From: Candidatus Kapaibacterium sp.
Lineage (GTDB): Bacteria; Bacteroidota; Ignavibacteria; Kapaibacteriales; UBA2268
Reading direction: 5' to 3'
Assembly (NCBI GenBank): GCA_013414795.1
Contig: CP058732.1
Span: 2,145,950 to 2,209,949 of the forward strand
DNA length: 64,000 nucleotides
The notes under the pieces are model-generated. The model worked only from the letters and a program-made list of their open reading frames with translations, was not told where the DNA came from and searched no databases. Made by a program: the position numbers and the translations under genes. Shown here in pieces: positions 1 to 64,000 of the stretch; position 1 is the stretch's first letter; each line of letters opens with the position of its first letter.

Positions 1-680
1 GTAAATAGTAAATCGTTGCCAAAATTATTAACGATAGTCGCTCCAAAGGAATTCTTTGTCTGTCGAGAGAAAAATGGCTTCCAAAAGGAAAGATTATGTA
101 AAGTCCGAAATCGGTTAATGAAGAATTCATATTTGATCGAAAAATCGGAACGGAAAAGTCTTCGTTGGTACAACTTTGCGCGCACTTGCATTCGGGTGTC
201 GTTTTCGCTACGGTAAAGAAATTCGGGTACAATTGTTGTCCCAGTGCCAAGAAAATTCAACTCTTCTATTCGGAAGCCAAGACGATAGGCTTCTCCACCA
301 GTACCAAAAAGCAAAGAGGGATTTGTCGACCAACGATCTTTGGTAACTACATAAACATTGCAATTCAGTGGATCTAATGAATCGATTGTTATTTCGACAC
401 GAGAAAACAAGTTCATCGAGCGAAGGTTCTTTTCTGTTTCGAGCAATATATTATCATCAATAATATCACCTCTTGAAAACAGCAGTTCGTCCTCAATTAC
501 ATATTGGCGAGTTAGAAAATGCAAGGAATTAGCAAGTTTTGCAGCAAAAAACCAATCTTTGCTAGTAGAATCAAACACATTTAAACGTTCAATAAAAATG
601 TCGTTTACCCTAAATTGTGAGAAAGCGAAATTTGTAGATAGTAGAAACAACGCAAGCAAAAAACTAATACGAGCGAACAT
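1..680 (-). CDS. Outer-membrane protein with POTRA-like N-terminus (partial, runs off left edge)
   Basis: Translating the minus strand from the ATG at 678-680 gives an open frame of about 226 codons that reaches the left edge without a stop. It begins with a signal peptide (MFARISFLLALFLLSTNFAFS, cleavage likely just after). A POTRA-like segment follows, with the pattern of a beta strand, then LETEKNLRSMNLFSRVEI and a further strand. After about residue 130 the sequence has alternating strand character (LGFRIEELNFLGTGTTIVPE), as in BamA or surface-antigen barrels. The start overlaps the end of the polyprenyl synthase gene by 17 bp, so it is probably the last visible gene of the minus-strand operon. 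Exact family (BamA itself or a paralogue) cannot be told from the fragment. Confidence 0.75.
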   Translation of the reverse strand, partial: MFARISFLLALFLLSTNFAFSQFRVNDIFIERLNVFDSTSKDWFFAAKLANSLHFLTRQYVIEDELLFSRGDIIDDNILLETEKNLRSMNLFSRVEITIDSLDPLNCNVYVVTKDRWSTNPSLLFGTGGEAYRLGFRIEELNFLGTGTTIVPEFLYRSENDTRMQVRAKLYQRRLFRSDFSIKYEFFINRFRTLHNLSFWKPFFSRQTKNSFGATIVNNFGNDLLF

Positions 681-1653
681 TAATCTTATCGAGTAAATAC
701 TTCAACATCTTGGTGCCCTGGTTCCTTGATAAATTATCTAAAGCATTGCTTGCTTTCTCGAAATATGAATTAATCGTTTCTTGAACGTCGTTAAAAACGT
801 CAAGTCTTTCGAAGAGTTCAACAAATTCGGGTATCAATTCTTGTGGGATTTCACCAGGGGAATAAAGTCTTTCCAAAAGTGACTTGTCCTTTTCAAGTTT
901 CGCCCGCTCGAATGCCATCAAAACCATTAATGTTTTTTTCTTCTCCAGTATGTCATTCCCAATTCTTTTGCCAAGTTTCATATCTGTTGCCTTCAAATCG
1001 AGATAGTCGTCTTGAAGTTGAAACGCAATTCCAAGGTTCAATCCAAATTCTTTTAGGTTTTCTAAATCATCCTCAATCGCTCCAGCACAAAGCCCCCCAA
1101 GTACCAGGCTAGTTTGTATTACAGCAGAGGTCTTCTTTCTCACCATATGAAAATAATCGTCGGTAGTAACATCCTTTCTGTTATTAAACAACATATCGAG
1201 CGCTTGTCCTTCGCATACTTCAATGTAACCGTATGCAAATTGTTCGATGATTTTACCAAAGTTAGTGTAGTTTGAATAACTCGCTAAAACTTCCAAAGCA
1301 AGCCCGACCATTGCATCGCCAGAAAGAATCGCTGTTGGCAAATCCCATTTTAAATGAATAGTTGTTTTGCCCCTTCTCAAAGGGGAATTGTCCATTATAT
1401 CGTCGTGAACGAGTGTGAAATTATGCATTATCTCGACAGCAACTGCTGCATCAACAGACTCGAACGGGTCTCCCCCAGTAGCCTCGCAAGCCAACATACA
1501 AAGCAAAGGACGAATTCTTTTTCCACCGTCAAGTAAAATATACTCAATTGGAGAATAAAGGTTGTTGGGTTCTCTTTTTTGGACTAATTCAGAAAGTCTG
1601 TTTTCGATTAATGTTTGATAATAACTCAAAGTCGAATCGTAATCTTCCATCAT
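664..1653 (-). CDS. Polyprenyl diphosphate synthase (IspA/IspB type)
   Basis: A 329-residue trans-prenyltransferase that would condense isopentenyl diphosphate onto an allylic diphosphate, supplying quinone side chains or other isoprenoids in the cytosol. Both aspartate-rich motifs are present: DDIMD at residues 84-88 and DDYLD at 215-219. The GGKRIRP substrate-binding motif is at about 43-49. Length is normal for the family. Product chain length (farnesyl, geranylgeranyl or longer) cannot be read reliably from sequence. Its start overlaps the dprA stop by four bases (ATGA), so the two are translationally coupled; its end overlaps the next gene by 17 bp. Confidence 0.9.
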   Translation of the reverse strand: MMEDYDSTLSYYQTLIENRLSELVQKREPNNLYSPIEYILLDGGKRIRPLLCMLACEATGGDPFESVDAAVAVEIMHNFTLVHDDIMDNSPLRRGKTTIHLKWDLPTAILSGDAMVGLALEVLASYSNYTNFGKIIEQFAYGYIEVCEGQALDMLFNNRKDVTTDDYFHMVRKKTSAVIQTSLVLGGLCAGAIEDDLENLKEFGLNLGIAFQLQDDYLDLKATDMKLGKRIGNDILEKKKTLMVLMAFERAKLEKDKSLLERLYSPGEIPQELIPEFVELFERLDVFNDVQETINSYFEKASNALDNLSRNQGTKMLKYLLDKINVRSY

Positions 1654-2741
1654 TTAACCCTAATATAGTATTTACCAGGTAATTGTCTGATTAAACCCTT
1701 AAATTCTAAATTTAATAGTCGAAATAGTAGATCTGAAATATCAATATTCAACTCGTCTGCAAGAACATCGATATGCTTGGGTTCGCTTGAAATAGCATTG
1801 TAAATACCACTATCGAGGCTATCCTCGAACTCCACTTCGTTTTCATTTTCAGAAAAAAGTTTTGGTTCTTCCGCCAGTCCAAGTTCGTATAACACTTCCT
1901 CTGGCGAGGATACCAATTTAGCAAAATTGTTTTTTATCAAATAGTTTGTTCCTCTACTCTTGGGGGAATTAACATTGCCTGGAACAGCAAAGACGTCCCT
2001 GTTTTGGTCGAAAGCAAAGCGAGCAGTAATCATTGCTCCACCCTTGATGTCGCTTTCAACCACCACAGTCGCAACAGAAATTCCGCTAATGATTCTGTTT
2101 CTTTGCGGAAAATATGCAGGTAAGGCTTTTGTTCCAAATTTATATTCAGTGATGATTGCCCCATTTGATTCAACAATTTGATCAACTAATTTTCTTGTAA
2201 CACTAACCGCAACGCAATCCAAACCACAGGCAAGTATGCCATATGTCGTTCCGTTAGAATTTATAGCAGTTTCGTGGCAGATAGAGTCGATTCCAAAAGC
2301 AAGCCCGCTTGTTACAATTATTCCTCGTTCAACAAATTTACGTGCAAATTCCTCTGCAACGAGTTTTCCATAATGAGTATTTTTCCGTGTACCAACCATA
2401 GAAATTGAAAGACCATCGGGGTCAACATTTCCTTTCACGAATAATACTAAGGGCGGGTATTGAATTTCTCTGAGCCTTTTTGGGTATTCGTCGTCCCAGT
2501 AACTAATAATTTTCGCACCGAAATTTTCTGCCTTGAAAATTTGATTTTCTGCCTCCTTACGCCCGAAAATTAATTTTTCGTATGAACCAACAAAATCGGG
2601 AAGATGTTGTGCCCGTTCGTTTTCAACAATAAATGCAAGAAAATGATCAAAATTTTGAAAATTTTCTACAATCGATTTCAACTTGGGTTGGGGTGCAATT
2701 CTCGACAAAGTTAACGCAAGAACTTCATCAGTTGACCACAT
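1650..2741 (-). CDS. dprA: DNA-processing protein DprA/Smf
   Basis: A 363-residue DprA, which loads RecA on incoming single-stranded DNA in natural transformation. The Rossmann-like core is clear: SMVGTRKNTHYGKLVAEEFA from about residue 114, then VTSGLAFGIDSICHETAI, and later FPQRNRIISGIS near residue 215. The C-terminal 50 residues look like the winged-helix DML1-type domain seen in many DprA proteins. The gene overlaps trmH upstream by 14 bp and the polyprenyl synthase downstream by 4 bp, so it sits in a tightly coupled operon. No other competence genes are in the window. Confidence 0.95.
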   Translation of the reverse strand: MWSTDEVLALTLSRIAPQPKLKSIVENFQNFDHFLAFIVENERAQHLPDFVGSYEKLIFGRKEAENQIFKAENFGAKIISYWDDEYPKRLREIQYPPLVLFVKGNVDPDGLSISMVGTRKNTHYGKLVAEEFARKFVERGIIVTSGLAFGIDSICHETAINSNGTTYGILACGLDCVAVSVTRKLVDQIVESNGAIITEYKFGTKALPAYFPQRNRIISGISVATVVVESDIKGGAMITARFAFDQNRDVFAVPGNVNSPKSRGTNYLIKNNFAKLVSSPEEVLYELGLAEEPKLFSENENEVEFEDSLDSGIYNAISSEPKHIDVLADELNIDISDLLFRLLNLEFKGLIRQLPGKYYIRVK

Positions 2742-3534
2742 TTCTTAACCTAATTTGTCTATTATATTCATTTAAAATAATTCCAGTGGAAATGGCAACA
2801 TTCAATGAATCTACTTCTTGGTTAATAGGTATTTGAACAACAGAATCGGATATTTCCAATATTTCTTTTGAAACTCCGCGATCCTCGTTTCCAAAAATCA
2901 AGGCAAATTTGGAAGGAAATTCGAATTGGTACAAATCAATCGACTTTTCTGTAATTTCACAAGATATAATTTTGTAATCCCTTTGTTTTAAATCTTTTAA
3001 GTCCGAAATTAAATTTTCTGTTTCTCTGACCTTCAAATAGAAAACATTACCCATAGAAACACGAACGGCTCGTCGAAGAAATGGGCTGGTCGAATGTTCG
3101 TCCACAAGCAACGAGTCGAATCCAAAAGCGCGGGAAATACGTGAAATTTGACCAATGTTTTCTGAATTGTTGATACAATTTAAGACAACAATCTTCTCCG
3201 ATAAATTCAAAAGATCAACATTATCGGGTTTATAGCCAATTGCCATAACGCCAGAATGCAAGTGGAAACCAACAATTTGCTCCATCAAACTTTTATCCCC
3301 AAAATATCTGCAATCGTCGGGGACCATCTTTTCGTCGATTAAATTTTTGTAACTACTGTAAAAATCCAAAATTGCAAATATTGAATGAATTTTCAAAGTA
3401 CTTCGAAGCAAACGAACCACAACTTTTTCGCCTTCGGCAATAAACACATTTGCTTTAATGTGGGACGGTGGTGTATATCGAAGGCTTCGGTAAAATGCTA
3501 CTCTCGGGTCTTCAATATCCTTTATTTCAATCAT
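2728..3534 (-). CDS. TrmH/SpoU-family RNA methyltransferase
   Basis: A 268-residue 2'-O-ribose methyltransferase of the SPOUT class, acting on tRNA or rRNA with S-adenosylmethionine. The three family motifs are visible in order: NSENIGQISRISRAFG (motif 1), IFGNEDRGVS (motif 2) and IPINQEVDSLNVAIS (motif 3, the knotted SAM site). The N-terminal 100 residues are the usual substrate-binding extension of RlmB/TrmH-like proteins. The exact RNA target is not readable. It lies 16 bp downstream of the cyclophilin gene and overlaps dprA by 14 bp, consistent with one transcript. Confidence 0.88.
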   Translation of the reverse strand: MIEIKDIEDPRVAFYRSLRYTPPSHIKANVFIAEGEKVVVRLLRSTLKIHSIFAILDFYSSYKNLIDEKMVPDDCRYFGDKSLMEQIVGFHLHSGVMAIGYKPDNVDLLNLSEKIVVLNCINNSENIGQISRISRAFGFDSLLVDEHSTSPFLRRAVRVSMGNVFYLKVRETENLISDLKDLKQRDYKIISCEITEKSIDLYQFEFPSKFALIFGNEDRGVSKEILEISDSVVQIPINQEVDSLNVAISTGIILNEYNRQIRLRNVVN

Positions 3535-3550
3535 TAAATTTTAAATATCA

Positions 3551-4144
3551 CTATTTCGAAATTTTCTTTATGGTCATTTCAATTTTCTCTACGGGGCTAC
3601 TGACCTCGCTGCTATACGGTTGCTTTTCCAACTTTGTTTTTTCGACTTTATCTAAAACATCGAAGCCATCAACGACTTCGCCAAAGACTGTATAATTTCC
3701 ATCAAGCCAAGGTGCATCTTTGAAGCAGATAAAAAATTGGGAGGTGGCGCTGTTCGGATCGTTAGTCCTCGCAGCAGAAATTGTTCCTCGCTTATGCTTC
3801 AATTTGCTAAACTCTGCGGGAATTTTTCTTTGCGATGGGTCCCCCATTCCCCAAGTATCTTTTGGTTTGTTCTTGGAGTTTGGACATCCACCTTGCATCA
3901 TAAACCCGGGGACAACTCGATGGAAGGCAGTTCCATTATAGAATCCTATTGACACAAGGCTATCGAAATTCCGGCAATGTTGAGGAGCAACGTCGGGAAA
4001 AAGGCGTATTTTAATTTCTCCAAGTGATTTTTCCCCTTGTTTGAGTGAAATCACGTAAACATAATTATCGTTTTTGGAGGTGTTTTGTGCAAAAACATTC
4101 ATTGTAAATCCTAAAACCAAAATGTACAAAAAGAAGTATCTCAT
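3551..4144 (-). CDS. Secreted peptidyl-prolyl cis-trans isomerase, cyclophilin type
   Basis: A cyclophilin of about 197 residues that would catalyse proline isomerisation in the periplasm. The start chosen is the ATG at 4142-4144, which opens a clean signal peptide (MRYFFLYILVLGFTMNVFAQ); an in-frame start 69 bp upstream would put this signal inside the protein. The core carries the family signature FHRVVPGFMMQGGC, then GTISAARTNDPNSATSQFFI and GEVVDGFDVLDKVEKT. It is the first gene of the minus-strand operon and is divergent from tRNA-Leu, with a 99-bp gap that should hold both promoters. Confidence 0.92.
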   Translation of the reverse strand: MRYFFLYILVLGFTMNVFAQNTSKNDNYVYVISLKQGEKSLGEIKIRLFPDVAPQHCRNFDSLVSIGFYNGTAFHRVVPGFMMQGGCPNSKNKPKDTWGMGDPSQRKIPAEFSKLKHKRGTISAARTNDPNSATSQFFICFKDAPWLDGNYTVFGEVVDGFDVLDKVEKTKLEKQPYSSEVSSPVEKIEMTIKKISK

Positions 4145-4243
4145 AGTTAATCTCACTAAGTTCAAAAAATACAAAATTATAATACAAAGCCCAAATAAAA
4201 GGCAAGTTTCCATTTTTTTTCATAATTTTGTATTTTGAATCCC

Positions 4244-4325
4244 GCGGATGTGGCGGAATTGGCAGACGCGCTAGACTTAGGATCTAGTGGGGCAACCCGT
4301 GGGAGTTCGAGTCTCCCCATCCGCA
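4244..4325 (+). tRNA. tRNA-Leu (anticodon TAG)
   Basis: An 82-nt class II tRNA. The acceptor stem GCGGATG pairs with CATCCGC, the D-arm has TGGCGGAATTGGCAGACGC typical of leucine tRNAs, the anticodon loop is CTTAGGA (TAG), a long variable arm follows, and the T-arm carries GTTCGAGTC. CCA is not encoded. It lies 28 nt upstream of tig, so a tRNA processing cut could release the tig-clpP-clpX messenger. Confidence 0.97.
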
Positions 4326-4353
4326 CTTTTTTTATTTAATTAAGGAGAATAAA

Positions 4354-5778
4354 TTGGAAGTTACAATTAACAAAATTGATGAAGCAACGAAAGAAGTTAA
4401 AATTTCAGTTCCGAAATCTGAATTTGACGAGGGCTTGAACGAAGAATTCAAAACTGCCCAACAGTACATTTCCCTTAAAGGATTTCGTAAAGGTCGTGTT
4501 CCTTTAAATTTGATTAAGAATTTATATGGAAAACAAATCGAAGAAGATTTTGTCGGCGAATTTGCCACAAAGATTTTCAAGGATGCAACCAAATCGAACG
4601 AAATCAAATTTATTGGAAAACCGATTTTCAAAAATTACACAAAGGAAGAAGATAAGGTAACATTTGTATTCACAATAGATGTTATTCCCGATTTTGAATT
4701 GAAAGAATACAAAGGCTTGAAAATTTACGAACCTGTTCATCGAGTTACCGACGAGGAAATTGAACACGAAATTGAACATAGACTACTACACACGGCAAAC
4801 GTTCAACAAACCGACCAAGTGAAACACGAACACACACTTGTAACTATCGACATCATTCCACTCGACCAAAATACATTTGAAGAGATAAATGGCAAAATTC
4901 AAACAACAACCGTGCTTCTTTCGTCCGAAACTGTACTACCAGACTTAAAACAAATGCTTTTAGGCAAAAGCCTTGGCGACGAGTTCGTCTTCAATCCGCA
5001 CGACACGGAGCCTTCCGCGCCCAACGAAAACGTAAAAATCCGTATTAAAAACATTTCCGAACTGGTGATGCCTCCATTCAATGATGAGTTTGTTCAAGAA
5101 TATACCAAAGGAAGACTTCAAACCACCGAAGAATTCAAAGAAGAAATTGGTTATTTCCTACAAGAAAAATGGGATTTGAAGACCAATGATGAAATGGTGA
5201 AACAAGTAATCAAACAACTTGTCGAAGCCCACGAATTTGATTTACCACAAACAGTACTTTACGAAACCGCTAATAAATTGAGCGAAGACTTCTTGAAAAA
5301 GTATTCCGATGCCTATCCACAATTGCGTGGTAAAAAGCCCGAAGAAATCATCGACGACTTCCTTCCAATTGCAGAAAGCCAAGTTAAATGGGCAATAATT
5401 AAAAAGAAAATCATTGAAAAAGAAAATCTTCAACTCGAAGACTACGACATCGATTCAATTGTCGAAGAACACAAACGACAAGACCCAAACGCCAACGAAG
5501 AAGAATTGCGAAATTATATAAAAAGCACACCACACATTGTCGATACTTTGATGGAAAAGAAAGTTTTGGATTTCATAATTGGTTTTGCCGAAACTACCGA
5601 AATTGACTTCGATGAATACCAGAAAATGGTCGAAGAAGGTTTTCAAGAAGAACCAACCACCGATTCCAATGAAGAACTAACCACTTCCGATAGCAATGCA
5701 AACAATGAAGCCCAAGATGAACAAATCTCTGACGAAGAGAAAGAAACAATCGACAATGAAACAACTCAAAAAGAATAA
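4354..5778 (+). CDS. tig: Trigger factor
   Basis: A 474-residue ribosome-associated chaperone. The start is a TTG at 4354, chosen because AAGGAG lies at 4342-4347 and the reading begins with MEVTINKIDEATKEVKISV, as in other trigger factors. The ribosome-binding signature GFRKGRVP is at residues 43-50. The middle segment (about 150-245) stands where the FKBP-type isomerase domain lies but is weakly conserved by eye, so isomerase activity is doubtful. The helical C-terminal arm domain ends in an acidic, Ser/Thr/Asn-rich tail of about 45 residues. It is followed 52 bp later by clpP, a common arrangement. Confidence 0.95.
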   Translation: MEVTINKIDEATKEVKISVPKSEFDEGLNEEFKTAQQYISLKGFRKGRVPLNLIKNLYGKQIEEDFVGEFATKIFKDATKSNEIKFIGKPIFKNYTKEEDKVTFVFTIDVIPDFELKEYKGLKIYEPVHRVTDEEIEHEIEHRLLHTANVQQTDQVKHEHTLVTIDIIPLDQNTFEEINGKIQTTTVLLSSETVLPDLKQMLLGKSLGDEFVFNPHDTEPSAPNENVKIRIKNISELVMPPFNDEFVQEYTKGRLQTTEEFKEEIGYFLQEKWDLKTNDEMVKQVIKQLVEAHEFDLPQTVLYETANKLSEDFLKKYSDAYPQLRGKKPEEIIDDFLPIAESQVKWAIIKKKIIEKENLQLEDYDIDSIVEEHKRQDPNANEEELRNYIKSTPHIVDTLMEKKVLDFIIGFAETTEIDFDEYQKMVEEGFQEEPTTDSNEELTTSDSNANNEAQDEQISDEEKETIDNETTQKE

Positions 5779-5830
5779 ATAATTTTCAAAAGCATTTCGT
5801 CTTTACACTTTTATTTGTTAAGGTAAGACT

Positions 5831-6454
5831 ATGTTTGACCAACTTGTACCTATAGTAATTGAACAAACGCCACGAGGCGAGCGAGCATACGACATTTATT
5901 CGCGACTGCTTAAAGAACGTATTATATTTATTGGCACACCAATTGACGACAATGTTGCAAGCCTTGTCATTGCACAAATGTTGTTCCTTCAAAGCGAAGA
6001 CCCGAATAAAGATATCCATTTGTACATTAATTCACCGGGCGGAAGCGTTACTGCTGGACTGGCAATTTACGATACAATGCAATACGTTGCACCAGACATC
6101 GTAACTATTTGCATTGGTATGGCTGCCTCTATGGCACAAGTTCTTCTATGTGCTGGTACCCCGGGTAAACGCTATGCCTTGCCCCATTCGCGAATCCTTA
6201 TGCACCAACCAACTGGCGGGACACAAGGACAATCCACAGACATTGAAATATATACTCGCGAAATGCTTCGCATTCGGGATATGCTCTATGAAATTATTGC
6301 CAAGCACACCAACAAGGATATTGAAAAGATTCGCAAGGACGCCGACCGAGACTATTATATGTCTGCACAAGAGGCTCTTGACTATGGAATTATTGATAAA
6401 ATATTAACCAAAGCCCCAAAAACTGAAACAAAAGAACAAGAGAACAAACAATGA
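5831..6454 (+). CDS. clpP: ATP-dependent Clp protease proteolytic subunit
   Basis: A 207-residue ClpP, the serine peptidase barrel that degrades proteins unfolded by ClpX. Catalytic Ser100 is in GMAASMAQ and His125 in [10 protein letters not shown]; the third member of the triad is in the DADRDYYMS segment near residue 171-174. The N-terminus ([28 protein letters not shown]) is canonical with no long propeptide. It overlaps clpX by four bases (ATGA), showing translational coupling. Confidence 0.98.
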
Positions 6455-7704
6455 CACAGAAGAAAAGCCATCATCAAGATGTTAGATATTGTTCTTTTTG
6501 TGGTCGTAGTCAATACGAGGTCGAAGGCTTTTTTGAAGGGCAGAACAAAGTTCTAATTTGCAATTTTTGTATCGAAAGCACCTACGAGATTATTAAAAAT
6601 AAACGCTTGGAGCGTTTCCTAATCGAAAGCCAATTGGACAAAATTCCAACACCAAGCGAAATCAAACGAAAACTCGATGAATACGTCATTGGGCAAGATT
6701 ATGCAAAACAAGTTCTTTCAGTGGCTGTCTACAATCACTACAAAAGAATCTTGCTCAATTTCGACTCCAATCCAGACGTAGACATAGATAAAAGTAACAT
6801 TTTACTTATCGGTCCAACCGGAACTGGAAAAACCCTACTTGCTCAAACCCTTGCAAAAATTTTGCGAGTGCCTTTTGCAATTGCCGATGCAACGACTATA
6901 ACCGAAGCGGGCTATGTCGGCGACGATGTCGAAACTGTTATCCTAAGATTATTACAAAATGCAAATTACAACATTGGACTTGCCGAAATTGGAATAGTCT
7001 ACATTGACGAAATCGATAAAATTTCACGCAAGAGCGATTCCCCATCAATCACCCGAGACGTCTCTGGAGAAGGTGTACAACAAGCCTTGTTGAAAATCCT
7101 CGAAGGTACAATCGCTGGCGTTCCCCCGCAAGGCGGTCGCAAGCATCCAGAACAGCGTCTCCTTTATGTCAATACCAAGAACATACTATTCATTTGTGGT
7201 GGTGCCTTCGTTGGACTCGAACAAATTGTTGCAAGAAGATTGCAGAAAACAACCATCGGTTTCACTGCCGAATTGAAACCCTCGGTCGAAGAAACTTCAA
7301 AACTCTTAAGAAAAGTTGAACCAGACGATTTGATAAAATATGGATTCATTCCAGAGTTAGTTGGTCGTTTGCCCGTTATTGCTCCGCTGGAAGACTTAAC
7401 CGAAGAGGCAATGAAACGCATTCTAAAAGAACCAAAGAATTCTATAATCAAACAATTTACTAAACTTTTCGAACTTGATGGGGTCGAACTGGTTTTCACC
7501 GACGAGGCTCTCGATGCTATTGTTGCCCGAGCCAAACAGTTGAAAACTGGCGCCCGTAGCCTCCGTGCTATTGTCGAGGAAATTATGCTTCCCATTCAAT
7601 TTTCTGTTCCAGATATGAAAAACCTTCAAAAGTGCATTATCACTCGTGAAGTCGTCGAACAAGGTGCCCCGCCTGTATACGAATTCAAACGAGGCGCAGC
7701 TTAG
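6451..7704 (+). CDS. clpX: ATP-dependent Clp protease ATP-binding subunit ClpX
   Basis: A 417-residue AAA+ unfoldase partner of ClpP. The N-terminal zinc-binding domain has CSFCGR and CNFC. Walker A is GPTGTGKT, Walker [10 protein letters not shown], and the IGF tripeptide that docks into ClpP is present in KTTIGFTAE. Length and domain order are normal. It ends 29 bp before a strong bidirectional terminator and is convergent with the C1 peptidase gene. Confidence 0.98.
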
Positions 7705-7733
7705 TCTTCTCTTTTGAATAATTATCTTGAATT

Positions 7734-7780
7734 AAAAAACCTCCCGAACGAAACCATTTACTCGGGAGGCTTTTCTTTTT
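7734..7780. terminator. Bidirectional intrinsic terminator between clpX and the C1 peptidase gene
   Basis: CCTCCCGA at 7740-7747 pairs perfectly with TCGGGAGG at 7762-7769 around a 14-nt loop. The plus strand has a T-rich run after the stem (7771-7780) and the minus strand has one formed by the A run at 7734-7739, so it can end both convergent transcripts. Confidence 0.88.
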
Positions 7781-7794
7781 AAAATTACTCTTTC

Positions 7795-9021
7795 TTACTT
7801 TACTTTTTGAAGAATATCCTTAATTGCATCTTTATGGATTGTGAAACTCAACATCTTTAGTTTTACATAATCCTCGTGGTAGAAATAGTAACCTTTGTTG
7901 TTACCATTGAACGAGCCACTGCCAGAATCTTTTATCAAAAACCACATCTTCTTGTCTTTGTCTGTCTTGTATCCAACAAGGTGTATTCCGTGGTCGTCGC
8001 CAGTTGTATTGTTCGAAAAGCGAAATTGGCGAGCGTTTTCGTCAATGTATTCCGAAGGAATGTCGAAAGTTGGGACGATTGCCACCTCCTTGTGCGATTC
8101 AATTCCAGCCTCGGAAACATCTCCGCCAATAACAACAGTATACCCCTTTTGTATTGCATTCTTGATAATGCTCATAAACTCGTCCAATGGAACATTTAAA
8201 TAGGAGGAGTCGTGCCACCAATTGTCTTGAACTTCCAACTCTACATACTTGTAATATGGCTTCTCCATTAGCGACATTATGTCAATATAATCGTCTAAAT
8301 TCAACTTTAGATATTCTTTCAAGAAAGAAATCGGAGTGTATTCTTTGTTTTCGTAAACAAATTTTGTTGGTGGCTCTCCCATATATTTGTTCAAAATACT
8401 CTTGATTGTTGAAATCACAAATTCTTCGTTCCAAAGCGAATTTTCCTTCACTTTATTCAGAAATTTCTCCATTTCTGCAAACATTTTCGAATGGTCGTAG
8501 AACTTTTGACCTGGCAATTTCCCTTCGAAGAATTCCAATGGGACACAGCCGTATTTTTGCCATATCCTTCGAACTGCATTCGATTCGCTTCCCTCGCCAA
8601 AAAACGATTCTCCTCGTGTCTGCACAAAATATCTTGCCTTTTCGACATATTCCCAGTAAACGGTATACATTTCGGACAACTTTACTTTTTTCCCAAAAAG
8701 GCGATTGATTTCAGATTCGTAAAAAGAAGTCGTTGAAAAACTCCAACAAGTTCCAGTCGCGCCCTGCGAACGCGGTTCGTTATGCCAGTAATATTTAAAC
8801 TCATCCTTCGATTTAGGCAAATCAAGACCATCAAAATCCACAATGAAGCGAGGTTTCTTCCGCTCGGGTTTTTTCCAATACTCTTGCGTGCTTTTGTGAA
8901 TTTCTTCCCAAAATTCATTTTTGTAATCGACGAACTTCCCTTTGTGCCTTTGCTGTGCATACGCAGGCGAAAAAACAAAAGCAAACATAACTGCAAGTAC
9001 CAAACATTTCAAAATCTTCAT
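7795..9021 (-). CDS. Secreted C1-family cysteine peptidase (bleomycin hydrolase/aminopeptidase C-like)
   Basis: About 408 residues from the ATG at 9019-9021. This start is preferred over one 36 bp upstream because it opens directly with the signal peptide MKILKCLVLAVMFAFVFSPAYAQ and has GAGG upstream. The nucleophile region is PRSQGATGTCWSFSTTSF, and the histidine lies in DDHGIHLVGY. The third catalytic position, usually Asn in KNSWG, reads LIKDSGSG here, so Asp replaces Asn. The C-terminus (NNKGYYFYHEDYVKLKML) matches the family. Expected role is exported peptide hydrolysis. It is monocistronic, ending at the shared terminator with clpX. Confidence 0.88.
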   Translation of the reverse strand: MKILKCLVLAVMFAFVFSPAYAQQRHKGKFVDYKNEFWEEIHKSTQEYWKKPERKKPRFIVDFDGLDLPKSKDEFKYYWHNEPRSQGATGTCWSFSTTSFYESEINRLFGKKVKLSEMYTVYWEYVEKARYFVQTRGESFFGEGSESNAVRRIWQKYGCVPLEFFEGKLPGQKFYDHSKMFAEMEKFLNKVKENSLWNEEFVISTIKSILNKYMGEPPTKFVYENKEYTPISFLKEYLKLNLDDYIDIMSLMEKPYYKYVELEVQDNWWHDSSYLNVPLDEFMSIIKNAIQKGYTVVIGGDVSEAGIESHKEVAIVPTFDIPSEYIDENARQFRFSNNTTGDDHGIHLVGYKTDKDKKMWFLIKDSGSGSFNGNNKGYYFYHEDYVKLKMLSFTIHKDAIKDILQKVK

Positions 9022-9197
9022 AAAACAACCTCGAAATAAAAAAAGCAAAAATAACACCTAAAAGCAATCCAAAAAATACCCTACAAAAATAGATTTCCCA
9101 AACAAAGGCAAAAAATTTCCGCTTAAGATTGATTCAAAGGTTTCTTGTAAGAGCGTAATGCTTTACGTCCCCACAAATTTACCCAACTCAACCAAAA

Positions 9198-9317
9198 AAA
9201 GTAGCACAGACATCCCTGTCTGTGTCCTCAACCCAACACCACATTAGTACAATAAACAAAAGCGCTAAAAAAATTAGCCCCACAGCCAAAAAAGTAGCAC
9301 AGACATCCCTGTCTGTG
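9198..9317. repeat. Two copies of a palindromic element, part of the outer inverted repeat of the CRISPR locus
   Basis: CACAGACATCCCTGTCTGTG occurs at 9205-9224 and again at 9298-9317, each preceded by AAAAAAGTAG. It is nearly a perfect inverted repeat. A third copy in inverse orientation lies at 26694-26713 on the far side of the cas locus. From 9285 onward the sequence matches the reverse complement of the stretch ending at 26725. Between 9058 and 9197 only low-complexity sequence and a decayed palindrome near 9147-9176 are visible; no gene is supported. Confidence 0.85.
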
Positions 9318-9344
9318 TAACACCAGAACAATTCAATCAAAAAG

Positions 9345-9467
9345 TGGGGGCGAATAATCATTCGAAGAGGGGGCGAATAATCATTCGAAGTAGGGGCGAA
9401 TAATCATTCGAAGTAGGGGCGAATAATCATTCAATGTAGGGGCGAATAATCATTCGCCCCTACAATG
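9345..9467. repeat. Five tandem copies of a short palindromic (REP-like) element
   Basis: The core GGGGCGAATAATCATTCG is repeated five times with a spacing of about 23 bp, ending in a full palindrome GTAGGGGCGAATAATCATTC plus CGCCCCTAC (9437-9463). The opposite trailer (26617-26667) has only two copies in inverse orientation, so copy number has changed since the two sides diverged. Hairpins of this kind are typical of intergenic REP elements. No coding sequence is seen here. Confidence 0.9.
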
Positions 9468-9470
9468 ACA

Positions 9471-12165
9471 ATCGTAATCCTAACATATTTCTATTAAAAC
9501 GTGTAGGGGTGTAAAGCAATACACCCCTACGTTGTCATAAACCTAAAATAGTCCGATTAAAACTTTGAAATTTTTGCCTCAAGTTTAGTCGAGGCAAAAG
9601 TGTCGTAATCCTAACATAGTCCGATTAAAACGCAGGAAGCAAATGTCAAGTCTGAGGAGTTAATGAAGTCGTAATCCTAACATAGTCCGATTAAAACTAT
9701 TATTGGCATCGTGACGAGGATAAGGCGTGGAGCGTGTCGTAATCCTAACATAGTCCGATTAAAACTTATTCTATCGCTGTATGAAGAGAGGTGTCAGTCT
9801 GTCGTAATCCTAACATAGTCCGATTAAAACAAAGAAACACAATTAAAAGAAGCAGTAAAGGTAGCAAAGTCGTAATCCTAACATAGTCCGATTAAAACTC
9901 GACGGCAAAGACCTTTTTGTTTATCAGCCCGACGGGGAGTCGTAATCCTAACATAGTCCGATTAAAACGCTACAACATCCGAAGCCTCCTGGTGCTACTG
10001 CTACGGAACGTCGTAATCCTAACATAGTCCGATTAAAACGTTAAACTAAAAAAAAGGAGGACTTATGAAACCAAATTGTCGTAATCCTAACATAGTCCGA
10101 TTAAAACTCAAGAGTTGTTCTGGCGTATCCTATTAGACAACGGGTCGTAATCCTAACATAGTCCGATTAAAACTCAAGAGTTGTTCTGGCGTATCCTATT
10201 AGACAACGGGTCGTAATCCTAACATAGTCCGATTAAAACAATTATACCAAAAAGAGACCTGGATTAGATATTATGGTCGTAATCCTAACATAGTCCGATT
10301 AAAACTTTGAAGGCAAAAATCGATAAGTTTAAAATTGAGTCGTAATCCTAACATAGTCCGATTAAAACGTAGGAACTTGTTCCTAAAAACAAAATTTTAA
10401 AAGTCGTAATCCTAACATAGTCCGATTAAAACGCGGTAAAACCATAGGAGCGTGGAGCGTGGGCTGGTCGTAATCCTAACATAGTCCGATTAAAACAATT
10501 TTTCAAGCAAAACATTTATTTACGACAGAGGTGAGTCGTAATCCTAACATAGTCCGATTAAAACTCCGAAAAAATAATTAATTTTTTTTGAACCCCACAC
10601 GTCGTAATCCTAACATAGTCCGATTAAAACATTGTTTGGTTTGATTGATTTGGATTGTTCATAAAAGTCGTAATCCTAACATAGTCCGATTAAAACATAC
10701 CAGAAAATTGGTCGAGAATAGAACCGTTGAAAATGTCGTAATCCTAACATAGTCCGATTAAAACCCAATTATTCAAAAGAAGATGACGTCATTGTTTTAT
10801 CGTCGTAATCCTAACATAGTCCGATTAAAACTAATGAATAGTCTCTATCTTATGATTAGAGATAGAGAAGTCGTAATCCTAACATAGTCCGATTAAAACT
10901 TTTTAAACCCTCCTAATTGTTAAACATTAGTTGAGTCGTAATCCTAACATAGTCCGATTAAAACGAGCCGAGCGTAACCGTGAAATTGTTTCAACAGCAA
11001 CTGAGTCGTAATCCTAACATAGTCCGATTAAAACTGCTAAGCGATGAGGAGACACCCTGCCCCGATTGCAAGTCGTAATCCTAACATAGTCCGATTAAAA
11101 CTTTTTCTTACCTTTAAAGATTGAACACGTTGAAGTCGTAATCCTAACATAGTCTGATTAAAACTTAGTGTATTATTGTGTTTATTCTTATTGAGTAGTG
11201 TCGTAATCCTAACATAGTCCGATTAAAACGAAACCAAATGTATTCACGATATTTGCATCTGCACTTGGTCGTAATCCTAACATAGTCCGATTAAAACTAC
11301 GATGTCGATTATTTTTGACCAGTCTTTATTCCGTCGTAATCCTAACATAGTCCGATTAAAACTAATTTATAGTTTCTACTTATTTGTCAAAGATAACTTG
11401 TCGTAATCCTAACATAGTCCGATTAAAACTTGACTTGAAAGATACTGATGTCATTGTAGTTGACGGTCGTAATCCTAACATAGTCCGATTAAAACAAAAA
11501 ACAACATTCCTAATTTTCGATATGACAAATGGGTCGTAATCCTAACATAGTCCGATTAAAACGCGGACGCTGACGGACACGGCTGGTGTTGAAATCGAGG
11601 TCGTAATCCTAACATAGTCCGATTAAAACGGAAACCATTTGTCGTTAAATCAATAACAACGTCAAGTCGTAATCCTAACATAGTCCGATTAAAACTTTAA
11701 AGGTTGGCAACGCTTTAAAAGAGAGTATTGCTAGTCGTAATCCTAACATAGTCCGATTAAAACTACAATTTCAAAGGCACGGGGGCGGAACAAAAAAAAT
11801 GTCGTAATCCTAACATAGTCCGATTAAAACCGAAGCAATGGGCAAGGATCGTTACGAAAATTAACCAGTCGTAATCCTAACATAGTCCGATTAAAACCGT
11901 AGCATGTATTTACTGCGTTTATTTATTTATAAAAGTCGTAATCCTAACATAGTCCGATTAAAACTGCTTTAGTCCACGATTTGTTTTTACTCTTTAAGGT
12001 CGTAATCCTAACATAGTCCGATTAAAACTTTTTACTACTTGGTAGCGTTTTTTTTTGTTTTTTTTGTGTCGTAATCCTAACATAGTCCGATTAAAACCGG
12101 AGAAGATGTTGGATTTTATCAACTTCATGATTTAGGTCGTAATCCTAACATAGTCCGATTAAAAC
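9471..12165 (-). CRISPR. CRISPR array 1, 41 repeats, read on the minus strand
   Basis: A 30-nt repeat recurs every 63-71 bp. In the direction of transcription it starts GTTTTAATCGG and ends GGATTACGAC; on the plus strand the reverse complement is seen. I count 41 units from 9471 to 12165: 38 perfect, one with a single change (11135-11164), and two clearly degenerate at the far end (9471-9500 and 9534-9563). Spacers are about 33-40 nt. Decay at the low-coordinate end and the AT-rich leader at 12166-12430 both place the leader on the right, so new spacers enter near 12136. One spacer is duplicated (10108-10143 and 10174-10209). Repeat identity with array 2 means both feed the same Cas6 and Csm complex. 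Confidence 0.99.
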
Positions 12166-12430
12166 TAGTAAACTCGACTTCGATTCTATGCGGGTTTTGG
12201 CTCTATTTTTCCCCGTTTTTTGTTATAAAAAGTCTCCACTTGTCAAAGAACTTTTGGATTTCTCCTTGAAAACATTTCTAAATTATTACTTTTTTTTCAA
12301 TTATGCAAATTTTTTTAAAAATTCATCTCGAGACAAGTTAAGTCCTTGATTTTCAAGATATTCATTTTTTAGTCCTGCCTAAATCGGCAATTTTTACCAA
12401 AATTTCTCCCCATCTCGAGACTATTTTTTC
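12166..12430 (-). promoter_or_regulatory. Leader of CRISPR array 1
   Basis: This 265-bp AT-rich stretch is the reverse complement of 25005-25269 with only about five differences, and each copy abuts the first repeat of its array. That conservation, position and composition mark it as the leader, which should carry the array promoter and the spacer-integration signals. In the sense direction it holds two copies of GTCTCGAGATG about 85 bp apart and a TTGACA about 75 bp before the first repeat. The 17 bp between it and the cas2 stop contain nothing recognisable. Confidence 0.92.
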
Positions 12431-12447
12431 AAGAAAAATCATTGTAA

Positions 12448-12717
12448 CTAATCGATAAAATTACTAGTTAGCCGACTTTTGTCAATTCCAAAATTTAGTT
12501 TTTCAAGATATTTATCGGTTTCCATAATGTATATGATAATCGAATCCTCTTCTGGGTCGATAATTTCCAAAGCCTTGTCGATAAGGTCGTCGATTTGGCC
12601 TGGTGACAGATGTCCTTCGAATACGGAATTTTGAATCCAATGAAGATATTGGCGAAAAAGTTTTAAAACTTTTGCGACACGCTTTTCGTTAATATCGTAA
12701 ACTGCAATACAAAACAT
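12448..12717 (-). CDS. cas2: CRISPR integration subunit Cas2
   Basis: About 89 residues. The ATG at 12715-12717 is chosen because it gives MFCIAVYDINEKRVAKVLK, the standard Cas2 opening with the Asp of the ferredoxin-like fold; a TTG two codons upstream is also possible. Cas2 bridges two Cas1 dimers in the integrase that inserts spacers. The gene is 40 bp downstream of cas1 and reads toward leader 1, so array 1 could also receive read-through transcription from cas1-cas2. Confidence 0.95.
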   Translation of the reverse strand: MFCIAVYDINEKRVAKVLKLFRQYLHWIQNSVFEGHLSPGQIDDLIDKALEIIDPEEDSIIIYIMETDKYLEKLNFGIDKSRLTSNFID

Positions 12718-12757
12718 TTTCAATCAACCATTTTTTGACAAATACGAAATGAAATTT

Positions 12758-13831
12758 TTACCACCAAATTTTAAATGGCTCGTATTCTTTTTCTTTTTTG
12801 ATATGGCTAACCAAATTGTAACATTCCAATCTAATGAGGCGGCGGTAGGAAACATTATGTTTGATTTTCCTGTGAAAAATAGTTTTGTTTAACCGAGAAT
12901 CGAATTCTTTAACAATGATTTTACGGCCAGTTGGGTTTACGAAACAGCCACCATCGCGGTATTCGAAATGTTCTAAACGAATGGAGCCATTGTTGAGAAG
13001 TTTGAAAATGATTCGGTCGGCGAGCAATGGTTTGAAGATTTCAGCAATGTCGTAAGCCAGAGAGAAACGATTGTCACCTGGTTCGTGAAGGAAAGAAATA
13101 AAAGGATTGAGTTGTGTGCGGTAGATTTCGGAAATAACGGCAGAATAGACAAGAGCATTGGAAAAAGAAATTAAAGAATTCATTGGGTCGGTTGGTGGAT
13201 GGAATTCGCGTTTTGTAAATTTAATTTCAGAATCAATAAAGTAGTTGAAAGTGGAATAGTAAATTTTGCGAATGTTGGCTTCGATTCCCATTAATTGTGA
13301 TGTGTAGACGGCATTGTCAATTGAAGCAACCAAACTTTTAATTTCATCAATCTTTTCTTGGAGAACTGGTGATTTTGCGGAATAGCGAGAAATATTTTTA
13401 ATAATGTTATGAGAGGCTGCTTTAATAATTTTGCGAGCAATTACTATACGACGAGAGTATTTTAGATAGAAAGAACATTGTTTAAGGATGAAAGTGCCGC
13501 TATAAGATTCGTTAATCGGATAGAAAGTGCCTTTGTACCGACCGAAGAAATTAAACATATGGATAGGAATGTAGTTCGAGGCAGCGAATTCAATGAAACG
13601 AGAATTGAAAAGAACATCAGCAAAAATGAAGATAGAATCGATTTCTTGAATGGGAATAACAGTTCTTTGTGTGGAATCGATTAAACGAGGGGAATCATTG
13701 GAGGAGAGCAAGATTTGTTCTTGAAGGTTCTCATCTTCGTCGGCGGGAACTTCGACGCTTGGCTCGTAGCAAATAGTGTTGTCTTTTCTGTAAAGTTTTC
13801 CAGGTCGAAAGAAGTAGAAATGTTTTTTCAT
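12758..13831 (-). CDS. cas1: CRISPR integrase Cas1
   Basis: A 357-residue Cas1 starting at the ATG at 13829-13831, supported by GGAG just upstream. Metal-binding residues are all present: Glu184 in MGIEANIRKIYY, His249 in ISFLHEP and Asp261 in LAYDIAEIFKP. The N-terminal beta domain carries an acidic stretch (about residues 26-55) that looks longer than usual. It forms a minus-strand pair with cas2 and is divergent from the lipoprotein-csm operon. No cas4 or reverse transcriptase accompanies it, so acquisition should be from DNA. Confidence 0.97.
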   Translation of the reverse strand: MKKHFYFFRPGKLYRKDNTICYEPSVEVPADEDENLQEQILLSSNDSPRLIDSTQRTVIPIQEIDSIFIFADVLFNSRFIEFAASNYIPIHMFNFFGRYKGTFYPINESYSGTFILKQCSFYLKYSRRIVIARKIIKAASHNIIKNISRYSAKSPVLQEKIDEIKSLVASIDNAVYTSQLMGIEANIRKIYYSTFNYFIDSEIKFTKREFHPPTDPMNSLISFSNALVYSAVISEIYRTQLNPFISFLHEPGDNRFSLAYDIAEIFKPLLADRIIFKLLNNGSIRLEHFEYRDGGCFVNPTGRKIIVKEFDSRLNKTIFHRKIKHNVSYRRLIRLECYNLVSHIKKEKEYEPFKIWW

Positions 13832-13887
13832 AGCGCAACTCCAAATAAAAAATAAAGAAACGAAAAACAATAGGGATAGAAGAAAAA

Positions 13888-13910
13888 AAGAACATTTTGA
13901 GAATGTTCTT
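13888..13910. promoter_or_regulatory. Perfect inverted repeat between cas1 and the csm operon (possible operator)
   Basis: AAGAACATT (13888-13896) and AATGTTCTT (13902-13910) form a perfect 9-bp inverted repeat with a 5-nt centre, followed by a partial half-site AACATTCTT at 13912-13920. It sits in the 149-bp gap between the divergent cas1 and lipoprotein genes, where both promoters must lie. The palindrome fits a dimeric DNA-binding protein such as the winged-helix protein encoded at 14517, but that link is inference. It could instead be an mRNA hairpin in the cas1 leader. Confidence 0.4.
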
Positions 13911-13980
13911 AAAACATTCTTTTGCTTTCAATTGTTTTTTGGAGAAGATAATTTTGTTTTTTTAAAAATATTGGTGGAAT

Positions 13981-14472
13981 ATGAAACGAATTTTTACCTT
14001 TTTTGCAATTTCCATTTTCGTTTTATCTTGCAGTTCTTACAAACCGCCGAAGCAGTATAATTTCGTAAATCAATTTGACTACAATTTGCCATACGAAGCA
14101 GTTTGGAGCAAAGTCATCCAATTTTTCGCAGAATTGGGTCTACCAATTAGAAATATGGACAAGTCGTCGGGTTTCATAGCAACAGACGTTATGTCTGCCA
14201 GTGGTGGAATTGGAACATTGATGGATTGCGGCGAACCGGGTTATGCCTTAAATTACAATGCGGAATTTGAAAAGCCAACGGGTTACTTTAATGTTTTAGT
14301 AATACCTTTGAATCAGAATCAAACAAGAGTAAAAGTTACCGCTTTTTACAAGGCCTATTATGTTGTTTATAAGAATGAAAATTTTATGCGATACAAACAA
14401 AGCGAGGAAGTTTTTAATTGTAACTCGACGGGCTTTTTGGAACAAGCATTATTAAATTATATTGCAAAATAA
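13981..14472 (+). CDS. Lipoprotein of unknown function inside the CRISPR-Cas locus
   Basis: A 163-residue protein with a lipoprotein signal peptide: MKRIFTFFAISIFVLSCSS, where the Cys in LSC is the expected lipidation site. The mature part has the pattern PYEAVWSKVIQFFAELGLPI, then an SGFIATD strand and a C-terminal GFLEQALLNYI helix, which recalls BamC/NlpB-like or SRPBCC-type lipoproteins. No nuclease, CARF or HEPN motif is visible. It is the first gene of the plus-strand operon, 44 bp before the CARF-winged-helix gene and divergent from cas1, so it is enclosed by CRISPR genes. It may be a bystander or an envelope-linked accessory. I do not recognise a specific family. Confidence 0.75.
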   Translation: MKRIFTFFAISIFVLSCSSYKPPKQYNFVNQFDYNLPYEAVWSKVIQFFAELGLPIRNMDKSSGFIATDVMSASGGIGTLMDCGEPGYALNYNAEFEKPTGYFNVLVIPLNQNQTRVKVTAFYKAYYVVYKNENFMRYKQSEEVFNCNSTGFLEQALLNYIAK

Positions 14473-14516
14473 TTTGGAAAATTGAAAATCAATGCTTAAT
14501 TTAAATTTTTGCATTA

Positions 14517-15593
14517 ATGCTAATGGCAACTAATAGCAAAAAGCAACGGTTACTTTTAGCTTTATGCGGATTAAATCCACAAATAATAACTGAAGGATTG
14601 TATTGTCTTACAGTTAAGCAGAAAATTAACTTTGATAAGATAATAATATTTACAACAGATGAATGCAAAGAAAATATTGCAAGCAATTTGAAGCGGGAAT
14701 TGAAGAGGATGAGCAAAAAATTTAAATTCAAGCCACCAATTTTCAACGAAGAATGTATTTACTCAGTCGATGAAGAGATTTCCGCCGACGGAAAGGAAAA
14801 TAAATTCGCAGAACTGGTTTTCAAAACGATTTGGGAATTGACCTCCAACGATAGGAACGTTTTATTTTGTTTGCTTAGCGGCGGAAGAAAGACAATGAGT
14901 GTCGATTTAGCCACCGCAATGACTTTGTTAGGAGGCGAGCATGACAAGATGTTTCACGTCCTTGTTTCGAAAGAATTCGAAAGCAAACGGCTATATTTTC
15001 CGGAAAATGAAAAGGACGGCCAAAACATAAAGTTAATCGAAAAGCCTTTTATAAAGTTGCGGAATAAGTTTCTTCAACAAGTTGGGAAGGCGGATATAAG
15101 TTTTTCAAACTTAATTGAAAATATCCAGCGTGAAATCGACCAATCTTTTACACTCCAACCTTTGGTTTTTGTTGTTAAGGAGCGAAAAGTTAAAATCGGT
15201 GATAAGATAATTGAACTACCACCTTTTCAATTTGCTGTTTATTACTTTTTTGCAACAAAAGGAAGATTTATTCCAGGAGGCAAGAACTTTTCCCGTACGA
15301 ATTCAGAACGATTGTGGAAAATTTACAAGAGAGTGGCTTCGTCCTATGGGCATTTAGAAAGAGTTCGAAAATTTGGCTTCCAAAATGGAATTTTCGACTT
15401 CGAAGTGATACAAAAGGCAATATCAGTAATAAGGAGAAAAATAAGAACATTATTAAACAATAGTCCAATAGCAGAATATTACATTATTTCAGTTGAAGGT
15501 TCCTATGGAAAGAAGTTGTATGGGTTAAAGTTGCCTTCCAATTACATTTATGTAAAAAAAGGAAACAAAGAGTATGTCGCAAGCAAAATTTGA
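14517..15593 (+). CDS. CARF-winged-helix CRISPR-associated protein (NE0113 family)
   Basis: 358 residues. The N-terminal Rossmann/CARF-like half has LLALCGLNPQIITEGLYCL near residues 12-31 and the signature LSGGRKTMSVDLATAMTLLG at 120-139, both hallmarks of the NE0113-type CRISPR proteins. From about residue 225 the sequence (LPPFQFAVYYFFATKGRF, later VIRRKIRTLLNN and YGLKLP) looks like a winged helix. CARF domains bind cyclic oligoadenylate, so this is a plausible signal-responsive regulator; ring-nuclease activity has been suggested for the family and cannot be excluded. No HEPN or PD-D/ExK motif is seen. It overlaps cas10 by 20 bp. No strong ribosome binding site precedes either ATG (14517 or 14523). 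Confidence 0.85.
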   Translation: MLMATNSKKQRLLLALCGLNPQIITEGLYCLTVKQKINFDKIIIFTTDECKENIASNLKRELKRMSKKFKFKPPIFNEECIYSVDEEISADGKENKFAELVFKTIWELTSNDRNVLFCLLSGGRKTMSVDLATAMTLLGGEHDKMFHVLVSKEFESKRLYFPENEKDGQNIKLIEKPFIKLRNKFLQQVGKADISFSNLIENIQREIDQSFTLQPLVFVVKERKVKIGDKIIELPPFQFAVYYFFATKGRFIPGGKNFSRTNSERLWKIYKRVASSYGHLERVRKFGFQNGIFDFEVIQKAISVIRRKIRTLLNNSPIAEYYIISVEGSYGKKLYGLKLPSNYIYVKKGNKEYVASKI

Positions 15594-18111
15594 AATGGAG
15601 TATCTGGGCGCATTCCTCCACGACATTGGTAAATTTGCCTATCGTGCTGGAATATGGAAAGGCGACCACGAGGCTCGGGGGAAAAAGTTTATCGACACAA
15701 TTTTCAATACTCTAAGAATTAGCCATTATTCAAATGAATTTAATATCTCATTGTTAAAAACTTATGTTGAAAGGGGTTCAACAAATATTCAAATTGCTGA
15801 TGCAATTGCTGCCAAGGAAAGAGTATCCGAAAAAGGAAGTTCCTTGAAAACTCTTAGGCCCTTGGTTTCGATATTGTCAAGGGTTCAACTCTACGATGAT
15901 AAGCGGTTGCCCAAAATTCATTATTACAATCCATCCCCAATCAACTTTACAATAGATATGCCCAGGGCGACAAATCTGAATTCAACAAAGGATTGGAAGA
16001 TTGATGAGTTTTTTTTAAAATCTTATGAATCAACTTATGCCCAAACTTTTGTCAAGTTTGTAGATGAAATTTCCATTTTATACAACATTTTGAGTTTTCG
16101 ACCATTTTTTACAACTTTATACAAACTTTTTGAAAAATACACAAGTTTAATAAGTTCCGCAAGTTATGTCTCGAGCCCAGACATTTCCTTGTTCGACCAT
16201 TCTCGTGTAGTTGCTGCTTTAACTTCTTGTATAAGTTCGAGCCAAGCGGAGAACCAATGTTTGCTGGTCAAAGGAGATATATCTGGAATACAAAAGTTTA
16301 TATTCTACGACATTGAAGAAGCTACTCGTGCAGCAAAGCAATTGAGAGGGCGTTCGTTCTATGTCAGATTGCTTGCCGACACAGTGGCAAATTATATCAT
16401 TCGACAACTGGGTCTTTACGACGCCAATATTCTCTTTTGCAGCGGGGGACACTTCCTATTGCTTGTTCCTAACAACGAAGCGAACATTTCTAAACTGAAA
16501 GAAATCGAAAAGAGAATCAATCTTTCTCTTTTGGAAAAATTTGGCGGAATCCTACAAGTAGTTTTAGCATACGATAGTTATACGAAGGACTGGTTGGGGC
16601 AGAATTTCGATTTAATGTCAATCTTTTTGGATTATGAACTAAATACTGCTAAGACAAGAAAGTCCTTTTCGGTATTGAGTGAAGTAATGAATTTTGAGAT
16701 GGTAAGAGCCGAAGGCCTTGAGAAATTCGAAAAATTGTTCCAAGACATCGGCACCAATATTGTGAAAAGTGAATATTTATTGGAAATAGTGCATCCTGGT
16801 GGAGACCCTCGTAATTTCGATGGGGAGGGAACTATTCGCTTTGATGAACTTGGAACTATCTATTGTTTCGTTTCAAAGGATTTGTTACTTGAAAAATTGA
16901 AAAAACTTGAAACTTTCGATTTTGAGTATTGCATTATACATAACTTAAGAAATACCGATTTAAACGAAATTTACCAAATTGCTCAAAAATCACAAATTAG
17001 TTTCAAAGTTGCCTTTTCTTTTAAATATGTAGGTTCCTATGTCCCAACAGATAAAAAGCTAAATGATAAGCCTTTGACTTTTGAAGAGCTAGCAAATTTG
17101 GATGATGAAATTGATGAGGAAAACAAATCAGATGAAAACTCTGATGGAAGTTACCCCTTACTTGGAGTTGCAAAAATGGACGTGGACAATTTGGGAAGGA
17201 TATTAAGTGGTGGACTGAAAAAGCCAACACTTGATGGTAGTAAAGAAACTTTTTATTCTGTTTCTCGATTTGCTATGCTTTCCCGAGAATTGGATCGCTT
17301 CTTTTGTGGGCATATTAATAGTATCGCAGAAAAGCATCGAGTGTATCTTGTTTACGCTGGCGGCGACGACCTTTTCGCAGTGGGGAATTGGGCTAAAATT
17401 ATTGATTTCGTACAATCAGTTCAAAAAGAATTCCAAAAATTTTGTTGTGGAAACGAAAACATAACTATATCCTGCGGTACAGTATTTGTGAAGCCGAACT
17501 ATCCTGTCGCTCGTTTCGCCAAAGAAGCAAACGAACAATTGGAAAAAGCAAAAAGGACGTCACAGTTTAAGAATCAAATTTCAATTTTTTATCGCGAAGT
17601 CTCGTGGAGTAATTTCAACTTTTTACTAAATATTGGCAAACTACTTTACCAGACAGTTTCCGATAAAAATCTGAAAGATAAATTGCCGAGAAGTTTTATT
17701 CATCAATTGCTTACACTCACTCAGCAGTGTTTAGACGAAAATGGGAATATAGTTGTCGACAAGGTTCACCAGGTTACATCTAAACTCCATTATGCATTTG
17801 CCCGAAGAGAGTTAGACAACACGATACTAAGCCAAAAAGCTTTAAATGATAAATTAAACATTCAAATTGTATTAAATCAATTGGATGAGCAAAAGGAATT
17901 AAATAATGAAATTGAAGAATCATTCTTACGAATTTTCACGCGAAATTTTAATCGGCAGAAGGAAATAAATAATGAAATTAAAGAATCATTCATACGAATT
18001 TTTGCACGATATTTTATTATGTCTGAGCCGGAAATAAGAAAGTTCTGGTACAAGAATTTCCAAATACCAGCATCCTATGTGATTTTGAAAACAAGAAAAG
18101 TAAATAAATAA
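15574..18111 (+). CDS. cas10: Type III-A CRISPR large subunit Cas10/Csm1
   Basis: 845 residues. The N-terminal HD nuclease motif is intact (LHDIGK, His16-Asp17, followed by GDHEARG). A first palm-like domain begins near residue 230 (KGDISGIQKFIF). The second palm has AKMDVDNLGRIL and the catalytic GGDD at residues 596-599, so cyclic oligoadenylate synthesis is expected when target RNA is bound. The Cys-rich zinc site common in Csm1 linkers is not visible; that region is acidic instead. Near the C-terminus 22 residues are duplicated in tandem (see findings). The start at 15574 overlaps the previous gene; ATG at 15595 is an alternative directly before the conserved LGAFLHDIGK. Confidence 0.96.
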   Translation: MSQAKFEMEYLGAFLHDIGKFAYRAGIWKGDHEARGKKFIDTIFNTLRISHYSNEFNISLLKTYVERGSTNIQIADAIAAKERVSEKGSSLKTLRPLVSILSRVQLYDDKRLPKIHYYNPSPINFTIDMPRATNLNSTKDWKIDEFFLKSYESTYAQTFVKFVDEISILYNILSFRPFFTTLYKLFEKYTSLISSASYVSSPDISLFDHSRVVAALTSCISSSQAENQCLLVKGDISGIQKFIFYDIEEATRAAKQLRGRSFYVRLLADTVANYIIRQLGLYDANILFCSGGHFLLLVPNNEANISKLKEIEKRINLSLLEKFGGILQVVLAYDSYTKDWLGQNFDLMSIFLDYELNTAKTRKSFSVLSEVMNFEMVRAEGLEKFEKLFQDIGTNIVKSEYLLEIVHPGGDPRNFDGEGTIRFDELGTIYCFVSKDLLLEKLKKLETFDFEYCIIHNLRNTDLNEIYQIAQKSQISFKVAFSFKYVGSYVPTDKKLNDKPLTFEELANLDDEIDEENKSDENSDGSYPLLGVAKMDVDNLGRILSGGLKKPTLDGSKETFYSVSRFAMLSRELDRFFCGHINSIAEKHRVYLVYAGGDDLFAVGNWAKIIDFVQSVQKEFQKFCCGNENITISCGTVFVKPNYPVARFAKEANEQLEKAKRTSQFKNQISIFYREVSWSNFNFLLNIGKLLYQTVSDKNLKDKLPRSFIHQLLTLTQQCLDENGNIVVDKVHQVTSKLHYAFARRELDNTILSQKALNDKLNIQIVLNQLDEQKELNNEIEESFLRIFTRNFNRQKEINNEIKESFIRIFARYFIMSEPEIRKFWYKNFQIPASYVILKTRKVNK

Positions 18112-18122
18112 AAGGAGGAATA

Positions 18123-18524
18123 ATGGAAACGAATCAAATCGAATTTAAAATCCGTGATCTAGCAGAAATTTCTGCCAGCGAAATCGATAATTGGGCCAAC
18201 AGGAAAGGGAGTGAATATGCGCGCAGTATTAAAACCAATCAAATACGAAACGTATTTAGTCATATCAACTTAATTAAGACAAAATTTCGGAATAACAACA
18301 ATACTTACAATGACGAAATCGAAACATCATTGGTTTTGTTGAAACCAAAACTTGCGTATGCAGCGGGCAGGCAAAATCAAATCAAGTCTTTCCAAAGCTT
18401 TATGTTTGAAATTATCGATTCAGTGGTGCGTTCGAAACATCCCGAGAAAGCAATTGAAAATTTCTTTTACCTTGTAGAAGCAATAGTTGCATATCATAAA
18501 TTTTATGGTGGAAAAGAAAGTTAA
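18123..18524 (+). CDS. csm2: Type III-A CRISPR small subunit Csm2
   Basis: 133 residues, all helical in character, with the family signature TNQIRNVFSHINLIKTKF in the N-terminal half and LLKPKLAYAAGR then VEAIVAYHKFYGG at the C-terminus. Csm2 forms the inner filament of the Csm complex along the crRNA-target duplex. A very strong ribosome binding site (AAAGGAGG) ends 5 bp before the ATG, and the gene is 11 bp after cas10. Confidence 0.95.
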   Translation: METNQIEFKIRDLAEISASEIDNWANRKGSEYARSIKTNQIRNVFSHINLIKTKFRNNNNTYNDEIETSLVLLKPKLAYAAGRQNQIKSFQSFMFEIIDSVVRSKHPEKAIENFFYLVEAIVAYHKFYGGKES

Positions 18525-18544
18525 AATAATAAATGGGGTTTAAA

Positions 18545-19351
18545 ATGGTAGAATTTGTTGGAAATATCATATTGAAAGGCAAAATTGAATGTGTAACGGG
18601 TTTGCACATAGGTGGTTCAAAAGAAAAATTTGAAATTGGTGGTGTTGATTCTCCAGTCATTCGTGACCCAGTAACACATTATCCTTACATTCCTGGCTCT
18701 TCATTGAAAGGGAAATTACGTGCACTACTGACGTTCGAACTCGGGTTTGAAAAATTGGGGAATAACAGAATAAGAGAAAATGAAATTATCTATAATATTT
18801 TTGGTGCTGGTGCCAACGATGCTGCAAGAAAAGATGGACCAACAAGATTGATAGTTCGTGATGCTTATCCCGATAAGTCTACAATCCAGATGTGGGAAAA
18901 TCTCGATTCAGAATTAATGTACACTGAATTCAAGGCTGAAAATTCCATTGATAGGCTTACCAGCCAGGCAAATCCTCGATTTCTCGAACGTGTTGTTAAA
19001 GGTTCGCATTTTAACGTTGAATTTGTGTATGGAGTATACAAAATCAAAGAAAATTCTTTTGACGAACTCGAACATTTTAAATATTTCATCACTGCTTTAC
19101 GGTTGTTGGAAAACTCATATCTTGGTGGAAGCGGGACACGTGGTTACGGAAAAGTTGGTTTTAAGTTCCTCGAACCAATAGTTCTATTTAAAGAGGATTA
19201 CCAGAGCGGTAGCGAAAATTTTGTAAGGGCTTCGAAAGACCTCGATATCCTTATAAGTGAATTGTATCCAGATGGTTTCAAACATCTTCGCCTTTCGGAT
19301 TTTGATGATAACTTTATTGAGGAAAAGATAATAAGTAAGTTTAGAAAATGA
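18545..19351 (+). CDS. csm3: Type III-A CRISPR backbone RNase subunit Csm3
   Basis: About 268 residues from the ATG at 18545, preferred over 18533 because GGGG lies just before it. It is a RAMP protein with LHIGGSKEKFEIGGVDSPVIRD; the Asp in GGVDSP is residue 35 and corresponds to the catalytic aspartate that cuts target RNA every six nucleotides. YIPGSSLKGKLRALL and the C-terminal GGSGTRGYGKVGF glycine-rich loop complete the RAMP signatures. It overlaps csm4 by four bases. Confidence 0.96.
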   Translation: MVEFVGNIILKGKIECVTGLHIGGSKEKFEIGGVDSPVIRDPVTHYPYIPGSSLKGKLRALLTFELGFEKLGNNRIRENEIIYNIFGAGANDAARKDGPTRLIVRDAYPDKSTIQMWENLDSELMYTEFKAENSIDRLTSQANPRFLERVVKGSHFNVEFVYGVYKIKENSFDELEHFKYFITALRLLENSYLGGSGTRGYGKVGFKFLEPIVLFKEDYQSGSENFVRASKDLDILISELYPDGFKHLRLSDFDDNFIEEKIISKFRK

Positions 19352-20319
19352 AAGCAGTTTATATCTATCCAAAGTCTTCATTTGCAACGGAACTTCGTTC
19401 CGATACCCTTTGGGGGTTAATTATAATGGCAATCGGTTACGTCTGGTCCGAACAGAAACTAATTGAAATAATAAATAGTTTCCTTTATGGAGAAACGCCT
19501 TTCGTCCTTTCTTCGGCTTTTCCATTTCGAAAGAATAGCGAAGGAGAAATTCAACATTATTTACCAAGACCCTTTTTAAAACCAATGTTAAATATTAAAG
19601 ACGATGAAATAATAGACAAACGAAAAAAAACGAAGTCGATAAAATTTGTTATTAAGCCAATCTTTGAAAAAATCATCAATGGGGAAGTGGACGAAAAAGA
19701 ATTAATCGATTTTCTTTATAACAATTTAGATAATTTAGATTTTGCTATTGATCCGATAAAAGTTTCAAATCTCCATACTACCATTGATCCGATGACGGGA
19801 ACAACTCTTGAACTTGAGGGACGGGGTCAGTTATTTTTTACTTATGAGTTCTTTTTTCATAAAAATTATGAGGGCTTGTTTTTCCTTATTGATGGTGATG
19901 ATCTTTCTTTTATCGATCCAGCATTGAGATTCTTAACACATTTTGGGATTGGGGCTGACCACTCAATTGGAAAAGGGCATTTTGATTTTGAAATAAAGGA
20001 CTTTTCGTTTCGATTGCCGGAAAATCCAAATTCGTTCGTTACTTTGTCTCTTTACACCCCAACGGAAGACGAGTTGAACACGTTTATCCAAAACAAAGGT
20101 AATCTTTATTATGAATTAGTCCAAAGAAAAGGGATTATTGGTAGCCAATTTAAGAAAAAAGCGTTCGAAAAGAAACCGTTCTTTGCTTTTTCCGAAGGCT
20201 CTCGTTTTCCGGCTGTTGTTCCTAAGAAGTACTTGGGGAGAATCATAAAAACTATGGACGAACCCCCCGCTTTTTCATATTCTTTTGCTTTTCCTATTCC
20301 AGCAAGATTTAAGGAGTAA
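19348..20319 (+). CDS. csm4: Type III-A CRISPR RAMP subunit Csm4
   Basis: 323 residues. The opening SSFATELRSDTLWGLIIMAIGYVW and PFVLSSAFPF are typical of Csm4, which caps the complex at the crRNA 5' handle next to Cas10. A Gly-rich segment (GIGADHSIGKGHFDFEIKDF) occupies the RAMP loop position. Start ATG overlaps the csm3 stop; csm5 begins 3 bp after its stop, so the csm genes form one translationally coupled unit. Confidence 0.94.
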   Translation: MKAVYIYPKSSFATELRSDTLWGLIIMAIGYVWSEQKLIEIINSFLYGETPFVLSSAFPFRKNSEGEIQHYLPRPFLKPMLNIKDDEIIDKRKKTKSIKFVIKPIFEKIINGEVDEKELIDFLYNNLDNLDFAIDPIKVSNLHTTIDPMTGTTLELEGRGQLFFTYEFFFHKNYEGLFFLIDGDDLSFIDPALRFLTHFGIGADHSIGKGHFDFEIKDFSFRLPENPNSFVTLSLYTPTEDELNTFIQNKGNLYYELVQRKGIIGSQFKKKAFEKKPFFAFSEGSRFPAVVPKKYLGRIIKTMDEPPAFSYSFAFPIPARFKE

Positions 20320-20322
20320 ACT

Positions 20323-21996
20323 ATGGCTGTCTCCTTTTGGTTAAAGACAATCACACCTATTCACATTGGTTCTGGAAAAGAAATTGCACCCGAAGAGTAT
20401 TTTTACCACAATGGAAAATCGTTTAGAATCGACTTGGAACAATGCTTTAAGTTCTTAGGCGAAAAAGTTGGTTTTCAAACTTTAAAAGATAGGCTCCAAG
20501 ATTGGTCTGAATATATTATCCAAAATACTCAAATGACTCTTGAAACCCGAGCAAGAGAAAAGTACCAACTTTCTATTTTCGATTTCGTAACCAATTTCCT
20601 AAAAGATTCCTCATTGAAAAAAGTATTGGAAAGTGAAATTATAAACAACGAGCGGTTCCATCTTTACTTTCTCGAAAGTCCAGAAAAGCCCAGAACAAAT
20701 GTCATCGAAATAGCCAAACTTCCCGATAACTCTGCTTATATTCCCGGATCTTCTATTAAAGGTGTGATTCGAACTGCTTTGCTTTTCATTTCCATTTTGG
20801 AGCAACCGAATTTTAATTTCAATAGATTTATTCCACAAGGTTCAGAAAAAATTAAGCCAAAAGAACTTGACGACAGGCTTTACGAGGAATTTTTTTATTG
20901 TCGTTTCGAAGACCAAAGGCATTTTGATGCAAAATACGACCTTTTGAAATTTATTGGAGTTAGAGACTGTTACATTGTAGAAAGTAATGCCTCCAATCCT
21001 TTCGAGTTAATGAAAGTAGATTTGTTTCTGCGAAATGGAAAGACTCAACCACAAACTCCAACAGTAGAGTTAATCAAAGAAAATGTTGTTTTCAAAGGGG
21101 AAATTTTTGTCGATTTAAAGGCAATGAAACAAATTGCCAAAATGCTTCGTCCAGACGATTCAATAATTGATGAAAGAGGAAAAAAGGTCTGGATTGGCTT
21201 TGGAAGAAAATTTCAAAGGTTGTTCCAAATCGATATCCAATCGCTCTTGGATGATGGTAAAGAAGAAGAAATCGAGGGAAGAATCATCGAAAGAATTTTC
21301 ATTGCTCTTAGTCTCTTCGCCAAAGCAGTTCATAATTCAGACCTTAGTTGGCTGGAAGACTTTTCTAAATCGAAAAAACCAGATACTTCGGTTCTTATTA
21401 ACGGGCTTAAGTCCTTCTATCAAAATCGGTTAAATCCAATACCCAACAAATTCAAAATTGGATGGGCAAGTGGTTTCACCGCAACTACTGTATTTCTTGC
21501 TCTGCTTAACAAACCCGATATACAAAATGATTTAAAAGAAATTTATAAAAAATACATTCATAGGCGGGGGAAGAATATCCCAATGGAGCAATTCCCAATC
21601 TCCCGTCGGATGGCTATGGACAACAACTTGCAACCACTTCCACTCGGTTGGGTCGAATTTTCTTTATCTGAACTGATTAAAACCCAGGAGACACATCCAA
21701 CCGAGCCATCTGAGGAAGTTGAAACTAACCCGGAGGAAACCAAGCCTCAATTTCCAATCGAAATGAAGATTTTCAAAGGAACAACCAATATCCCAGCAAA
21801 AGTGGTAAGCAATACTTCCAAGCCCTTCAAAGTTGAACTCTTGGTAAAAGGTTACGAAGATAAAATTTACAATTGTAGTGGCGTTGATAATCTTGCTTCT
21901 ATTCCTCCTGGAACACTTATTTACACAATGGTAACCGACTTCGATACCAAGAAAAACGAAATCCGTATGTTGAAATTTATTAAGCAGATTAGTTAA
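20323..21996 (+). CDS. csm5: Type III-A CRISPR RAMP subunit Csm5 with extra C-terminal domain
   Basis: 557 residues, considerably longer than the roughly 350-430 usual for Csm5. The RAMP core is clear: LKTITPIHIGSGKEIAPEEY at the N-terminus and SAYIPGSSIKGVIRTALL near residues 137-154, with the WASGFTATTVFLALL glycine-rich segment near 385. An AAGGAG site precedes the ATG. After about residue 450 there is a Pro/Glu/Thr-rich linker, then an 80-residue strand-rich unit (477-557) that is not part of normal Csm5. Csm5 binds the 3' end of crRNA and recruits trimming nucleases, so the extension may be an RNA- or partner-binding module. Confidence 0.93.
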   Translation: MAVSFWLKTITPIHIGSGKEIAPEEYFYHNGKSFRIDLEQCFKFLGEKVGFQTLKDRLQDWSEYIIQNTQMTLETRAREKYQLSIFDFVTNFLKDSSLKKVLESEIINNERFHLYFLESPEKPRTNVIEIAKLPDNSAYIPGSSIKGVIRTALLFISILEQPNFNFNRFIPQGSEKIKPKELDDRLYEEFFYCRFEDQRHFDAKYDLLKFIGVRDCYIVESNASNPFELMKVDLFLRNGKTQPQTPTVELIKENVVFKGEIFVDLKAMKQIAKMLRPDDSIIDERGKKVWIGFGRKFQRLFQIDIQSLLDDGKEEEIEGRIIERIFIALSLFAKAVHNSDLSWLEDFSKSKKPDTSVLINGLKSFYQNRLNPIPNKFKIGWASGFTATTVFLALLNKPDIQNDLKEIYKKYIHRRGKNIPMEQFPISRRMAMDNNLQPLPLGWVEFSLSELIKTQETHPTEPSEEVETNPEETKPQFPIEMKIFKGTTNIPAKVVSNTSKPFKVELLVKGYEDKIYNCSGVDNLASIPPGTLIYTMVTDFDTKKNEIRMLKFIKQIS

Positions 21997-21999
21997 AAT

Positions 22000-22896
22000 A
22001 TGCAAAATCTAAAATTAAGTCTTATACAAACCCCAGAAAATTTCCAGATTTTAGACATTCTGTTAGAAAATAATGGCATCATCTCTCCTTTGGAACTAAA
22101 CACGGTCGAAATTCCAAGCGAAATTGATTGGTCGAAAGGTGTGGTTATCGCTGGACGAGCACCGATTTGGCTTTATACATATCTTGTCCATCAATGCCAT
22201 CCCTCCGCTTGGGTTGCTATTTACGACCCACGCTGGGGAGCAATTGTAATCCAAACACACAAAATCGGTGCCCCATCTGTCGGCGAAATTATCCAACCGA
22301 GCGCCATCCTAAAATACTATAAATTGCCAGATTTAAACAAAAAAATCATCGCCTTTTTGGGAAATCCACACACTGGCAAATCTGTCTTTTTAAAAGTGCT
22401 TCGCAACACGCTGCGAAAAACACTTCCCGACGAAGTTTTCCATCGTGGCTTATTTGTTATTAAGGCTTGCCCCGACGGCGAAGGCGACTGGTTCGGCGAA
22501 CTTCCCGAAGACCAGGGTAAAATCTATCGCTACAAAAACCGTTTCGATGACGATTTCATCCGTAAAGTTGTCTCCAATATCGAGTTGATGAAAAATGAAA
22601 AATCCATTCTTTTAATTGACTGTGGTGGAAAAATTGATAAGTACAATCAAGAAATTCTCAATAAATGTACTCACTCTATAATTCTTGGTACTGATGACCT
22701 TTCAATTGCTGAATGGCGGGGTGCTTCGAAACTTGCTGGCGTTGATATTCTGGCGGAGGTAATTTCTTCAAAAAAAGATGTATCAAAGGTTCTGAACACT
22801 CAACCCTTGCTCGTTGAATACGGTTTTCTGGACAGAAACAAAAAGGACTTCTTACCAATACCCGATGAGTTAATTGACAAAATTATAAATAAATAA
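22000..22896 (+). CDS. Csx3 ring-nuclease domain fused to a P-loop ATPase
   Basis: 298 residues. Residues 35-100 match Csx3 (Crn3), which degrades cyclic tetra-adenylate: GVVIAGRAPIWLYTYLVH, then WVAIYDPRWGAIVIQTHK and VGEII. The expected catalytic His is His87; the acidic partner nine residues later is Glu96, where Asp is described in the archaeal enzyme. From residue 115 a P-loop domain follows with Walker A GNPHTGKS (121-128) and a Walker B-like ILLIDCGG near 208-215. Csx3-ATPase fusions are known but the role of the ATPase is not established. The gene starts 3 bp after csm5 and ends 1 bp before the CARF-HEPN gene, so it belongs to the csm transcript. Confidence 0.88.
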   Translation: MQNLKLSLIQTPENFQILDILLENNGIISPLELNTVEIPSEIDWSKGVVIAGRAPIWLYTYLVHQCHPSAWVAIYDPRWGAIVIQTHKIGAPSVGEIIQPSAILKYYKLPDLNKKIIAFLGNPHTGKSVFLKVLRNTLRKTLPDEVFHRGLFVIKACPDGEGDWFGELPEDQGKIYRYKNRFDDDFIRKVVSNIELMKNEKSILLIDCGGKIDKYNQEILNKCTHSIILGTDDLSIAEWRGASKLAGVDILAEVISSKKDVSKVLNTQPLLVEYGFLDRNKKDFLPIPDELIDKIINK

Positions 22897-22897
22897 A

Positions 22898-24094
22898 ATG
22901 GGCATTGGTATTACTTTCCTTGGTACTGGTAACTACCAAAAGGTAGTATATAGTTACAATAACACAACGGTCGAAACTGAATACTTTCCTTTTGCGTTTT
23001 GTAAATTCTTTAATTTAGATGAAATTTACATTGTACTAACCGAAGAATCTAAACAAAAGCATTTTGGGTCTATTGAAAAACTTTTTCAATGCTGTGACAA
23101 TCCCCCAAACCTTCGCCAGGTTTCCATTCCTCGAGGTCAAAATCAAGATGAACTATGGACAATTTTCGATATCCTTTCAAACTCGCTCCCAGAAAAAGCC
23201 TCGATTTATTTCGACATCACTCACGCTTTTCGCTCTATTCCATTTATGATTTTTGCTGTTTGTAATTTTTTGACTGTGGTGAAAAATGTGAAAATCGAAA
23301 AAGTTGTCTACGGTGCTTACGAATCAAAAATTAACAATGTGGCTCCCGTTTTCGATTTGACCCCCTTCCTCGAGTTAATTAATATGAGCACTGCTGTAAA
23401 TGAATTCCTTCGCTTTGGCAATTCTTTGTCCCTTAAATCTATTTTGAAAAAAATCCACTCCGAGTCGTATAAATTCAACTTGCCCGAAAAACCAAAATCC
23501 CTTACTCCTTTTGCAGATACTCTTGCGAATCTTACCAATGCACTTTCGATTGCCAGAGTAGAAGAAGCAATCCGTCATTCAAACAAACTTGCACAAAAAA
23601 TCCAGAATTTCACCCAAGAAATTACACACTTTAACCAAACAAAACCCTTCTCCTTTTTGTTGAACAAAATACAAGACCGCTTTTCAAATACCGCTCTCAA
23701 TTTCCAGAGTATTTTTTCCAGGGATGGTTTTAAAGTCCAGTTAAAATTGCTCGACTACTACATTGAAACTGAACAATATTTTCCCGCTATAACTCTTGCC
23801 CGTGAAATTGTTGTTTCTTTCATTGCTTGTAGAAATGGTCTTAATCCAAAAAAAAGAGACCACAGAGCGGAAGTCGAGCAACAACTTGGAAAATTGGCGA
23901 AAGACTTTGAAAACCAACAAAACCTTAATAAGTATGAAAATGATTTGGGCAGACTTTGGTCTATCGTTTCGACGACTCGAAATGATATAAATCACGCTGG
24001 AATGAACGAAAATCCAATGGATACAGCCAAAGCAATTAACAATATCAACAAAGTTTGCTTACTCGTTAAAGACTTTATTTCAAAGTACGATTGA
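22898..24094 (+). CDS. CARF-HEPN ribonuclease (Csx1/Csx2, TM1812-like)
   Basis: 398 residues. The N-terminal CARF domain opens ITFLGTGNYQKVVYSY and carries FDITHAFRSIPF at 105-116, the signature of TM1812-type proteins. The helical C-terminal part ends with a HEPN active site, RNDINH (Arg361, His366; RX4H). Such proteins are non-specific RNases switched on by cyclic oligoadenylate from Cas10, giving dormancy or abortive infection. This is the system's only obvious cOA-activated nuclease. It converges on cas6 with a 20-bp overlap of the 3' ends. Confidence 0.93.
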   Translation: MGIGITFLGTGNYQKVVYSYNNTTVETEYFPFAFCKFFNLDEIYIVLTEESKQKHFGSIEKLFQCCDNPPNLRQVSIPRGQNQDELWTIFDILSNSLPEKASIYFDITHAFRSIPFMIFAVCNFLTVVKNVKIEKVVYGAYESKINNVAPVFDLTPFLELINMSTAVNEFLRFGNSLSLKSILKKIHSESYKFNLPEKPKSLTPFADTLANLTNALSIARVEEAIRHSNKLAQKIQNFTQEITHFNQTKPFSFLLNKIQDRFSNTALNFQSIFSRDGFKVQLKLLDYYIETEQYFPAITLAREIVVSFIACRNGLNPKKRDHRAEVEQQLGKLAKDFENQQNLNKYENDLGRLWSIVSTTRNDINHAGMNENPMDTAKAINNINKVCLLVKDFISKYD

Positions 24095-24884
24095 CTACCT
24101 CCAACATTCCAAATCCCAACCCATTCTTCTTTCCAATACCACACTCATAGGCTACTTTTTGCATTTCCACATCAGCAGTAATTTTTATTGGGCACATAAA
24201 TCCTTTCACCCTTGTTTCCCTTTCGCTTCCCTCGGCTATTGTTACCATTTTGCTGACCCCCTCTGCTCCGCCTTTGCTTCGAATGTATTCCCTATCCAAT
24301 TCAATTCTCAACTCGCCATTGTATGTTGATTTATTTACAATTTCATATTTCTTCAAAAGATTATTTGCCAAAGCCTCCTCAATTCCTTCCTCGTCGACTC
24401 GGTAAAAATGTTCATAGACTTTCCCGTTAAGTTCCTTCATAGTCGATGTAACTGTTGGCGAAAGCATAATGTAATCCATTTCCCTCACAAATTTCGGGTC
24501 TTCAATATGTTCAATGTTTTGCACTCGAAATTCGCTACTCACCGACCGATTGGCAATAATAATTCTACTTCGCTTGAAAATTCCGATGATTAAATTTTCT
24601 ACAATTTCGGTTTTGAAGGGAGACGAGAAAAGAAACCAGCAGTTCCTGGTTCCTTTTATAATTTCCCTTTCTTGTTTGAAATCGTGCACAAATAGTCGAG
24701 AAAAAGTAAACAACTTCAAGCGTTTTCCATCCCGAGCAACAAAGCCTTGGTCGTGCAACCAACTTGCAAATTCGGGGGAACTTTCGTAGAAAATCTTGTA
24801 CAAAGCAGAACTCAAAGCATAATTATAATTGATTGGGATTTGAAAATCCTTTTTGGTAGATTTCAACAAAATTTTCAATCTCAC
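24075..24884 (-). CDS. cas6: CRISPR pre-crRNA endoribonuclease Cas6
   Basis: 269 residues starting at a GTG (24882-24884) with GGAGA upstream. It has the Cas6 pattern: YNYALSSALYKIFYE with Tyr near residue 22, SPEFASWLHDQGF with probable catalytic His44, and the C-terminal glycine-rich loop CGIGKKNGLGFGMLEV. Cas6 cuts each repeat to release crRNAs with an 8-nt handle; the repeat's last eight bases ATTACGAC would be that handle. It is transcribed away from array 2, back-to-back with leader 2, so its promoter lies in 24885-25004. Confidence 0.94.
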   Translation of the reverse strand: MRLKILLKSTKKDFQIPINYNYALSSALYKIFYESSPEFASWLHDQGFVARDGKRLKLFTFSRLFVHDFKQEREIIKGTRNCWFLFSSPFKTEIVENLIIGIFKRSRIIIANRSVSSEFRVQNIEHIEDPKFVREMDYIMLSPTVTSTMKELNGKVYEHFYRVDEEGIEEALANNLLKKYEIVNKSTYNGELRIELDREYIRSKGGAEGVSKMVTIAEGSERETRVKGFMCPIKITADVEMQKVAYECGIGKKNGLGFGMLEVVNRTLK

Positions 24885-25004
24885 AAACGTTCTCCAAATA
24901 TTAAAATCAAAATTAACACAACGAAAACAAAAAAAAGCAAAAATTTGAAATTCATCGTTTTCAACTAAGTGTTTAATATTTAATGAATTGAAAAAATTTT
25001 TCTC

Positions 25005-25269
25005 GAAAAAATAGTCTCGAGATGGGGAGAAATTTTGGTAAAAATTGCCGATTTAGGCAGGACTAAAAAATGAATATATTGAAAATCAAGGACTTAACTT
25101 GTCTCGAGATGAATTTTAAAAAAAATTTGCATAATTGAAAAAAAAGTAATAATTTAGAAATGTTTTTAAGGGGAAATCCAAAAGTTCTTTGACAAGTGGA
25201 GACTTTTTATAACAAAAAACGGGGAAAAATAGAGCCAAAACCCGCATAGAATCGAAGTCGAGTTTACTG
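25005..25269 (+). promoter_or_regulatory. Leader of CRISPR array 2
   Basis: 265 bp, about 98% identical to the reverse complement of the array 1 leader; differences are only a handful of single bases. It ends at the first repeat (25270). It contains GTCTCGAGATG at about 25014 and again near 25100, and TTGACA at 25189-25194. Exact equal length of the two copies suggests one duplication or inversion event, or ongoing gene conversion. A promoter is expected in the last 80 bp but I cannot assign it with confidence. Confidence 0.92.
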
Positions 25270-26609
25270 GTTTTAATCGGACTATGTTAGGATTACGACC
25301 CTTGATTTTATTGTATTCTTGTTCACTAAGTATAGTTTTAATCGGACTATGTTAGGATTACGACTTTTTCTAAGTAGTCTCTAATTAAAAAATAGAGAGT
25401 TTTAATCGGACTATGTTAGGATTACGACTATTGTGTTTTTATTTTTTTTCTAAGTAGTCTCTAATTAGTTTTAATCGGACTATGTTAGGATTACGACTGA
25501 ATATTGATTTTCTCTTTTTCTTGAACTGGTTGGGTTTTAATCGGACTATGTTAGGATTACGACTATTTGCCTAAAGGGACAACTGAAATCCAAAACGCTG
25601 GGTTTTAATCGGACTATGTTAGGATTACGACATTGGATCGATCTGCACAGGCAGGAAAAATTCCTGCCAGTTTTAATCGGACTATGTTAGGATTACGACA
25701 TTTACAAATTTATTTTTTGTTTGACTTTTTTTCAAGTTTTAATCGGACTATGTTAGGATTACGACTCAAACCAACAAAATCAAACGTTAACACTACAACG
25801 TTTTAATCGGACTATGTTAGGATTACGACGTTACAAATAACAAAAACAACTTGAAAAAATTTAAATAGTTTTAATCGGACTATGTTAGGATTACGACTTG
25901 TTGGTTTGATTGATTTTGTTGGTTCATAATAACAGTTTTAATCGGACTATGTTAGGATTACGACTGAATAGCCGATAATAAAAAACTAATCACGTCGACG
26001 GGGTTTTAATCGGACTATGTTAGGATTACGACTTCAAAAATACAAAGAAAAAAACTCGATTTCAACGTTTTAATCGGACTATGTTAGGATTACGACTAAT
26101 AACACCTATACTTTGTTAAACATATCCCCTGGTTTTAATCGGACTATGTTAGGATTACGACTTACAATTGCTTTTGCTTTAATTGGTTGACGGTAGTTTT
26201 AATCGGACTATGTTAGGATTACGACTCCCTATTTGCAAGCATTTGTCTTTTTCAATGGTTTTAATCGGACTATGTTAGGATTACGACTTATCTAAAAAAG
26301 ATAATGACATAGCAAAAATTTCAAGTTTTAATCGGACTATGTTAGGATTACGACGATAAAGAAGTGGTTATCAATCTATTAAAAGAATAGTTTTAATCGG
26401 ACTATGTTAGGATTACGACGAATGCTTCGTAATTACTTTTCAAATATTTTCCAGTTTTAATCGGACTATTTTAGGATTACGACCTTCGTCCACGCCATCC
26501 TCTTTTTAAGGCTTGGGTTTTAATCGGACTATTTTAGGTTAATGACAACGTAGGGGTGTAATGCTTTACACCCCTAAACGTTTTAATAGAATTATGTTAG
26601 GATTACGAT
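25270..26609 (+). CRISPR. CRISPR array 2, 21 repeats, read on the plus strand
   Basis: The same 30-nt repeat as array 1, here directly in its sense orientation. Units start at 25270 and recur every 62-69 bp to 26609. The first 18 are perfect; 26454 has one change, 26517 and 26580 are degenerate, marking the old, leader-distal end. Two spacers overlap in sequence (25365-25398 and 25429-25467 share about 23 nt), and the last spacer (26547-26579) is a palindrome related to that at the end of array 1. The array has half as many spacers as array 1, with no identical spacer seen between them. Confidence 0.99.
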
Positions 26610-26725
26610 TGTCATTGTAGGGGCGAATGATTATTCGCCCCTACCTCGAATGATTATTCGCCCCTACTTTTTGATTGGATTGTTCTGGTGTTACACAGAC
26701 AGGGATGTCTGTGCTACTTTTTTGG
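26610..26725. repeat. Outer inverted repeat of the CRISPR locus, right copy
   Basis: Read in reverse complement this region repeats 9285-9470 in the same order: the CACAGACA...TGTCTGTG palindrome (26694-26713), a stretch ending in TTTGATTG, and REP-like palindromes (26617-26667, two units against five on the left). The match ends at 26725. Together with the degenerate repeats this brackets the whole 17.4-kb locus. No transposase and no target duplication are visible. Confidence 0.9.
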
Positions 26726-26753
26726 CTTTCCAGGTGTTTTTAAATGCTTTTTC

Positions 26754-28574
26754 TTAAAATAGTTGGAACTTGTAAAGGATGAAATTGACAAGGAGATAAA
26801 AGATAGAGGCAATTGTTAAGCAAATATTTTCGTGAAACTTTCTTTTGGTGAGGAACAAATAGACAAGAGCAACAAACACAAAAACAGAAATACTTACAAA
26901 GTAATTCATACTGAAAATTTCGATTGGAACCACTTGTCCAATATTATTGTACCAAGTTTGAATTAACGGAAAAATTGGCAATGGTATAATCCACCCGACG
27001 CTACTTTGGGCAAGAACCCCAAAACCAACCATAAGAAAAGCCCAAAACGAAACTTCCTTTTTCAGAACTAACTTGTAGAAAGCAAGGGAAAGCATCAGAC
27101 CCAATGGAATTGTTAACCAATAATTGTTCGGAAATGCAACCATCGGGAATAAACCAATTATGAATCCGAGAAGAAAACACCTAAAAATGAATTTTTCGTC
27201 GTAGTCCCATCCCTTGATTAATCGAAAGAAAAATATTGGAAAACCGACAGAAATCCCACCAAGCACTTGATATACAATCGATACTTTTGCAACAGAGTAC
27301 GGATCCCAAACTAAATTAATATTGACTGTCAACGAAGTCAAAATAATAACATATGCAAGAAGAACAGAAAAATTCCTTGCCTGAATATTTGCTGTACCAA
27401 TAATTTTAATAGGATCCCAAAACAAACCAAAAACCAAAAGCAAAAAGGGAAAGCCAGTCAATGAGGCTTTAACTTCCTCTTGATTTGTAAAATAATAAGA
27501 ATAGGCAATTTGAACAGAAAATACAATTAATGCAAGAAGTATTTGATTAAATCGATTTTTTAATTCCAAGGTTTCGTACTGAACAAAGTAATAAAAAGAA
27601 AAAAGTGCGACAAAAGAAATAACTGGGGATAGGAAACGCAAGGTTATCAAGAAGGCGTCACGGTAATCTATGAGAAAACTTGGCAAAGGAAACCTATAGA
27701 CCCAATTAACTATATCCTCGGGGTATACAAAACTTAAAATAGTAAGCGAAAGCGAAAGTATCAGCACAATTGAAATTTCCGCTTTAACCTTTATGGTAGT
27801 GTTAAGAAAAGACAAAATGCGTTTGCTTACAAAACCAGCAAATCTACCAACTTCGTCCACCAAGTCGCCCGCCAAAATCAACCACAGAGGCACTGTAATT
27901 ACTGTCCACATAGTTTGGGACAAAACTTTTATGTTTTCTTGAAAGTTGGCAAAATTTACTGTGGAAGCATATGCAAAGTTTAAACCTAAAACGAGAAAAG
28001 GAATAATATTTCGTATCTTGAATGGTAATTTGACGAGAGAAATGCCAAGAAGAAGCAAAAAGAATATAATAAATTTTGATGCAATCTTGATTATTAACAT
28101 CAAATCTGCTGGAACAAAGGGAAAAGGCGGAAATTGAGCAAGAGAGAGTGAAGTTAGAGCTATCACCCAAAATTTGTTCCTACCTTCCTCAAATCGATAT
28201 GCCAATGGAACTGCAATTAGGACTTGCGTTGCCAAACTAATATATGGATGTACAATTGCAATTGTGGTAGACAAAGCGAAAAACACCACATACATTAAAA
28301 TTGCTATTTGAAGCAAAAAGGGTACTTCATGAGTGTAAACCAAAAAGACATTTAAAACGAAAGCGAAGGATAACGAAATCAACAAAACGAAATAAAAATT
28401 CGACAGAGTTGTTACTTTTATGTCAGTCGGAATAGCAAACAACCATATTACACTAATCAAAGGGATTAGAAGAATTAATAGCAATGCAATATTTCCGAAA
28501 AATTTATCCTCTTTTAGATACTTAAATATTTGCAAACTTTCCAAAAGCCTTTTGAATTTGGAAAGAAAACCCAT
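26754..28574 (-). CDS. Polytopic inner-membrane protein of unknown function
   Basis: 606 residues made of roughly fifteen hydrophobic segments separated by short charged loops, starting after a cytoplasmic N-terminus (MGFLSKFKRLLESLQIFKYLKED). I do not recognise the family: there is no transporter signature, no glycosyltransferase motif and no conserved soluble domain. Its stop lies only 28 bp from the end of the CRISPR outer repeat. Transcription runs toward that repeat. It precedes a DUF2905 membrane-protein gene on the same strand upstream, 23 bp away, so the two may be co-transcribed. Confidence 0.8.
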   Translation of the reverse strand: MGFLSKFKRLLESLQIFKYLKEDKFFGNIALLLILLIPLISVIWLFAIPTDIKVTTLSNFYFVLLISLSFAFVLNVFLVYTHEVPFLLQIAILMYVVFFALSTTIAIVHPYISLATQVLIAVPLAYRFEEGRNKFWVIALTSLSLAQFPPFPFVPADLMLIIKIASKFIIFFLLLLGISLVKLPFKIRNIIPFLVLGLNFAYASTVNFANFQENIKVLSQTMWTVITVPLWLILAGDLVDEVGRFAGFVSKRILSFLNTTIKVKAEISIVLILSLSLTILSFVYPEDIVNWVYRFPLPSFLIDYRDAFLITLRFLSPVISFVALFSFYYFVQYETLELKNRFNQILLALIVFSVQIAYSYYFTNQEEVKASLTGFPFLLLVFGLFWDPIKIIGTANIQARNFSVLLAYVIILTSLTVNINLVWDPYSVAKVSIVYQVLGGISVGFPIFFFRLIKGWDYDEKFIFRCFLLGFIIGLFPMVAFPNNYWLTIPLGLMLSLAFYKLVLKKEVSFWAFLMVGFGVLAQSSVGWIIPLPIFPLIQTWYNNIGQVVPIEIFSMNYFVSISVFVFVALVYLFLTKRKFHENICLTIASIFYLLVNFILYKFQLF

Positions 28575-28597
28575 AGCCAGAAATTAAAATTTGTAAA

Positions 28598-28825
28598 TCA
28601 TTGCCTTTTCAGGAAATTGATTATTAGAAGAATAATCGAAATCACAATGCTTAAAATTATCATAGATGTAATTGGGATAAAGACTTTAATGTTTGGTCTA
28701 TCAATTACGATATCGCCTGGGAGCCGACCAAATGGAATCTTTGTTAGATAGGGGAAAAGTAGCCCCAAAATGATTAGTAAAATTCCCAAAAAAATCAAAA
28801 GAACTCGGACGTTCACTTTTAACAT
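28598..28825 (-). CDS. DUF2905-family small membrane protein
   Basis: 75 residues from the ATG at 28823-28825. An in-frame start 54 bp upstream would run through the tRNA-Leu gene and is rejected. Two transmembrane helices surround the conserved IPFGRLPGDIVIDRPNIKVFIPITSMI, which is characteristic of DUF2905. Function is unknown. Confidence 0.88.
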   Translation of the reverse strand: MLKVNVRVLLIFLGILLIILGLLFPYLTKIPFGRLPGDIVIDRPNIKVFIPITSMIILSIVISIILLIINFLKRQ

Positions 28826-28846
28826 TAAGTCAAACACAAAAGAAAG

Positions 28847-28932
28847 TGCTCGGAGCGGGACTCGAACCCGCACGGGCACGAATGCCCACAGGATTTTAAG
28901 TCCTGTGCGTCTACCAATTCCGCCATCCGAGC
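28847..28932 (-). tRNA. tRNA-Leu (anticodon TAA)
   Basis: 86 nt on the minus strand. Acceptor GCTCGGA pairs with TCCGAGC, followed by discriminator A. The D-arm reads TGGCGGAATTGGTAGACGC, the anticodon loop CTTAAAA (TAA), with a long class II variable arm and GTTCGAGTC in the T-loop. CCA is not encoded. It is the second leucine tRNA in the window. Confidence 0.97.
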
Positions 28933-29043
28933 AACTACAAATGCAAAATTAATAAAATAAAATGTTTTAAAAAAATTCTTTTTTTCTTTGAACATAAATT
29001 CTTAATTTTGTATTTTTACAAATTAACTTGGTGAAAATTATAT

Positions 29044-29310
29044 ATGGCGCATCATAAGTCGGCATTGAAAAGAATTCGGCAAAATCGAAAGCGAAGATTG
29101 TACAATCGAGCGAACAAACGAATGGCAAAAGAAATTGTCAAAGCAATTCGTCGGGCGACAAGTTTCGAAGAAGCAAACGAGTTGTTGAAAAAAGCATACA
29201 AAATATTCGACCGTATCTCTGCCCGTGGAGTTATTCATAAAAATAACGCTGCGAACAAAAAATCCAAACTTGCTCGCTTAGTCAACAAGTTGAAAGTTTC
29301 ACAAGCATAA
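29044..29310 (+). CDS. rpsT: 30S ribosomal protein S20
   Basis: 88 residues, highly basic, beginning MAHHKSALKRIRQNRKRR and ending with NNAANKKSKLARLVNKLK, the standard S20 sequence. It binds 16S rRNA in the body of the 30S subunit. It is followed 9 bp later by tRNA-Arg on the same strand. Confidence 0.98.
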   Translation: MAHHKSALKRIRQNRKRRLYNRANKRMAKEIVKAIRRATSFEEANELLKKAYKIFDRISARGVIHKNNAANKKSKLARLVNKLKVSQA

Positions 29311-29319
29311 ATTATTAAT

Positions 29320-29393
29320 GCACCCGTAGCTCAATTGGATAGAGCATCTGACTTCGGATCAGAGGGTTGGGGGTTCGAGTCCCTCCGGGTGTG
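29320..29393 (+). tRNA. tRNA-Arg (anticodon TCG)
   Basis: 74 nt. Acceptor GCACCCG pairs with CGGGTGT (a G-U at the first pair). The D-arm has TAGCTCAATTGGATAGAGCA, the anticodon stem TCTGA/TCAGA encloses CTTCGGA (TCG), and the T-arm has GGTTCGAGTCC. Lies just after rpsT and may be processed from the same transcript. Confidence 0.95.
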
Positions 29394-29453
29394 CAAAATC
29401 TCCATATTTATTTACTCCCCTTTAAGTAATTTTGTTTTTCTTTTTCTAGTTAT

Positions 29454-30839
29454 ATGGAAAAACTTTATAATTATTCATTTATATTGACATACTTTACTCA
29501 ATTTCTTTTTGGTTGGGCGTTGTTCTTTGTTTTGAACTATGGCGCAACCACCCTCGATTTAAATGTGATTCTTTGCTACATCCTTTTGTTTATTTCTTTC
29601 TTCTTTTTACGAAAAAAAATAAATATTTCAATCAACTATCCGAATATGATTTTCTTTGCTTTTAACTTCTTAATTCTGTTCTCAATGATTAAACCCATTC
29701 TTAGCGGCGGTCTCGGCGAAATAACCCAAAATATAAAATCCACTTTGCACTACTATTATATTGTCTTCTTTGTCATACTCCTATACTCTGAATTACTAAA
29801 ACCATATTCTTTTATAAAAATCATCAAAGGTTTAATTTGGATTCTGTTCATATTTGATTTATATGGAATTTACCAATTGTTCGCCAGAGCACTGGGCTTG
29901 CCTTTTGGCTGGATTGAATATACAAACACTGGGATAATGTCCCGACTCGAAATCGTTGGTACAATCCAACAAACAACGGTATCCTTTGGCTCTTTCTATA
30001 GAGTAAATTCAATATTTGTCGAGCCAAGTGTTTTGGCAAGTTTTAACATTTTGCTTTTCATTTTTCTCGTAATACCTTGGATTCAACAAAGGGAAGGCTT
30101 CATCAAAAACAACAAAATCTTACTTCTTCTTGTGAGCGTATGTCTAATAACTCTGTTTCTAACATACTCAATGACTGGTTTGGGAAGTCTTTCTTTCGTT
30201 CTTCTGCTTATCTTTCTAATCGAATACTTCGAATCGTACAAATTTCTTTTTAAAGTCATGCTGATTTCTATTGTGACTATTGTATTTGCAAATCTCCTGA
30301 TGATTGAACTTTTCGGAATCGACCTCTTGAAACTATTCACCTATAGAATCGAAAACATTTTCACACTTGGCAGTGACGAAATGGGTGGTGAAAGCTTCAC
30401 CACCAGACTGTCGAACACATTATCTACAATTTCAATCTGGACGCAATATCCATTGTTTGGTGTCGGCTTAGGTTTGCTTGGTTACCAAAAAGAGTTTGTT
30501 GCATTGTTTAGCGATACCACAATTTTCTCAATCCTTGCCGAATGTGGTATCTTCAACTTTATCCTTTTCAATGCTTTGCTATACTCTCTGCTTTTCACAT
30601 CCATTAGGCTTTACAAAATAGTTCGCGAACGGGACAACATCCCCGCCGACGAAAAAAAATTAATCGGAATTGCTCCCTACATCGCTCTTTTCGAAACAGT
30701 AAGATGTTCTTTGACTGCAAACATTTTAATTTATTTCGTTCTTTGGATGGAACTATCTTTTATCTTTTTTGTAATCAACTACTACTCCTCATACCTTGGA
30801 CACAAAATTTTAACTATTACTTTCAGAAAGAGTTCATAA
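29454..30839 (+). CDS. O-antigen ligase/polymerase-like membrane protein (Wzy/WaaL type)
   Basis: 461 residues with about eleven membrane helices and a larger central extracytoplasmic loop. The late motif TRLSNTLSTISIWTQYPLFGVGLGLLGYQ resembles the conserved loop of Wzy_C proteins, which polymerise or ligate polysaccharide at the periplasmic face of the inner membrane. There are no neighbouring glycan genes, so the polymer involved is unknown. Assignment rests on topology and this motif only. Confidence 0.65.
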   Translation: MEKLYNYSFILTYFTQFLFGWALFFVLNYGATTLDLNVILCYILLFISFFFLRKKINISINYPNMIFFAFNFLILFSMIKPILSGGLGEITQNIKSTLHYYYIVFFVILLYSELLKPYSFIKIIKGLIWILFIFDLYGIYQLFARALGLPFGWIEYTNTGIMSRLEIVGTIQQTTVSFGSFYRVNSIFVEPSVLASFNILLFIFLVIPWIQQREGFIKNNKILLLLVSVCLITLFLTYSMTGLGSLSFVLLLIFLIEYFESYKFLFKVMLISIVTIVFANLLMIELFGIDLLKLFTYRIENIFTLGSDEMGGESFTTRLSNTLSTISIWTQYPLFGVGLGLLGYQKEFVALFSDTTIFSILAECGIFNFILFNALLYSLLFTSIRLYKIVRERDNIPADEKKLIGIAPYIALFETVRCSLTANILIYFVLWMELSFIFFVINYYSSYLGHKILTITFRKSS

Positions 30840-31000
30840 TAGTTTCAACACTTCCTTTTAAACAATCGATTCGGTTCACTTTTCAAAAAAACTCCTTTTC
30901 CAATTGAATCTTTTGTTTACAAATTATATTTTTGAAGGTCTTTGATATAACCCAGTCGTCTATTCTTTGAATAATCACAGTATCGTAAAAATTGACAAAT

Positions 31001-31035
31001 AAAAACCCCTTCCAGTAAGTCTGAAAGGGGCAAAA
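31001..31035. terminator. Intrinsic terminator for rny, possibly bidirectional
   Basis: CCCCTT (31006-31011) pairs with AAGGGG (31025-31030). On the minus strand the stem is followed by a T run from the A tract at 31001-31005, 20 bp after the rny stop. An A run also follows on the plus side, so it is mainly a minus-strand terminator. Confidence 0.75.
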
Positions 31036-31050
31036 ATCATTACTTTAGGT

Positions 31051-32613
31051 TTATTTTGCAAAGGCTAAACTTCGTCGTTCGCGAATTACAGTAACTTTAA
31101 TTTGACCAGGATACTCCATCTCTTGCTCAATCTTCTTGGCTATTTCGTAGGCAAGTTGGTCAGCTTTAACGTCGTCAATTTTATCTGGTTCAACAATCAC
31201 CCGTACTTCGCGACCGGCTTGAATAGCAAATGTTTTTTGCACACCTTCGAAACTTTGAGCAAGTACTTCCAACTTTTCGAGTCGTTTGACGTAATTTTCA
31301 AGGGATTCCCTTCGTGCTCCGGGACGTGCACCACTGATACTATCCGCCGCTTGTACAAGAACTGCATATGGTGTCTCCATCTCTATGTCTTCGTGGTGGG
31401 CTCCAATTGCATTAGCAACGGCTGGGTGCTCTTTATATTTCTTTGCCAGTTCATAACCAATGAGAGCGTGGGGACCTTCTGTGTTTTGGTCGACGCATTT
31501 CCCGATATCGTGAAGCAAGCCGGCTCGTTTGGCAAGCTGTGGGTCGAGCCCAAGTTCAGCAGCCATAATGCCACATAAATATGCAACTTCAATGGAATGG
31601 TTCAACAGATTTTGCCCATAACTCGAACGATATTTCATTTTCCCGACTAAACGAACCAAATCGGGGTGCATATTGTGTATTCCAAGTTCGAGCGTGGTTT
31701 GTTCGCCAACCTTTAAAATTTCCTCTTCAAGTTCTGCGCGAACTTTTTCTACCACCTCCTCAATTCGGGCTGGATGAATGCGTCCATCTTGCATCAAGCG
31801 TTCGAGAGCAATCTTTGCTACTTCGCGTCGGAACGGATCGAAGCCAGAAATTACCACTGCCTCGGGCGTGTCGTCGATGATTAAATCAACACCAGTTGCA
31901 GATTCAAACGAACGAATATTCCTTCCCTCTCGGCCGATTATTCTTCCTTTCATTTCGTCCGATTCGAGGGAAACTACTGAAACAGTACTTTCAATGCTAT
32001 GATCCGAAGCAGTTCGCTGTATTGCCTCTAAAATGATTTTCTTTGCTTCGCGTTGAGCATTTTGCTTGGCTTCGTCTCGAATTTGCTTGATATATTGTGC
32101 AGCCTCGGCTTTGGCGTCGTTAATCATATTTTCCATCAGAATCTTTTTGGCTTCTTCGCTCGTCAAACCGCTTATTTCTTCCAACTTTTTCAACTGCTGA
32201 TTTCGTAAGTCTTCAATTTCCGCAAGTTTCTGCTTTATGAAGGCTTCCTTTTGCTTAAGTTCCTGTTCTGTTAATTCGAGTTGCTTTTCTTTTTTCGAAA
32301 TAATTTCATTTTTTGCCTCGATGGCTTCTTCGCGTGTCTTTAGCAACTTCTCCTGGGCTTGGATTTTTGTTTTTCTTTGTTGATATTCGTTCTCGAATTC
32401 TTGTTTACGTTTATGCCACTCTTCCTTGACTTCAAGCAATTTCTCTTTTTTTAGATTGTTTGCTTCTTTTTCTGCTTCTTTTAAAATGTTCGAGGCTTTT
32501 TCTTCTGCCTCGCGAATTTTGCTCGACAAGGTCTTTTGAGTTATGTAATAAGCAACTCCAAACCCAAGCAAAAGCCCAACCAGTGCTCCTACAACAATAA
32601 TGATTTCGTTCAT
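31051..32613 (-). CDS. rny: Ribonuclease Y
   Basis: 520 residues. An N-terminal membrane anchor ([21 protein letters not shown]) is followed by a long, charged coiled coil to about residue 190, a KH domain with [21 protein letters not shown], and an HD domain containing [11 protein letters not shown] and [10 protein letters not shown]. RNase Y is a membrane-bound endoribonuclease that starts mRNA decay. It lies downstream of the putative 6S RNA and zapA on the same strand, a frequent order in this phylum. Confidence 0.97.
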
Positions 32614-32699
32614 CTTCCAATCCTAATTAATTACCAACATCAATAACAATGACAATTAATAAAACGATAAAATAGAAAAATTTGTATTAAAATAAAAAA

Positions 32700-32917
32700 C
32701 CGCATTATCGCCTTGCCCAAACACATACCTGAGTCGGAAAGAACCCAATCCGACACAGTGGGTATCAGCCTGACTATATTTTGCGTCCACTGGACACCCG
32801 CAAGGATGTCACCACCCGAGGGGTGGTCGAGGCCTGCAATTTATAGCCAGAGCCTGATTCCCTTTTTTTCTCACTAACGGTTCTTTCGCTCATAAGGGGG
32901 CAAGGCTCTAATGCGGC
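32700..32917 (-). ncRNA. ssrS: Probable 6S RNA
   Basis: The 218-nt stretch between zapA and rny can fold into one long interrupted hairpin. On the minus strand its ends GCCGCATTA...GCCTTGCCC and GGGCAAGGC...TAATGCGG pair over about 17 bp and a T run (GTTTTTTATT) follows directly, as in an intrinsic terminator. Inner short helices include CCACCCCTCGGGTGG. Long hairpin shape, size and the zapA neighbour fit 6S RNA, the RNA that mimics an open promoter and traps RNA polymerase holoenzyme. The call rests on shape and context, without a covariance-model match. Confidence 0.75.
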
Positions 32918-32936
32918 TTCTAAATTATCAAAGAAC

Positions 32937-33212
32937 TTAACTTATATTATCTATCAAATACAATGTAATTTTCTTGATTTCATCAATCAAATACTCTTGT
33001 TCAATCTTGCTCTTCATCTCGCAATGTTTCAACTTTTCCGCAATATTCACGGCCGCAAGTGTGTATATTGTTTGCATCGACTCCGAGCGATACTTCTCCA
33101 TTATGCTTTGCAATTGCGAATCCACTTCTTCGACTGCTCGTCGAATTATCTCCTCGTTTTCTCCTTTAAATGTATATTCGCTTCCTAATATCTTTGCTTT
33201 AATTTTTCCCAT
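32937..33212 (-). CDS. zapA: Cell division protein ZapA
   Basis: 91 residues: KIKAKILGSEYTFKGENEEIIRRAVEEVDSQL is the ZapA N-terminal domain, followed by a coiled coil with TIYTLAAVNIAEKLK. ZapA bundles FtsZ filaments at the division ring. It is the first gene of a zapA-6S RNA-rny cluster on the minus strand. Confidence 0.93.
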   Translation of the reverse strand: MGKIKAKILGSEYTFKGENEEIIRRAVEEVDSQLQSIMEKYRSESMQTIYTLAAVNIAEKLKHCEMKSKIEQEYLIDEIKKITLYLIDNIS

Positions 33213-33316
33213 TCCCTATTTTGTAAAAAAGCAAAATAAGGAATTTTTATGAATTTATATAATTCATTTTAAATTTTTAGAAATTTGAAACTGGTAAATG
33301 TATTTAAGTGGATTTA

Positions 33317-34351
33317 TTACCAAGTAGAAAGAGCAACGCGCTTCCAACCAGCAGAGGTTTTAATGTAAAGATAATCATCGTCCCAAGCCACATCGCCCAC
33401 TTCACCATTTGTATCATCTGTACCAGTTGGTGTGTAACTTGTACGCAGTCTCAGTTGATTATATCCATAAACACCTTGAAGGTCCAATGTTGAAGTTGGA
33501 GTTGCAACATTCGATCCTATAGCTGTTTTACCATTTTTTAGCATAACTAAAGAATTGCTCCGTGACACATAAGAAGACCCATTCCCAACAACTAACAACC
33601 TATCGTCGCTCTGATAAGTTTCAAAATCTCCCTCGTAACCATCATTAGAATTGTAAAGACCAAGAACAATTTCCGAATATGAGACAGTTTCCAGAAAACT
33701 TCCAACAGCCATTGAATTGTTACCTCTGGTGTAATTTCTTTCTCCACCTAAAATTCCAGATAGATCTCCTTCATAATACCCAGCATCGTATAAACCAGCA
33801 ATATTAAATTTTCCTCCACCGATGAAACAATAATTTGCCCATACAGTATTTCCTTTACCAGCCATAATCCCAGAACTACTGGCATTATTTATTTGGTTCC
33901 AGTACCCTGCACCAATTATAGAGCTCAATGAATACTCAATATAATTTTCACCAGGTGGATCTTCATCAGGATCAGTTACTCCACCACCAACTATAACTGA
34001 ACTATAAGAATTAACTATACTATTGCTCTCGCTTCCACCAACAATATTAACATAACCGTTTTCCTCGTCTGTAACATAGTAGAAACTCATTGCATGCGTG
34101 TTGTTCACTTTCAAAACAAGTGGTTGGTCATTGGTTGTGCCAAGAAAATTTCCTTCGCTAATGCTATTCCCATTGAGCAACCAGGAGTTCCCTCCCCCGC
34201 CAATGATATCCCAAACATAAATCCATTGCTGGGTTCCATTCTCGTCTAATGTCAAAACTTTTCCATATGGGCTTTGTTCTTGTGAAAAAACATTTCCAGC
34301 AAGAAACAATAAAATGAATAATGCTAACAGTAGAGTTGATTTTTTAAACAT
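33317..34351 (-). CDS. Secreted surface protein with beta-roll (adhesin/tail-fibre-like) repeats
   Basis: 344 residues with signal peptide (FKKSTLLLALFILLFLAGNVFS). The middle has irregular repeats rich in Ser, Asn and Gly with the pattern SIIGAGYWNQINNAS, GIMAGKGNTVWANY and SGILGGERNYTRGNNS. These resemble the left-handed beta-roll of trimeric autotransporter heads. The C-terminal part (LMLKNGKTAIGSNVATPTSTLDLQGVYG) is like the GIGTTTPS segments of tail-fibre-type proteins common in environmental Bacteroidota. No anchor or T9SS tail is recognised. Likely exported and surface-exposed; function unknown. Confidence 0.7.
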   Translation of the reverse strand: MFKKSTLLLALFILLFLAGNVFSQEQSPYGKVLTLDENGTQQWIYVWDIIGGGGNSWLLNGNSISEGNFLGTTNDQPLVLKVNNTHAMSFYYVTDEENGYVNIVGGSESNSIVNSYSSVIVGGGVTDPDEDPPGENYIEYSLSSIIGAGYWNQINNASSSGIMAGKGNTVWANYCFIGGGKFNIAGLYDAGYYEGDLSGILGGERNYTRGNNSMAVGSFLETVSYSEIVLGLYNSNDGYEGDFETYQSDDRLLVVGNGSSYVSRSNSLVMLKNGKTAIGSNVATPTSTLDLQGVYGYNQLRLRTSYTPTGTDDTNGEVGDVAWDDDYLYIKTSAGWKRVALSTW

Positions 34352-34471
34352 AAAAAGCCTTTAATATAAAATAAAAAAAGACAACTTACACAATTCTTTT
34401 CACAATTCCAAACTTTTTTTTAAAAAAATTCTAAATTTTACTAAATTTAAAGAGGAAATAAAAATTGACTG

Positions 34472-35575
34472 CTACTTTGTCTTTAATTCAAACACGGGGG
34501 AATACAAACTTTCGCCAAATTCTCCTTTGGCTTTCAATCGAATGTAATATTTTGCATTGCGTTCCAAGTCGCTAATCTCGTAACTTTCTAAATCCCCAAT
34601 GTCCAGGTCCTTGTATGGTTCGACGATTTGCTTGAACTCCTTGTCGCGTGCCAAATCGAGTATATATGTAATTGCTCCTTTGGACTTCTTCCACTTTATT
34701 TGATACACCCCTTCTTCCAGCGGGGTTGCATTCAATATAATTGGGGCTGGTATTCTCGTCGCCTTCACTCTTGGGTTGTTCGATTCGCTCGCAATATTGT
34801 AATGTCGATACTTGCCATTGCCGTTGTATTCAAAAACTCCAACTGCATACTTTGTTCCAGGCTCCAAGCCTGTAACCTTCACTTTTGGACGCAAGTCCTT
34901 CCCGTCGTAGACCACAGAAGTAGTTCCTTTGATTAAATCCCCTTTTCCGAAAGCATTCGAGGCTTTGTATTCTTTGCCGTTCTCGGGTTTGTCAAACTTT
35001 TCACCTTTAGCAACGACAAGGATTCGGCCCTCACCGCTACCATTCACCCAACTAACAACAAAGGAAGTATCTGTAACATCATCAAAGGCAATTTGATATG
35101 CTTGCAATTCCGGCTTTTTAGCGATTGTGTTAAATTGAAATGATTTGTAATATATTAGACTATCCCCTTGTTTCTTAAATATGTGTATCCAATAGTCATT
35201 TCTCGAAGCCAACTCCACAAAAAATATTTTTCCCTTTTTCGCTGAAAGCCCGCTTGCAACAAGTTTTCCCACTTTCGGGTAGTTTTTCAAAATAGGATAA
35301 ATTGCCGTATCTTTCAATGCGAAGTTACCAGTCCAAGGCAAAGTTTTCTCGCAAGATTCAAGTGTCGATATGAAAATGGCGTAATTTGCAGAATCCGCTT
35401 CGTATTTAATTTCAGCAGTTGTTTCGGCAATTTCCTCAATCGTAAGTTGTAGCCCAATCTTACTTTGTGAACGCAAATCTTTCGACTTTTTCCCCTTGCT
35501 TTGTGCAAAAGCATTTAATTCGAAACTTAAAACCAAAATTGAAATCAGCAGGTATATTGTTATTCGCCTTACCAT
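34472..35575 (-). CDS. Secreted protein with fibronectin type III domains
   Basis: About 367 residues from the ATG at 35573-35575, where a signal peptide begins (VRRITIYLLISILVLSFELNAFAQ); an upstream in-frame start would bury it. At least two FnIII-like units are visible: one around FDDVTDTSFVVSWVNGSGEGRILVV with LEPGTKYAVGVFEYNGNGKY, and a C-terminal one (APIILNATPLEEGVYQIKW to NAKYYIRLKAKGEFGESLYSP). The first unit is closely similar in style to segments of the 1256-residue neighbour. No T9SS tail. Probably periplasmic or surface-located. Confidence 0.75.
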   Translation of the reverse strand: MVRRITIYLLISILVLSFELNAFAQSKGKKSKDLRSQSKIGLQLTIEEIAETTAEIKYEADSANYAIFISTLESCEKTLPWTGNFALKDTAIYPILKNYPKVGKLVASGLSAKKGKIFFVELASRNDYWIHIFKKQGDSLIYYKSFQFNTIAKKPELQAYQIAFDDVTDTSFVVSWVNGSGEGRILVVAKGEKFDKPENGKEYKASNAFGKGDLIKGTTSVVYDGKDLRPKVKVTGLEPGTKYAVGVFEYNGNGKYRHYNIASESNNPRVKATRIPAPIILNATPLEEGVYQIKWKKSKGAITYILDLARDKEFKQIVEPYKDLDIGDLESYEISDLERNAKYYIRLKAKGEFGESLYSPVFELKTK

Positions 35576-35620
35576 TTTTTTTGAATGTTTTATAAAAAAA
35601 ATGCAATTTAGCAAAAAACA

Positions 35621-35661
35621 AATAAAAAGAGGCTCTCCGACGATTTGCAGAGAGCCCCTTT
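35621..35661 (-). terminator. Intrinsic terminator after the large FnIII/T9SS gene
   Basis: GGCTCTC (35631-35637) pairs with GAGAGCC (35650-35656). On the minus strand the stem is followed by TCTTTTTATTT, 17 bp downstream of the gene's stop at 35678. Confidence 0.85.
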
Positions 35662-35677
35662 TTCTAATCACTGCCTT

Positions 35678-38600
35678 TTACGGCATAAAGATAAACGGTT
35701 GCTGCAAGGTCTCGCCCAGAGCAGACACTCGAAGCATATATGCTCCTGGAGCGAACAACTTACGGTCGAGATGTATCATCACTGTGGTCGCAACGTTGTC
35801 ATAAGAATATTCGTGGGTGAAGAGTGTTCTTCCGTCCATTGCAACGATCTCGATTCGGAAGTTGGCTTGTTTCATTGGAATCAAATCGAATTGCAAAACA
35901 TCCTCGACTGGGTTGGGCCAGATGGGTGTAACCGCAAAGTTCGATGTTCGGACCACTTCCTCGTCTTCTACGTCGCGTGCGGTGGTCTTAATTGCCTTTG
36001 GATTGGAGGCGTTAGTAGTGGTATTGTAATTATAACTTGTCGAGGAGCAACCAGTGTTGTAATTGTACTCAAAGGCACGGAATGCATACCAAGTTGAAGG
36101 AGCAAGCCCAGTAATGTAAGCAGAACTACCAGTTCCATTGTACAATAATCTTGTATTTGTTCCAAATGGTGCAGCACTTGGCCAGTATGAATTCGCACCG
36201 GTATTAACGCTTCCATCCGATGGAATTGTTCCAGAATATGAAGTACTGCCCTGTGTTGCAGCAATCAATCTACCCATTCCATCGCCGCTGGTCCAAATCA
36301 AGGAGATTGTGGTTCTTGTTCGCCCACCGCTGATATTAGTAACCTGGGTTGGTTCGGGTGCAAGGGCATATACAGTGAAATACCCAGTTCCAGAAGTTAA
36401 TGAATCGCAATCATCAGCAATGTAAATGAAATACTGACCATAAGTAGAACAGGTAACATTACTGGTGATAGTAATGCTTGCCGGAGAAGTACTTGTACCA
36501 CTCGCTTCGAGCGTTGGATTTGAACCTCCTGGTCCATCATCATCTCTGAACAGATACCATCGCTTGGATGATGGAGAGCCACCAGTAAATGATACGCTTA
36601 CAGACAAGGAACTACCAATAATACCATATGTCGGATTGCTTGGATAAGAAGTTATGCTTAACGCTGGAACAACATTCAATTGTGCAGAATTGCTGGTAAT
36701 TGTCGAACCGCAACCACTGGTAATCACACATCGATAATAATATGTACCTGTTGTAATTCCAGGGGAATTTGACGTAACAGTCAATGTAGATGAGTTACTG
36801 CCAGAGTATGTTGCGTTGGTTGGAGTACCATTTGAAACATTATTCCAGGTGGAATTATCTTGACTATATTCCCATTGATATGTGGGGGTAGCACAACTGG
36901 ATGTTGCGGTTACCGAGAAGGTTTCGCTACCAGTTGTAGAGCAAATTTGTCCGTCCTGCGGCTGGGCAGTAATACTTAAATTATCAATAGTAAAGTTGCC
37001 ACTTGTTGCATCAGCAGAATTTCCAGCACAATCGATGGCACGAACGACAACGTATGCATTACCGCCACAAACAGAAACACCAGATGGAATTGCCCAAGTA
37101 TATGAACCGGAATTTGCTAACCCACTTTGAATTAACTGCAAGGTAGAACCATTATAATAATACAAAGATATACTACTAAAATTAGGATCTGAAATATTGC
37201 CCGGCGTCCAGGTAATATTATAATTTTGCCCAGCAATCAAGCAAGTCGAGGGTACAGTTGGTGCAGAAGTATTTGTCGGGGCAGTATTATCGATTATAAA
37301 TGTTGGACTCAATATTTGATGGGTATTTCCAGCGCAATCACTGAATGTTATTCGAATTTGGGCGCTGTTTGTATTTACTGTGTTAGGAACTGTCCAGTTA
37401 TAATTTCCAGATGAACCACTGATTGGATGGTTACTAACAATAATTACCCAGGAACTTCCATTATAGTACTCAATGTTAACAGTATTACTCAAATTTGGAT
37501 CCGTTGCATTATTCCATTGAATATTTACTATATCGCCACCTTTGTAACACCCACTTGATGTAGGATTTGTAATCGACCCGCCGCTTGGTGCTGTATTGTC
37601 ATATATGAAGTAATGACTTGGAGGCATCGTCCATTGGTTTCCGGCAGCATCGGTTACACGAATCTGGACATAATGCTTGCCATCGGTGAAAGTTGCTCCT
37701 GCTCCGTGTGTCCAAGACCAAGTTGTTGTTCCTGTTGCGTTATTCCAAGTTTGAGATGTAACCCAGCTACTACCATTCCAGGAATAATCAACACCAGAAG
37801 TAAACGATCCATCGTTGTTAACATCACGCCACAAAGACACTTCGACAAGATTTAAACCGCAAGGTGCACCACCAACCCAAGAATCAGAGGCTGAACCACT
37901 AAATGATGAAGGCATTGTTGCAGACCTGTAACAAGCAGCGTTTGCTGGTGTTGTAATAGTCCCACTTGGATTTGTGTGGTCAACATAATATGTTTCACCC
38001 GAGGTATAAGTTGTCGTCGAGGCATTTGGACAGCCGTATGCCATATCATTGACAGAGCCGGTAAAGTCCAAACGAATCTCGCGGTTGATTCCTATTACAT
38101 CAACAGTTACATCATATTGGCTTGCACCACCAGAACTGGGAAAAACGGGAGTTACGCTGGTAATTGTACCAACAGAGCCAGAACCACTTACACCAGTAAC
38201 AGTAAAGTCAGATGATGAAACCGAGGAGGTATTTACAGCCTCGTTAAAAGTAACTCTAAACGTAACACTATTTACGTTGGTGCATTGCCCCGAAGGACTT
38301 TGCCGAACTATGCTTGAAACATAAGGTGGCGTTTGGTCTACGCCCGGTGCACTTAAATTATTTCCACTTCCAGTATAAGTCGAAGCAAATGTTATATTAT
38401 TTCCATCCTGGAAGTTGAAACTCAATGGCAAATCTTGAGATTGGTCGTTTATGTTGGGGTCTCCACTTGCTACTGTGTAGGTCAACGTGTAGGTTCCATC
38501 GCGCTTATCAGTAAATGTCGAAGTAACATCAACACCATTAATAGTTTGAGTGCCATTAGTCAACAACCCGAGTTGTCCATTTGTTGCTGTAACGGTTACA

Positions 38601-39448
38601 ACAATACTGCAACCAATACCAACATTGTTATAATATGGACTACTTCCGTGCCCGGGATCGTAAGAGGCAGAGGAAATCGAAGGATTCGCCAAAGTAGTTT
38701 GCGTTACAAAAGCATAAGTACTCGAGACATTACCAGATGCATCGTATGCGTAGAGATAGAAAGTATAACTTCTATTATTATTAAGGCCGAAGACGAAATA
38801 TTGTTGGCTGGTTGGTTTACCGATGTCTCGATTTTGGAAAGCCCAGGAGGAGCTTGAATTATTGTAAACAGAAAGCAGATAGCCAGCGGCGCCAGTACCG
38901 TCGGTCCAATAAAGTCTACCGCCTTCACTCCAGGGAGCAATATTTAAACCAGAGGGCAATGACCCAGAGTAAGATGAAGTTGTCCTAAACGAGCGGGGAT
39001 TGTTATCGGCAGAAGAATTGTTGTAATCCCAATTTGAACCGCTGACATTAAATTCATACACTTTAACATAGTATGTAGTTCCAGCGGCAAGACCGCTCAA
39101 TGTGGTTTGTCTGGCATAATCGGAAGTTCCCGGGGTGCCCATAACATCGATCACATAACTACCAGTTGAACCAACCTGGGGAGCAGATGAAAGATTGCCG
39201 TTAGCATCGGTGTAGATTGGACCTCCAGTTGTTAAAATAGCATCAGTAGCGGTCCAGTTATTGTCAGTACGAATGACAACAATTCGGTTTGTACCATTAC
39301 CGCGAGTCCAATGAACTGTTACGCCCGAGGATGATAGATTTGAAAAGGCAAGATATTTTGCTTGAACTGTTGGTGGAGCGGCAAAGGATTCGGTATATGA
39401 GAGAATTGCAACTGCAAGGAGAGTTAGTAGGAAAAGGAATTTTTTCAT
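35678..39448 (-). CDS. Large secreted FnIII/Ig-like protein with type IX secretion sorting tail
   Basis: 1256 residues; signal peptide (KKFLFLLTLLAVAILSYTESFAA) with a strong GGAGG site upstream. The N-terminal 250 residues hold FnIII-like units (SNLSSSGVTVHWTRGNGTNR). The middle has bacterial Ig-like units with repeated NTAPSGG / DNTAPTNTS-type joints and SbsA-like VTFRVTFNEAVNTSSV. A further FnIII unit (TTISLIWTSGDGMGRLIAA) precedes the C-terminal tail, FAVTPIWPNPVEDVLQFDL to APGAYMLRVS, a classic T9SS type A sorting domain. It should be exported by the Sec and T9SS routes and attached to the cell surface. Substrate or partner unknown. Confidence 0.88.
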   Translation of the reverse strand: MKKFLFLLTLLAVAILSYTESFAAPPTVQAKYLAFSNLSSSGVTVHWTRGNGTNRIVVIRTDNNWTATDAILTTGGPIYTDANGNLSSAPQVGSTGSYVIDVMGTPGTSDYARQTTLSGLAAGTTYYVKVYEFNVSGSNWDYNNSSADNNPRSFRTTSSYSGSLPSGLNIAPWSEGGRLYWTDGTGAAGYLLSVYNNSSSSWAFQNRDIGKPTSQQYFVFGLNNNRSYTFYLYAYDASGNVSSTYAFVTQTTLANPSISSASYDPGHGSSPYYNNVGIGCSIVVTVTATNGQLGLLTNGTQTINGVDVTSTFTDKRDGTYTLTYTVASGDPNINDQSQDLPLSFNFQDGNNITFASTYTGSGNNLSAPGVDQTPPYVSSIVRQSPSGQCTNVNSVTFRVTFNEAVNTSSVSSSDFTVTGVSGSGSVGTITSVTPVFPSSGGASQYDVTVDVIGINREIRLDFTGSVNDMAYGCPNASTTTYTSGETYYVDHTNPSGTITTPANAACYRSATMPSSFSGSASDSWVGGAPCGLNLVEVSLWRDVNNDGSFTSGVDYSWNGSSWVTSQTWNNATGTTTWSWTHGAGATFTDGKHYVQIRVTDAAGNQWTMPPSHYFIYDNTAPSGGSITNPTSSGCYKGGDIVNIQWNNATDPNLSNTVNIEYYNGSSWVIIVSNHPISGSSGNYNWTVPNTVNTNSAQIRITFSDCAGNTHQILSPTFIIDNTAPTNTSAPTVPSTCLIAGQNYNITWTPGNISDPNFSSISLYYYNGSTLQLIQSGLANSGSYTWAIPSGVSVCGGNAYVVVRAIDCAGNSADATSGNFTIDNLSITAQPQDGQICSTTGSETFSVTATSSCATPTYQWEYSQDNSTWNNVSNGTPTNATYSGSNSSTLTVTSNSPGITTGTYYYRCVITSGCGSTITSNSAQLNVVPALSITSYPSNPTYGIIGSSLSVSVSFTGGSPSSKRWYLFRDDDGPGGSNPTLEASGTSTSPASITITSNVTCSTYGQYFIYIADDCDSLTSGTGYFTVYALAPEPTQVTNISGGRTRTTISLIWTSGDGMGRLIAATQGSTSYSGTIPSDGSVNTGANSYWPSAAPFGTNTRLLYNGTGSSAYITGLAPSTWYAFRAFEYNYNTGCSSTSYNYNTTTNASNPKAIKTTARDVEDEEVVRTSNFAVTPIWPNPVEDVLQFDLIPMKQANFRIEIVAMDGRTLFTHEYSYDNVATTVMIHLDRKLFAPGAYMLRVSALGETLQQPFIFMP

Positions 39449-39505
39449 TTAAGACCTCCGAATTTATTGAACATCATATAATAAACTTTCGGATAAAAAA
39501 TAACA

Positions 39506-39537
39506 AACACTCCCCGGGAAAATTCCCGAGGAGTGTA
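39506..39537 (-). terminator. Intrinsic terminator after the 1803-residue surface-protein gene
   Basis: ACACTCC...CGGGAAAATTCCCGAGGAGTGT forms a long stem of about 12 bp with one bulge. On the minus strand it is followed by TTTGTTATTTTTT. It lies 7 bp after the gene's stop at 39544. Confidence 0.85.
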
Positions 39538-39543
39538 GGAATA

Positions 39544-42500
39544 TTATTCAGTAACCGATATAAGTCGCCAGGCACCATTTGCAAAGACAAATAGTAAGTT
39601 GGCTTCGGCTGCGGTTGTATAATTTAAACCACCTGGAAGAACGTTGTTAAATGTGGCATTATTTCCATCGTTCCAGATTATGTACAAAGTTTGTCCGTCT
39701 TGAACCCCTGTCGTTGGCAAGGTAATGGTTACGTTACCACCAGAAGTGTTTGTTACATACACCACATCATATCCAGGATCGATGGATAAGGTGGCAGCAG
39801 TAGCAGTTTGAGTTTTATAAGAGAATTTGAACGAACCATCGGTTATTGCCAATGCCAAACCATTCGAAGTACCACCAGAATTAACTGCATCAGTATTTGC
39901 CACAGTCAATGCTGGGGAATTTCCTTGATTTTCGATAGCAACCAAAGCGCGGGTAGTTCCAACACTCGTGTAACCAGAGAATACAGCGGCGCCAGCGTCG
40001 TTAAATGTATTGTTGGTTATTTTGATTTGCAAGAGATGATCGTCAATATCATCCGTTGTTGTTATTCTCAATGCTGCTGCACCCAAATTACCTTGGGACG
40101 AATTGTTTTGTATTTCTACAACTGGTGAAGTGGCATTTTCAGCACCAACGAACAAGGCAGTTGGGTAATTCCCACTAACATTAGATGTATTTTCAACCAG
40201 TAATGGATAGGCTTGGCCCGAGTTTTTAATTCGAACCAATGCTTCACCTGCTGTATTGTATTGTCCATCGAATATCGCTGCTGGTCCTTGGCCATTTACA
40301 TTGCTTACATTTAAAGCCTCGGAGGTACCATCGTTGCTTATAGCAACCAATGCTCTTGAAGCAGCACTTGTGTAACCTGTGAACACAGCAGCACCAGCAT
40401 TTGTATAAGCGGGCGCAATTTGTACTTGTAACAAGTGGTCATTCAAATCGGCACCAGCACTTAATCGCAAAGCACCCGCACCAGTTGTCGTGCTGTTTTG
40501 GATGATTTGCACTGTTGGTACGCTTGCTGCGCTATTACCATTGACGACGATGGCTGGTGTGCTTGCAACAATTTGGTTGAATGTAGTGGAGGCGTCAACA
40601 TTAAACACGTCGGTTGCGGATCCGTCGCCGACGTATGCATTTCCGTCAACTTCGAAGTTTCCAGTTACATACAAATCAGCATTTCCTGCACTGGGATTAT
40701 CAAATGTTCCAGTTCCAATCACAACATCATTCGTTCCGGCAACATTAACGGGAGCATTAAATGTCGTAGTTGCGTTAACTGTTAACACATCGGTGTTTGC
40801 GCTTCCAAGAGTTGTATTATCGTTCACTGTTAAGTTATCAGCAGTCAAATTGGTGAATGTTCCCGCTGCTGGCGTTGTTCCGCCGATGACAGATCCGTCA
40901 ATTGTTGTGTTTGTAATTGTACCACCATTAATGGTCAAGGCATCTACTACCATCGCATCTGTTATTGAATTATTCGGGAATGACAATGTGCCAGTTGCAG
41001 TCAAATTAGTAAATGTTCCCGCTGCGGGCGTTGTTCCGCCGATTACTGTCCCATTAATTGTGCCACCAGTAATTACAGCATTGCTAAATGTATTTGTTCC
41101 ATTCCAGGTATTATTGCCAGTCCAGGTTTGGTTTGCTTCGAGTAACGCAATCGTACCAGAGAAGTCTTGGAATGTCCAGGTTCGGTTACTTGTTAGCGAT
41201 GGGAAGGTGATGTCCCCAACAAAAGCAACGCCATCATCATATCGGAAGGCTGGTACAGTTGCTTCCATTGTTAATGTTCCGCCAGTACTTGTTACTTGAA
41301 TATATCCACTTGAACCATCGATAATTGCTTGCCCAGAACCGGGACCTTGAGATTGAATTGGACCGCCATCAACAACCAAGGCTGGAACAGAAGCATTGTT
41401 TTTGATTGTTACTTGATAATTGTTTGATGAATTACCAACAGCAAGACCTTTGTCAATAGTAACTTGATTATTGACACCATTATATCCAACTTGCGCCTCA
41501 TTTGTTGAAGTTCCAATATGGATGCTGGAACCAGTAACGTAAAGTTTTCGCCACCGTAACGTACTGGTACCAAGGTCGTAAGCATTATCAAGTGTTGGAA
41601 CAACGTTATCGTCGAAGTAAACAGGAGCTCCACCAGCACCATTATTATTAATGTATCCACTGACATCGATTCTATTTACAAATAGGTCATCAAATCGATT
41701 GGCAGAGGAACCCAGATCGACCCCACTTGCTGGAAGGACTGTCGATGCAAGAGTGCCGTTGAATGTTATATTATCTGCAGAGCTCGAACCAAGAACAACA
41801 TTATCATTGAATTGCGCAGTTCCGTTTACGGTAATTCCACCATTGTAAGTTACAGGATTTGCAAACGAATGATTTCCGGTCCAGTTGAAGTTAGCCGCTT
41901 GATTTACTGCTACTGTTGCATTTGCTGTATTGTCAAATGTGAACCCGACGATCGTCCCATCTCCATTCGATACATTGTATTGTAGTGGTCCATTGTATTG
42001 TCCGGCTGTTACTGTTCCGCTGAAGTTCCCATCTACTGCTCCAATGTTCCCACTGAATGTTCCGTTCGTACCACTTATGCTTCCGGTTACATCAAGATTA
42101 TCATCTACTGTTACATTGCCTGTTGTGTTGATAACTGTGCCTCGGAAATCAGCATCATCATTCACTACAATATCATCAAATATTCCGCCAGCTGCTGTTA
42201 CATTTCCAGTTACTGTTACATTTCCACTGAATGTTCCGTTCGTTCCACTGAATGCTCCACCATTGAAGTTGTTCGCATTCAATGTCGTAAATGTTCCATT
42301 CGTCCCACTTATGTCTCCACTTACATCAAGATCGTTGTTAACAAATACAGGTCCGTTGAATGTAGATATTCCAGCCCAGGTTTGATCTCCTGTCCACGCA
42401 AAATCGTAATCTTGATTCACCGCTACTGTTGCATTTGCTGTATTGTCAAATGTGAACCCGACGATCGTCCCATCTCCATTCGATACATTGTATTGTAGTG

Positions 42501-44955
42501 GTCCATTGTATTGTCCAGCTGTTACTGTTCCGCTGAATGTTCCATTTACTGCTCCAATGTTCCCACTGAATGTTCCGTTCGTTCCACTTATGCTTCCAGT
42601 TACATCCAAATCACCCGTTACATCTAGATTATCATCTACTGTTACATTGCCTGTTGTGTTGATAACTGTGCCTCGGAAATCAGCATCATAATATACGGTT
42701 AAATAATCAAAGTAAGCATTTGTTGCTGTAATTGTTGGAACTACTAATGGTCCAATCAAAGTCAAGGAACCACCAACTGTCAAACTTCCAGTAACATCAA
42801 GATCATCATCAACAACAACAGGTTCGCCAGCATCGGGATTGGTAATTGTACCTCGTGCTTGCAATGCACCCGTTACAGAGGCTGTTGTGAAATTACCAGT
42901 TTGGAATGTTCCAGTTGTTGCATTTACATTTGTTCCGGTAAACGAACCACCATTAAAGTTGGTTGCATTAACTGTTGTAATTGTGGCGCTCGGACCAGTT
43001 ATAGCACCAGTATAATTAATGTTTCCATTAACTTGGAGATTATCGTCGATTGTAACTGTTGTACCTGGAGCATATATCAAACCAGTAACTGAGACGTTTC
43101 CAGTAAAGGTACCATTTCTTCCACTAAAGTCTCGACCAATAAAATCAACACCAGTAAAGTTACCACCAGCGTTGACATTTCCGGCAAAACTGCCACTTGC
43201 AGCAGTCAATGCCCCAGTTGCGGTAATTGCACCATTAACTTGGAGATTATCGTCAATTGTAACCGTTGTGCCTGGACTAGAAATTGGCCCACCAACAATC
43301 AAATTCGTTCCAGTTGTAACAGTACCAGTTAACGTACTTGTTCCATTAACAGAAAGATTTCCAGTAAAAGTACCATTCCGTCCAAAAATGTCTATTGCAG
43401 TTACATTACCAGTAAATGTAGCATTATTAGCATTTAGATTACCTGTAGTAATAATGTTCTGGTTACCAAAATTTGGAACGATCTTAGTACCTTGAATTGC
43501 AGCATTGGCTGCTACATTCTGGTCAGTAATTTTGTTTGCAACCCATTGTCCAGTACCCGGGGTACCGTTGTACCAAAGGACAGATCCACTACCGTCGGGC
43601 AAGAATGCAGCATCATCGCGTATCTTCAACGGGGCAACAGTTACACCATCATTGTAACCAAAGCCAACGATTGGTCCAACAGTTTGAATTTGACCAGGTA
43701 CCCATTGAGAACCATTAAACCAGTACAATTCACCAACATTCGTTGGTTGATAAGCCAATGGTACATTCAAAAGCCCAGTAACGGTCAAGTTGTTGTACGG
43801 TCCAATGACATCACCAGAGGCATACGCTGGACGCCAATCATTGGTAATTTGGCTGTAAACATAAACTTCGCCATCATAGTTTGGTGTGGAGAACAATGGC
43901 ACATTCAACCATTTTGTAACTGTGTTATTATTGATTGGTCCAACAACATCGCCATTCAAATTCGATGGTGTCCAAACATTATTTGTTGCATCGTAAATGT
44001 ATGTTTGACCATCGGCTGGTGCGGCTGTGCTCAATGGAATTCCTCTCCAACCGCCAACATAAGGATTTGGATATGTTCCATAAAGATCGCCACCAGCAGG
44101 ATCACCAACATTAATAAAGTAATCAACAACTTCTTGATTCAAATCACGGAGATAAACTTCACCATCTTTAATCTTGTCAGTAGTTACTGCGTCGGGAGCA
44201 ATTTTAGGATTAGTTACGGCGCCATCAGCAATCTTGGGAGTGGTAACAGCGCCATCGGCAAGTTTCGGTGTGGTAACAGCACCATTGAAAATACGGTCGG
44301 TTTTTACCGCACCCGGGGCAATCAATGGGTCTGGATATGTTCCAGTGAGGTCACCGCTTGCCGGACCGCTTGGCGGGAATGAGACATTTGGTGCCAACTT
44401 ATCCTGTGTAATCGAACCGGGAGGAATATTTCGAACTACTGCATTAGGATTTAATGTGGGATTTGGATATGTTCCTTGCAAATCACCACCGGCTGGACCC
44501 CAAGGAATTGCTTGCACACCAGGAGCAAGTTTTTCTTGGGTAATTGCGCCATCAACAACAGTCAAAGCAATCAATGCAGTATCTGATGTGGTCGATGTCA
44601 AAGATTTCATTGCGTATGGAGTTGAAGTCAAAGGTGTTCTTGGAAAAGCGTTTCCACCAATAGAAATTTGCAACCAAAGTGGTTTGTTGAAATTAATATT
44701 AAGTGGATTTTCTTTGCCAAGATATACATTCATAAAGCCATTTACGACGTCAACGAGTTGGTTTTCACTCCAAATCGGAGTACCACCAAATTCTTGTTCG
44801 TAAATTGCGAAGGTAATTGCAGTTTGTCCATTAAATGGACGGTCGTTTTGGTCCTTCAAGTTCGCTTGATAATTCAATAAGCGAGGAACTTGCGAGAAGA
44901 CCAAAGATGTTGATATTAAAATAGCAAGAACGAGTGAAAAGAAGAATCTTTTCAT
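39544..44955 (-). CDS. Giant repetitive surface protein, tail-fibre-like
   Basis: 1803 residues. A signal peptide (KRFFFSLVLAILISTSLVFSQ) is followed by a conserved domain (VPRLLNYQANLKDQNDRPFN to NPLNINFNKPLWLQISIGGN). Next come PAGGDLQGTYPNPTL-type units, then tandem DGAVTTPKIADGAVTNPKIA repeats near residues 230-265. The middle 1000 residues are low-complexity NGTFSGNVTVTGN-type repeats rich in Asn, Thr and Gly, expected to form beta-helical fibres. The C-terminal end (VVYVTNTSGGNVTITLPTTG) has no T9SS tail. Composition differs from the neighbours because of the repeats. Likely an exported fibre or adhesin; function unknown. Confidence 0.8.
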   Translation of the reverse strand: MKRFFFSLVLAILISTSLVFSQVPRLLNYQANLKDQNDRPFNGQTAITFAIYEQEFGGTPIWSENQLVDVVNGFMNVYLGKENPLNINFNKPLWLQISIGGNAFPRTPLTSTPYAMKSLTSTTSDTALIALTVVDGAITQEKLAPGVQAIPWGPAGGDLQGTYPNPTLNPNAVVRNIPPGSITQDKLAPNVSFPPSGPASGDLTGTYPDPLIAPGAVKTDRIFNGAVTTPKLADGAVTTPKIADGAVTNPKIAPDAVTTDKIKDGEVYLRDLNQEVVDYFINVGDPAGGDLYGTYPNPYVGGWRGIPLSTAAPADGQTYIYDATNNVWTPSNLNGDVVGPINNNTVTKWLNVPLFSTPNYDGEVYVYSQITNDWRPAYASGDVIGPYNNLTVTGLLNVPLAYQPTNVGELYWFNGSQWVPGQIQTVGPIVGFGYNDGVTVAPLKIRDDAAFLPDGSGSVLWYNGTPGTGQWVANKITDQNVAANAAIQGTKIVPNFGNQNIITTGNLNANNATFTGNVTAIDIFGRNGTFTGNLSVNGTSTLTGTVTTGTNLIVGGPISSPGTTVTIDDNLQVNGAITATGALTAASGSFAGNVNAGGNFTGVDFIGRDFSGRNGTFTGNVSVTGLIYAPGTTVTIDDNLQVNGNINYTGAITGPSATITTVNATNFNGGSFTGTNVNATTGTFQTGNFTTASVTGALQARGTITNPDAGEPVVVDDDLDVTGSLTVGGSLTLIGPLVVPTITATNAYFDYLTVYYDADFRGTVINTTGNVTVDDNLDVTGDLDVTGSISGTNGTFSGNIGAVNGTFSGTVTAGQYNGPLQYNVSNGDGTIVGFTFDNTANATVAVNQDYDFAWTGDQTWAGISTFNGPVFVNNDLDVSGDISGTNGTFTTLNANNFNGGAFSGTNGTFSGNVTVTGNVTAAGGIFDDIVVNDDADFRGTVINTTGNVTVDDNLDVTGSISGTNGTFSGNIGAVDGNFSGTVTAGQYNGPLQYNVSNGDGTIVGFTFDNTANATVAVNQAANFNWTGNHSFANPVTYNGGITVNGTAQFNDNVVLGSSSADNITFNGTLASTVLPASGVDLGSSANRFDDLFVNRIDVSGYINNNGAGGAPVYFDDNVVPTLDNAYDLGTSTLRWRKLYVTGSSIHIGTSTNEAQVGYNGVNNQVTIDKGLAVGNSSNNYQVTIKNNASVPALVVDGGPIQSQGPGSGQAIIDGSSGYIQVTSTGGTLTMEATVPAFRYDDGVAFVGDITFPSLTSNRTWTFQDFSGTIALLEANQTWTGNNTWNGTNTFSNAVITGGTINGTVIGGTTPAAGTFTNLTATGTLSFPNNSITDAMVVDALTINGGTITNTTIDGSVIGGTTPAAGTFTNLTADNLTVNDNTTLGSANTDVLTVNATTTFNAPVNVAGTNDVVIGTGTFDNPSAGNADLYVTGNFEVDGNAYVGDGSATDVFNVDASTTFNQIVASTPAIVVNGNSAASVPTVQIIQNSTTTGAGALRLSAGADLNDHLLQVQIAPAYTNAGAAVFTGYTSAASRALVAISNDGTSEALNVSNVNGQGPAAIFDGQYNTAGEALVRIKNSGQAYPLLVENTSNVSGNYPTALFVGAENATSPVVEIQNNSSQGNLGAAALRITTTDDIDDHLLQIKITNNTFNDAGAAVFSGYTSVGTTRALVAIENQGNSPALTVANTDAVNSGGTSNGLALAITDGSFKFSYKTQTATAATLSIDPGYDVVYVTNTSGGNVTITLPTTGVQDGQTLYIIWNDGNNATFNNVLPGGLNYTTAAEANLLFVFANGAWRLISVTE
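41905..42690 (-). repeat. Internal near-identical duplication of about 280 bp in the giant surface-protein gene
   Basis: The stretch from about 41907 to 42168 recurs from about 42418 to 42690, displaced by roughly 510 bp, with a few substitutions and an 18-bp insertion in the second copy. Both encode a segment containing NVSNGDGTIVGFTFDNTANA and VTVDDNLDVTG. It indicates recent expansion of the fibre region and is a likely site of length variation or misassembly. Confidence 0.85.
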
Positions 44956-45031
44956 TGTAAAACCCCATTATTAGTTAAACATAAAACTATATAATAATTA
45001 TTAATGATAAAATTCATTTCACAATTTATAA

Positions 45032-45610
45032 TTATTTAACAATTACAAGAATATTTCGATAAGTCTGAGTTTTCGATTCGGAGAAGCCCGCAACTTGTCC
45101 AGAAGTAATGGAGAGTTCATAAAAATAGTTTCCGCTTGGGACATCAATTTGGTTATCGTTTTTCAAGTCCCAAACAATTTCTTGTTGACCAGCGGGTTGG
45201 AAACCATCATAGAGAACTTTTACAAGATTTCCAACCATATCATAAACTTTGAGGGTTACAAGTGAATTTTCTTGAAGTGTATAGCGGAAGGTTGTTGAAA
45301 TCGAGGCGGGATTTGGATAGTTGGAAACTTGGTCGTTTAGTGAAATTGGTTCTCCTGGGACCTCAGTAGGCGATTCAGTAGGAACCCAAAAACCTTGGTA
45401 AAGAACCTTGTCGTTTTTGGAAATTCGGTCAATTGCAACTTGGCCAACAAGACCAGAAATTTTCAAATTAGCGGCGTTTTTGGTTTCAAGCATACCGCCC
45501 GAACCAATCACAGAACGCTCGATTTTTAATCCAGGAGCTGCAAAAATAGTTATTGCAGCAGATAAGAAAACCACGAGAACAACAGTCAGAACTTTTGAAT
45601 TAAGTCTCAT
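45032..45610 (-). CDS. Small secreted protein with T9SS/FlgD-like sorting domain
   Basis: 192 residues. Signal peptide (RLNSKVLTVVLVVFLSAAITIFAA), then a short domain with GSGGMLETKNAANLKISGLVGQ, then a C-terminal domain with SNYPNPASISTTFRYTLQ, VTLKVYDMVGNLVKVL and SGNYFYELSI. That last part is the typical T9SS sorting/FlgD-like Ig fold. It is upstream of the giant protein on the same strand with a 76-bp gap, so the two may be co-regulated. AAGGTGATTG precedes the ATG. The 279 bp upstream (45611-45889) contain only AT-rich intergenic DNA. Confidence 0.8.
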   Translation of the reverse strand: MRLNSKVLTVVLVVFLSAAITIFAAPGLKIERSVIGSGGMLETKNAANLKISGLVGQVAIDRISKNDKVLYQGFWVPTESPTEVPGEPISLNDQVSNYPNPASISTTFRYTLQENSLVTLKVYDMVGNLVKVLYDGFQPAGQQEIVWDLKNDNQIDVPSGNYFYELSITSGQVAGFSESKTQTYRNILVIVK

Positions 45611-45889
45611 ACAATCACCTTATATGGTAAATTTAACATACTATTCAACTTATTTTTAGCAAAAGAATTTAAAGCAATTATTATGCCAAAGAGCAATTCA
45701 ATTCTTTTTTCCATTTTTTGGTTACTCATAAAATTCAAATATATAAAAATTTTATTCAAAAAACCAAATAAAACTACAAATTTCAAATCTTCAAAAATTC
45801 TGAAACAAAATAAAATTCCTCCCCCCAGTTTTTAGTAATACAAAAATAATAATTGTAAGTAAATTTGCAAGTATTTTTTAAAAAAATTT

Positions 45890-47338
45890 ATGAAAATTGA
45901 TTCTTTGCTAGGACATTGCGCCGAAATAGTTAAATTCGTTTCTAAATCAACTTTGGCACCCGACGAACTTATTTCCCAATACTTTCGAGGCAAGAAATAC
46001 ATTGGAAGCAAGGAAAGAAAAATCATCTCTGAAATAGTTTTTATGCATCTCCGCTTTATGGGTCTTTCAAATTTTATATTTGACAACTTATCGATAAAAG
46101 AAACACCAAGCAAAGTCAAAAATTCTGTTGAACTAATAGCGTTATCATTATATGTTATATTACTTTTGTATCCCCAGCAATTGAACACAATTGTTGATAG
46201 CATAGAAAAACTATACAAATGTTCAAATGGTTTAGAGTATCTCCAAATATTTATTATCGACAAAATTCAACCAAACTTTAATATGACTAAATTAAATGTT
46301 TTTCTGGACGAAATCGAAGAGAAATGTAAGGTATTCGACTATACACTTTTACCTAATGAAGATAACTTTCTTGGAATTCTTTCGGCAAGATACAGCATTC
46401 CATCATTCATTTTAAAATCTTGGTTCAATTTCTACCCATCTATTGGTATCAATCCGATTGATATTGCCGAGAGTTTACTTTTTCCTTCGAATTTCACCAT
46501 TCGTTTGAACAACAAAAATTTCACAAGAGATGAAATAATTCAGCGATTGGAAACTGAAAACATTTCTTGTTTTAAAACTAAATATTCTCCTTTTGGCATT
46601 ACAATTACAGAAAGAATAAATCTTCTACAAAATCCGCTATATAATAACGGAACAATTGAAGTTCAAGACGAAGGTAGCCAATTGATTTGCCTCGCTTGCA
46701 ATCCAAACAGAAACGACAAAATACTCGACGCTTGCGCTGGTGCGGGCGGGAAAAGTCTTTTCTTTGCTTTTCTGCAAAACGACTCTGGTTACATTGTTGC
46801 AAACGACATTAACATACTTAAACTTAAAGAGTTGCGTCATCGTGCAAATCGCTCTGGCTTTAAATCTATTCACACCCATCTTTTACAACCTAATGCCAAA
46901 CCAAACAAACTGTTAAAGGAAAATTACTTCGATATTGTGTTGGTCGATGCTCCCTGTTCTGGAATTGGTACTTCAAGACGAAATCCAATGCACAAATGGT
47001 TACTAACACCAAAAAAATTGGAAAAAATCATTCGTAAACAATTAGAACTTTTGGAATATTATTCCAGATTTGTTAAAAAAGATGGAACTCTGGTTTATGC
47101 TACCTGTTCACTTATGCCCGAAGAAAATCAATATGTAACTCAAAAATTCTTGGAAAAAAACAGCAATTTTCAACCAGAGCCTTTATCTTTAACATTTGAC
47201 AAACAAGGTATTGCCTTGCCATTGCTAAAGGAAAATTCCCACGAAATTACTCTTTTGCCACACATTCACGGAACAGATGGTTTCTACATCGCAAAATTCA
47301 GAAAAGCGACAAACTATGTCAATTTTTTTTCACATTAA
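45890..47338 (+). CDS. rsmB: RsmB/NOP2-family rRNA cytosine-C5 methyltransferase
   Basis: 482 residues. The N-terminal helical part resembles the NusB-like domain of RsmB. The methyltransferase core has the SAM motif LDACAGAGGKS, the two catalytic cysteine motifs DAPCSGIGTSRRNP and YATCSLMPEENQ, and VQDEGSQL at its start. It would make m5C in 16S rRNA. It is a single gene on the plus strand. The specific position (967 or another) is assumed from the domain order. Confidence 0.88.
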   Translation: MKIDSLLGHCAEIVKFVSKSTLAPDELISQYFRGKKYIGSKERKIISEIVFMHLRFMGLSNFIFDNLSIKETPSKVKNSVELIALSLYVILLLYPQQLNTIVDSIEKLYKCSNGLEYLQIFIIDKIQPNFNMTKLNVFLDEIEEKCKVFDYTLLPNEDNFLGILSARYSIPSFILKSWFNFYPSIGINPIDIAESLLFPSNFTIRLNNKNFTRDEIIQRLETENISCFKTKYSPFGITITERINLLQNPLYNNGTIEVQDEGSQLICLACNPNRNDKILDACAGAGGKSLFFAFLQNDSGYIVANDINILKLKELRHRANRSGFKSIHTHLLQPNAKPNKLLKENYFDIVLVDAPCSGIGTSRRNPMHKWLLTPKKLEKIIRKQLELLEYYSRFVKKDGTLVYATCSLMPEENQYVTQKFLEKNSNFQPEPLSLTFDKQGIALPLLKENSHEITLLPHIHGTDGFYIAKFRKATNYVNFFSH

Positions 47339-47475
47339 AGTGAATTTTTCTACACTTTTTTACTATACATTCATATAGAAAACAAAAATTTTGTGATTAC
47401 CAATGTGTTTTTTCCTTTTTATGTCCTATTTTTGTCTCACAACTATTTATTCTAATTATTTCATATTTTCGAAAT

Positions 47476-47781
47476 ATGATTTTGAGCGATACAGAAAAAG
47501 AAAATATTATTAGAGTCATATCCCGAAAGATTGACGGGCGGTTGAAAATCTTTATCTATGGTTCACGAATAAGAAACATTGCATCCAAAGAAAGCGATAT
47601 TGATATTCTCATCCTTTCGGAAAAAACCATTTCAAACGAGGCGATTAGAAAAATCAAGATTGAACTATCTGAATCGCTTGGGGGTACAAAAATCGATATC
47701 GTTCAGTCGACTTTTGATAGCAAATCCCCATTTGTGCAATTAATTGAAGATGACGCAGTATTAATATGGGAAAGAACATAG
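47476..47781 (+). CDS. mntA: MntA-type minimal nucleotidyltransferase (antitoxin)
   Basis: 101 residues with the nucleotidyltransferase signature GSX10DXD: Gly29-Ser30 and Asp41, Asp43 in FIYGSRIRNIASKESDIDIL. In the MntA/HepT pairs the MNT protein neutralises the HEPN toxin by adding AMP to its active-site tyrosine. It overlaps the HEPN gene by 16 bp, the usual coupling for this pair. Confidence 0.88.
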   Translation: MILSDTEKENIIRVISRKIDGRLKIFIYGSRIRNIASKESDIDILILSEKTISNEAIRKIKIELSESLGGTKIDIVQSTFDSKSPFVQLIEDDAVLIWERT

Positions 47782-48239
47782 AAAAGGGGAAGTTCAAAGA
47801 ATATGCAAAAGAAATTGTTGATATGCTCGAACGTGCAAAATCTCGATTAATATTCTCTTACAATAAAGTTGCAGACTTTATAAACTCCAAAACCGATTTT
47901 GATGATGACCAGTTGGAAATCATAGAGTCTATGTGTTCACGCTTTGCAAGATTGAACGATATTCTTTTGCAAAAGGCTTTCAGATTTTTAGATATTTATG
48001 AACTTAACGGATATGACTTCTCGGTTCCACACAGAATAAATATGGCAATGAAAAGAAAATTAGTTGATGATGATTTGGAATTTAAATACATAAGGGAATT
48101 GAGAAACGAAATCGCACACAATTATGCCACCGATTACTATATTGAACTATTTAAAGAAATCTACAAATACACTCCAAAACTTCTTGCAATTGTAGATAAG
48201 ACCAAACAATATATAAGGAAAAAGATTATAGGTGAGTAG
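47766..48239 (+). CDS. hepT: HepT-type HEPN ribonuclease toxin
   Basis: 157 residues, helical, with the complete active site RNEIAHNY (Arg113, His118, Tyr120; RX4HXY). The Tyr is the site that MntA modifies in characterised systems. It is a predicted mRNA/tRNA nuclease whose release would halt growth. It ends 4 bp before the convergent mreD stop. Confidence 0.88.
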   Translation: MGKNIEKGKFKEYAKEIVDMLERAKSRLIFSYNKVADFINSKTDFDDDQLEIIESMCSRFARLNDILLQKAFRFLDIYELNGYDFSVPHRINMAMKRKLVDDDLEFKYIRELRNEIAHNYATDYYIELFKEIYKYTPKLLAIVDKTKQYIRKKIIGE

Positions 48240-48242
48240 TTT

Positions 48243-48764
48243 TTACCAAAACTTTCTAATTCTTGTGAAAAAAGTCAAAAAAGTAAAAATAAAAGTGTAA
48301 ATTGTTCCACCAATTAAATACTTGAAGTACATAGACCAAAGATTTGTTTCGGTTAGGTTTATCATTATTAAATAATATATGATATGATGGATAAATATTG
48401 AAAGAAATGAAATCAAAAAAATCTTATTGCTTTTTAATATGTTCCAAAATTCGTTTTCTTTGTAAAAGAAACCTACAATGTAGGCAACTATTGTTTTTGT
48501 GAGAGCATTCACGCCCAGCACATTCATAGATAAATAATCATAAAGCAATCCCACCAAAAAAGCAGAGGACAAGCCTACAAGTTTTCCTTCATAAAGTGTA
48601 ATCCAAATAACCAGTAGAACAATGAAATCTGGTGTAACTCCTTTAATTGAGATTAAAAATGAAAAGGATAACTGTAAAACACAAATCAAAAGTGTTGCAA
48701 TCGAATAGTAAATAAATTTTGAAAGAAAATTCTTTTTCGTGGCAGTTACCCCAAGGTCTTTCAT
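48243..48764 (-). CDS. mreD: Rod shape-determining protein MreD
   Basis: 173 residues with about five membrane helices and the family pattern GVTPDFIVLLVIWITLYEGKLVGLSSAFLVGLLYDYLS. It anchors the elongasome at the inner membrane. It is the last gene of mreB-mreC-mreD, overlapping mreC by four bases. Calling depends on pattern and context because MreD is poorly conserved. Confidence 0.85.
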   Translation of the reverse strand: MKDLGVTATKKNFLSKFIYYSIATLLICVLQLSFSFLISIKGVTPDFIVLLVIWITLYEGKLVGLSSAFLVGLLYDYLSMNVLGVNALTKTIVAYIVGFFYKENEFWNILKSNKIFLISFLSIFIHHIIYYLIMINLTETNLWSMYFKYLIGGTIYTFIFTFLTFFTRIRKFW

Positions 48765-49696
48765 TTCTTCTCAATATTTTTTAGGCTGTCTTGTTTCTTT
48801 TTTTCTCTCATTAACAATTGAGGTTGCAACTTTTGAGATTTTTCGGGTGGTTTGTTCAATTCCTTCAATCTTTCCTCATATTCTGTTATAAGTTTGATAA
48901 TTTCCTCATCATTAACACTTTTTATAACAAAAACTTCCTCAATAATAGAAAAATTCACAAATGGCTTAATCTCTATTACGCTAAAAAGTTCGCCTTCTTC
49001 CTCCTTCTTGGAAGCAACGATACCAATTGGTATGTTTGGTACAAATTTTAGGCTATGTTTAGAGGTAACAATAGTGTCTCCAACTTTAATATCGAGGAAT
49101 TTCACAACATCACGCAAAAGCAATCGGTTTGAACCATCCCAATTGACAACACCAAGCACACCGCTTCGCAAATCGATAGCGGGAACTTTAACATTAGCAT
49201 TGGTAATGAGTTCAACCAAGGAGTAATTATCCCCACAAAGAGCAATAGAACCGACCAACCCAGCATCGTTTCGGACGGTCATAAACTTTTTAAGACCGTT
49301 TTTCTTGCCTTTGTCTATTATTGCAAAGTTCCGCAAATCTATACTCAAAGTACCAATAACGCTTGCAACTTCAACTGGATATTCGAGCCTTTGTTTCAAT
49401 CCAAGCAAATTCCTAAGTGTTTGGTTTTCTATTTCAGCAATTCTTGCGTTCATTACTTTTTGATAAAGATTTAGGTTAAGTTCTCTTAAAGCAGAGTTCT
49501 CGCTTTTCAAGGCAGAAATATTCGGAATTAAGAAAAAATTCTTTTGAAACCATCCAATGGAGGCAACAACTAAAGTTCTAAATCCACCAATTTTATTAAT
49601 ATCTCCTAACAAAATCAGAGAAAGTGAAATAAAAAGGAACCCTAAAAAAACAAAATGCTCCTTAAATTTTAAAATGAAATAAACAAATTTTTGCAT
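48761..49696 (-). CDS. mreC: Rod shape-determining protein MreC
   Basis: 311 residues. One N-terminal membrane helix, a coiled coil (about 60-100), then the beta-barrel part with EVASVIGTLSIDLRNFAIIDKGKKNGLKKFMTV and DAGLVGSIALCG. A charged Lys/Glu/Gln-rich tail of 40 residues ends the protein. It scaffolds cell-wall synthesis enzymes in the periplasm. It lies 12 bp downstream of mreB. Confidence 0.92.
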   Translation of the reverse strand: MQKFVYFILKFKEHFVFLGFLFISLSLILLGDINKIGGFRTLVVASIGWFQKNFFLIPNISALKSENSALRELNLNLYQKVMNARIAEIENQTLRNLLGLKQRLEYPVEVASVIGTLSIDLRNFAIIDKGKKNGLKKFMTVRNDAGLVGSIALCGDNYSLVELITNANVKVPAIDLRSGVLGVVNWDGSNRLLLRDVVKFLDIKVGDTIVTSKHSLKFVPNIPIGIVASKKEEEGELFSVIEIKPFVNFSIIEEVFVIKSVNDEEIIKLITEYEERLKELNKPPEKSQKLQPQLLMREKKKQDSLKNIEKK

Positions 49697-49708
49697 AAAA
49701 TTTTAAGA

Positions 49709-50731
49709 TTAGTACCTAACCCCTCGAATTAATACTTGTGAATAAGCAGAAATATTTTCAAGTACTTTGCCAGCACCAAGTACGACCGACTTCAACGGGT
49801 CCTCGGTAATATGAACTGGAAGACTGGTTCGCTCCTCAAGTAATTTATCAATCCCTTTGAGCAAAGCACCACCGCCATTAAGAACAATCCCATTGTTGTA
49901 AATATCGGAGGAGAGTTCTGGAGGCGTTCGTTCAAGCAATCTAAGAATAGCATTTACAATTTCTTCCAATGTTGGCAACAATGCCTTTCGCACTTCCTCC
50001 GACGTCGAAACAATCGATTTTGGTAAGCCATTTACAAGGTTTCTTCCAGTAACTTCAAATTCTGCTTCCTCTTCCAACGGATATGCCGAACCAATCTCTA
50101 TTTTAATGTTCTCTGCAGTTGTATCGCCTATTAAAATATTATGTTCTTTCTTAAAGTAATTTTTAATTGCCTCGGTCATTTCATCGCCAGCAATTTTTAT
50201 CGACTCGGAAACTACTACGCCAGAGAGCGAAATTACTGCAATTTCGGTTGTTCCCCCGCCAATATCGACAATCAAATTTCCTTTCGGCTCGGAAACATTT
50301 ATTCCAGCACCAATTGCTCCTGCCATTGGTTCACTAATAAGATAGACTTCCTTGGCACCAGCGTGTTCACAACTATCACGCACAGCCCTTTTTTCAACTT
50401 CGGTAATTCCTTGGGGAACGCAAACAACAACCTTCCTTACATAATGCCACGCAGGAGTCACGTTCTTTATCAACAAGCGAAGCATATTTTCCGTGATTTC
50501 AAAATCGGCAATTGCTCCATCTTGCAAAGGGCGAATTATTTGTATATCTCTTGGAGTTCGTCCAAGCATTTCCTTTGCTTTCTTTCCAACAGCAATGATA
50601 TTTTTCGAAATTCGATTAAATGCAACTATCGACGGTTCGTTCAAAACTATTTTGTTTTCGCCAGCAAGATAAATCAACGTGTTGGCGGTTCCAAGGTCTA
50701 TTGCTAAGTCTGCGCTAAGGAAACCAATCAT
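49709..50731 (-). CDS. mreB: Rod shape-determining protein MreB
   Basis: 340 residues, an actin-like ATPase. Phosphate-binding motifs are visible: DLAIDLGTANTLIYL at the N-terminus, NLIVDIGGGTTEIAVISL in the middle and NGIVLNGGGALLKGID near the C-terminus. Normal length. It directs rod-shaped growth, and its presence with MreCD suggests rod-shaped cells. Confidence 0.97.
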   Translation of the reverse strand: MIGFLSADLAIDLGTANTLIYLAGENKIVLNEPSIVAFNRISKNIIAVGKKAKEMLGRTPRDIQIIRPLQDGAIADFEITENMLRLLIKNVTPAWHYVRKVVVCVPQGITEVEKRAVRDSCEHAGAKEVYLISEPMAGAIGAGINVSEPKGNLIVDIGGGTTEIAVISLSGVVVSESIKIAGDEMTEAIKNYFKKEHNILIGDTTAENIKIEIGSAYPLEEEAEFEVTGRNLVNGLPKSIVSTSEEVRKALLPTLEEIVNAILRLLERTPPELSSDIYNNGIVLNGGGALLKGIDKLLEERTSLPVHITEDPLKSVVLGAGKVLENISAYSQVLIRGVRY

Positions 50732-50821
50732 TTTATTCTCAATGTGAAAAATAAATTACAAAATTAGTAGAATTTTTTTGAATACAATTTTTTATTTTTG
50801 AATTGAATTTTAGGAGAGAAA

Positions 50822-51448
50822 ATGAAGAAAATTGTCTATCTTTTGATTTTTTTGAATATTTATTATCTCTTGTCCCAAGAACAAGGCTTAATACAGCAAG
50901 CCTACGAAAGTTTTCAGAAAAAAGACTATCAGAAGGCAATAGAATTGTACTCGGAAGTTCTTCAAAAGCATAACACCTATGCTCCTGCCTTCTACGGTCG
51001 GGGACTTGCCTACGCCAAACTTGACCAATATAATTCTGCAATCAAAGATTTTGAAAATGCAATTCGATATGACAAAACACTTTCCGAGGCATACTACGCA
51101 AAGTCAATTTGCGAAATCAAACTTGGATTGAACGAACAAGCAATGAATTCTATTAACTCCGCAATTGAAATCACAAAAACCAAACCCGAGTATTATTACA
51201 CACGTGGGTTAATATATTACTATCAAAAAAACTGGGAACGCTCGATTTCCGATTTTAGCAAGGCTATTGATATCGACCCCAATTTCGGTCTTGCATACTA
51301 CGCCCGAGGTTCCGCTTATTACTTTTTAAAACAGAAAAACAACGCCATTCAAGACTACGAAAGATACATTAAAATAAGCGGAAATAAACACAACCTTGCT
51401 AACGAGGCTCAAAGATTGATAAATGTATTACAACAACCCGAGGATTAA
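50822..51448 (+). CDS. Secreted tetratricopeptide-repeat protein
   Basis: 208 residues. A signal peptide or lone N-terminal helix (KKIVYLLIFLNIYYLLS) is followed by at least five TPR units, for example AFYGRGLAYAKLDQYNSAIKDFENAI and AYYARGSAYYFLKQKNNAIQDYERYI. TPRs bind partner proteins, here probably in the periplasm. GGAGAG precedes the ATG. The next gene begins one base after its stop, so it is likely operonic with the outer-membrane protein. Confidence 0.85.
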   Translation: MKKIVYLLIFLNIYYLLSQEQGLIQQAYESFQKKDYQKAIELYSEVLQKHNTYAPAFYGRGLAYAKLDQYNSAIKDFENAIRYDKTLSEAYYAKSICEIKLGLNEQAMNSINSAIEITKTKPEYYYTRGLIYYYQKNWERSISDFSKAIDIDPNFGLAYYARGSAYYFLKQKNNAIQDYERYIKISGNKHNLANEAQRLINVLQQPED

Positions 51449-51449
51449 T

Positions 51450-53113
51450 ATGAATTACTTCAAGTCTTTTTTTTTCTCTGCTTTTTCTTGATAATTTCTT
51501 CTTTTCGAACTTTTAGTCAATCATTTCTCGAAAATCTCCAAATTGGTGGCAGTTTCCAATCCGATTCTTATCTTTATTTAAAAGACTCTACGATTGAATC
51601 TGCAGAAGCACCAGAAAAGATTCTTTCAAATAATTATCTTTTCTTGACAATTTCTACAAACAATATCAATCTGGATTTGCGTTACGAAAGTTACCAAAAT
51701 CCAATTCTTGGGTTCGACCCAAGATATCAAGGCTCTGGTATTGCCTATCGTTCGCTATCATACAAAGGCGACTTAATTGGGATAACGGTTGGAAACTTTT
51801 ACGAGCAATTTGGTAGCGGAATGATTTTCAGAGCATACGAAGAACGGAATTTGGGTATTGACAACTCAATCGATGGAGCCAAAATTGAAGTTACGCCAAC
51901 AGAGGGACTTACATTCAAGGGTTTAATTGGCAAACAGCGGTATTTCTGGTCGACAAGCAAAGCAATTGTTCGAGGTGCAGACGCAGAGTTTACTTTGTCA
52001 AATTTATTCCCCAAAATTTTTGAAAATATTCCTATTACAATTGGCGGAAGTTTAGTAAGTCGCTACCAGCCAGATTTGGATTCGAAGTACAAACTCCCAG
52101 CAAATGTTCTGGCTTATTCAACAAGATTTGAAATTTACTTGAATTGGTTTTCTGCAAATTTTGAATTTGCCCACAAAGTGAACGACCCAACCTATCGAAA
52201 CAAATTCACATACAATGATGGCAATGGTATAAATCTTAACTTATCCGCATTCACCGAAGGGTTTTCGATTCTTATAAATGCCCACAGATACGACAATATC
52301 GAATTCCGCACGGATAGAGAAGCCAAAGGGCTTGAATTGTTCTTAAACTATTTGCCATCTGCAACTAAACAACACCAATATTCTTTGCCTGCATTTTATT
52401 CCCCATCGACTCAAGGAAACGGCGAGGTTGGATTTCAAACCGAAATTAATTACACAATCCCAAAATCCAACAAAATTTTCGGCGGTGAATTCGAAACAAA
52501 TTTAAACGCTGGTTTCTCATTAATTAAATCTATCGACACAACAAGGACCGACGAATTTCATTACAATAGCAAATTCTGGGGAATTGGGAAAGACTTATTC
52601 TATCAAGATTTCTTCCTGGAAATTCGTCGTCGGCTCTCGCACTCATTTGAATTAAAACTTGCTTACATTGACCAAATTTACAACAAAGATGTTATGGAAA
52701 ACGAAGGTTCCCCGTTATTTGGAAAAGTTAAAAACAAAACAATTGTCGGAGAATTCATTTATTCATTCGACAAAAGAAACACGCTCCGTTGCGAAATCCA
52801 ACATATGTGGTCTAAAAATGATAGTACAGTTACCAGCGAAGATAAGAAAAACGGCAATTGGTTCGCTTTTTTGTTGGAGCATTCAATCGCACCACATTGG
52901 TATATTTCTCTGCTCGACCATTGGAACTACGGCAACGAAAATGAAAAATTCAGAGTGCATTATTTAAAACTGCTTCTAACCTATATTCATAATACGACAA
53001 GAATTTCTGCTGGATTTGGAAGGGATGCTGGTGGCATTGTCTGTATCGGAGGTGTTTGTCGGGCAGTTCCAATATCATATGGCTTTAGTCTTTCGGTTAC
53101 AACTTCATTTTAG
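51450..53113 (+). CDS. DUF6029-like outer-membrane protein with frameshift in a poly-T tract
   Basis: The main frame (from a TTG at 51488) encodes 541 residues of beta-barrel type, with YLFLTISTNNINLDLRYESYQNP, YKGDLIGITVGNFYEQFGSG and a strand-rich C-terminus ending in Phe (SVTTSF), as in outer-membrane barrels. The natural start seems to be the ATG at 51450, preceded by GAGG, which would give a signal peptide (MNYFKSFFFLCFFLIISSF). That frame is broken by one missing T in the nine-T run at 51467-51475; ten Ts would join it to the main frame. It may be a sequencing error or a phase-variable switch. Its role is unknown. Confidence 0.75.
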
Positions 53114-53122
53114 GGAGGGTAT

Positions 53123-53968
53123 ATGAAACACATAATCAAATTAGCAACTTTGCTGTTAATTATCGGATTCATTGGTTGTGATAAGATTGAACCACCATAT
53201 CTTGAAAACCCAAGTAATGTCGACACAAATAAATATGAACAAAAAATATTGCTCGAAGAATATACTGGGTTTAGATGTGGTAATTGCCCAGAAGCAACTG
53301 AAATTGCTCACTCATTAAAGGAAAAGTATCCGAACAATGTTATACTTTTGTCCGTACACGCTGGTGGCTATGCAAAACCAACGTCAGCCCATCCCTATGA
53401 TTTTAGAACCCCAATCGGAGATGAATTGGACAATTTTTTTGGTTGTAGTATGGCTGGCAACCCCAATGGAATGGTCAACAGAGTTGGCTTTCCAACCAAA
53501 TCTCACATCCTTCGAGAAGGGCAATGGGAATCGGCAATTTTGAATCTGATACCCAAAAAGCCAAAAATGAACATTTCACTCAACGTGTCATATAATGCAA
53601 CTACTCGCAAAATCACTGCTAATGTTGAAATTCATCTTCTGGAACCAAGTTCGCCCAACTACCATTTGTGCGTTTATCTTGCCGAGGATAGTGTGGTTCA
53701 ATATCAACGAGACGATAGACTTTCACCGCCAGATGTTGAAAATTACGTACATAACAATGTTTTACGAGGAGGATTAACTTCAACCTGGGGCGAGCCAATT
53801 TCTGAAAGTATTTTGCAAGCAGGAAGCAAAGTTTATAAATCATTTGAATATGTTATTCCAACAAATAAAGATTGGCGTCCAGAGAAGTTGAAGATAATTG
53901 CATTCGTCCACGACAAGGATAATACTTTCGAAATTCTACAAGTCGAAGAAAAGCCCCTTTTTCCATAA
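53123..53968 (+). CDS. Omp28-related outer-membrane lipoprotein
   Basis: 281 residues. Lipoprotein signal peptide with the Cys in GFIGCDK. The N-terminal domain is thioredoxin-like, ILLEEYTGFRCGNCPEATEIA with a CXXC motif, followed by NVILLSVHAGGYAKP, typical of the Omp28 family first described in Porphyromonas. The C-terminal half is a beta-sandwich. It may act in periplasmic or surface redox or adhesion. It is 9 bp after the DUF6029-like gene and overlaps the next gene by one base, so the genes at 50822-55683 form one likely operon. Confidence 0.85.
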   Translation: MKHIIKLATLLLIIGFIGCDKIEPPYLENPSNVDTNKYEQKILLEEYTGFRCGNCPEATEIAHSLKEKYPNNVILLSVHAGGYAKPTSAHPYDFRTPIGDELDNFFGCSMAGNPNGMVNRVGFPTKSHILREGQWESAILNLIPKKPKMNISLNVSYNATTRKITANVEIHLLEPSSPNYHLCVYLAEDSVVQYQRDDRLSPPDVENYVHNNVLRGGLTSTWGEPISESILQAGSKVYKSFEYVIPTNKDWRPEKLKIIAFVHDKDNTFEILQVEEKPLFP

Positions 53969-55683
53969 TGAGCAAGACCGATACAAATTTTATTAGTTTT
54001 TCGCTTCTTGTCCTTTTATTTATTGTACTCATTTTCAATATTGAACTTGGCGAAGTTCAACCTTGGGACGAAGGGCTTTACGCTTATCGAGCAAGAGCGA
54101 TTCTTGAATCAAACCAATGGTGGGACCAATCAAGCGTTTCTCTTGGCGGGTTATATTCATCGACATACCCACCACTGGTACCCTGGATGATTGCTTTGAA
54201 TTTACAAATTTTTGGTGAAAATCTTTTTGCAATACGAATATTCTCCGTTCTTTGTTCTACTTTTGCAATTTTCTTATTTGTGTTTTTCCTTTCCAAGCAA
54301 TTCGACTATCTAATTACTTTCCTTGTAGGATTAAATTTATTACTTTCCAGCCATTGGCTATTTTACTCTCGGCAAGGAATGACCGATATTCCTTTGCTTT
54401 TTTTCATCCTTTCAAACATAATTGTAACTGTAAAATTTCTTGAAGAACAATATAAAACAAAACAACTTGTTTTGGGTTTGCTTATTTCATTTACATTTTT
54501 TTTAGGATTAATGACCAAAATCGTACTATCTTTTATTCCTTTGCTCACACTTATTTTTGTCTACCGTTACTTTCCAAAAAAAATATTTTTAAAGACCTTG
54601 ATTTTTTACGCATTGGGGCTTCTTTTGGCTATGCCTTGGTATTTTTTTATGAGTATGAAATATGGAACAACATTTATTTCGTCGCTGTTTCCACCCCATT
54701 TGTTCAGTATTGTAGAGGAAAATCGTAAATCTTTAGGATTTTTTTATTACATCAATCAAATTTTAATCTCCAACCCATTTTTGGTGCTTTCTTTTTTCAG
54801 TATTTTTATTCGGTTTAAATCGAAAAAGTTTCTGAATTTATTCTTTTCTGGCAACATTGTTTCCGACATATTCTTCTTTTGGTTTCTTTCTGGTTTATTA
54901 ATTTTTTCGCTTGCTCCAACTAAACTACCTCATTACACACTCTATTTACTGCCCCCCGCATTCTTTTTAATTTGTGAACTTATTTCACTACATTACAACA
55001 ATTTAAAACTAAAAGAAAAGACTTTCCTTATAATTGCAGTTTTATTCAATCTTTTTTGGTTTTTCACACCATCATTTCGTCAATCAATCAAAGAAATGAA
55101 CTTTGAAACTCCAATAATATCTATTGCATTGCTTTTGGTTGCAATTTCTATAATCGGATTTATTTATTTTCAAGAACGTAAACGTAAAATTGATTTCCTT
55201 TCTTCCCAACAACTTATTACAACACTATTTTATATTATTTCAAGTCTCCTCCTTGTGCTGTCTATAATAAATTTCGCAAGCAACCCAACTGGGAAAGTTT
55301 TTGGAGGCGAACGGGTATCAAAATTTCTTATGAACCACAAAATTGAATCATTTGTGTACCTCTTCCACAAAGCAAACGATTCCGATACACTTAACCCACA
55401 AATTGCCTGGTATTCGCACGGTAAATATTTTGGCATAAATAAAAGTAAAGGTACCGTTTTCTTGGCTCTTCCAATCAATAAAATTGGGCTAAACGAACTC
55501 AAGCAACTACAAAAATATCCCAACTTTGTAGTTGTTTACTATATATCCTCACCAAAACTTCCAGCAAAAATTATTGTCGACGAGTTAATCCCAGAAAGAG
55601 ATATTTTGTTACTTACTCCAAATTATATTATTTTCGGAAGAAAAGTAAGGGAAAGCAAGGAAATAAACAAAAAATTAATATAA
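53968..55683 (+). CDS. GT39/ArnT-type membrane glycosyltransferase
   Basis: 571 residues. The first periplasmic loop has the family motif PWDEGLYAYRARAILES (the catalytic aspartate in WDEG), followed by YPPLVPWMIALNLQIFGEN. About a dozen membrane helices and a C-terminal periplasmic part follow. Such enzymes move a sugar from a polyprenyl-phosphate carrier to lipid A or to proteins. The acceptor here is unknown. It is the last gene of the operon that begins with the TPR protein. Confidence 0.85.
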   Translation: MSKTDTNFISFSLLVLLFIVLIFNIELGEVQPWDEGLYAYRARAILESNQWWDQSSVSLGGLYSSTYPPLVPWMIALNLQIFGENLFAIRIFSVLCSTFAIFLFVFFLSKQFDYLITFLVGLNLLLSSHWLFYSRQGMTDIPLLFFILSNIIVTVKFLEEQYKTKQLVLGLLISFTFFLGLMTKIVLSFIPLLTLIFVYRYFPKKIFLKTLIFYALGLLLAMPWYFFMSMKYGTTFISSLFPPHLFSIVEENRKSLGFFYYINQILISNPFLVLSFFSIFIRFKSKKFLNLFFSGNIVSDIFFFWFLSGLLIFSLAPTKLPHYTLYLLPPAFFLICELISLHYNNLKLKEKTFLIIAVLFNLFWFFTPSFRQSIKEMNFETPIISIALLLVAISIIGFIYFQERKRKIDFLSSQQLITTLFYIISSLLLVLSIINFASNPTGKVFGGERVSKFLMNHKIESFVYLFHKANDSDTLNPQIAWYSHGKYFGINKSKGTVFLALPINKIGLNELKQLQKYPNFVVVYYISSPKLPAKIIVDELIPERDILLLTPNYIIFGRKVRESKEINKKLI

Positions 55684-55687
55684 AAGT

Positions 55688-55711
55688 GGCAAATCCCCCC
55701 CTTGATTTGCC
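55688..55711. terminator. Possible terminator hairpin between the GT39 and flagellin genes
   Basis: GGCAAATC (55688-55695) pairs perfectly with GATTTGCC (55704-55711). The minus side is followed by ACTTTTATA and so could end the flagellin transcript; the plus side has no T run. The two genes converge here. Confidence 0.5.
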
Positions 55712-55752
55712 TTGATTCGAGGTGTCGGTAGGAGTTGGTAGGAAAGTTTATG

Positions 55753-56688
55753 CTATCCCCTGATTAATTGCAAGAATGCTTGCGGATTCGCATTTGCTTG
55801 TGCAAGCGAAATCAAAGAAGCCTGTTGCAAGAATTGTGCTTTAATCAATTCTAATTGTTCGAGTGCAACATCTGCATCTTCAATACGGGAAATAGCGGCA
55901 TTATAGTTTGTAATTTGCGCTTTCAACAAATCTTCTTGCGAACTCAATCTATTACTAATACCACCGAGTAAAGAGGCAACTTTATTCACATTTTGAAGTG
56001 CTTGATTTAAACTTTGGATTGTCAAATGAATGACAGTCGGTGCAAAGATCCCCAAATTTGTGGAGGAAACTGCATCCAGACTTGTCAAATCCAAATTGCT
56101 CACACCTGCAAAATGTTGGGATGTCATTGCTTTGATATCGAAACTCCCGCTTGGAATGTTATAATCAACGTTATAAGTTGTTAAATCTACCGAAAGAGTA
56201 ACAAGGTCATACCTTGCATTCATTCCAATCACGAACGCAGCAGAAAAAGTCCCATCGAGCAGTTGACGACCACCATAAACGGTTGTATCAACAATTGTCT
56301 GGATTTGCTGTGCCATTCGATAGGCGGCTTTTGCAAGGGATACTAATTCGTCGGTTCCAAGAGCACCACTTGCGGCTTGTGTTGCAGTGTCTTTAATTAT
56401 TAATAAGCGTTGCGACAAGTTATCTAATGCTTCAATGGCAATATTTGTAATTGCATAAGCATCGCTAACCGCAAGCAAAGCCGCTTTCATAGCTCCGTTG
56501 CGGGATTGTAACGCTCGTGAAGTTATATATCCAGCAACATCGTCGCCAGGATTATTAATTCTTTTGCCCGTTGACAAACGCAATTGACGAAGCGAAATGT
56601 TTCGGTTTGATATTTCCAAAGCATTGTAGGCATTCTCTGCTGGAATGTTTGTTCGGATTCTCGAATTCCCTCCAATTGCAAATGGCAT
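55753..56688 (-). CDS. fliC: Flagellin
   Basis: 311 residues. Both ends match flagellin: NIPAENAYNALEISNRNISLRQLRLSTGKRINNPGDDVAGY at the N-terminus (D0/D1) and VNKVASLLGGISNRLSSQEDLLKAQITNYNAAISRIEDADVALE at the C-terminus. The central variable region is short (about 90 residues), so the filament surface should be small. A strong GGAGG site is 6 bp upstream of the ATG, fitting high expression. No other flagellar genes are in the window. Confidence 0.95.
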   Translation of the reverse strand: MPFAIGGNSRIRTNIPAENAYNALEISNRNISLRQLRLSTGKRINNPGDDVAGYITSRALQSRNGAMKAALLAVSDAYAITNIAIEALDNLSQRLLIIKDTATQAASGALGTDELVSLAKAAYRMAQQIQTIVDTTVYGGRQLLDGTFSAAFVIGMNARYDLVTLSVDLTTYNVDYNIPSGSFDIKAMTSQHFAGVSNLDLTSLDAVSSTNLGIFAPTVIHLTIQSLNQALQNVNKVASLLGGISNRLSSQEDLLKAQITNYNAAISRIEDADVALEQLELIKAQFLQQASLISLAQANANPQAFLQLIRG

Positions 56689-56736
56689 TTTATACCTCCT
56701 TATTTAACAATTAATTTCAAATTCAATTACATTTTT

Positions 56737-56752
56737 TCAATCGATGTGCCAA
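56737..56752 (-). promoter_or_regulatory. Sigma-54-like promoter upstream of flagellin
   Basis: On the minus strand TTGGCAC is followed after five bases by TTGA, close to the -24/-12 consensus TTGGCAC-N5-TTGC. It lies about 49 bp before the start codon, a normal distance. Flagellin genes are often under sigma-54 or sigma-28; no convincing sigma-28 site was noticed. The -12 element has one mismatch. Confidence 0.5.
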
Positions 56753-56931
56753 GACAGAATTATTAACAAACGGAAAATACCAAAATCCGTATTGGATGTG
56801 AATTTCGAGACTTTAATTTCTATTTTACAACTATCAAAATGATTAAAATTAAACAAAAAGACTTGATAAAAAAAGACACTTTTTTGATTAAAAATCGACT
56901 TAAAATAAATCTTGGCTAATTTTAGCCAGCA

Positions 56932-58791
56932 CTATTGATTAGGAAAGGCTTTGGCTTTGGGAAGTGTAACATAGAATGTTGTCCCTTTTCCCAACTCGCT
57001 TTCAACGCGAATTGTACCACCATTTTTCTCGACAAATTCTTTGCATAAAATCAAACCGAGTCCGCTACCTTTTTCTCCAGAGGTTCCAAGAGTAGAAACA
57101 TTTTCGCCTACTTTAAACAATTTATCCATTTGTTCTTTGCTCATTCCAACACCTGTATCTGAAACGCTCAATTCAAAATTATCACCTTTGTCAATTAAAT
57201 TAATTCTAATCTCTCCCCCAGGATTTGTAAATTTTATTGCATTAGAAACAAGATTCCTTACAATAGTCGTTATCATATTGCGGTCCACAAAAGAAAAGGA
57301 TTGAGGTGGGACATTGTTGGAGATAACTATATTCTTTTGTTTCGCATTTGGTTCGTTCAATAATTTTGAAGCAAGAGCAATTTCAAAAAGGTCGGTGTCT
57401 TCGGGATTAAAAGGTATTGTACCCGTCTGTGTTCTTGCCCATTGAAGTAAGTTTTCTAATAGATTATAGGATTGGTTGGCGAATTCAAGCAAATCGACAA
57501 GCAATTCTCTCATCTCATCCGGAGAAAGAATTTCGGAGTTTTCAATTAGCATTTTTGTCATAGAAATCAAACCAGAAATTGGAGCGCGGAGGTCGTGGGC
57601 AATAATGTTGAAAAATTTATCTTTTGCAAAATTTAATTCTTTCAACCTTTCTTCCGATTCCTTTAGTTGTTGTTCGTATTGCTTGCGTTGGGTAATATCT
57701 CGCATAATTCCCATAACAACAACTTCGCCGGGCTTCCCAACTGAAACTGTGGAGACTTCAACATAAACTTTTTTACCGCTTTTATGAACAAGTTGCAATT
57801 CATATTGGTTTGGGATTTCTTTTCCCTCGAGTCGGGCTCGATATCTTTCCTCCAGATATCTTTTACTTTCGTCAGAGACCAATACTTCGAAATCAAAATC
57901 CGGGGAGGTTAATTCCTCGAATGTATAACCGGTCAACTCGCAGAATCTCGGATTAACATATTGGTAACGTCGCCCTTTCATTAAATAAATAGCGTCGAAG
58001 GCATTTTCAATAAGTGCTCGATATAAAGTTGAACTTTCTTCGTACAATTGTCGAATGTAATCCAGTTCGCTTGTATCAATTGAAATGCAAAAGACATATT
58101 TTTCCCCGCCAAAATTAATTAGAAATTTTGTAACTTCGAGATAATGAATTTTTCCTTCTTTATCTGAAATTTGCGCGTGGAAATGAATTTGGTCCTTCTT
58201 TCCTGAAAAAAGTTCCTCGTCGGTTTCTTTTTGCAATCTAACAAATTCATTTGGACCGAAAAGACTTTCTAAGTCTTTCCCAAGAATTTGTGTTGTGGGC
58301 AATCCTATAAAATTCTCAAAACTTTGATTGCAAAGAACGATTTTCGAATTTCTATCCTTTATTGTAATCCAAAAATCAAATTTATCCAGAACGTTTTTAA
58401 AATATTTTACATTACCAAAAACAAACTCAATCGGAAGATTTTCAGAAAGAGCAAAGCGTGTCAATGTCAAAAGGGTTAAAGTACTCCCGTCTGCTTGGAA
58501 TGTTCTTGCGGTAACAAATATTGGCGTTCCATTCCACAAATATAAAGGATAATCTTCTATTTCGGACTTTTGTTCCAAAATAGCCAAGAACTCTTTAAGA
58601 CTCTGGGTTTCCTTGAACAGTTTTTGCTCGACTATACTTTTTCCAACTTCAATTTTGTTGTCCTCTTTTAACAAATTATTTAAAGCAGGGTTAAAGCCTA
58701 AAACCACCAACCCCTCCAAAATAAGCGACGGAGTTGGCAGAACATTAATATCAATAAGATAATTCGAAACACTTTTTGAAGTGATTTCCAT
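56932..58791 (-). CDS. PAS-domain sensor histidine kinase
   Basis: 619 residues with no membrane helix, so probably a cytosolic sensor. Two clear PAS domains (about 135-240 and 260-380; the second with YQYVNPRFCELTGYTFEELTSPDF), perhaps preceded by a third degenerate one. The dimerisation domain holds His399 in IIAHDLRAPISGLISM. The ATPase domain has IVRNLVSNAIKFTNPGGEI (N box), VSDTGVGMSKEQMDKLF (G1) and GEKGSGLGLILCKEFVEKNG (G2). No response regulator is adjacent. It lies 54 bp downstream of pgk. Confidence 0.92.
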   Translation of the reverse strand: MEITSKSVSNYLIDINVLPTPSLILEGLVVLGFNPALNNLLKEDNKIEVGKSIVEQKLFKETQSLKEFLAILEQKSEIEDYPLYLWNGTPIFVTARTFQADGSTLTLLTLTRFALSENLPIEFVFGNVKYFKNVLDKFDFWITIKDRNSKIVLCNQSFENFIGLPTTQILGKDLESLFGPNEFVRLQKETDEELFSGKKDQIHFHAQISDKEGKIHYLEVTKFLINFGGEKYVFCISIDTSELDYIRQLYEESSTLYRALIENAFDAIYLMKGRRYQYVNPRFCELTGYTFEELTSPDFDFEVLVSDESKRYLEERYRARLEGKEIPNQYELQLVHKSGKKVYVEVSTVSVGKPGEVVVMGIMRDITQRKQYEQQLKESEERLKELNFAKDKFFNIIAHDLRAPISGLISMTKMLIENSEILSPDEMRELLVDLLEFANQSYNLLENLLQWARTQTGTIPFNPEDTDLFEIALASKLLNEPNAKQKNIVISNNVPPQSFSFVDRNMITTIVRNLVSNAIKFTNPGGEIRINLIDKGDNFELSVSDTGVGMSKEQMDKLFKVGENVSTLGTSGEKGSGLGLILCKEFVEKNGGTIRVESELGKGTTFYVTLPKAKAFPNQ

Positions 58792-58845
58792 ATTTTTTTT
58801 GTATAAAAGTCAAAAATAAGAAAAATACAAAATAAATCAAATAAA

Positions 58846-60036
58846 TTATGATTCCAAAGCAAGAATCCCGGGCAATTGCTTTCCCCCAAGAAATTCCAAA
58901 GAAGCACCGCCCCCCGTAGATACGTGCGATACTTTATCTTTAAGTCCCAGAGCAGCAATAGCAGAAGCAGAATCCCCACCACCGACAATAGTTATTGCAC
59001 CAAGTTTTGTAGCTTCCGCAAGGGCATATGCAATTGCTTTCGTTCCGTCTGAAAATTTTTCAATTTCAAACACACCAACGGGCCCATTCCAAACAACCAT
59101 TTTTGCTTCTAAAATGATGTCCTTGTACTTTTCCCTCGTTTCGTAACCAATATCAACTCCCATCCACTCGTCGGGAATCATATCGCTGTCAACATTTCTT
59201 ACATTTGCCCCTTGTTCAAATTTGTCAGCGACTATTACATCAGTGGGCAGTATTAATTTGCTTTGCCAATTTTTTGAACTTTCCAACAATTCTTTAGCAA
59301 GGGGAACTTTTTCTTCCTCGACTATTGACTTGCCAATACTCAAACCCTTTGCTTTAAAAAATGTATATGTTAAACCACCACCGACCAAAATGTAATCGCA
59401 TTTTTCCGAAAGGTTTTGGATGATATCAATTTTCCCCGAAATTTTAGCACCGCCAATAATCACCACATATGGTTTTGGCGGGTTGCTAACCGCTTTACCC
59501 AAATAGTTGATTTCCCGTAATAACAGTTCGCCAGCAAATTTTTCCTGGAATAAACGTGGGAGGGAATCAATACTTGCGTGTGCTCTGTGACAAGTTGCAA
59601 AAGCATCGTTTACATATACATCTCCAAGCCTTCTAAGTTTCTCTGCAAATTCTATCGAGTTTTGCTCCTCTTCTTTGTAGAATCGCAAATTCTCTAATAA
59701 AACAATTTGGCTTGGTATTGCCGAATGGACGACCTTCTCGACTTCTTCTCCAATGCAATCTTCAACAAAAATCACATCATAGCCAAGATGGTCTTTTAAA
59801 TAATCAGCAACTGGTTTCAATGAATATTTTGGGTTCTTGGTCCCCTTTGGTCTCCCAAGATGTGAAATTAGTATTGGAACACCGCCATCATCTATAATCT
59901 TATTAATTGTTGTTAACGATTCTACAATCCGAGTATCATCGGCAACACGCAATTCCTCGTTTAATGGAACATTAAAATCAACGCGGACAAGAACATTCTT
60001 GCCCGCGAAATTGTAATCATAGATTGACTTTATCAT
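58846..60036 (-). CDS. pgk: Phosphoglycerate kinase
   Basis: 396 residues, glycolytic kinase transferring phosphate from 1,3-bisphosphoglycerate to ADP. Substrate motif VLVRVDFNVPLNEELRVADDTRI, LISHLGRPKG, and the nucleotide part NGPVGVFEIEKFSDGT and VGGGDSASAI are all present. It follows gap by 19 bp, a standard gap-pgk operon. Confidence 0.98.
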   Translation of the reverse strand: MIKSIYDYNFAGKNVLVRVDFNVPLNEELRVADDTRIVESLTTINKIIDDGGVPILISHLGRPKGTKNPKYSLKPVADYLKDHLGYDVIFVEDCIGEEVEKVVHSAIPSQIVLLENLRFYKEEEQNSIEFAEKLRRLGDVYVNDAFATCHRAHASIDSLPRLFQEKFAGELLLREINYLGKAVSNPPKPYVVIIGGAKISGKIDIIQNLSEKCDYILVGGGLTYTFFKAKGLSIGKSIVEEEKVPLAKELLESSKNWQSKLILPTDVIVADKFEQGANVRNVDSDMIPDEWMGVDIGYETREKYKDIILEAKMVVWNGPVGVFEIEKFSDGTKAIAYALAEATKLGAITIVGGGDSASAIAALGLKDKVSHVSTGGGASLEFLGGKQLPGILALES

Positions 60037-60055
60037 AGATTTAACTTATCAAAAG

Positions 60056-62141
<2,086 letters not shown>

Positions 62142-62206
62142 TTTACTAAATAGCAATATTCGATAGTTTTTTTTCGTCAAAAGTTATTTTACAACGAAAA
62201 TTTAGT

Positions 62207-62692
62207 ATGAGGTTTTTTACATTTTTCTTGATTGCATTGATTTTCATTGCCTGTCAAGAAGGAGTTAGCCCAGCAGATGGCGAAAGAGAAAGTTTCGTTA
62301 GCGGAAAACTAATTGTAATTTCTGGCAAATCCAGTTGGCCATCTCCCGATTCAGCCAAAGAACTTCGAATGATAGTTGTACCCGAGTATCCGCCTTACAA
62401 TATTCTTTCGGATATTCTCGAAGGCAGAGCCTATCTTTCGGATACTCTTCCCAGATTTATCGACACAATTCCATACCGAGTCAAAATACAAAAAACACCA
62501 ATGGAAACGGCATACATCCTCGCTTCTCTTCGATTTGGAACAATAATACAACAAAGAATGATTGGTTTTTACAAAAAAAATCTTGAAAGTAAAATACCAG
62601 ATAAATTGTACATCGACAAAGGTGTTTATTTAAAAGATTTAGACATATTTATCGATTTTTACAATTTACCAGAACAACAACCCATAAAGTAA
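62207..62692 (+). CDS. Lipoprotein of unknown function
   Basis: 161 residues with a lipoprotein signal (RFFTFFLIALIFIACQEG, lipidation at the Cys). The rest has no recognised motif; a segment SGKLIVISGKSSWPSPDSAKELRMIVV is strand-rich and may be a small carrier-like fold. It lies between the MCE gene (65 bp upstream) and the TonB receptor (1 bp downstream), so it is probably co-transcribed with the receptor. Confidence 0.75.
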   Translation: MRFFTFFLIALIFIACQEGVSPADGERESFVSGKLIVISGKSSWPSPDSAKELRMIVVPEYPPYNILSDILEGRAYLSDTLPRFIDTIPYRVKIQKTPMETAYILASLRFGTIIQQRMIGFYKKNLESKIPDKLYIDKGVYLKDLDIFIDFYNLPEQQPIK

Positions 62693-62693
62693 T

Positions 62694-64000
62694 ATGAAGA
62701 AACAAATTGCAATTTTCTTGATTATCTTATTTTCGCCCATTATTAAGTCGCTCGCTCAAGTGCAACTTTCTGGTTATGTATACGATAAGGTTGAGAACCG
62801 CAGTTTGCCTGGTGCCAAAATCCAACTCGAAGGAACAATCTTGGGTGCTGTTTCAAATAATGACGGGTACTTTAAAATCACCAAAATACCAAAAGGAAAT
62901 TATAATCTAATGGTAATTGCTTCTGGATACGAAACTTATAAAGAAAGAATTCTTCTCCTTTCGGATACTACAATTTCTATTGGACTTAAAATAAAAGAAA
63001 TTTCCAAGCCAGAGGTAGTAGTTACGGCTTCAAGAAGAATGCAATCCTACGAAGATGTACCTCTTTCAATAACAACAATTGACCAGGATTACTTCAAAGG
63101 AAAAAATTACTTCGAGATGAAGGAATATGTAAATTTCGTTTCTGGTGTTAATGTTAGTGCCGACAATATTAGTATTCGTGGTTCCTCTGGCTTTCAATTT
63201 GGTGCTGGTTCACGTGTAACCTTGCTGGTGGATGGATTTCCTTTTCTTTCTGGGGACATTGGCGAAGCAAACTTAAACATTATTTCGCCAGACATCGCCA
63301 ATAGAATTGAAATCCTTAAAGGAAGCGGTTCCGCTCTTTATGGAAGTTCGGCTATGGGCGGTGTTGTTAATTTAATCACAAAAGAGCCAGAGAATGCCCT
63401 AACTATCTCAACACAAGTTAATTCTGGTGTTTACACCAATCCTAAATACGAGGAATGGAAATACACAGATAACATTCGTACAAAAAGCAACATCACAACA
63501 ACAATTCTTGCAAACAACAGCGTGGGCAAATTATTAGTCAATGCACAATACATCAACGACGAAAGTTATAGAATGTTCAACAGAAGTAACAAAATCAACT
63601 TCTACGGTAGATATATAAAACCTTTTAATGGTGGCAAAAGGCTTGGCTTTTTTGCTTTTGCAAACTACATCCATTCCGATGATGCAAAATATTGGAAAGG
63701 TGCCTACAATGCTACTTTGCCACAAGAAGATTTCGACTTGTCAAGAAGAATCGAAAGAAGTCGATTTGCAGTTGGGGTTGATTACCTTTCTCCAATAGGT
63801 TTGAATTCATTCTACCAAATCAAAACTTCGCTTTATCGTACAAATTTTGAATCCAACTTGCCTAAAACAGACAATAACTATCGTCAATCAACAAGTTATT
63901 CCAATTTCAACGAGTTTCAAATCAATCACCATTTGTTTAAAAATTCAATGGTTACCTCTGGAATCACAATCATTAACAATTGGGTCAATTCTTTCCAATA
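62694..64000 (+). CDS. TonB-dependent outer-membrane receptor (partial, runs off right edge)
   Basis: The frame starts at the ATG 62694 and stays open to the right edge (435 codons seen). Signal peptide (KKQIAIFLIILFSPIIKSLAQ), then the carboxypeptidase-like domain VYDKVENRSLPGAKIQLEGT to IPKGNYNLMVIASGYE. Next is a plug domain with VVVTASRRMQSYEDVPLSITTI, NVSADNISIRGSSGFQFGAG and LYGSSAMGGVVNLITKEPEN, followed by barrel strands. The ligand (metal complex, vitamin or glycan) cannot be read from this. It starts one base after the lipoprotein stop. Confidence 0.93.
   Translation, partial: MKKQIAIFLIILFSPIIKSLAQVQLSGYVYDKVENRSLPGAKIQLEGTILGAVSNNDGYFKITKIPKGNYNLMVIASGYETYKERILLLSDTTISIGLKIKEISKPEVVVTASRRMQSYEDVPLSITTIDQDYFKGKNYFEMKEYVNFVSGVNVSADNISIRGSSGFQFGAGSRVTLLVDGFPFLSGDIGEANLNIISPDIANRIEILKGSGSALYGSSAMGGVVNLITKEPENALTISTQVNSGVYTNPKYEEWKYTDNIRTKSNITTTILANNSVGKLLVNAQYINDESYRMFNRSNKINFYGRYIKPFNGGKRLGFFAFANYIHSDDAKYWKGAYNATLPQEDFDLSRRIERSRFAVGVDYLSPIGLNSFYQIKTSLYRTNFESNLPKTDNNYRQSTSYSNFNEFQINHHLFKNSMVTSGITIINNWVNSFQ

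What the first reader, a model, noticed from the sequence alone, without database searches (positions are those of the whole stretch)
9285..26725. Mirror-symmetric type III-A locus: inverted arrays with shared leaders and trailers
The locus reads outer repeat, array 1 (minus), leader, cas genes, leader, array 2 (plus), outer repeat, with each left element matched in inverse orientation on the right. Both arrays use the same repeat and both leaders face the cas genes. This implies duplication with inversion of a whole array including its old end, and it provides long homologous inverted repeats through which the 12-kb cas core could flip. I do not recall a named locus type with both leader and trailer preserved on each side.
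Basis: partly seen in the sequence, partly recalled or inferred. Interest (0 to 1): 0.72.

Follow-up and report, generated by a model that had tools for sequence, protein, structure and literature searches.

The report
Mirror-image CRISPR arrays around cas genes
A bacterial CRISPR immune locus carries its memory array twice, with matching predicted start and end regions, in mirror image on either side of one set of defence genes; the second array likely arose by an inverted duplication, whereas related bacteria with arrays on both sides show them head-to-tail.

Summary
A complete type III-A CRISPR-Cas core (12448-24884) lies between two arrays with one repeat: 41 repeats left (9471-12165), 21 right (25270-26609). 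The inner flanks (leaders) match at 268/273, the outer flanks (trailers with an outward-reading terminator-like hairpin) at 99/104. The copies differ at scattered bases and share only their last spacer, so an assembly echo is unlikely.

The duplicated unit is one array cassette, from within 10 nt of the cas2 stop to the outer hairpin. Five relatives with the same core show no array within 7.5-8.6 kb beyond cas6, so the cas6-side array is probably derived. The locus sits where a same-genus genome has the two flanking genes about 80 bp apart.

Of 77 other Csm2- or Cas10-bearing loci fetched (38 with at least 1.5 kb on both sides), 7 have same-repeat arrays on both sides, all head-to-tail. One (G314) preserves leader and trailer on both sides, so that feature is not unique; the inversion is, in this sample. 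A Haloarcula type I-B locus is mirrored too, but its trailers are unrelated. Flipping of the core was not testable.

Verdict: real; new variant of a known kind; moderate interest.

The parts
9205..9224 (-). second terminator-like hairpin beyond array 1, between the array and the next gene on the same strand
   Evidence: lies in a direct repeat (9195-9225) of 9288-9318
9284..9470 (-). left trailer/outer repeat: five hairpin half-units (GAATGATTATTCGCCCC), then terminator-like hairpin 9317-9298
9471..12165 (-). CRISPR array 1: 41 repeats, 40 spacers, degenerate repeats at the outer (left) end
12166..12439 (-). leader 1 (the stretch that matches leader 2); two GTCTCGAGATG motifs (12324-12334, 12411-12421)
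12448..12723 (-). cas2
   Evidence: PF09827 2.8e-22, TIGR01573 over cut-off
12758..13831 (-). cas1 (Cas1b family)
   Evidence: PF01867 6.8e-80, TIGR03641 over cut-off
13981..14472 (+). small lipoprotein-like gene (by eye) of unknown role inside the core, kept in G004 (52%)
   Evidence: (weak, below Pfam cut-off)
14517..15593 (+). CARF-domain protein (Cas_NE0113/CARF5 family)
15574..18111 (+). cas10/csm1; HD (LHDIGKF) and GGDD motifs present in the translation
   Evidence: TIGR02578 6.8e-140; sequence
18123..18524 (+). csm2
   Evidence: PF03750 4.3e-30
18533..19351 (+). csm3
   Evidence: TIGR02582 4.2e-70
19348..20319 (+). csm4
   Evidence: TIGR01903 6.3e-50
20323..21996 (+). csm5
   Evidence: TIGR01899 5.6e-24
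22000..22896 (+). csx3/crn3 ring-nuclease family protein of the Csx3-AAA form
   Evidence: TIGR02579 1.6e-25, PADLOC Csx3-AAA 2.1e-52
22898..24094 (+). csx1/csm6-type CARF-HEPN protein
   Evidence: PADLOC CARF2--CARF_HEPN 3.4e-105; no Pfam hit
24075..24884 (-). cas6
   Evidence: PF01881 2e-24, TIGR01877 over cut-off
24996..25269 (+). leader 2 (the stretch that matches leader 1), between cas6 and array 2; two GTCTCGAGATG motifs (25014-25024, 25101-25111)
25270..26609 (+). CRISPR array 2: 21 repeats, 20 spacers, degenerate repeats at the outer (right) end
26610..26727 (+). right trailer/outer repeat: two hairpin half-units, then terminator-like hairpin 26694-26713

Best explanation
This is a type III-A CRISPR-Cas locus with two arrays in mirror image around one cas core, matching at their inner and outer flanks, and it likely arose by inverted duplication of the whole cas2-side array cassette (leader, array, trailer, terminator-like hairpin) to the cas6 side. 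Inferred steps: the ancestor had one array next to cas2; a segment from just after the cas2 stop to the outer hairpin was copied in inverse orientation to the far side; both leaders would then have served Cas1-Cas2 as insertion sites, so new spacers accumulated separately while the shared old ones were lost except the terminal one. Both arrays are predicted to be transcribed outward from their inner leaders and to stop at the outer hairpins, feeding crRNAs to one Csm effector. The whole unit lies between two genes that are neighbours in a same-genus genome, so the locus was likely gained there as an island (or lost from the relative).
For: Both flanks match in inverse orientation: inner 268/273 (score 521, best of 50 shuffles 36), outer 99/104 (score 183, best shuffle 28). 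The inner match starts within 10 nt of the cas2 stop. The terminal spacer and its two degenerate repeats are shared. Five relatives with the same core (G004, G034, G064, G066, G067) have 7.5-8.6 kb beyond cas6 and no array there; three (G004, G066, G067) show two array repeats each on the cas2 side at a contig end, in the other two the contig ends before or just after that point. In G004 one contig ends inside the cas2-side array and another begins with array repeats whose last one is altered, as for the two ends of a single array. G001 keeps the two flanking genes about 80 bp apart; 12 of its 16 listed ORFs there match window ORFs in the same order.
Against: The relatives are fragmented assemblies, and arrays break assemblies. 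No genome seen carries the intermediate state (one array at this chromosomal site). The near-absence of shared spacers means that the duplicated array may have been very short, or that its contents were replaced; the data do not tell which. Which array is the older copy would be blurred by any past flip of the core. The scan found fewer terminator-like sites in the region (9) than shuffles gave (mean 14.6), so the hairpins count by position and not by number. Spacer uptake and transcription were not measured.
Confidence: 0.83

Rival explanations
1. Invertible cas core: homologous recombination between the leaders or arrays flips the 12-kb core, and the mirrored state is kept as a switch or a population polymorphism.
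For: Inverted arms of about 270 nt at 98% inside and 104-153 nt at 95-96% outside, plus 30-nt repeats in inverse orientation on both sides. The 96 leader columns next to the first repeat show no difference except the last base; this would fit gene conversion, but there are too few differences in all to show it.
Against: No flipped state seen. No relative examined carries both arrays, so the orientation of the core relative to the flanking genes could not be compared. Nothing in the locus obviously needs a flip to be expressed.
Confidence: 0.08
2. The outer repeats are terminal inverted repeats of a mobile element that carries the whole locus.
For: The locus lies at a junction that is closed in G001. 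The TAGGGG hairpin family has 5 sites in this genome, 4 of them at the two ends of this locus, none in G001, G002 and G004, and 66 in G003, which suggests imported ends.
Against: No transposase, integrase or recombinase recognised among the ORFs of 9284-26727 (small overlapping ORFs were not profiled). No target-site duplication seen by eye just outside the ends. The outer match runs on into the array trailer and has about the same divergence as the leaders, so one duplication explains both.
Confidence: 0.06
3. Composite locus: array 2 came from a different, related CRISPR locus and was not copied from array 1.
For: Spacers are almost wholly different. Cas1, Cas2 and Cas6 match I-B-labelled models best in PADLOC, so modules have been exchanged at some time.
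Against: 268/273 and 99/104 identity of the two flanks and a shared terminal spacer; by contrast the leader of G004 aligns with leader 1 at only 193 of 283 aligned positions, and the leader was not found in 59 relatives beyond fragments of at most 59 nt.
Confidence: 0.06
4. Assembly artefact.
For: Single assembly; no reads held here.
Against: Copies differ by substitutions, by unit number (5 against 2) and in all spacers but the last; an echo would be identical.
Confidence: 0.03

Closest known systems
Haloarcula sinaiiensis plasmid pHsi540, type I-B locus (NZ_CP073368.1)
   Same: [quoted passage not shown] leaders related (score 44 against best shuffle 23).
   Different: Type I-B; leaders only distantly alike (43/57 local match); one array uses a repeat that differs at one base; trailers not alike (score 18 against best shuffle 26).
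Haloferax volcanii type I-B, CRISPR loci P1 and P2
   Same: PMC7521656 (passages seen): two loci flank the cas cluster, leaders 95% similar, both take up spacers.
   Different: Type I-B. Relative orientation not stated in the passages seen. In a related species, Haloferax alexandrinus pBNX82-2, the two arrays are head-to-tail.
   Same: Arrays with nearly the same repeat on both sides of the core; leader (192/206) and trailer (341/390) both preserved.
   Different: Direct orientation, not inverted.
Two-array genomes of types I-D, I-E, I-F
   Same: [quoted passage not shown] I-D favours different orientations.
   Different: Same passages: III-A typically has both arrays before the cas locus in the same orientation, so the window departs from the III-A norm.

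Membership tests
Type III-A CRISPR-Cas | Cas10/Csm1 with Csm2-Csm5 | tested here: met
   Csm1, Csm2, Csm3, Csm4, Csm5 over NCBIfam cut-offs
Type III-A CRISPR-Cas | Cas10 HD and GGDD motifs intact | tested here: met
   read from the translation (LHDIGKF, AGGDDL); the meaning of the motifs is recalled
Type III-A CRISPR-Cas | Cas6 and arrays beside the core | tested here: met
Type III-A CRISPR-Cas | crRNA production and targeting of transcripts | not testable with these tools
   no RNA data; no protospacer found for the few searches made
Whole-array duplication (leader plus trailer) | both flanks homologous between the two arrays | tested here: met
Mobile element with terminal inverted repeats | own transposase or integrase | tested here: not met
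   none recognised among the ORFs of the locus; small overlapping ORFs were not profiled
Mobile element with terminal inverted repeats | target-site duplication | tested here: inconclusive
   none seen by eye outside 9284 and 26727; the G001 intergenic stretch is too diverged for a base-exact empty site
Invertible DNA segment | both orientations observed | not testable with these tools
   no reads, no relative with both arrays at this site

The most novel reading that the evidence does not exclude
The mirror geometry is selected: with head-to-tail duplicated arrays, recombination between them deletes the cas core, whereas with inverted arrays it can only turn the core around. The locus would be a deletion-proof, reversible two-array architecture in which each flip also swaps which array sits next to cas1-cas2.
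Probability: 0.1. Interest if true: 0.6.

Novelty: new variant of a known kind. Interest (0 to 1): 0.38.

Why it matters
[quoted passage not shown] Direct and inverted versions now stand side by side in one bacterial class (G314 and the window), which makes a simple prediction testable: head-to-tail pairs should lose their cas genes by recombination more often than mirrored pairs. It also offers a natural test of whether one Cas1-Cas2 pair feeds two near-identical leaders equally.

Tried and rejected
Outer repeat as a genome-wide dispersed element that matches by chance: rejected for the match as a whole, because the terminator-like hairpin has only 3 sites in this genome at the stringency used, all at this locus, though the TAGGGG hairpin within the outer repeat belongs to a family that is dispersed in G003.

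Opposite array direction (leaders outside), suggested by the ATTAAAAC end of the repeat read the other way (that such ends mark the crRNA tag is recalled): rejected, because the degenerate repeats and the shared spacer are outside, the end hairpins read outward, and several related repeats end in ATTGAGAC or ATTACAAC in the orientation that puts the leader next to cas2.

Targets of the spacers: array 1 (9600-12167) against 50,697 phage records gave no match (array 2 was not searched); exact cores of 3 of 60 spacers against the viral contigs gave none; 18 matches of 16-17 nt between spacers and fetched loci were taken as chance. So spacer strand could not be used to confirm direction.

Leader in relatives: the DNA search gave matches in 19 of 60 genomes, the window's own included, but outside the window's genome they were fragments of at most 59 nt in AT-rich sequence and were not counted as leaders.

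Papers: searches listed no mirrored III-A locus with leader and trailer on both sides; I saw listings and, for five papers, passages only, so this is not proof of absence. Paired inverted loci in Sulfolobus are recalled by me; the passages of PMC4390879 that I saw do not state it. Passages of PMC4117759 and PMC3468723 gave nothing on array orientation around cas genes.

Survey limits: the 77 loci come from 75 genomes (G376 and G414 gave two each); 38 of 77 have at least 1.5 kb beyond the outermost detected cas gene on both sides; an array was counted from 3 units up. Left out: the window, two small contigs of G651, one fragment of G376, and the weak Cas10 match of G069. Only some loci were extended beyond 20 kb.
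Full report
What is there. The window is part of a one-contig genome of 2,660,650 bases. The nearest named relatives by Cas1 are labelled Ignavibacteria, Kapabacteria/Kapaibacteriota or Bacteroidetes. Between 9284 and 26727 lies a type III-A CRISPR-Cas locus: cas2 and cas1 on the minus strand, then a lipoprotein-like gene, a CARF gene, cas10, csm2-csm5, a Csx3-AAA protein and a CARF-HEPN protein on the plus strand, then cas6 on the minus strand.

The mirror. Array 1 (9471-12165, 41 repeats) and array 2 (25270-26609, 21 repeats) use the same 30-nt repeat in opposite orientation. The inner flanks match in inverse orientation at 268/273, the outer flanks at 99/104, with best shuffled scores of 36 and 28 against 521 and 183. 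The inner match starts within 10 nt of the cas2 stop, so the unit is an array cassette without coding sequence. All 61 repeat matches in the genome are at this locus.

Which end is the leader. Degenerate repeats and the one shared spacer are at the outer ends. A terminator-like hairpin with a T run reads outward on both sides, twice on the left, where the transcript would otherwise run into the next gene on the same strand (the run-on reading is inference). The scan as a whole found fewer terminator-like sites (9) than shuffles gave (mean 14.6), so these hairpins are evidence by position, not by number. In three relatives with the same core the array lies next to cas2. The motif GTCTCGAGATG occurs twice in each leader and nowhere else in the window (4 matches at up to 1 mismatch, 0.39 expected); it may be a leader recognition site.

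How it arose. Searching 54 genomes of the family with Cas10 found 7 with a match, the window included and one (G069) weak and partial. The other five share the core order as far as their contigs reach; none has an array within the 7.5-8.6 kb held beyond cas6, and three show array repeats at the cas2 side. In G004, the same-genus relative (its contig has the length of JAOADV010000020.1, MAG SKW242), one contig ends inside the cas2-side array and another begins with repeats of that array, the last one altered. So a single cas2-side array is the likely ancestral state. The copies differ by a few per cent, yet only the last of 40 and 20 spacers is shared; one further pair (A1_23 and A2_10) resemble each other in opposite orientation, and A1_30 and A1_31 are identical neighbours.

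Where it sits. The gene left of the locus (papain-like by eye) and the one right of it (membrane protein by eye; neither was profiled) are about 80 bp apart in G001; 12 of 16 ORFs listed for that G001 stretch match window ORFs in the same order. The right-hand gene is only 39% identical to its G001 counterpart; of the other eleven matches nine are 70-95% and the two furthest away are 31% and 49%. G002, G003 and G004 do not have this junction in the stretches held. G004 carries its cas core elsewhere. Of the five genomes of the genus only the window's and G004 have Cas10. The TAGGGG hairpin at the locus ends, which is also the last 'spacer', has 5 sites in this genome (4 here), 66 in G003, none in G001, G002, G004. 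I read this as an island that came with its ends from a genome rich in that element; loss in G001 is not excluded.

How unusual. Csm2 was found in 45 of 391 genomes of the class and in 45 of 395 of a phylum sample that overlaps it, the window's genome included in both. [quoted passage not shown] Only 38 of the 77 had at least 1.5 kb on both sides, so inverted cases may have been missed. In G314 both leader and trailer are shared by the two arrays; G143 shares one flank at 223/230 and the other at 87/101, the latter partly array sequence; G262 and G388 share the left flank, G410 and G414 the right flank, and G537 ran off its contig. As a check outside the phylum, 3 of 5 haloarchaeal plasmid records with the H. 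volcanii-type repeat were looked at: one is mirrored (Haloarcula sinaiiensis), two are direct.

Verdict.

Noticed in passing
leaders: 12324-12334, 12411-12421, 25014-25024, 25101-25111: GTCTCGAGATG occurs twice in each leader, 87 bp apart, and nowhere else in the 64-kb window; possible site for a regulator (a CARF protein is encoded in the core) or for the integration machinery.
   Followed up: partly
9504-9529 and 26551-26576; 9437-9462 and 26618-26643: The shared last spacer and the first outer element are palindromes of one TAGGGG..CCCCTA family that has 66 sites in same-genus genome G003 but only 5 in this genome.
   Followed up: partly
26754-28574: The membrane-protein gene right of the locus is 39% identical to its positional counterpart in G001 while its nearer neighbours are 70-95%; fast evolution or replacement.
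   Followed up: no
13981-14472: A lipoprotein-like gene lies inside the cas core between cas1 and the CARF gene and is kept in G004 (52%); role unknown.
   Followed up: no
25898-25934 and 10631-10666: Spacers A2_10 and A1_23 (and partly A2_8) resemble one another in opposite strand sense, as if both arrays sampled one invader region.
   Followed up: no
G314 trailers: The trailers of both G314 arrays hold repeat-like sequence interrupted by a short insert.
   Followed up: no
Cas1, 12758-13831: A 99% identical Cas1 (P0001, 5 member sequences, longest contig 2,442 bases) exists in a metagenome source; its surroundings could not be fetched.
   Followed up: no
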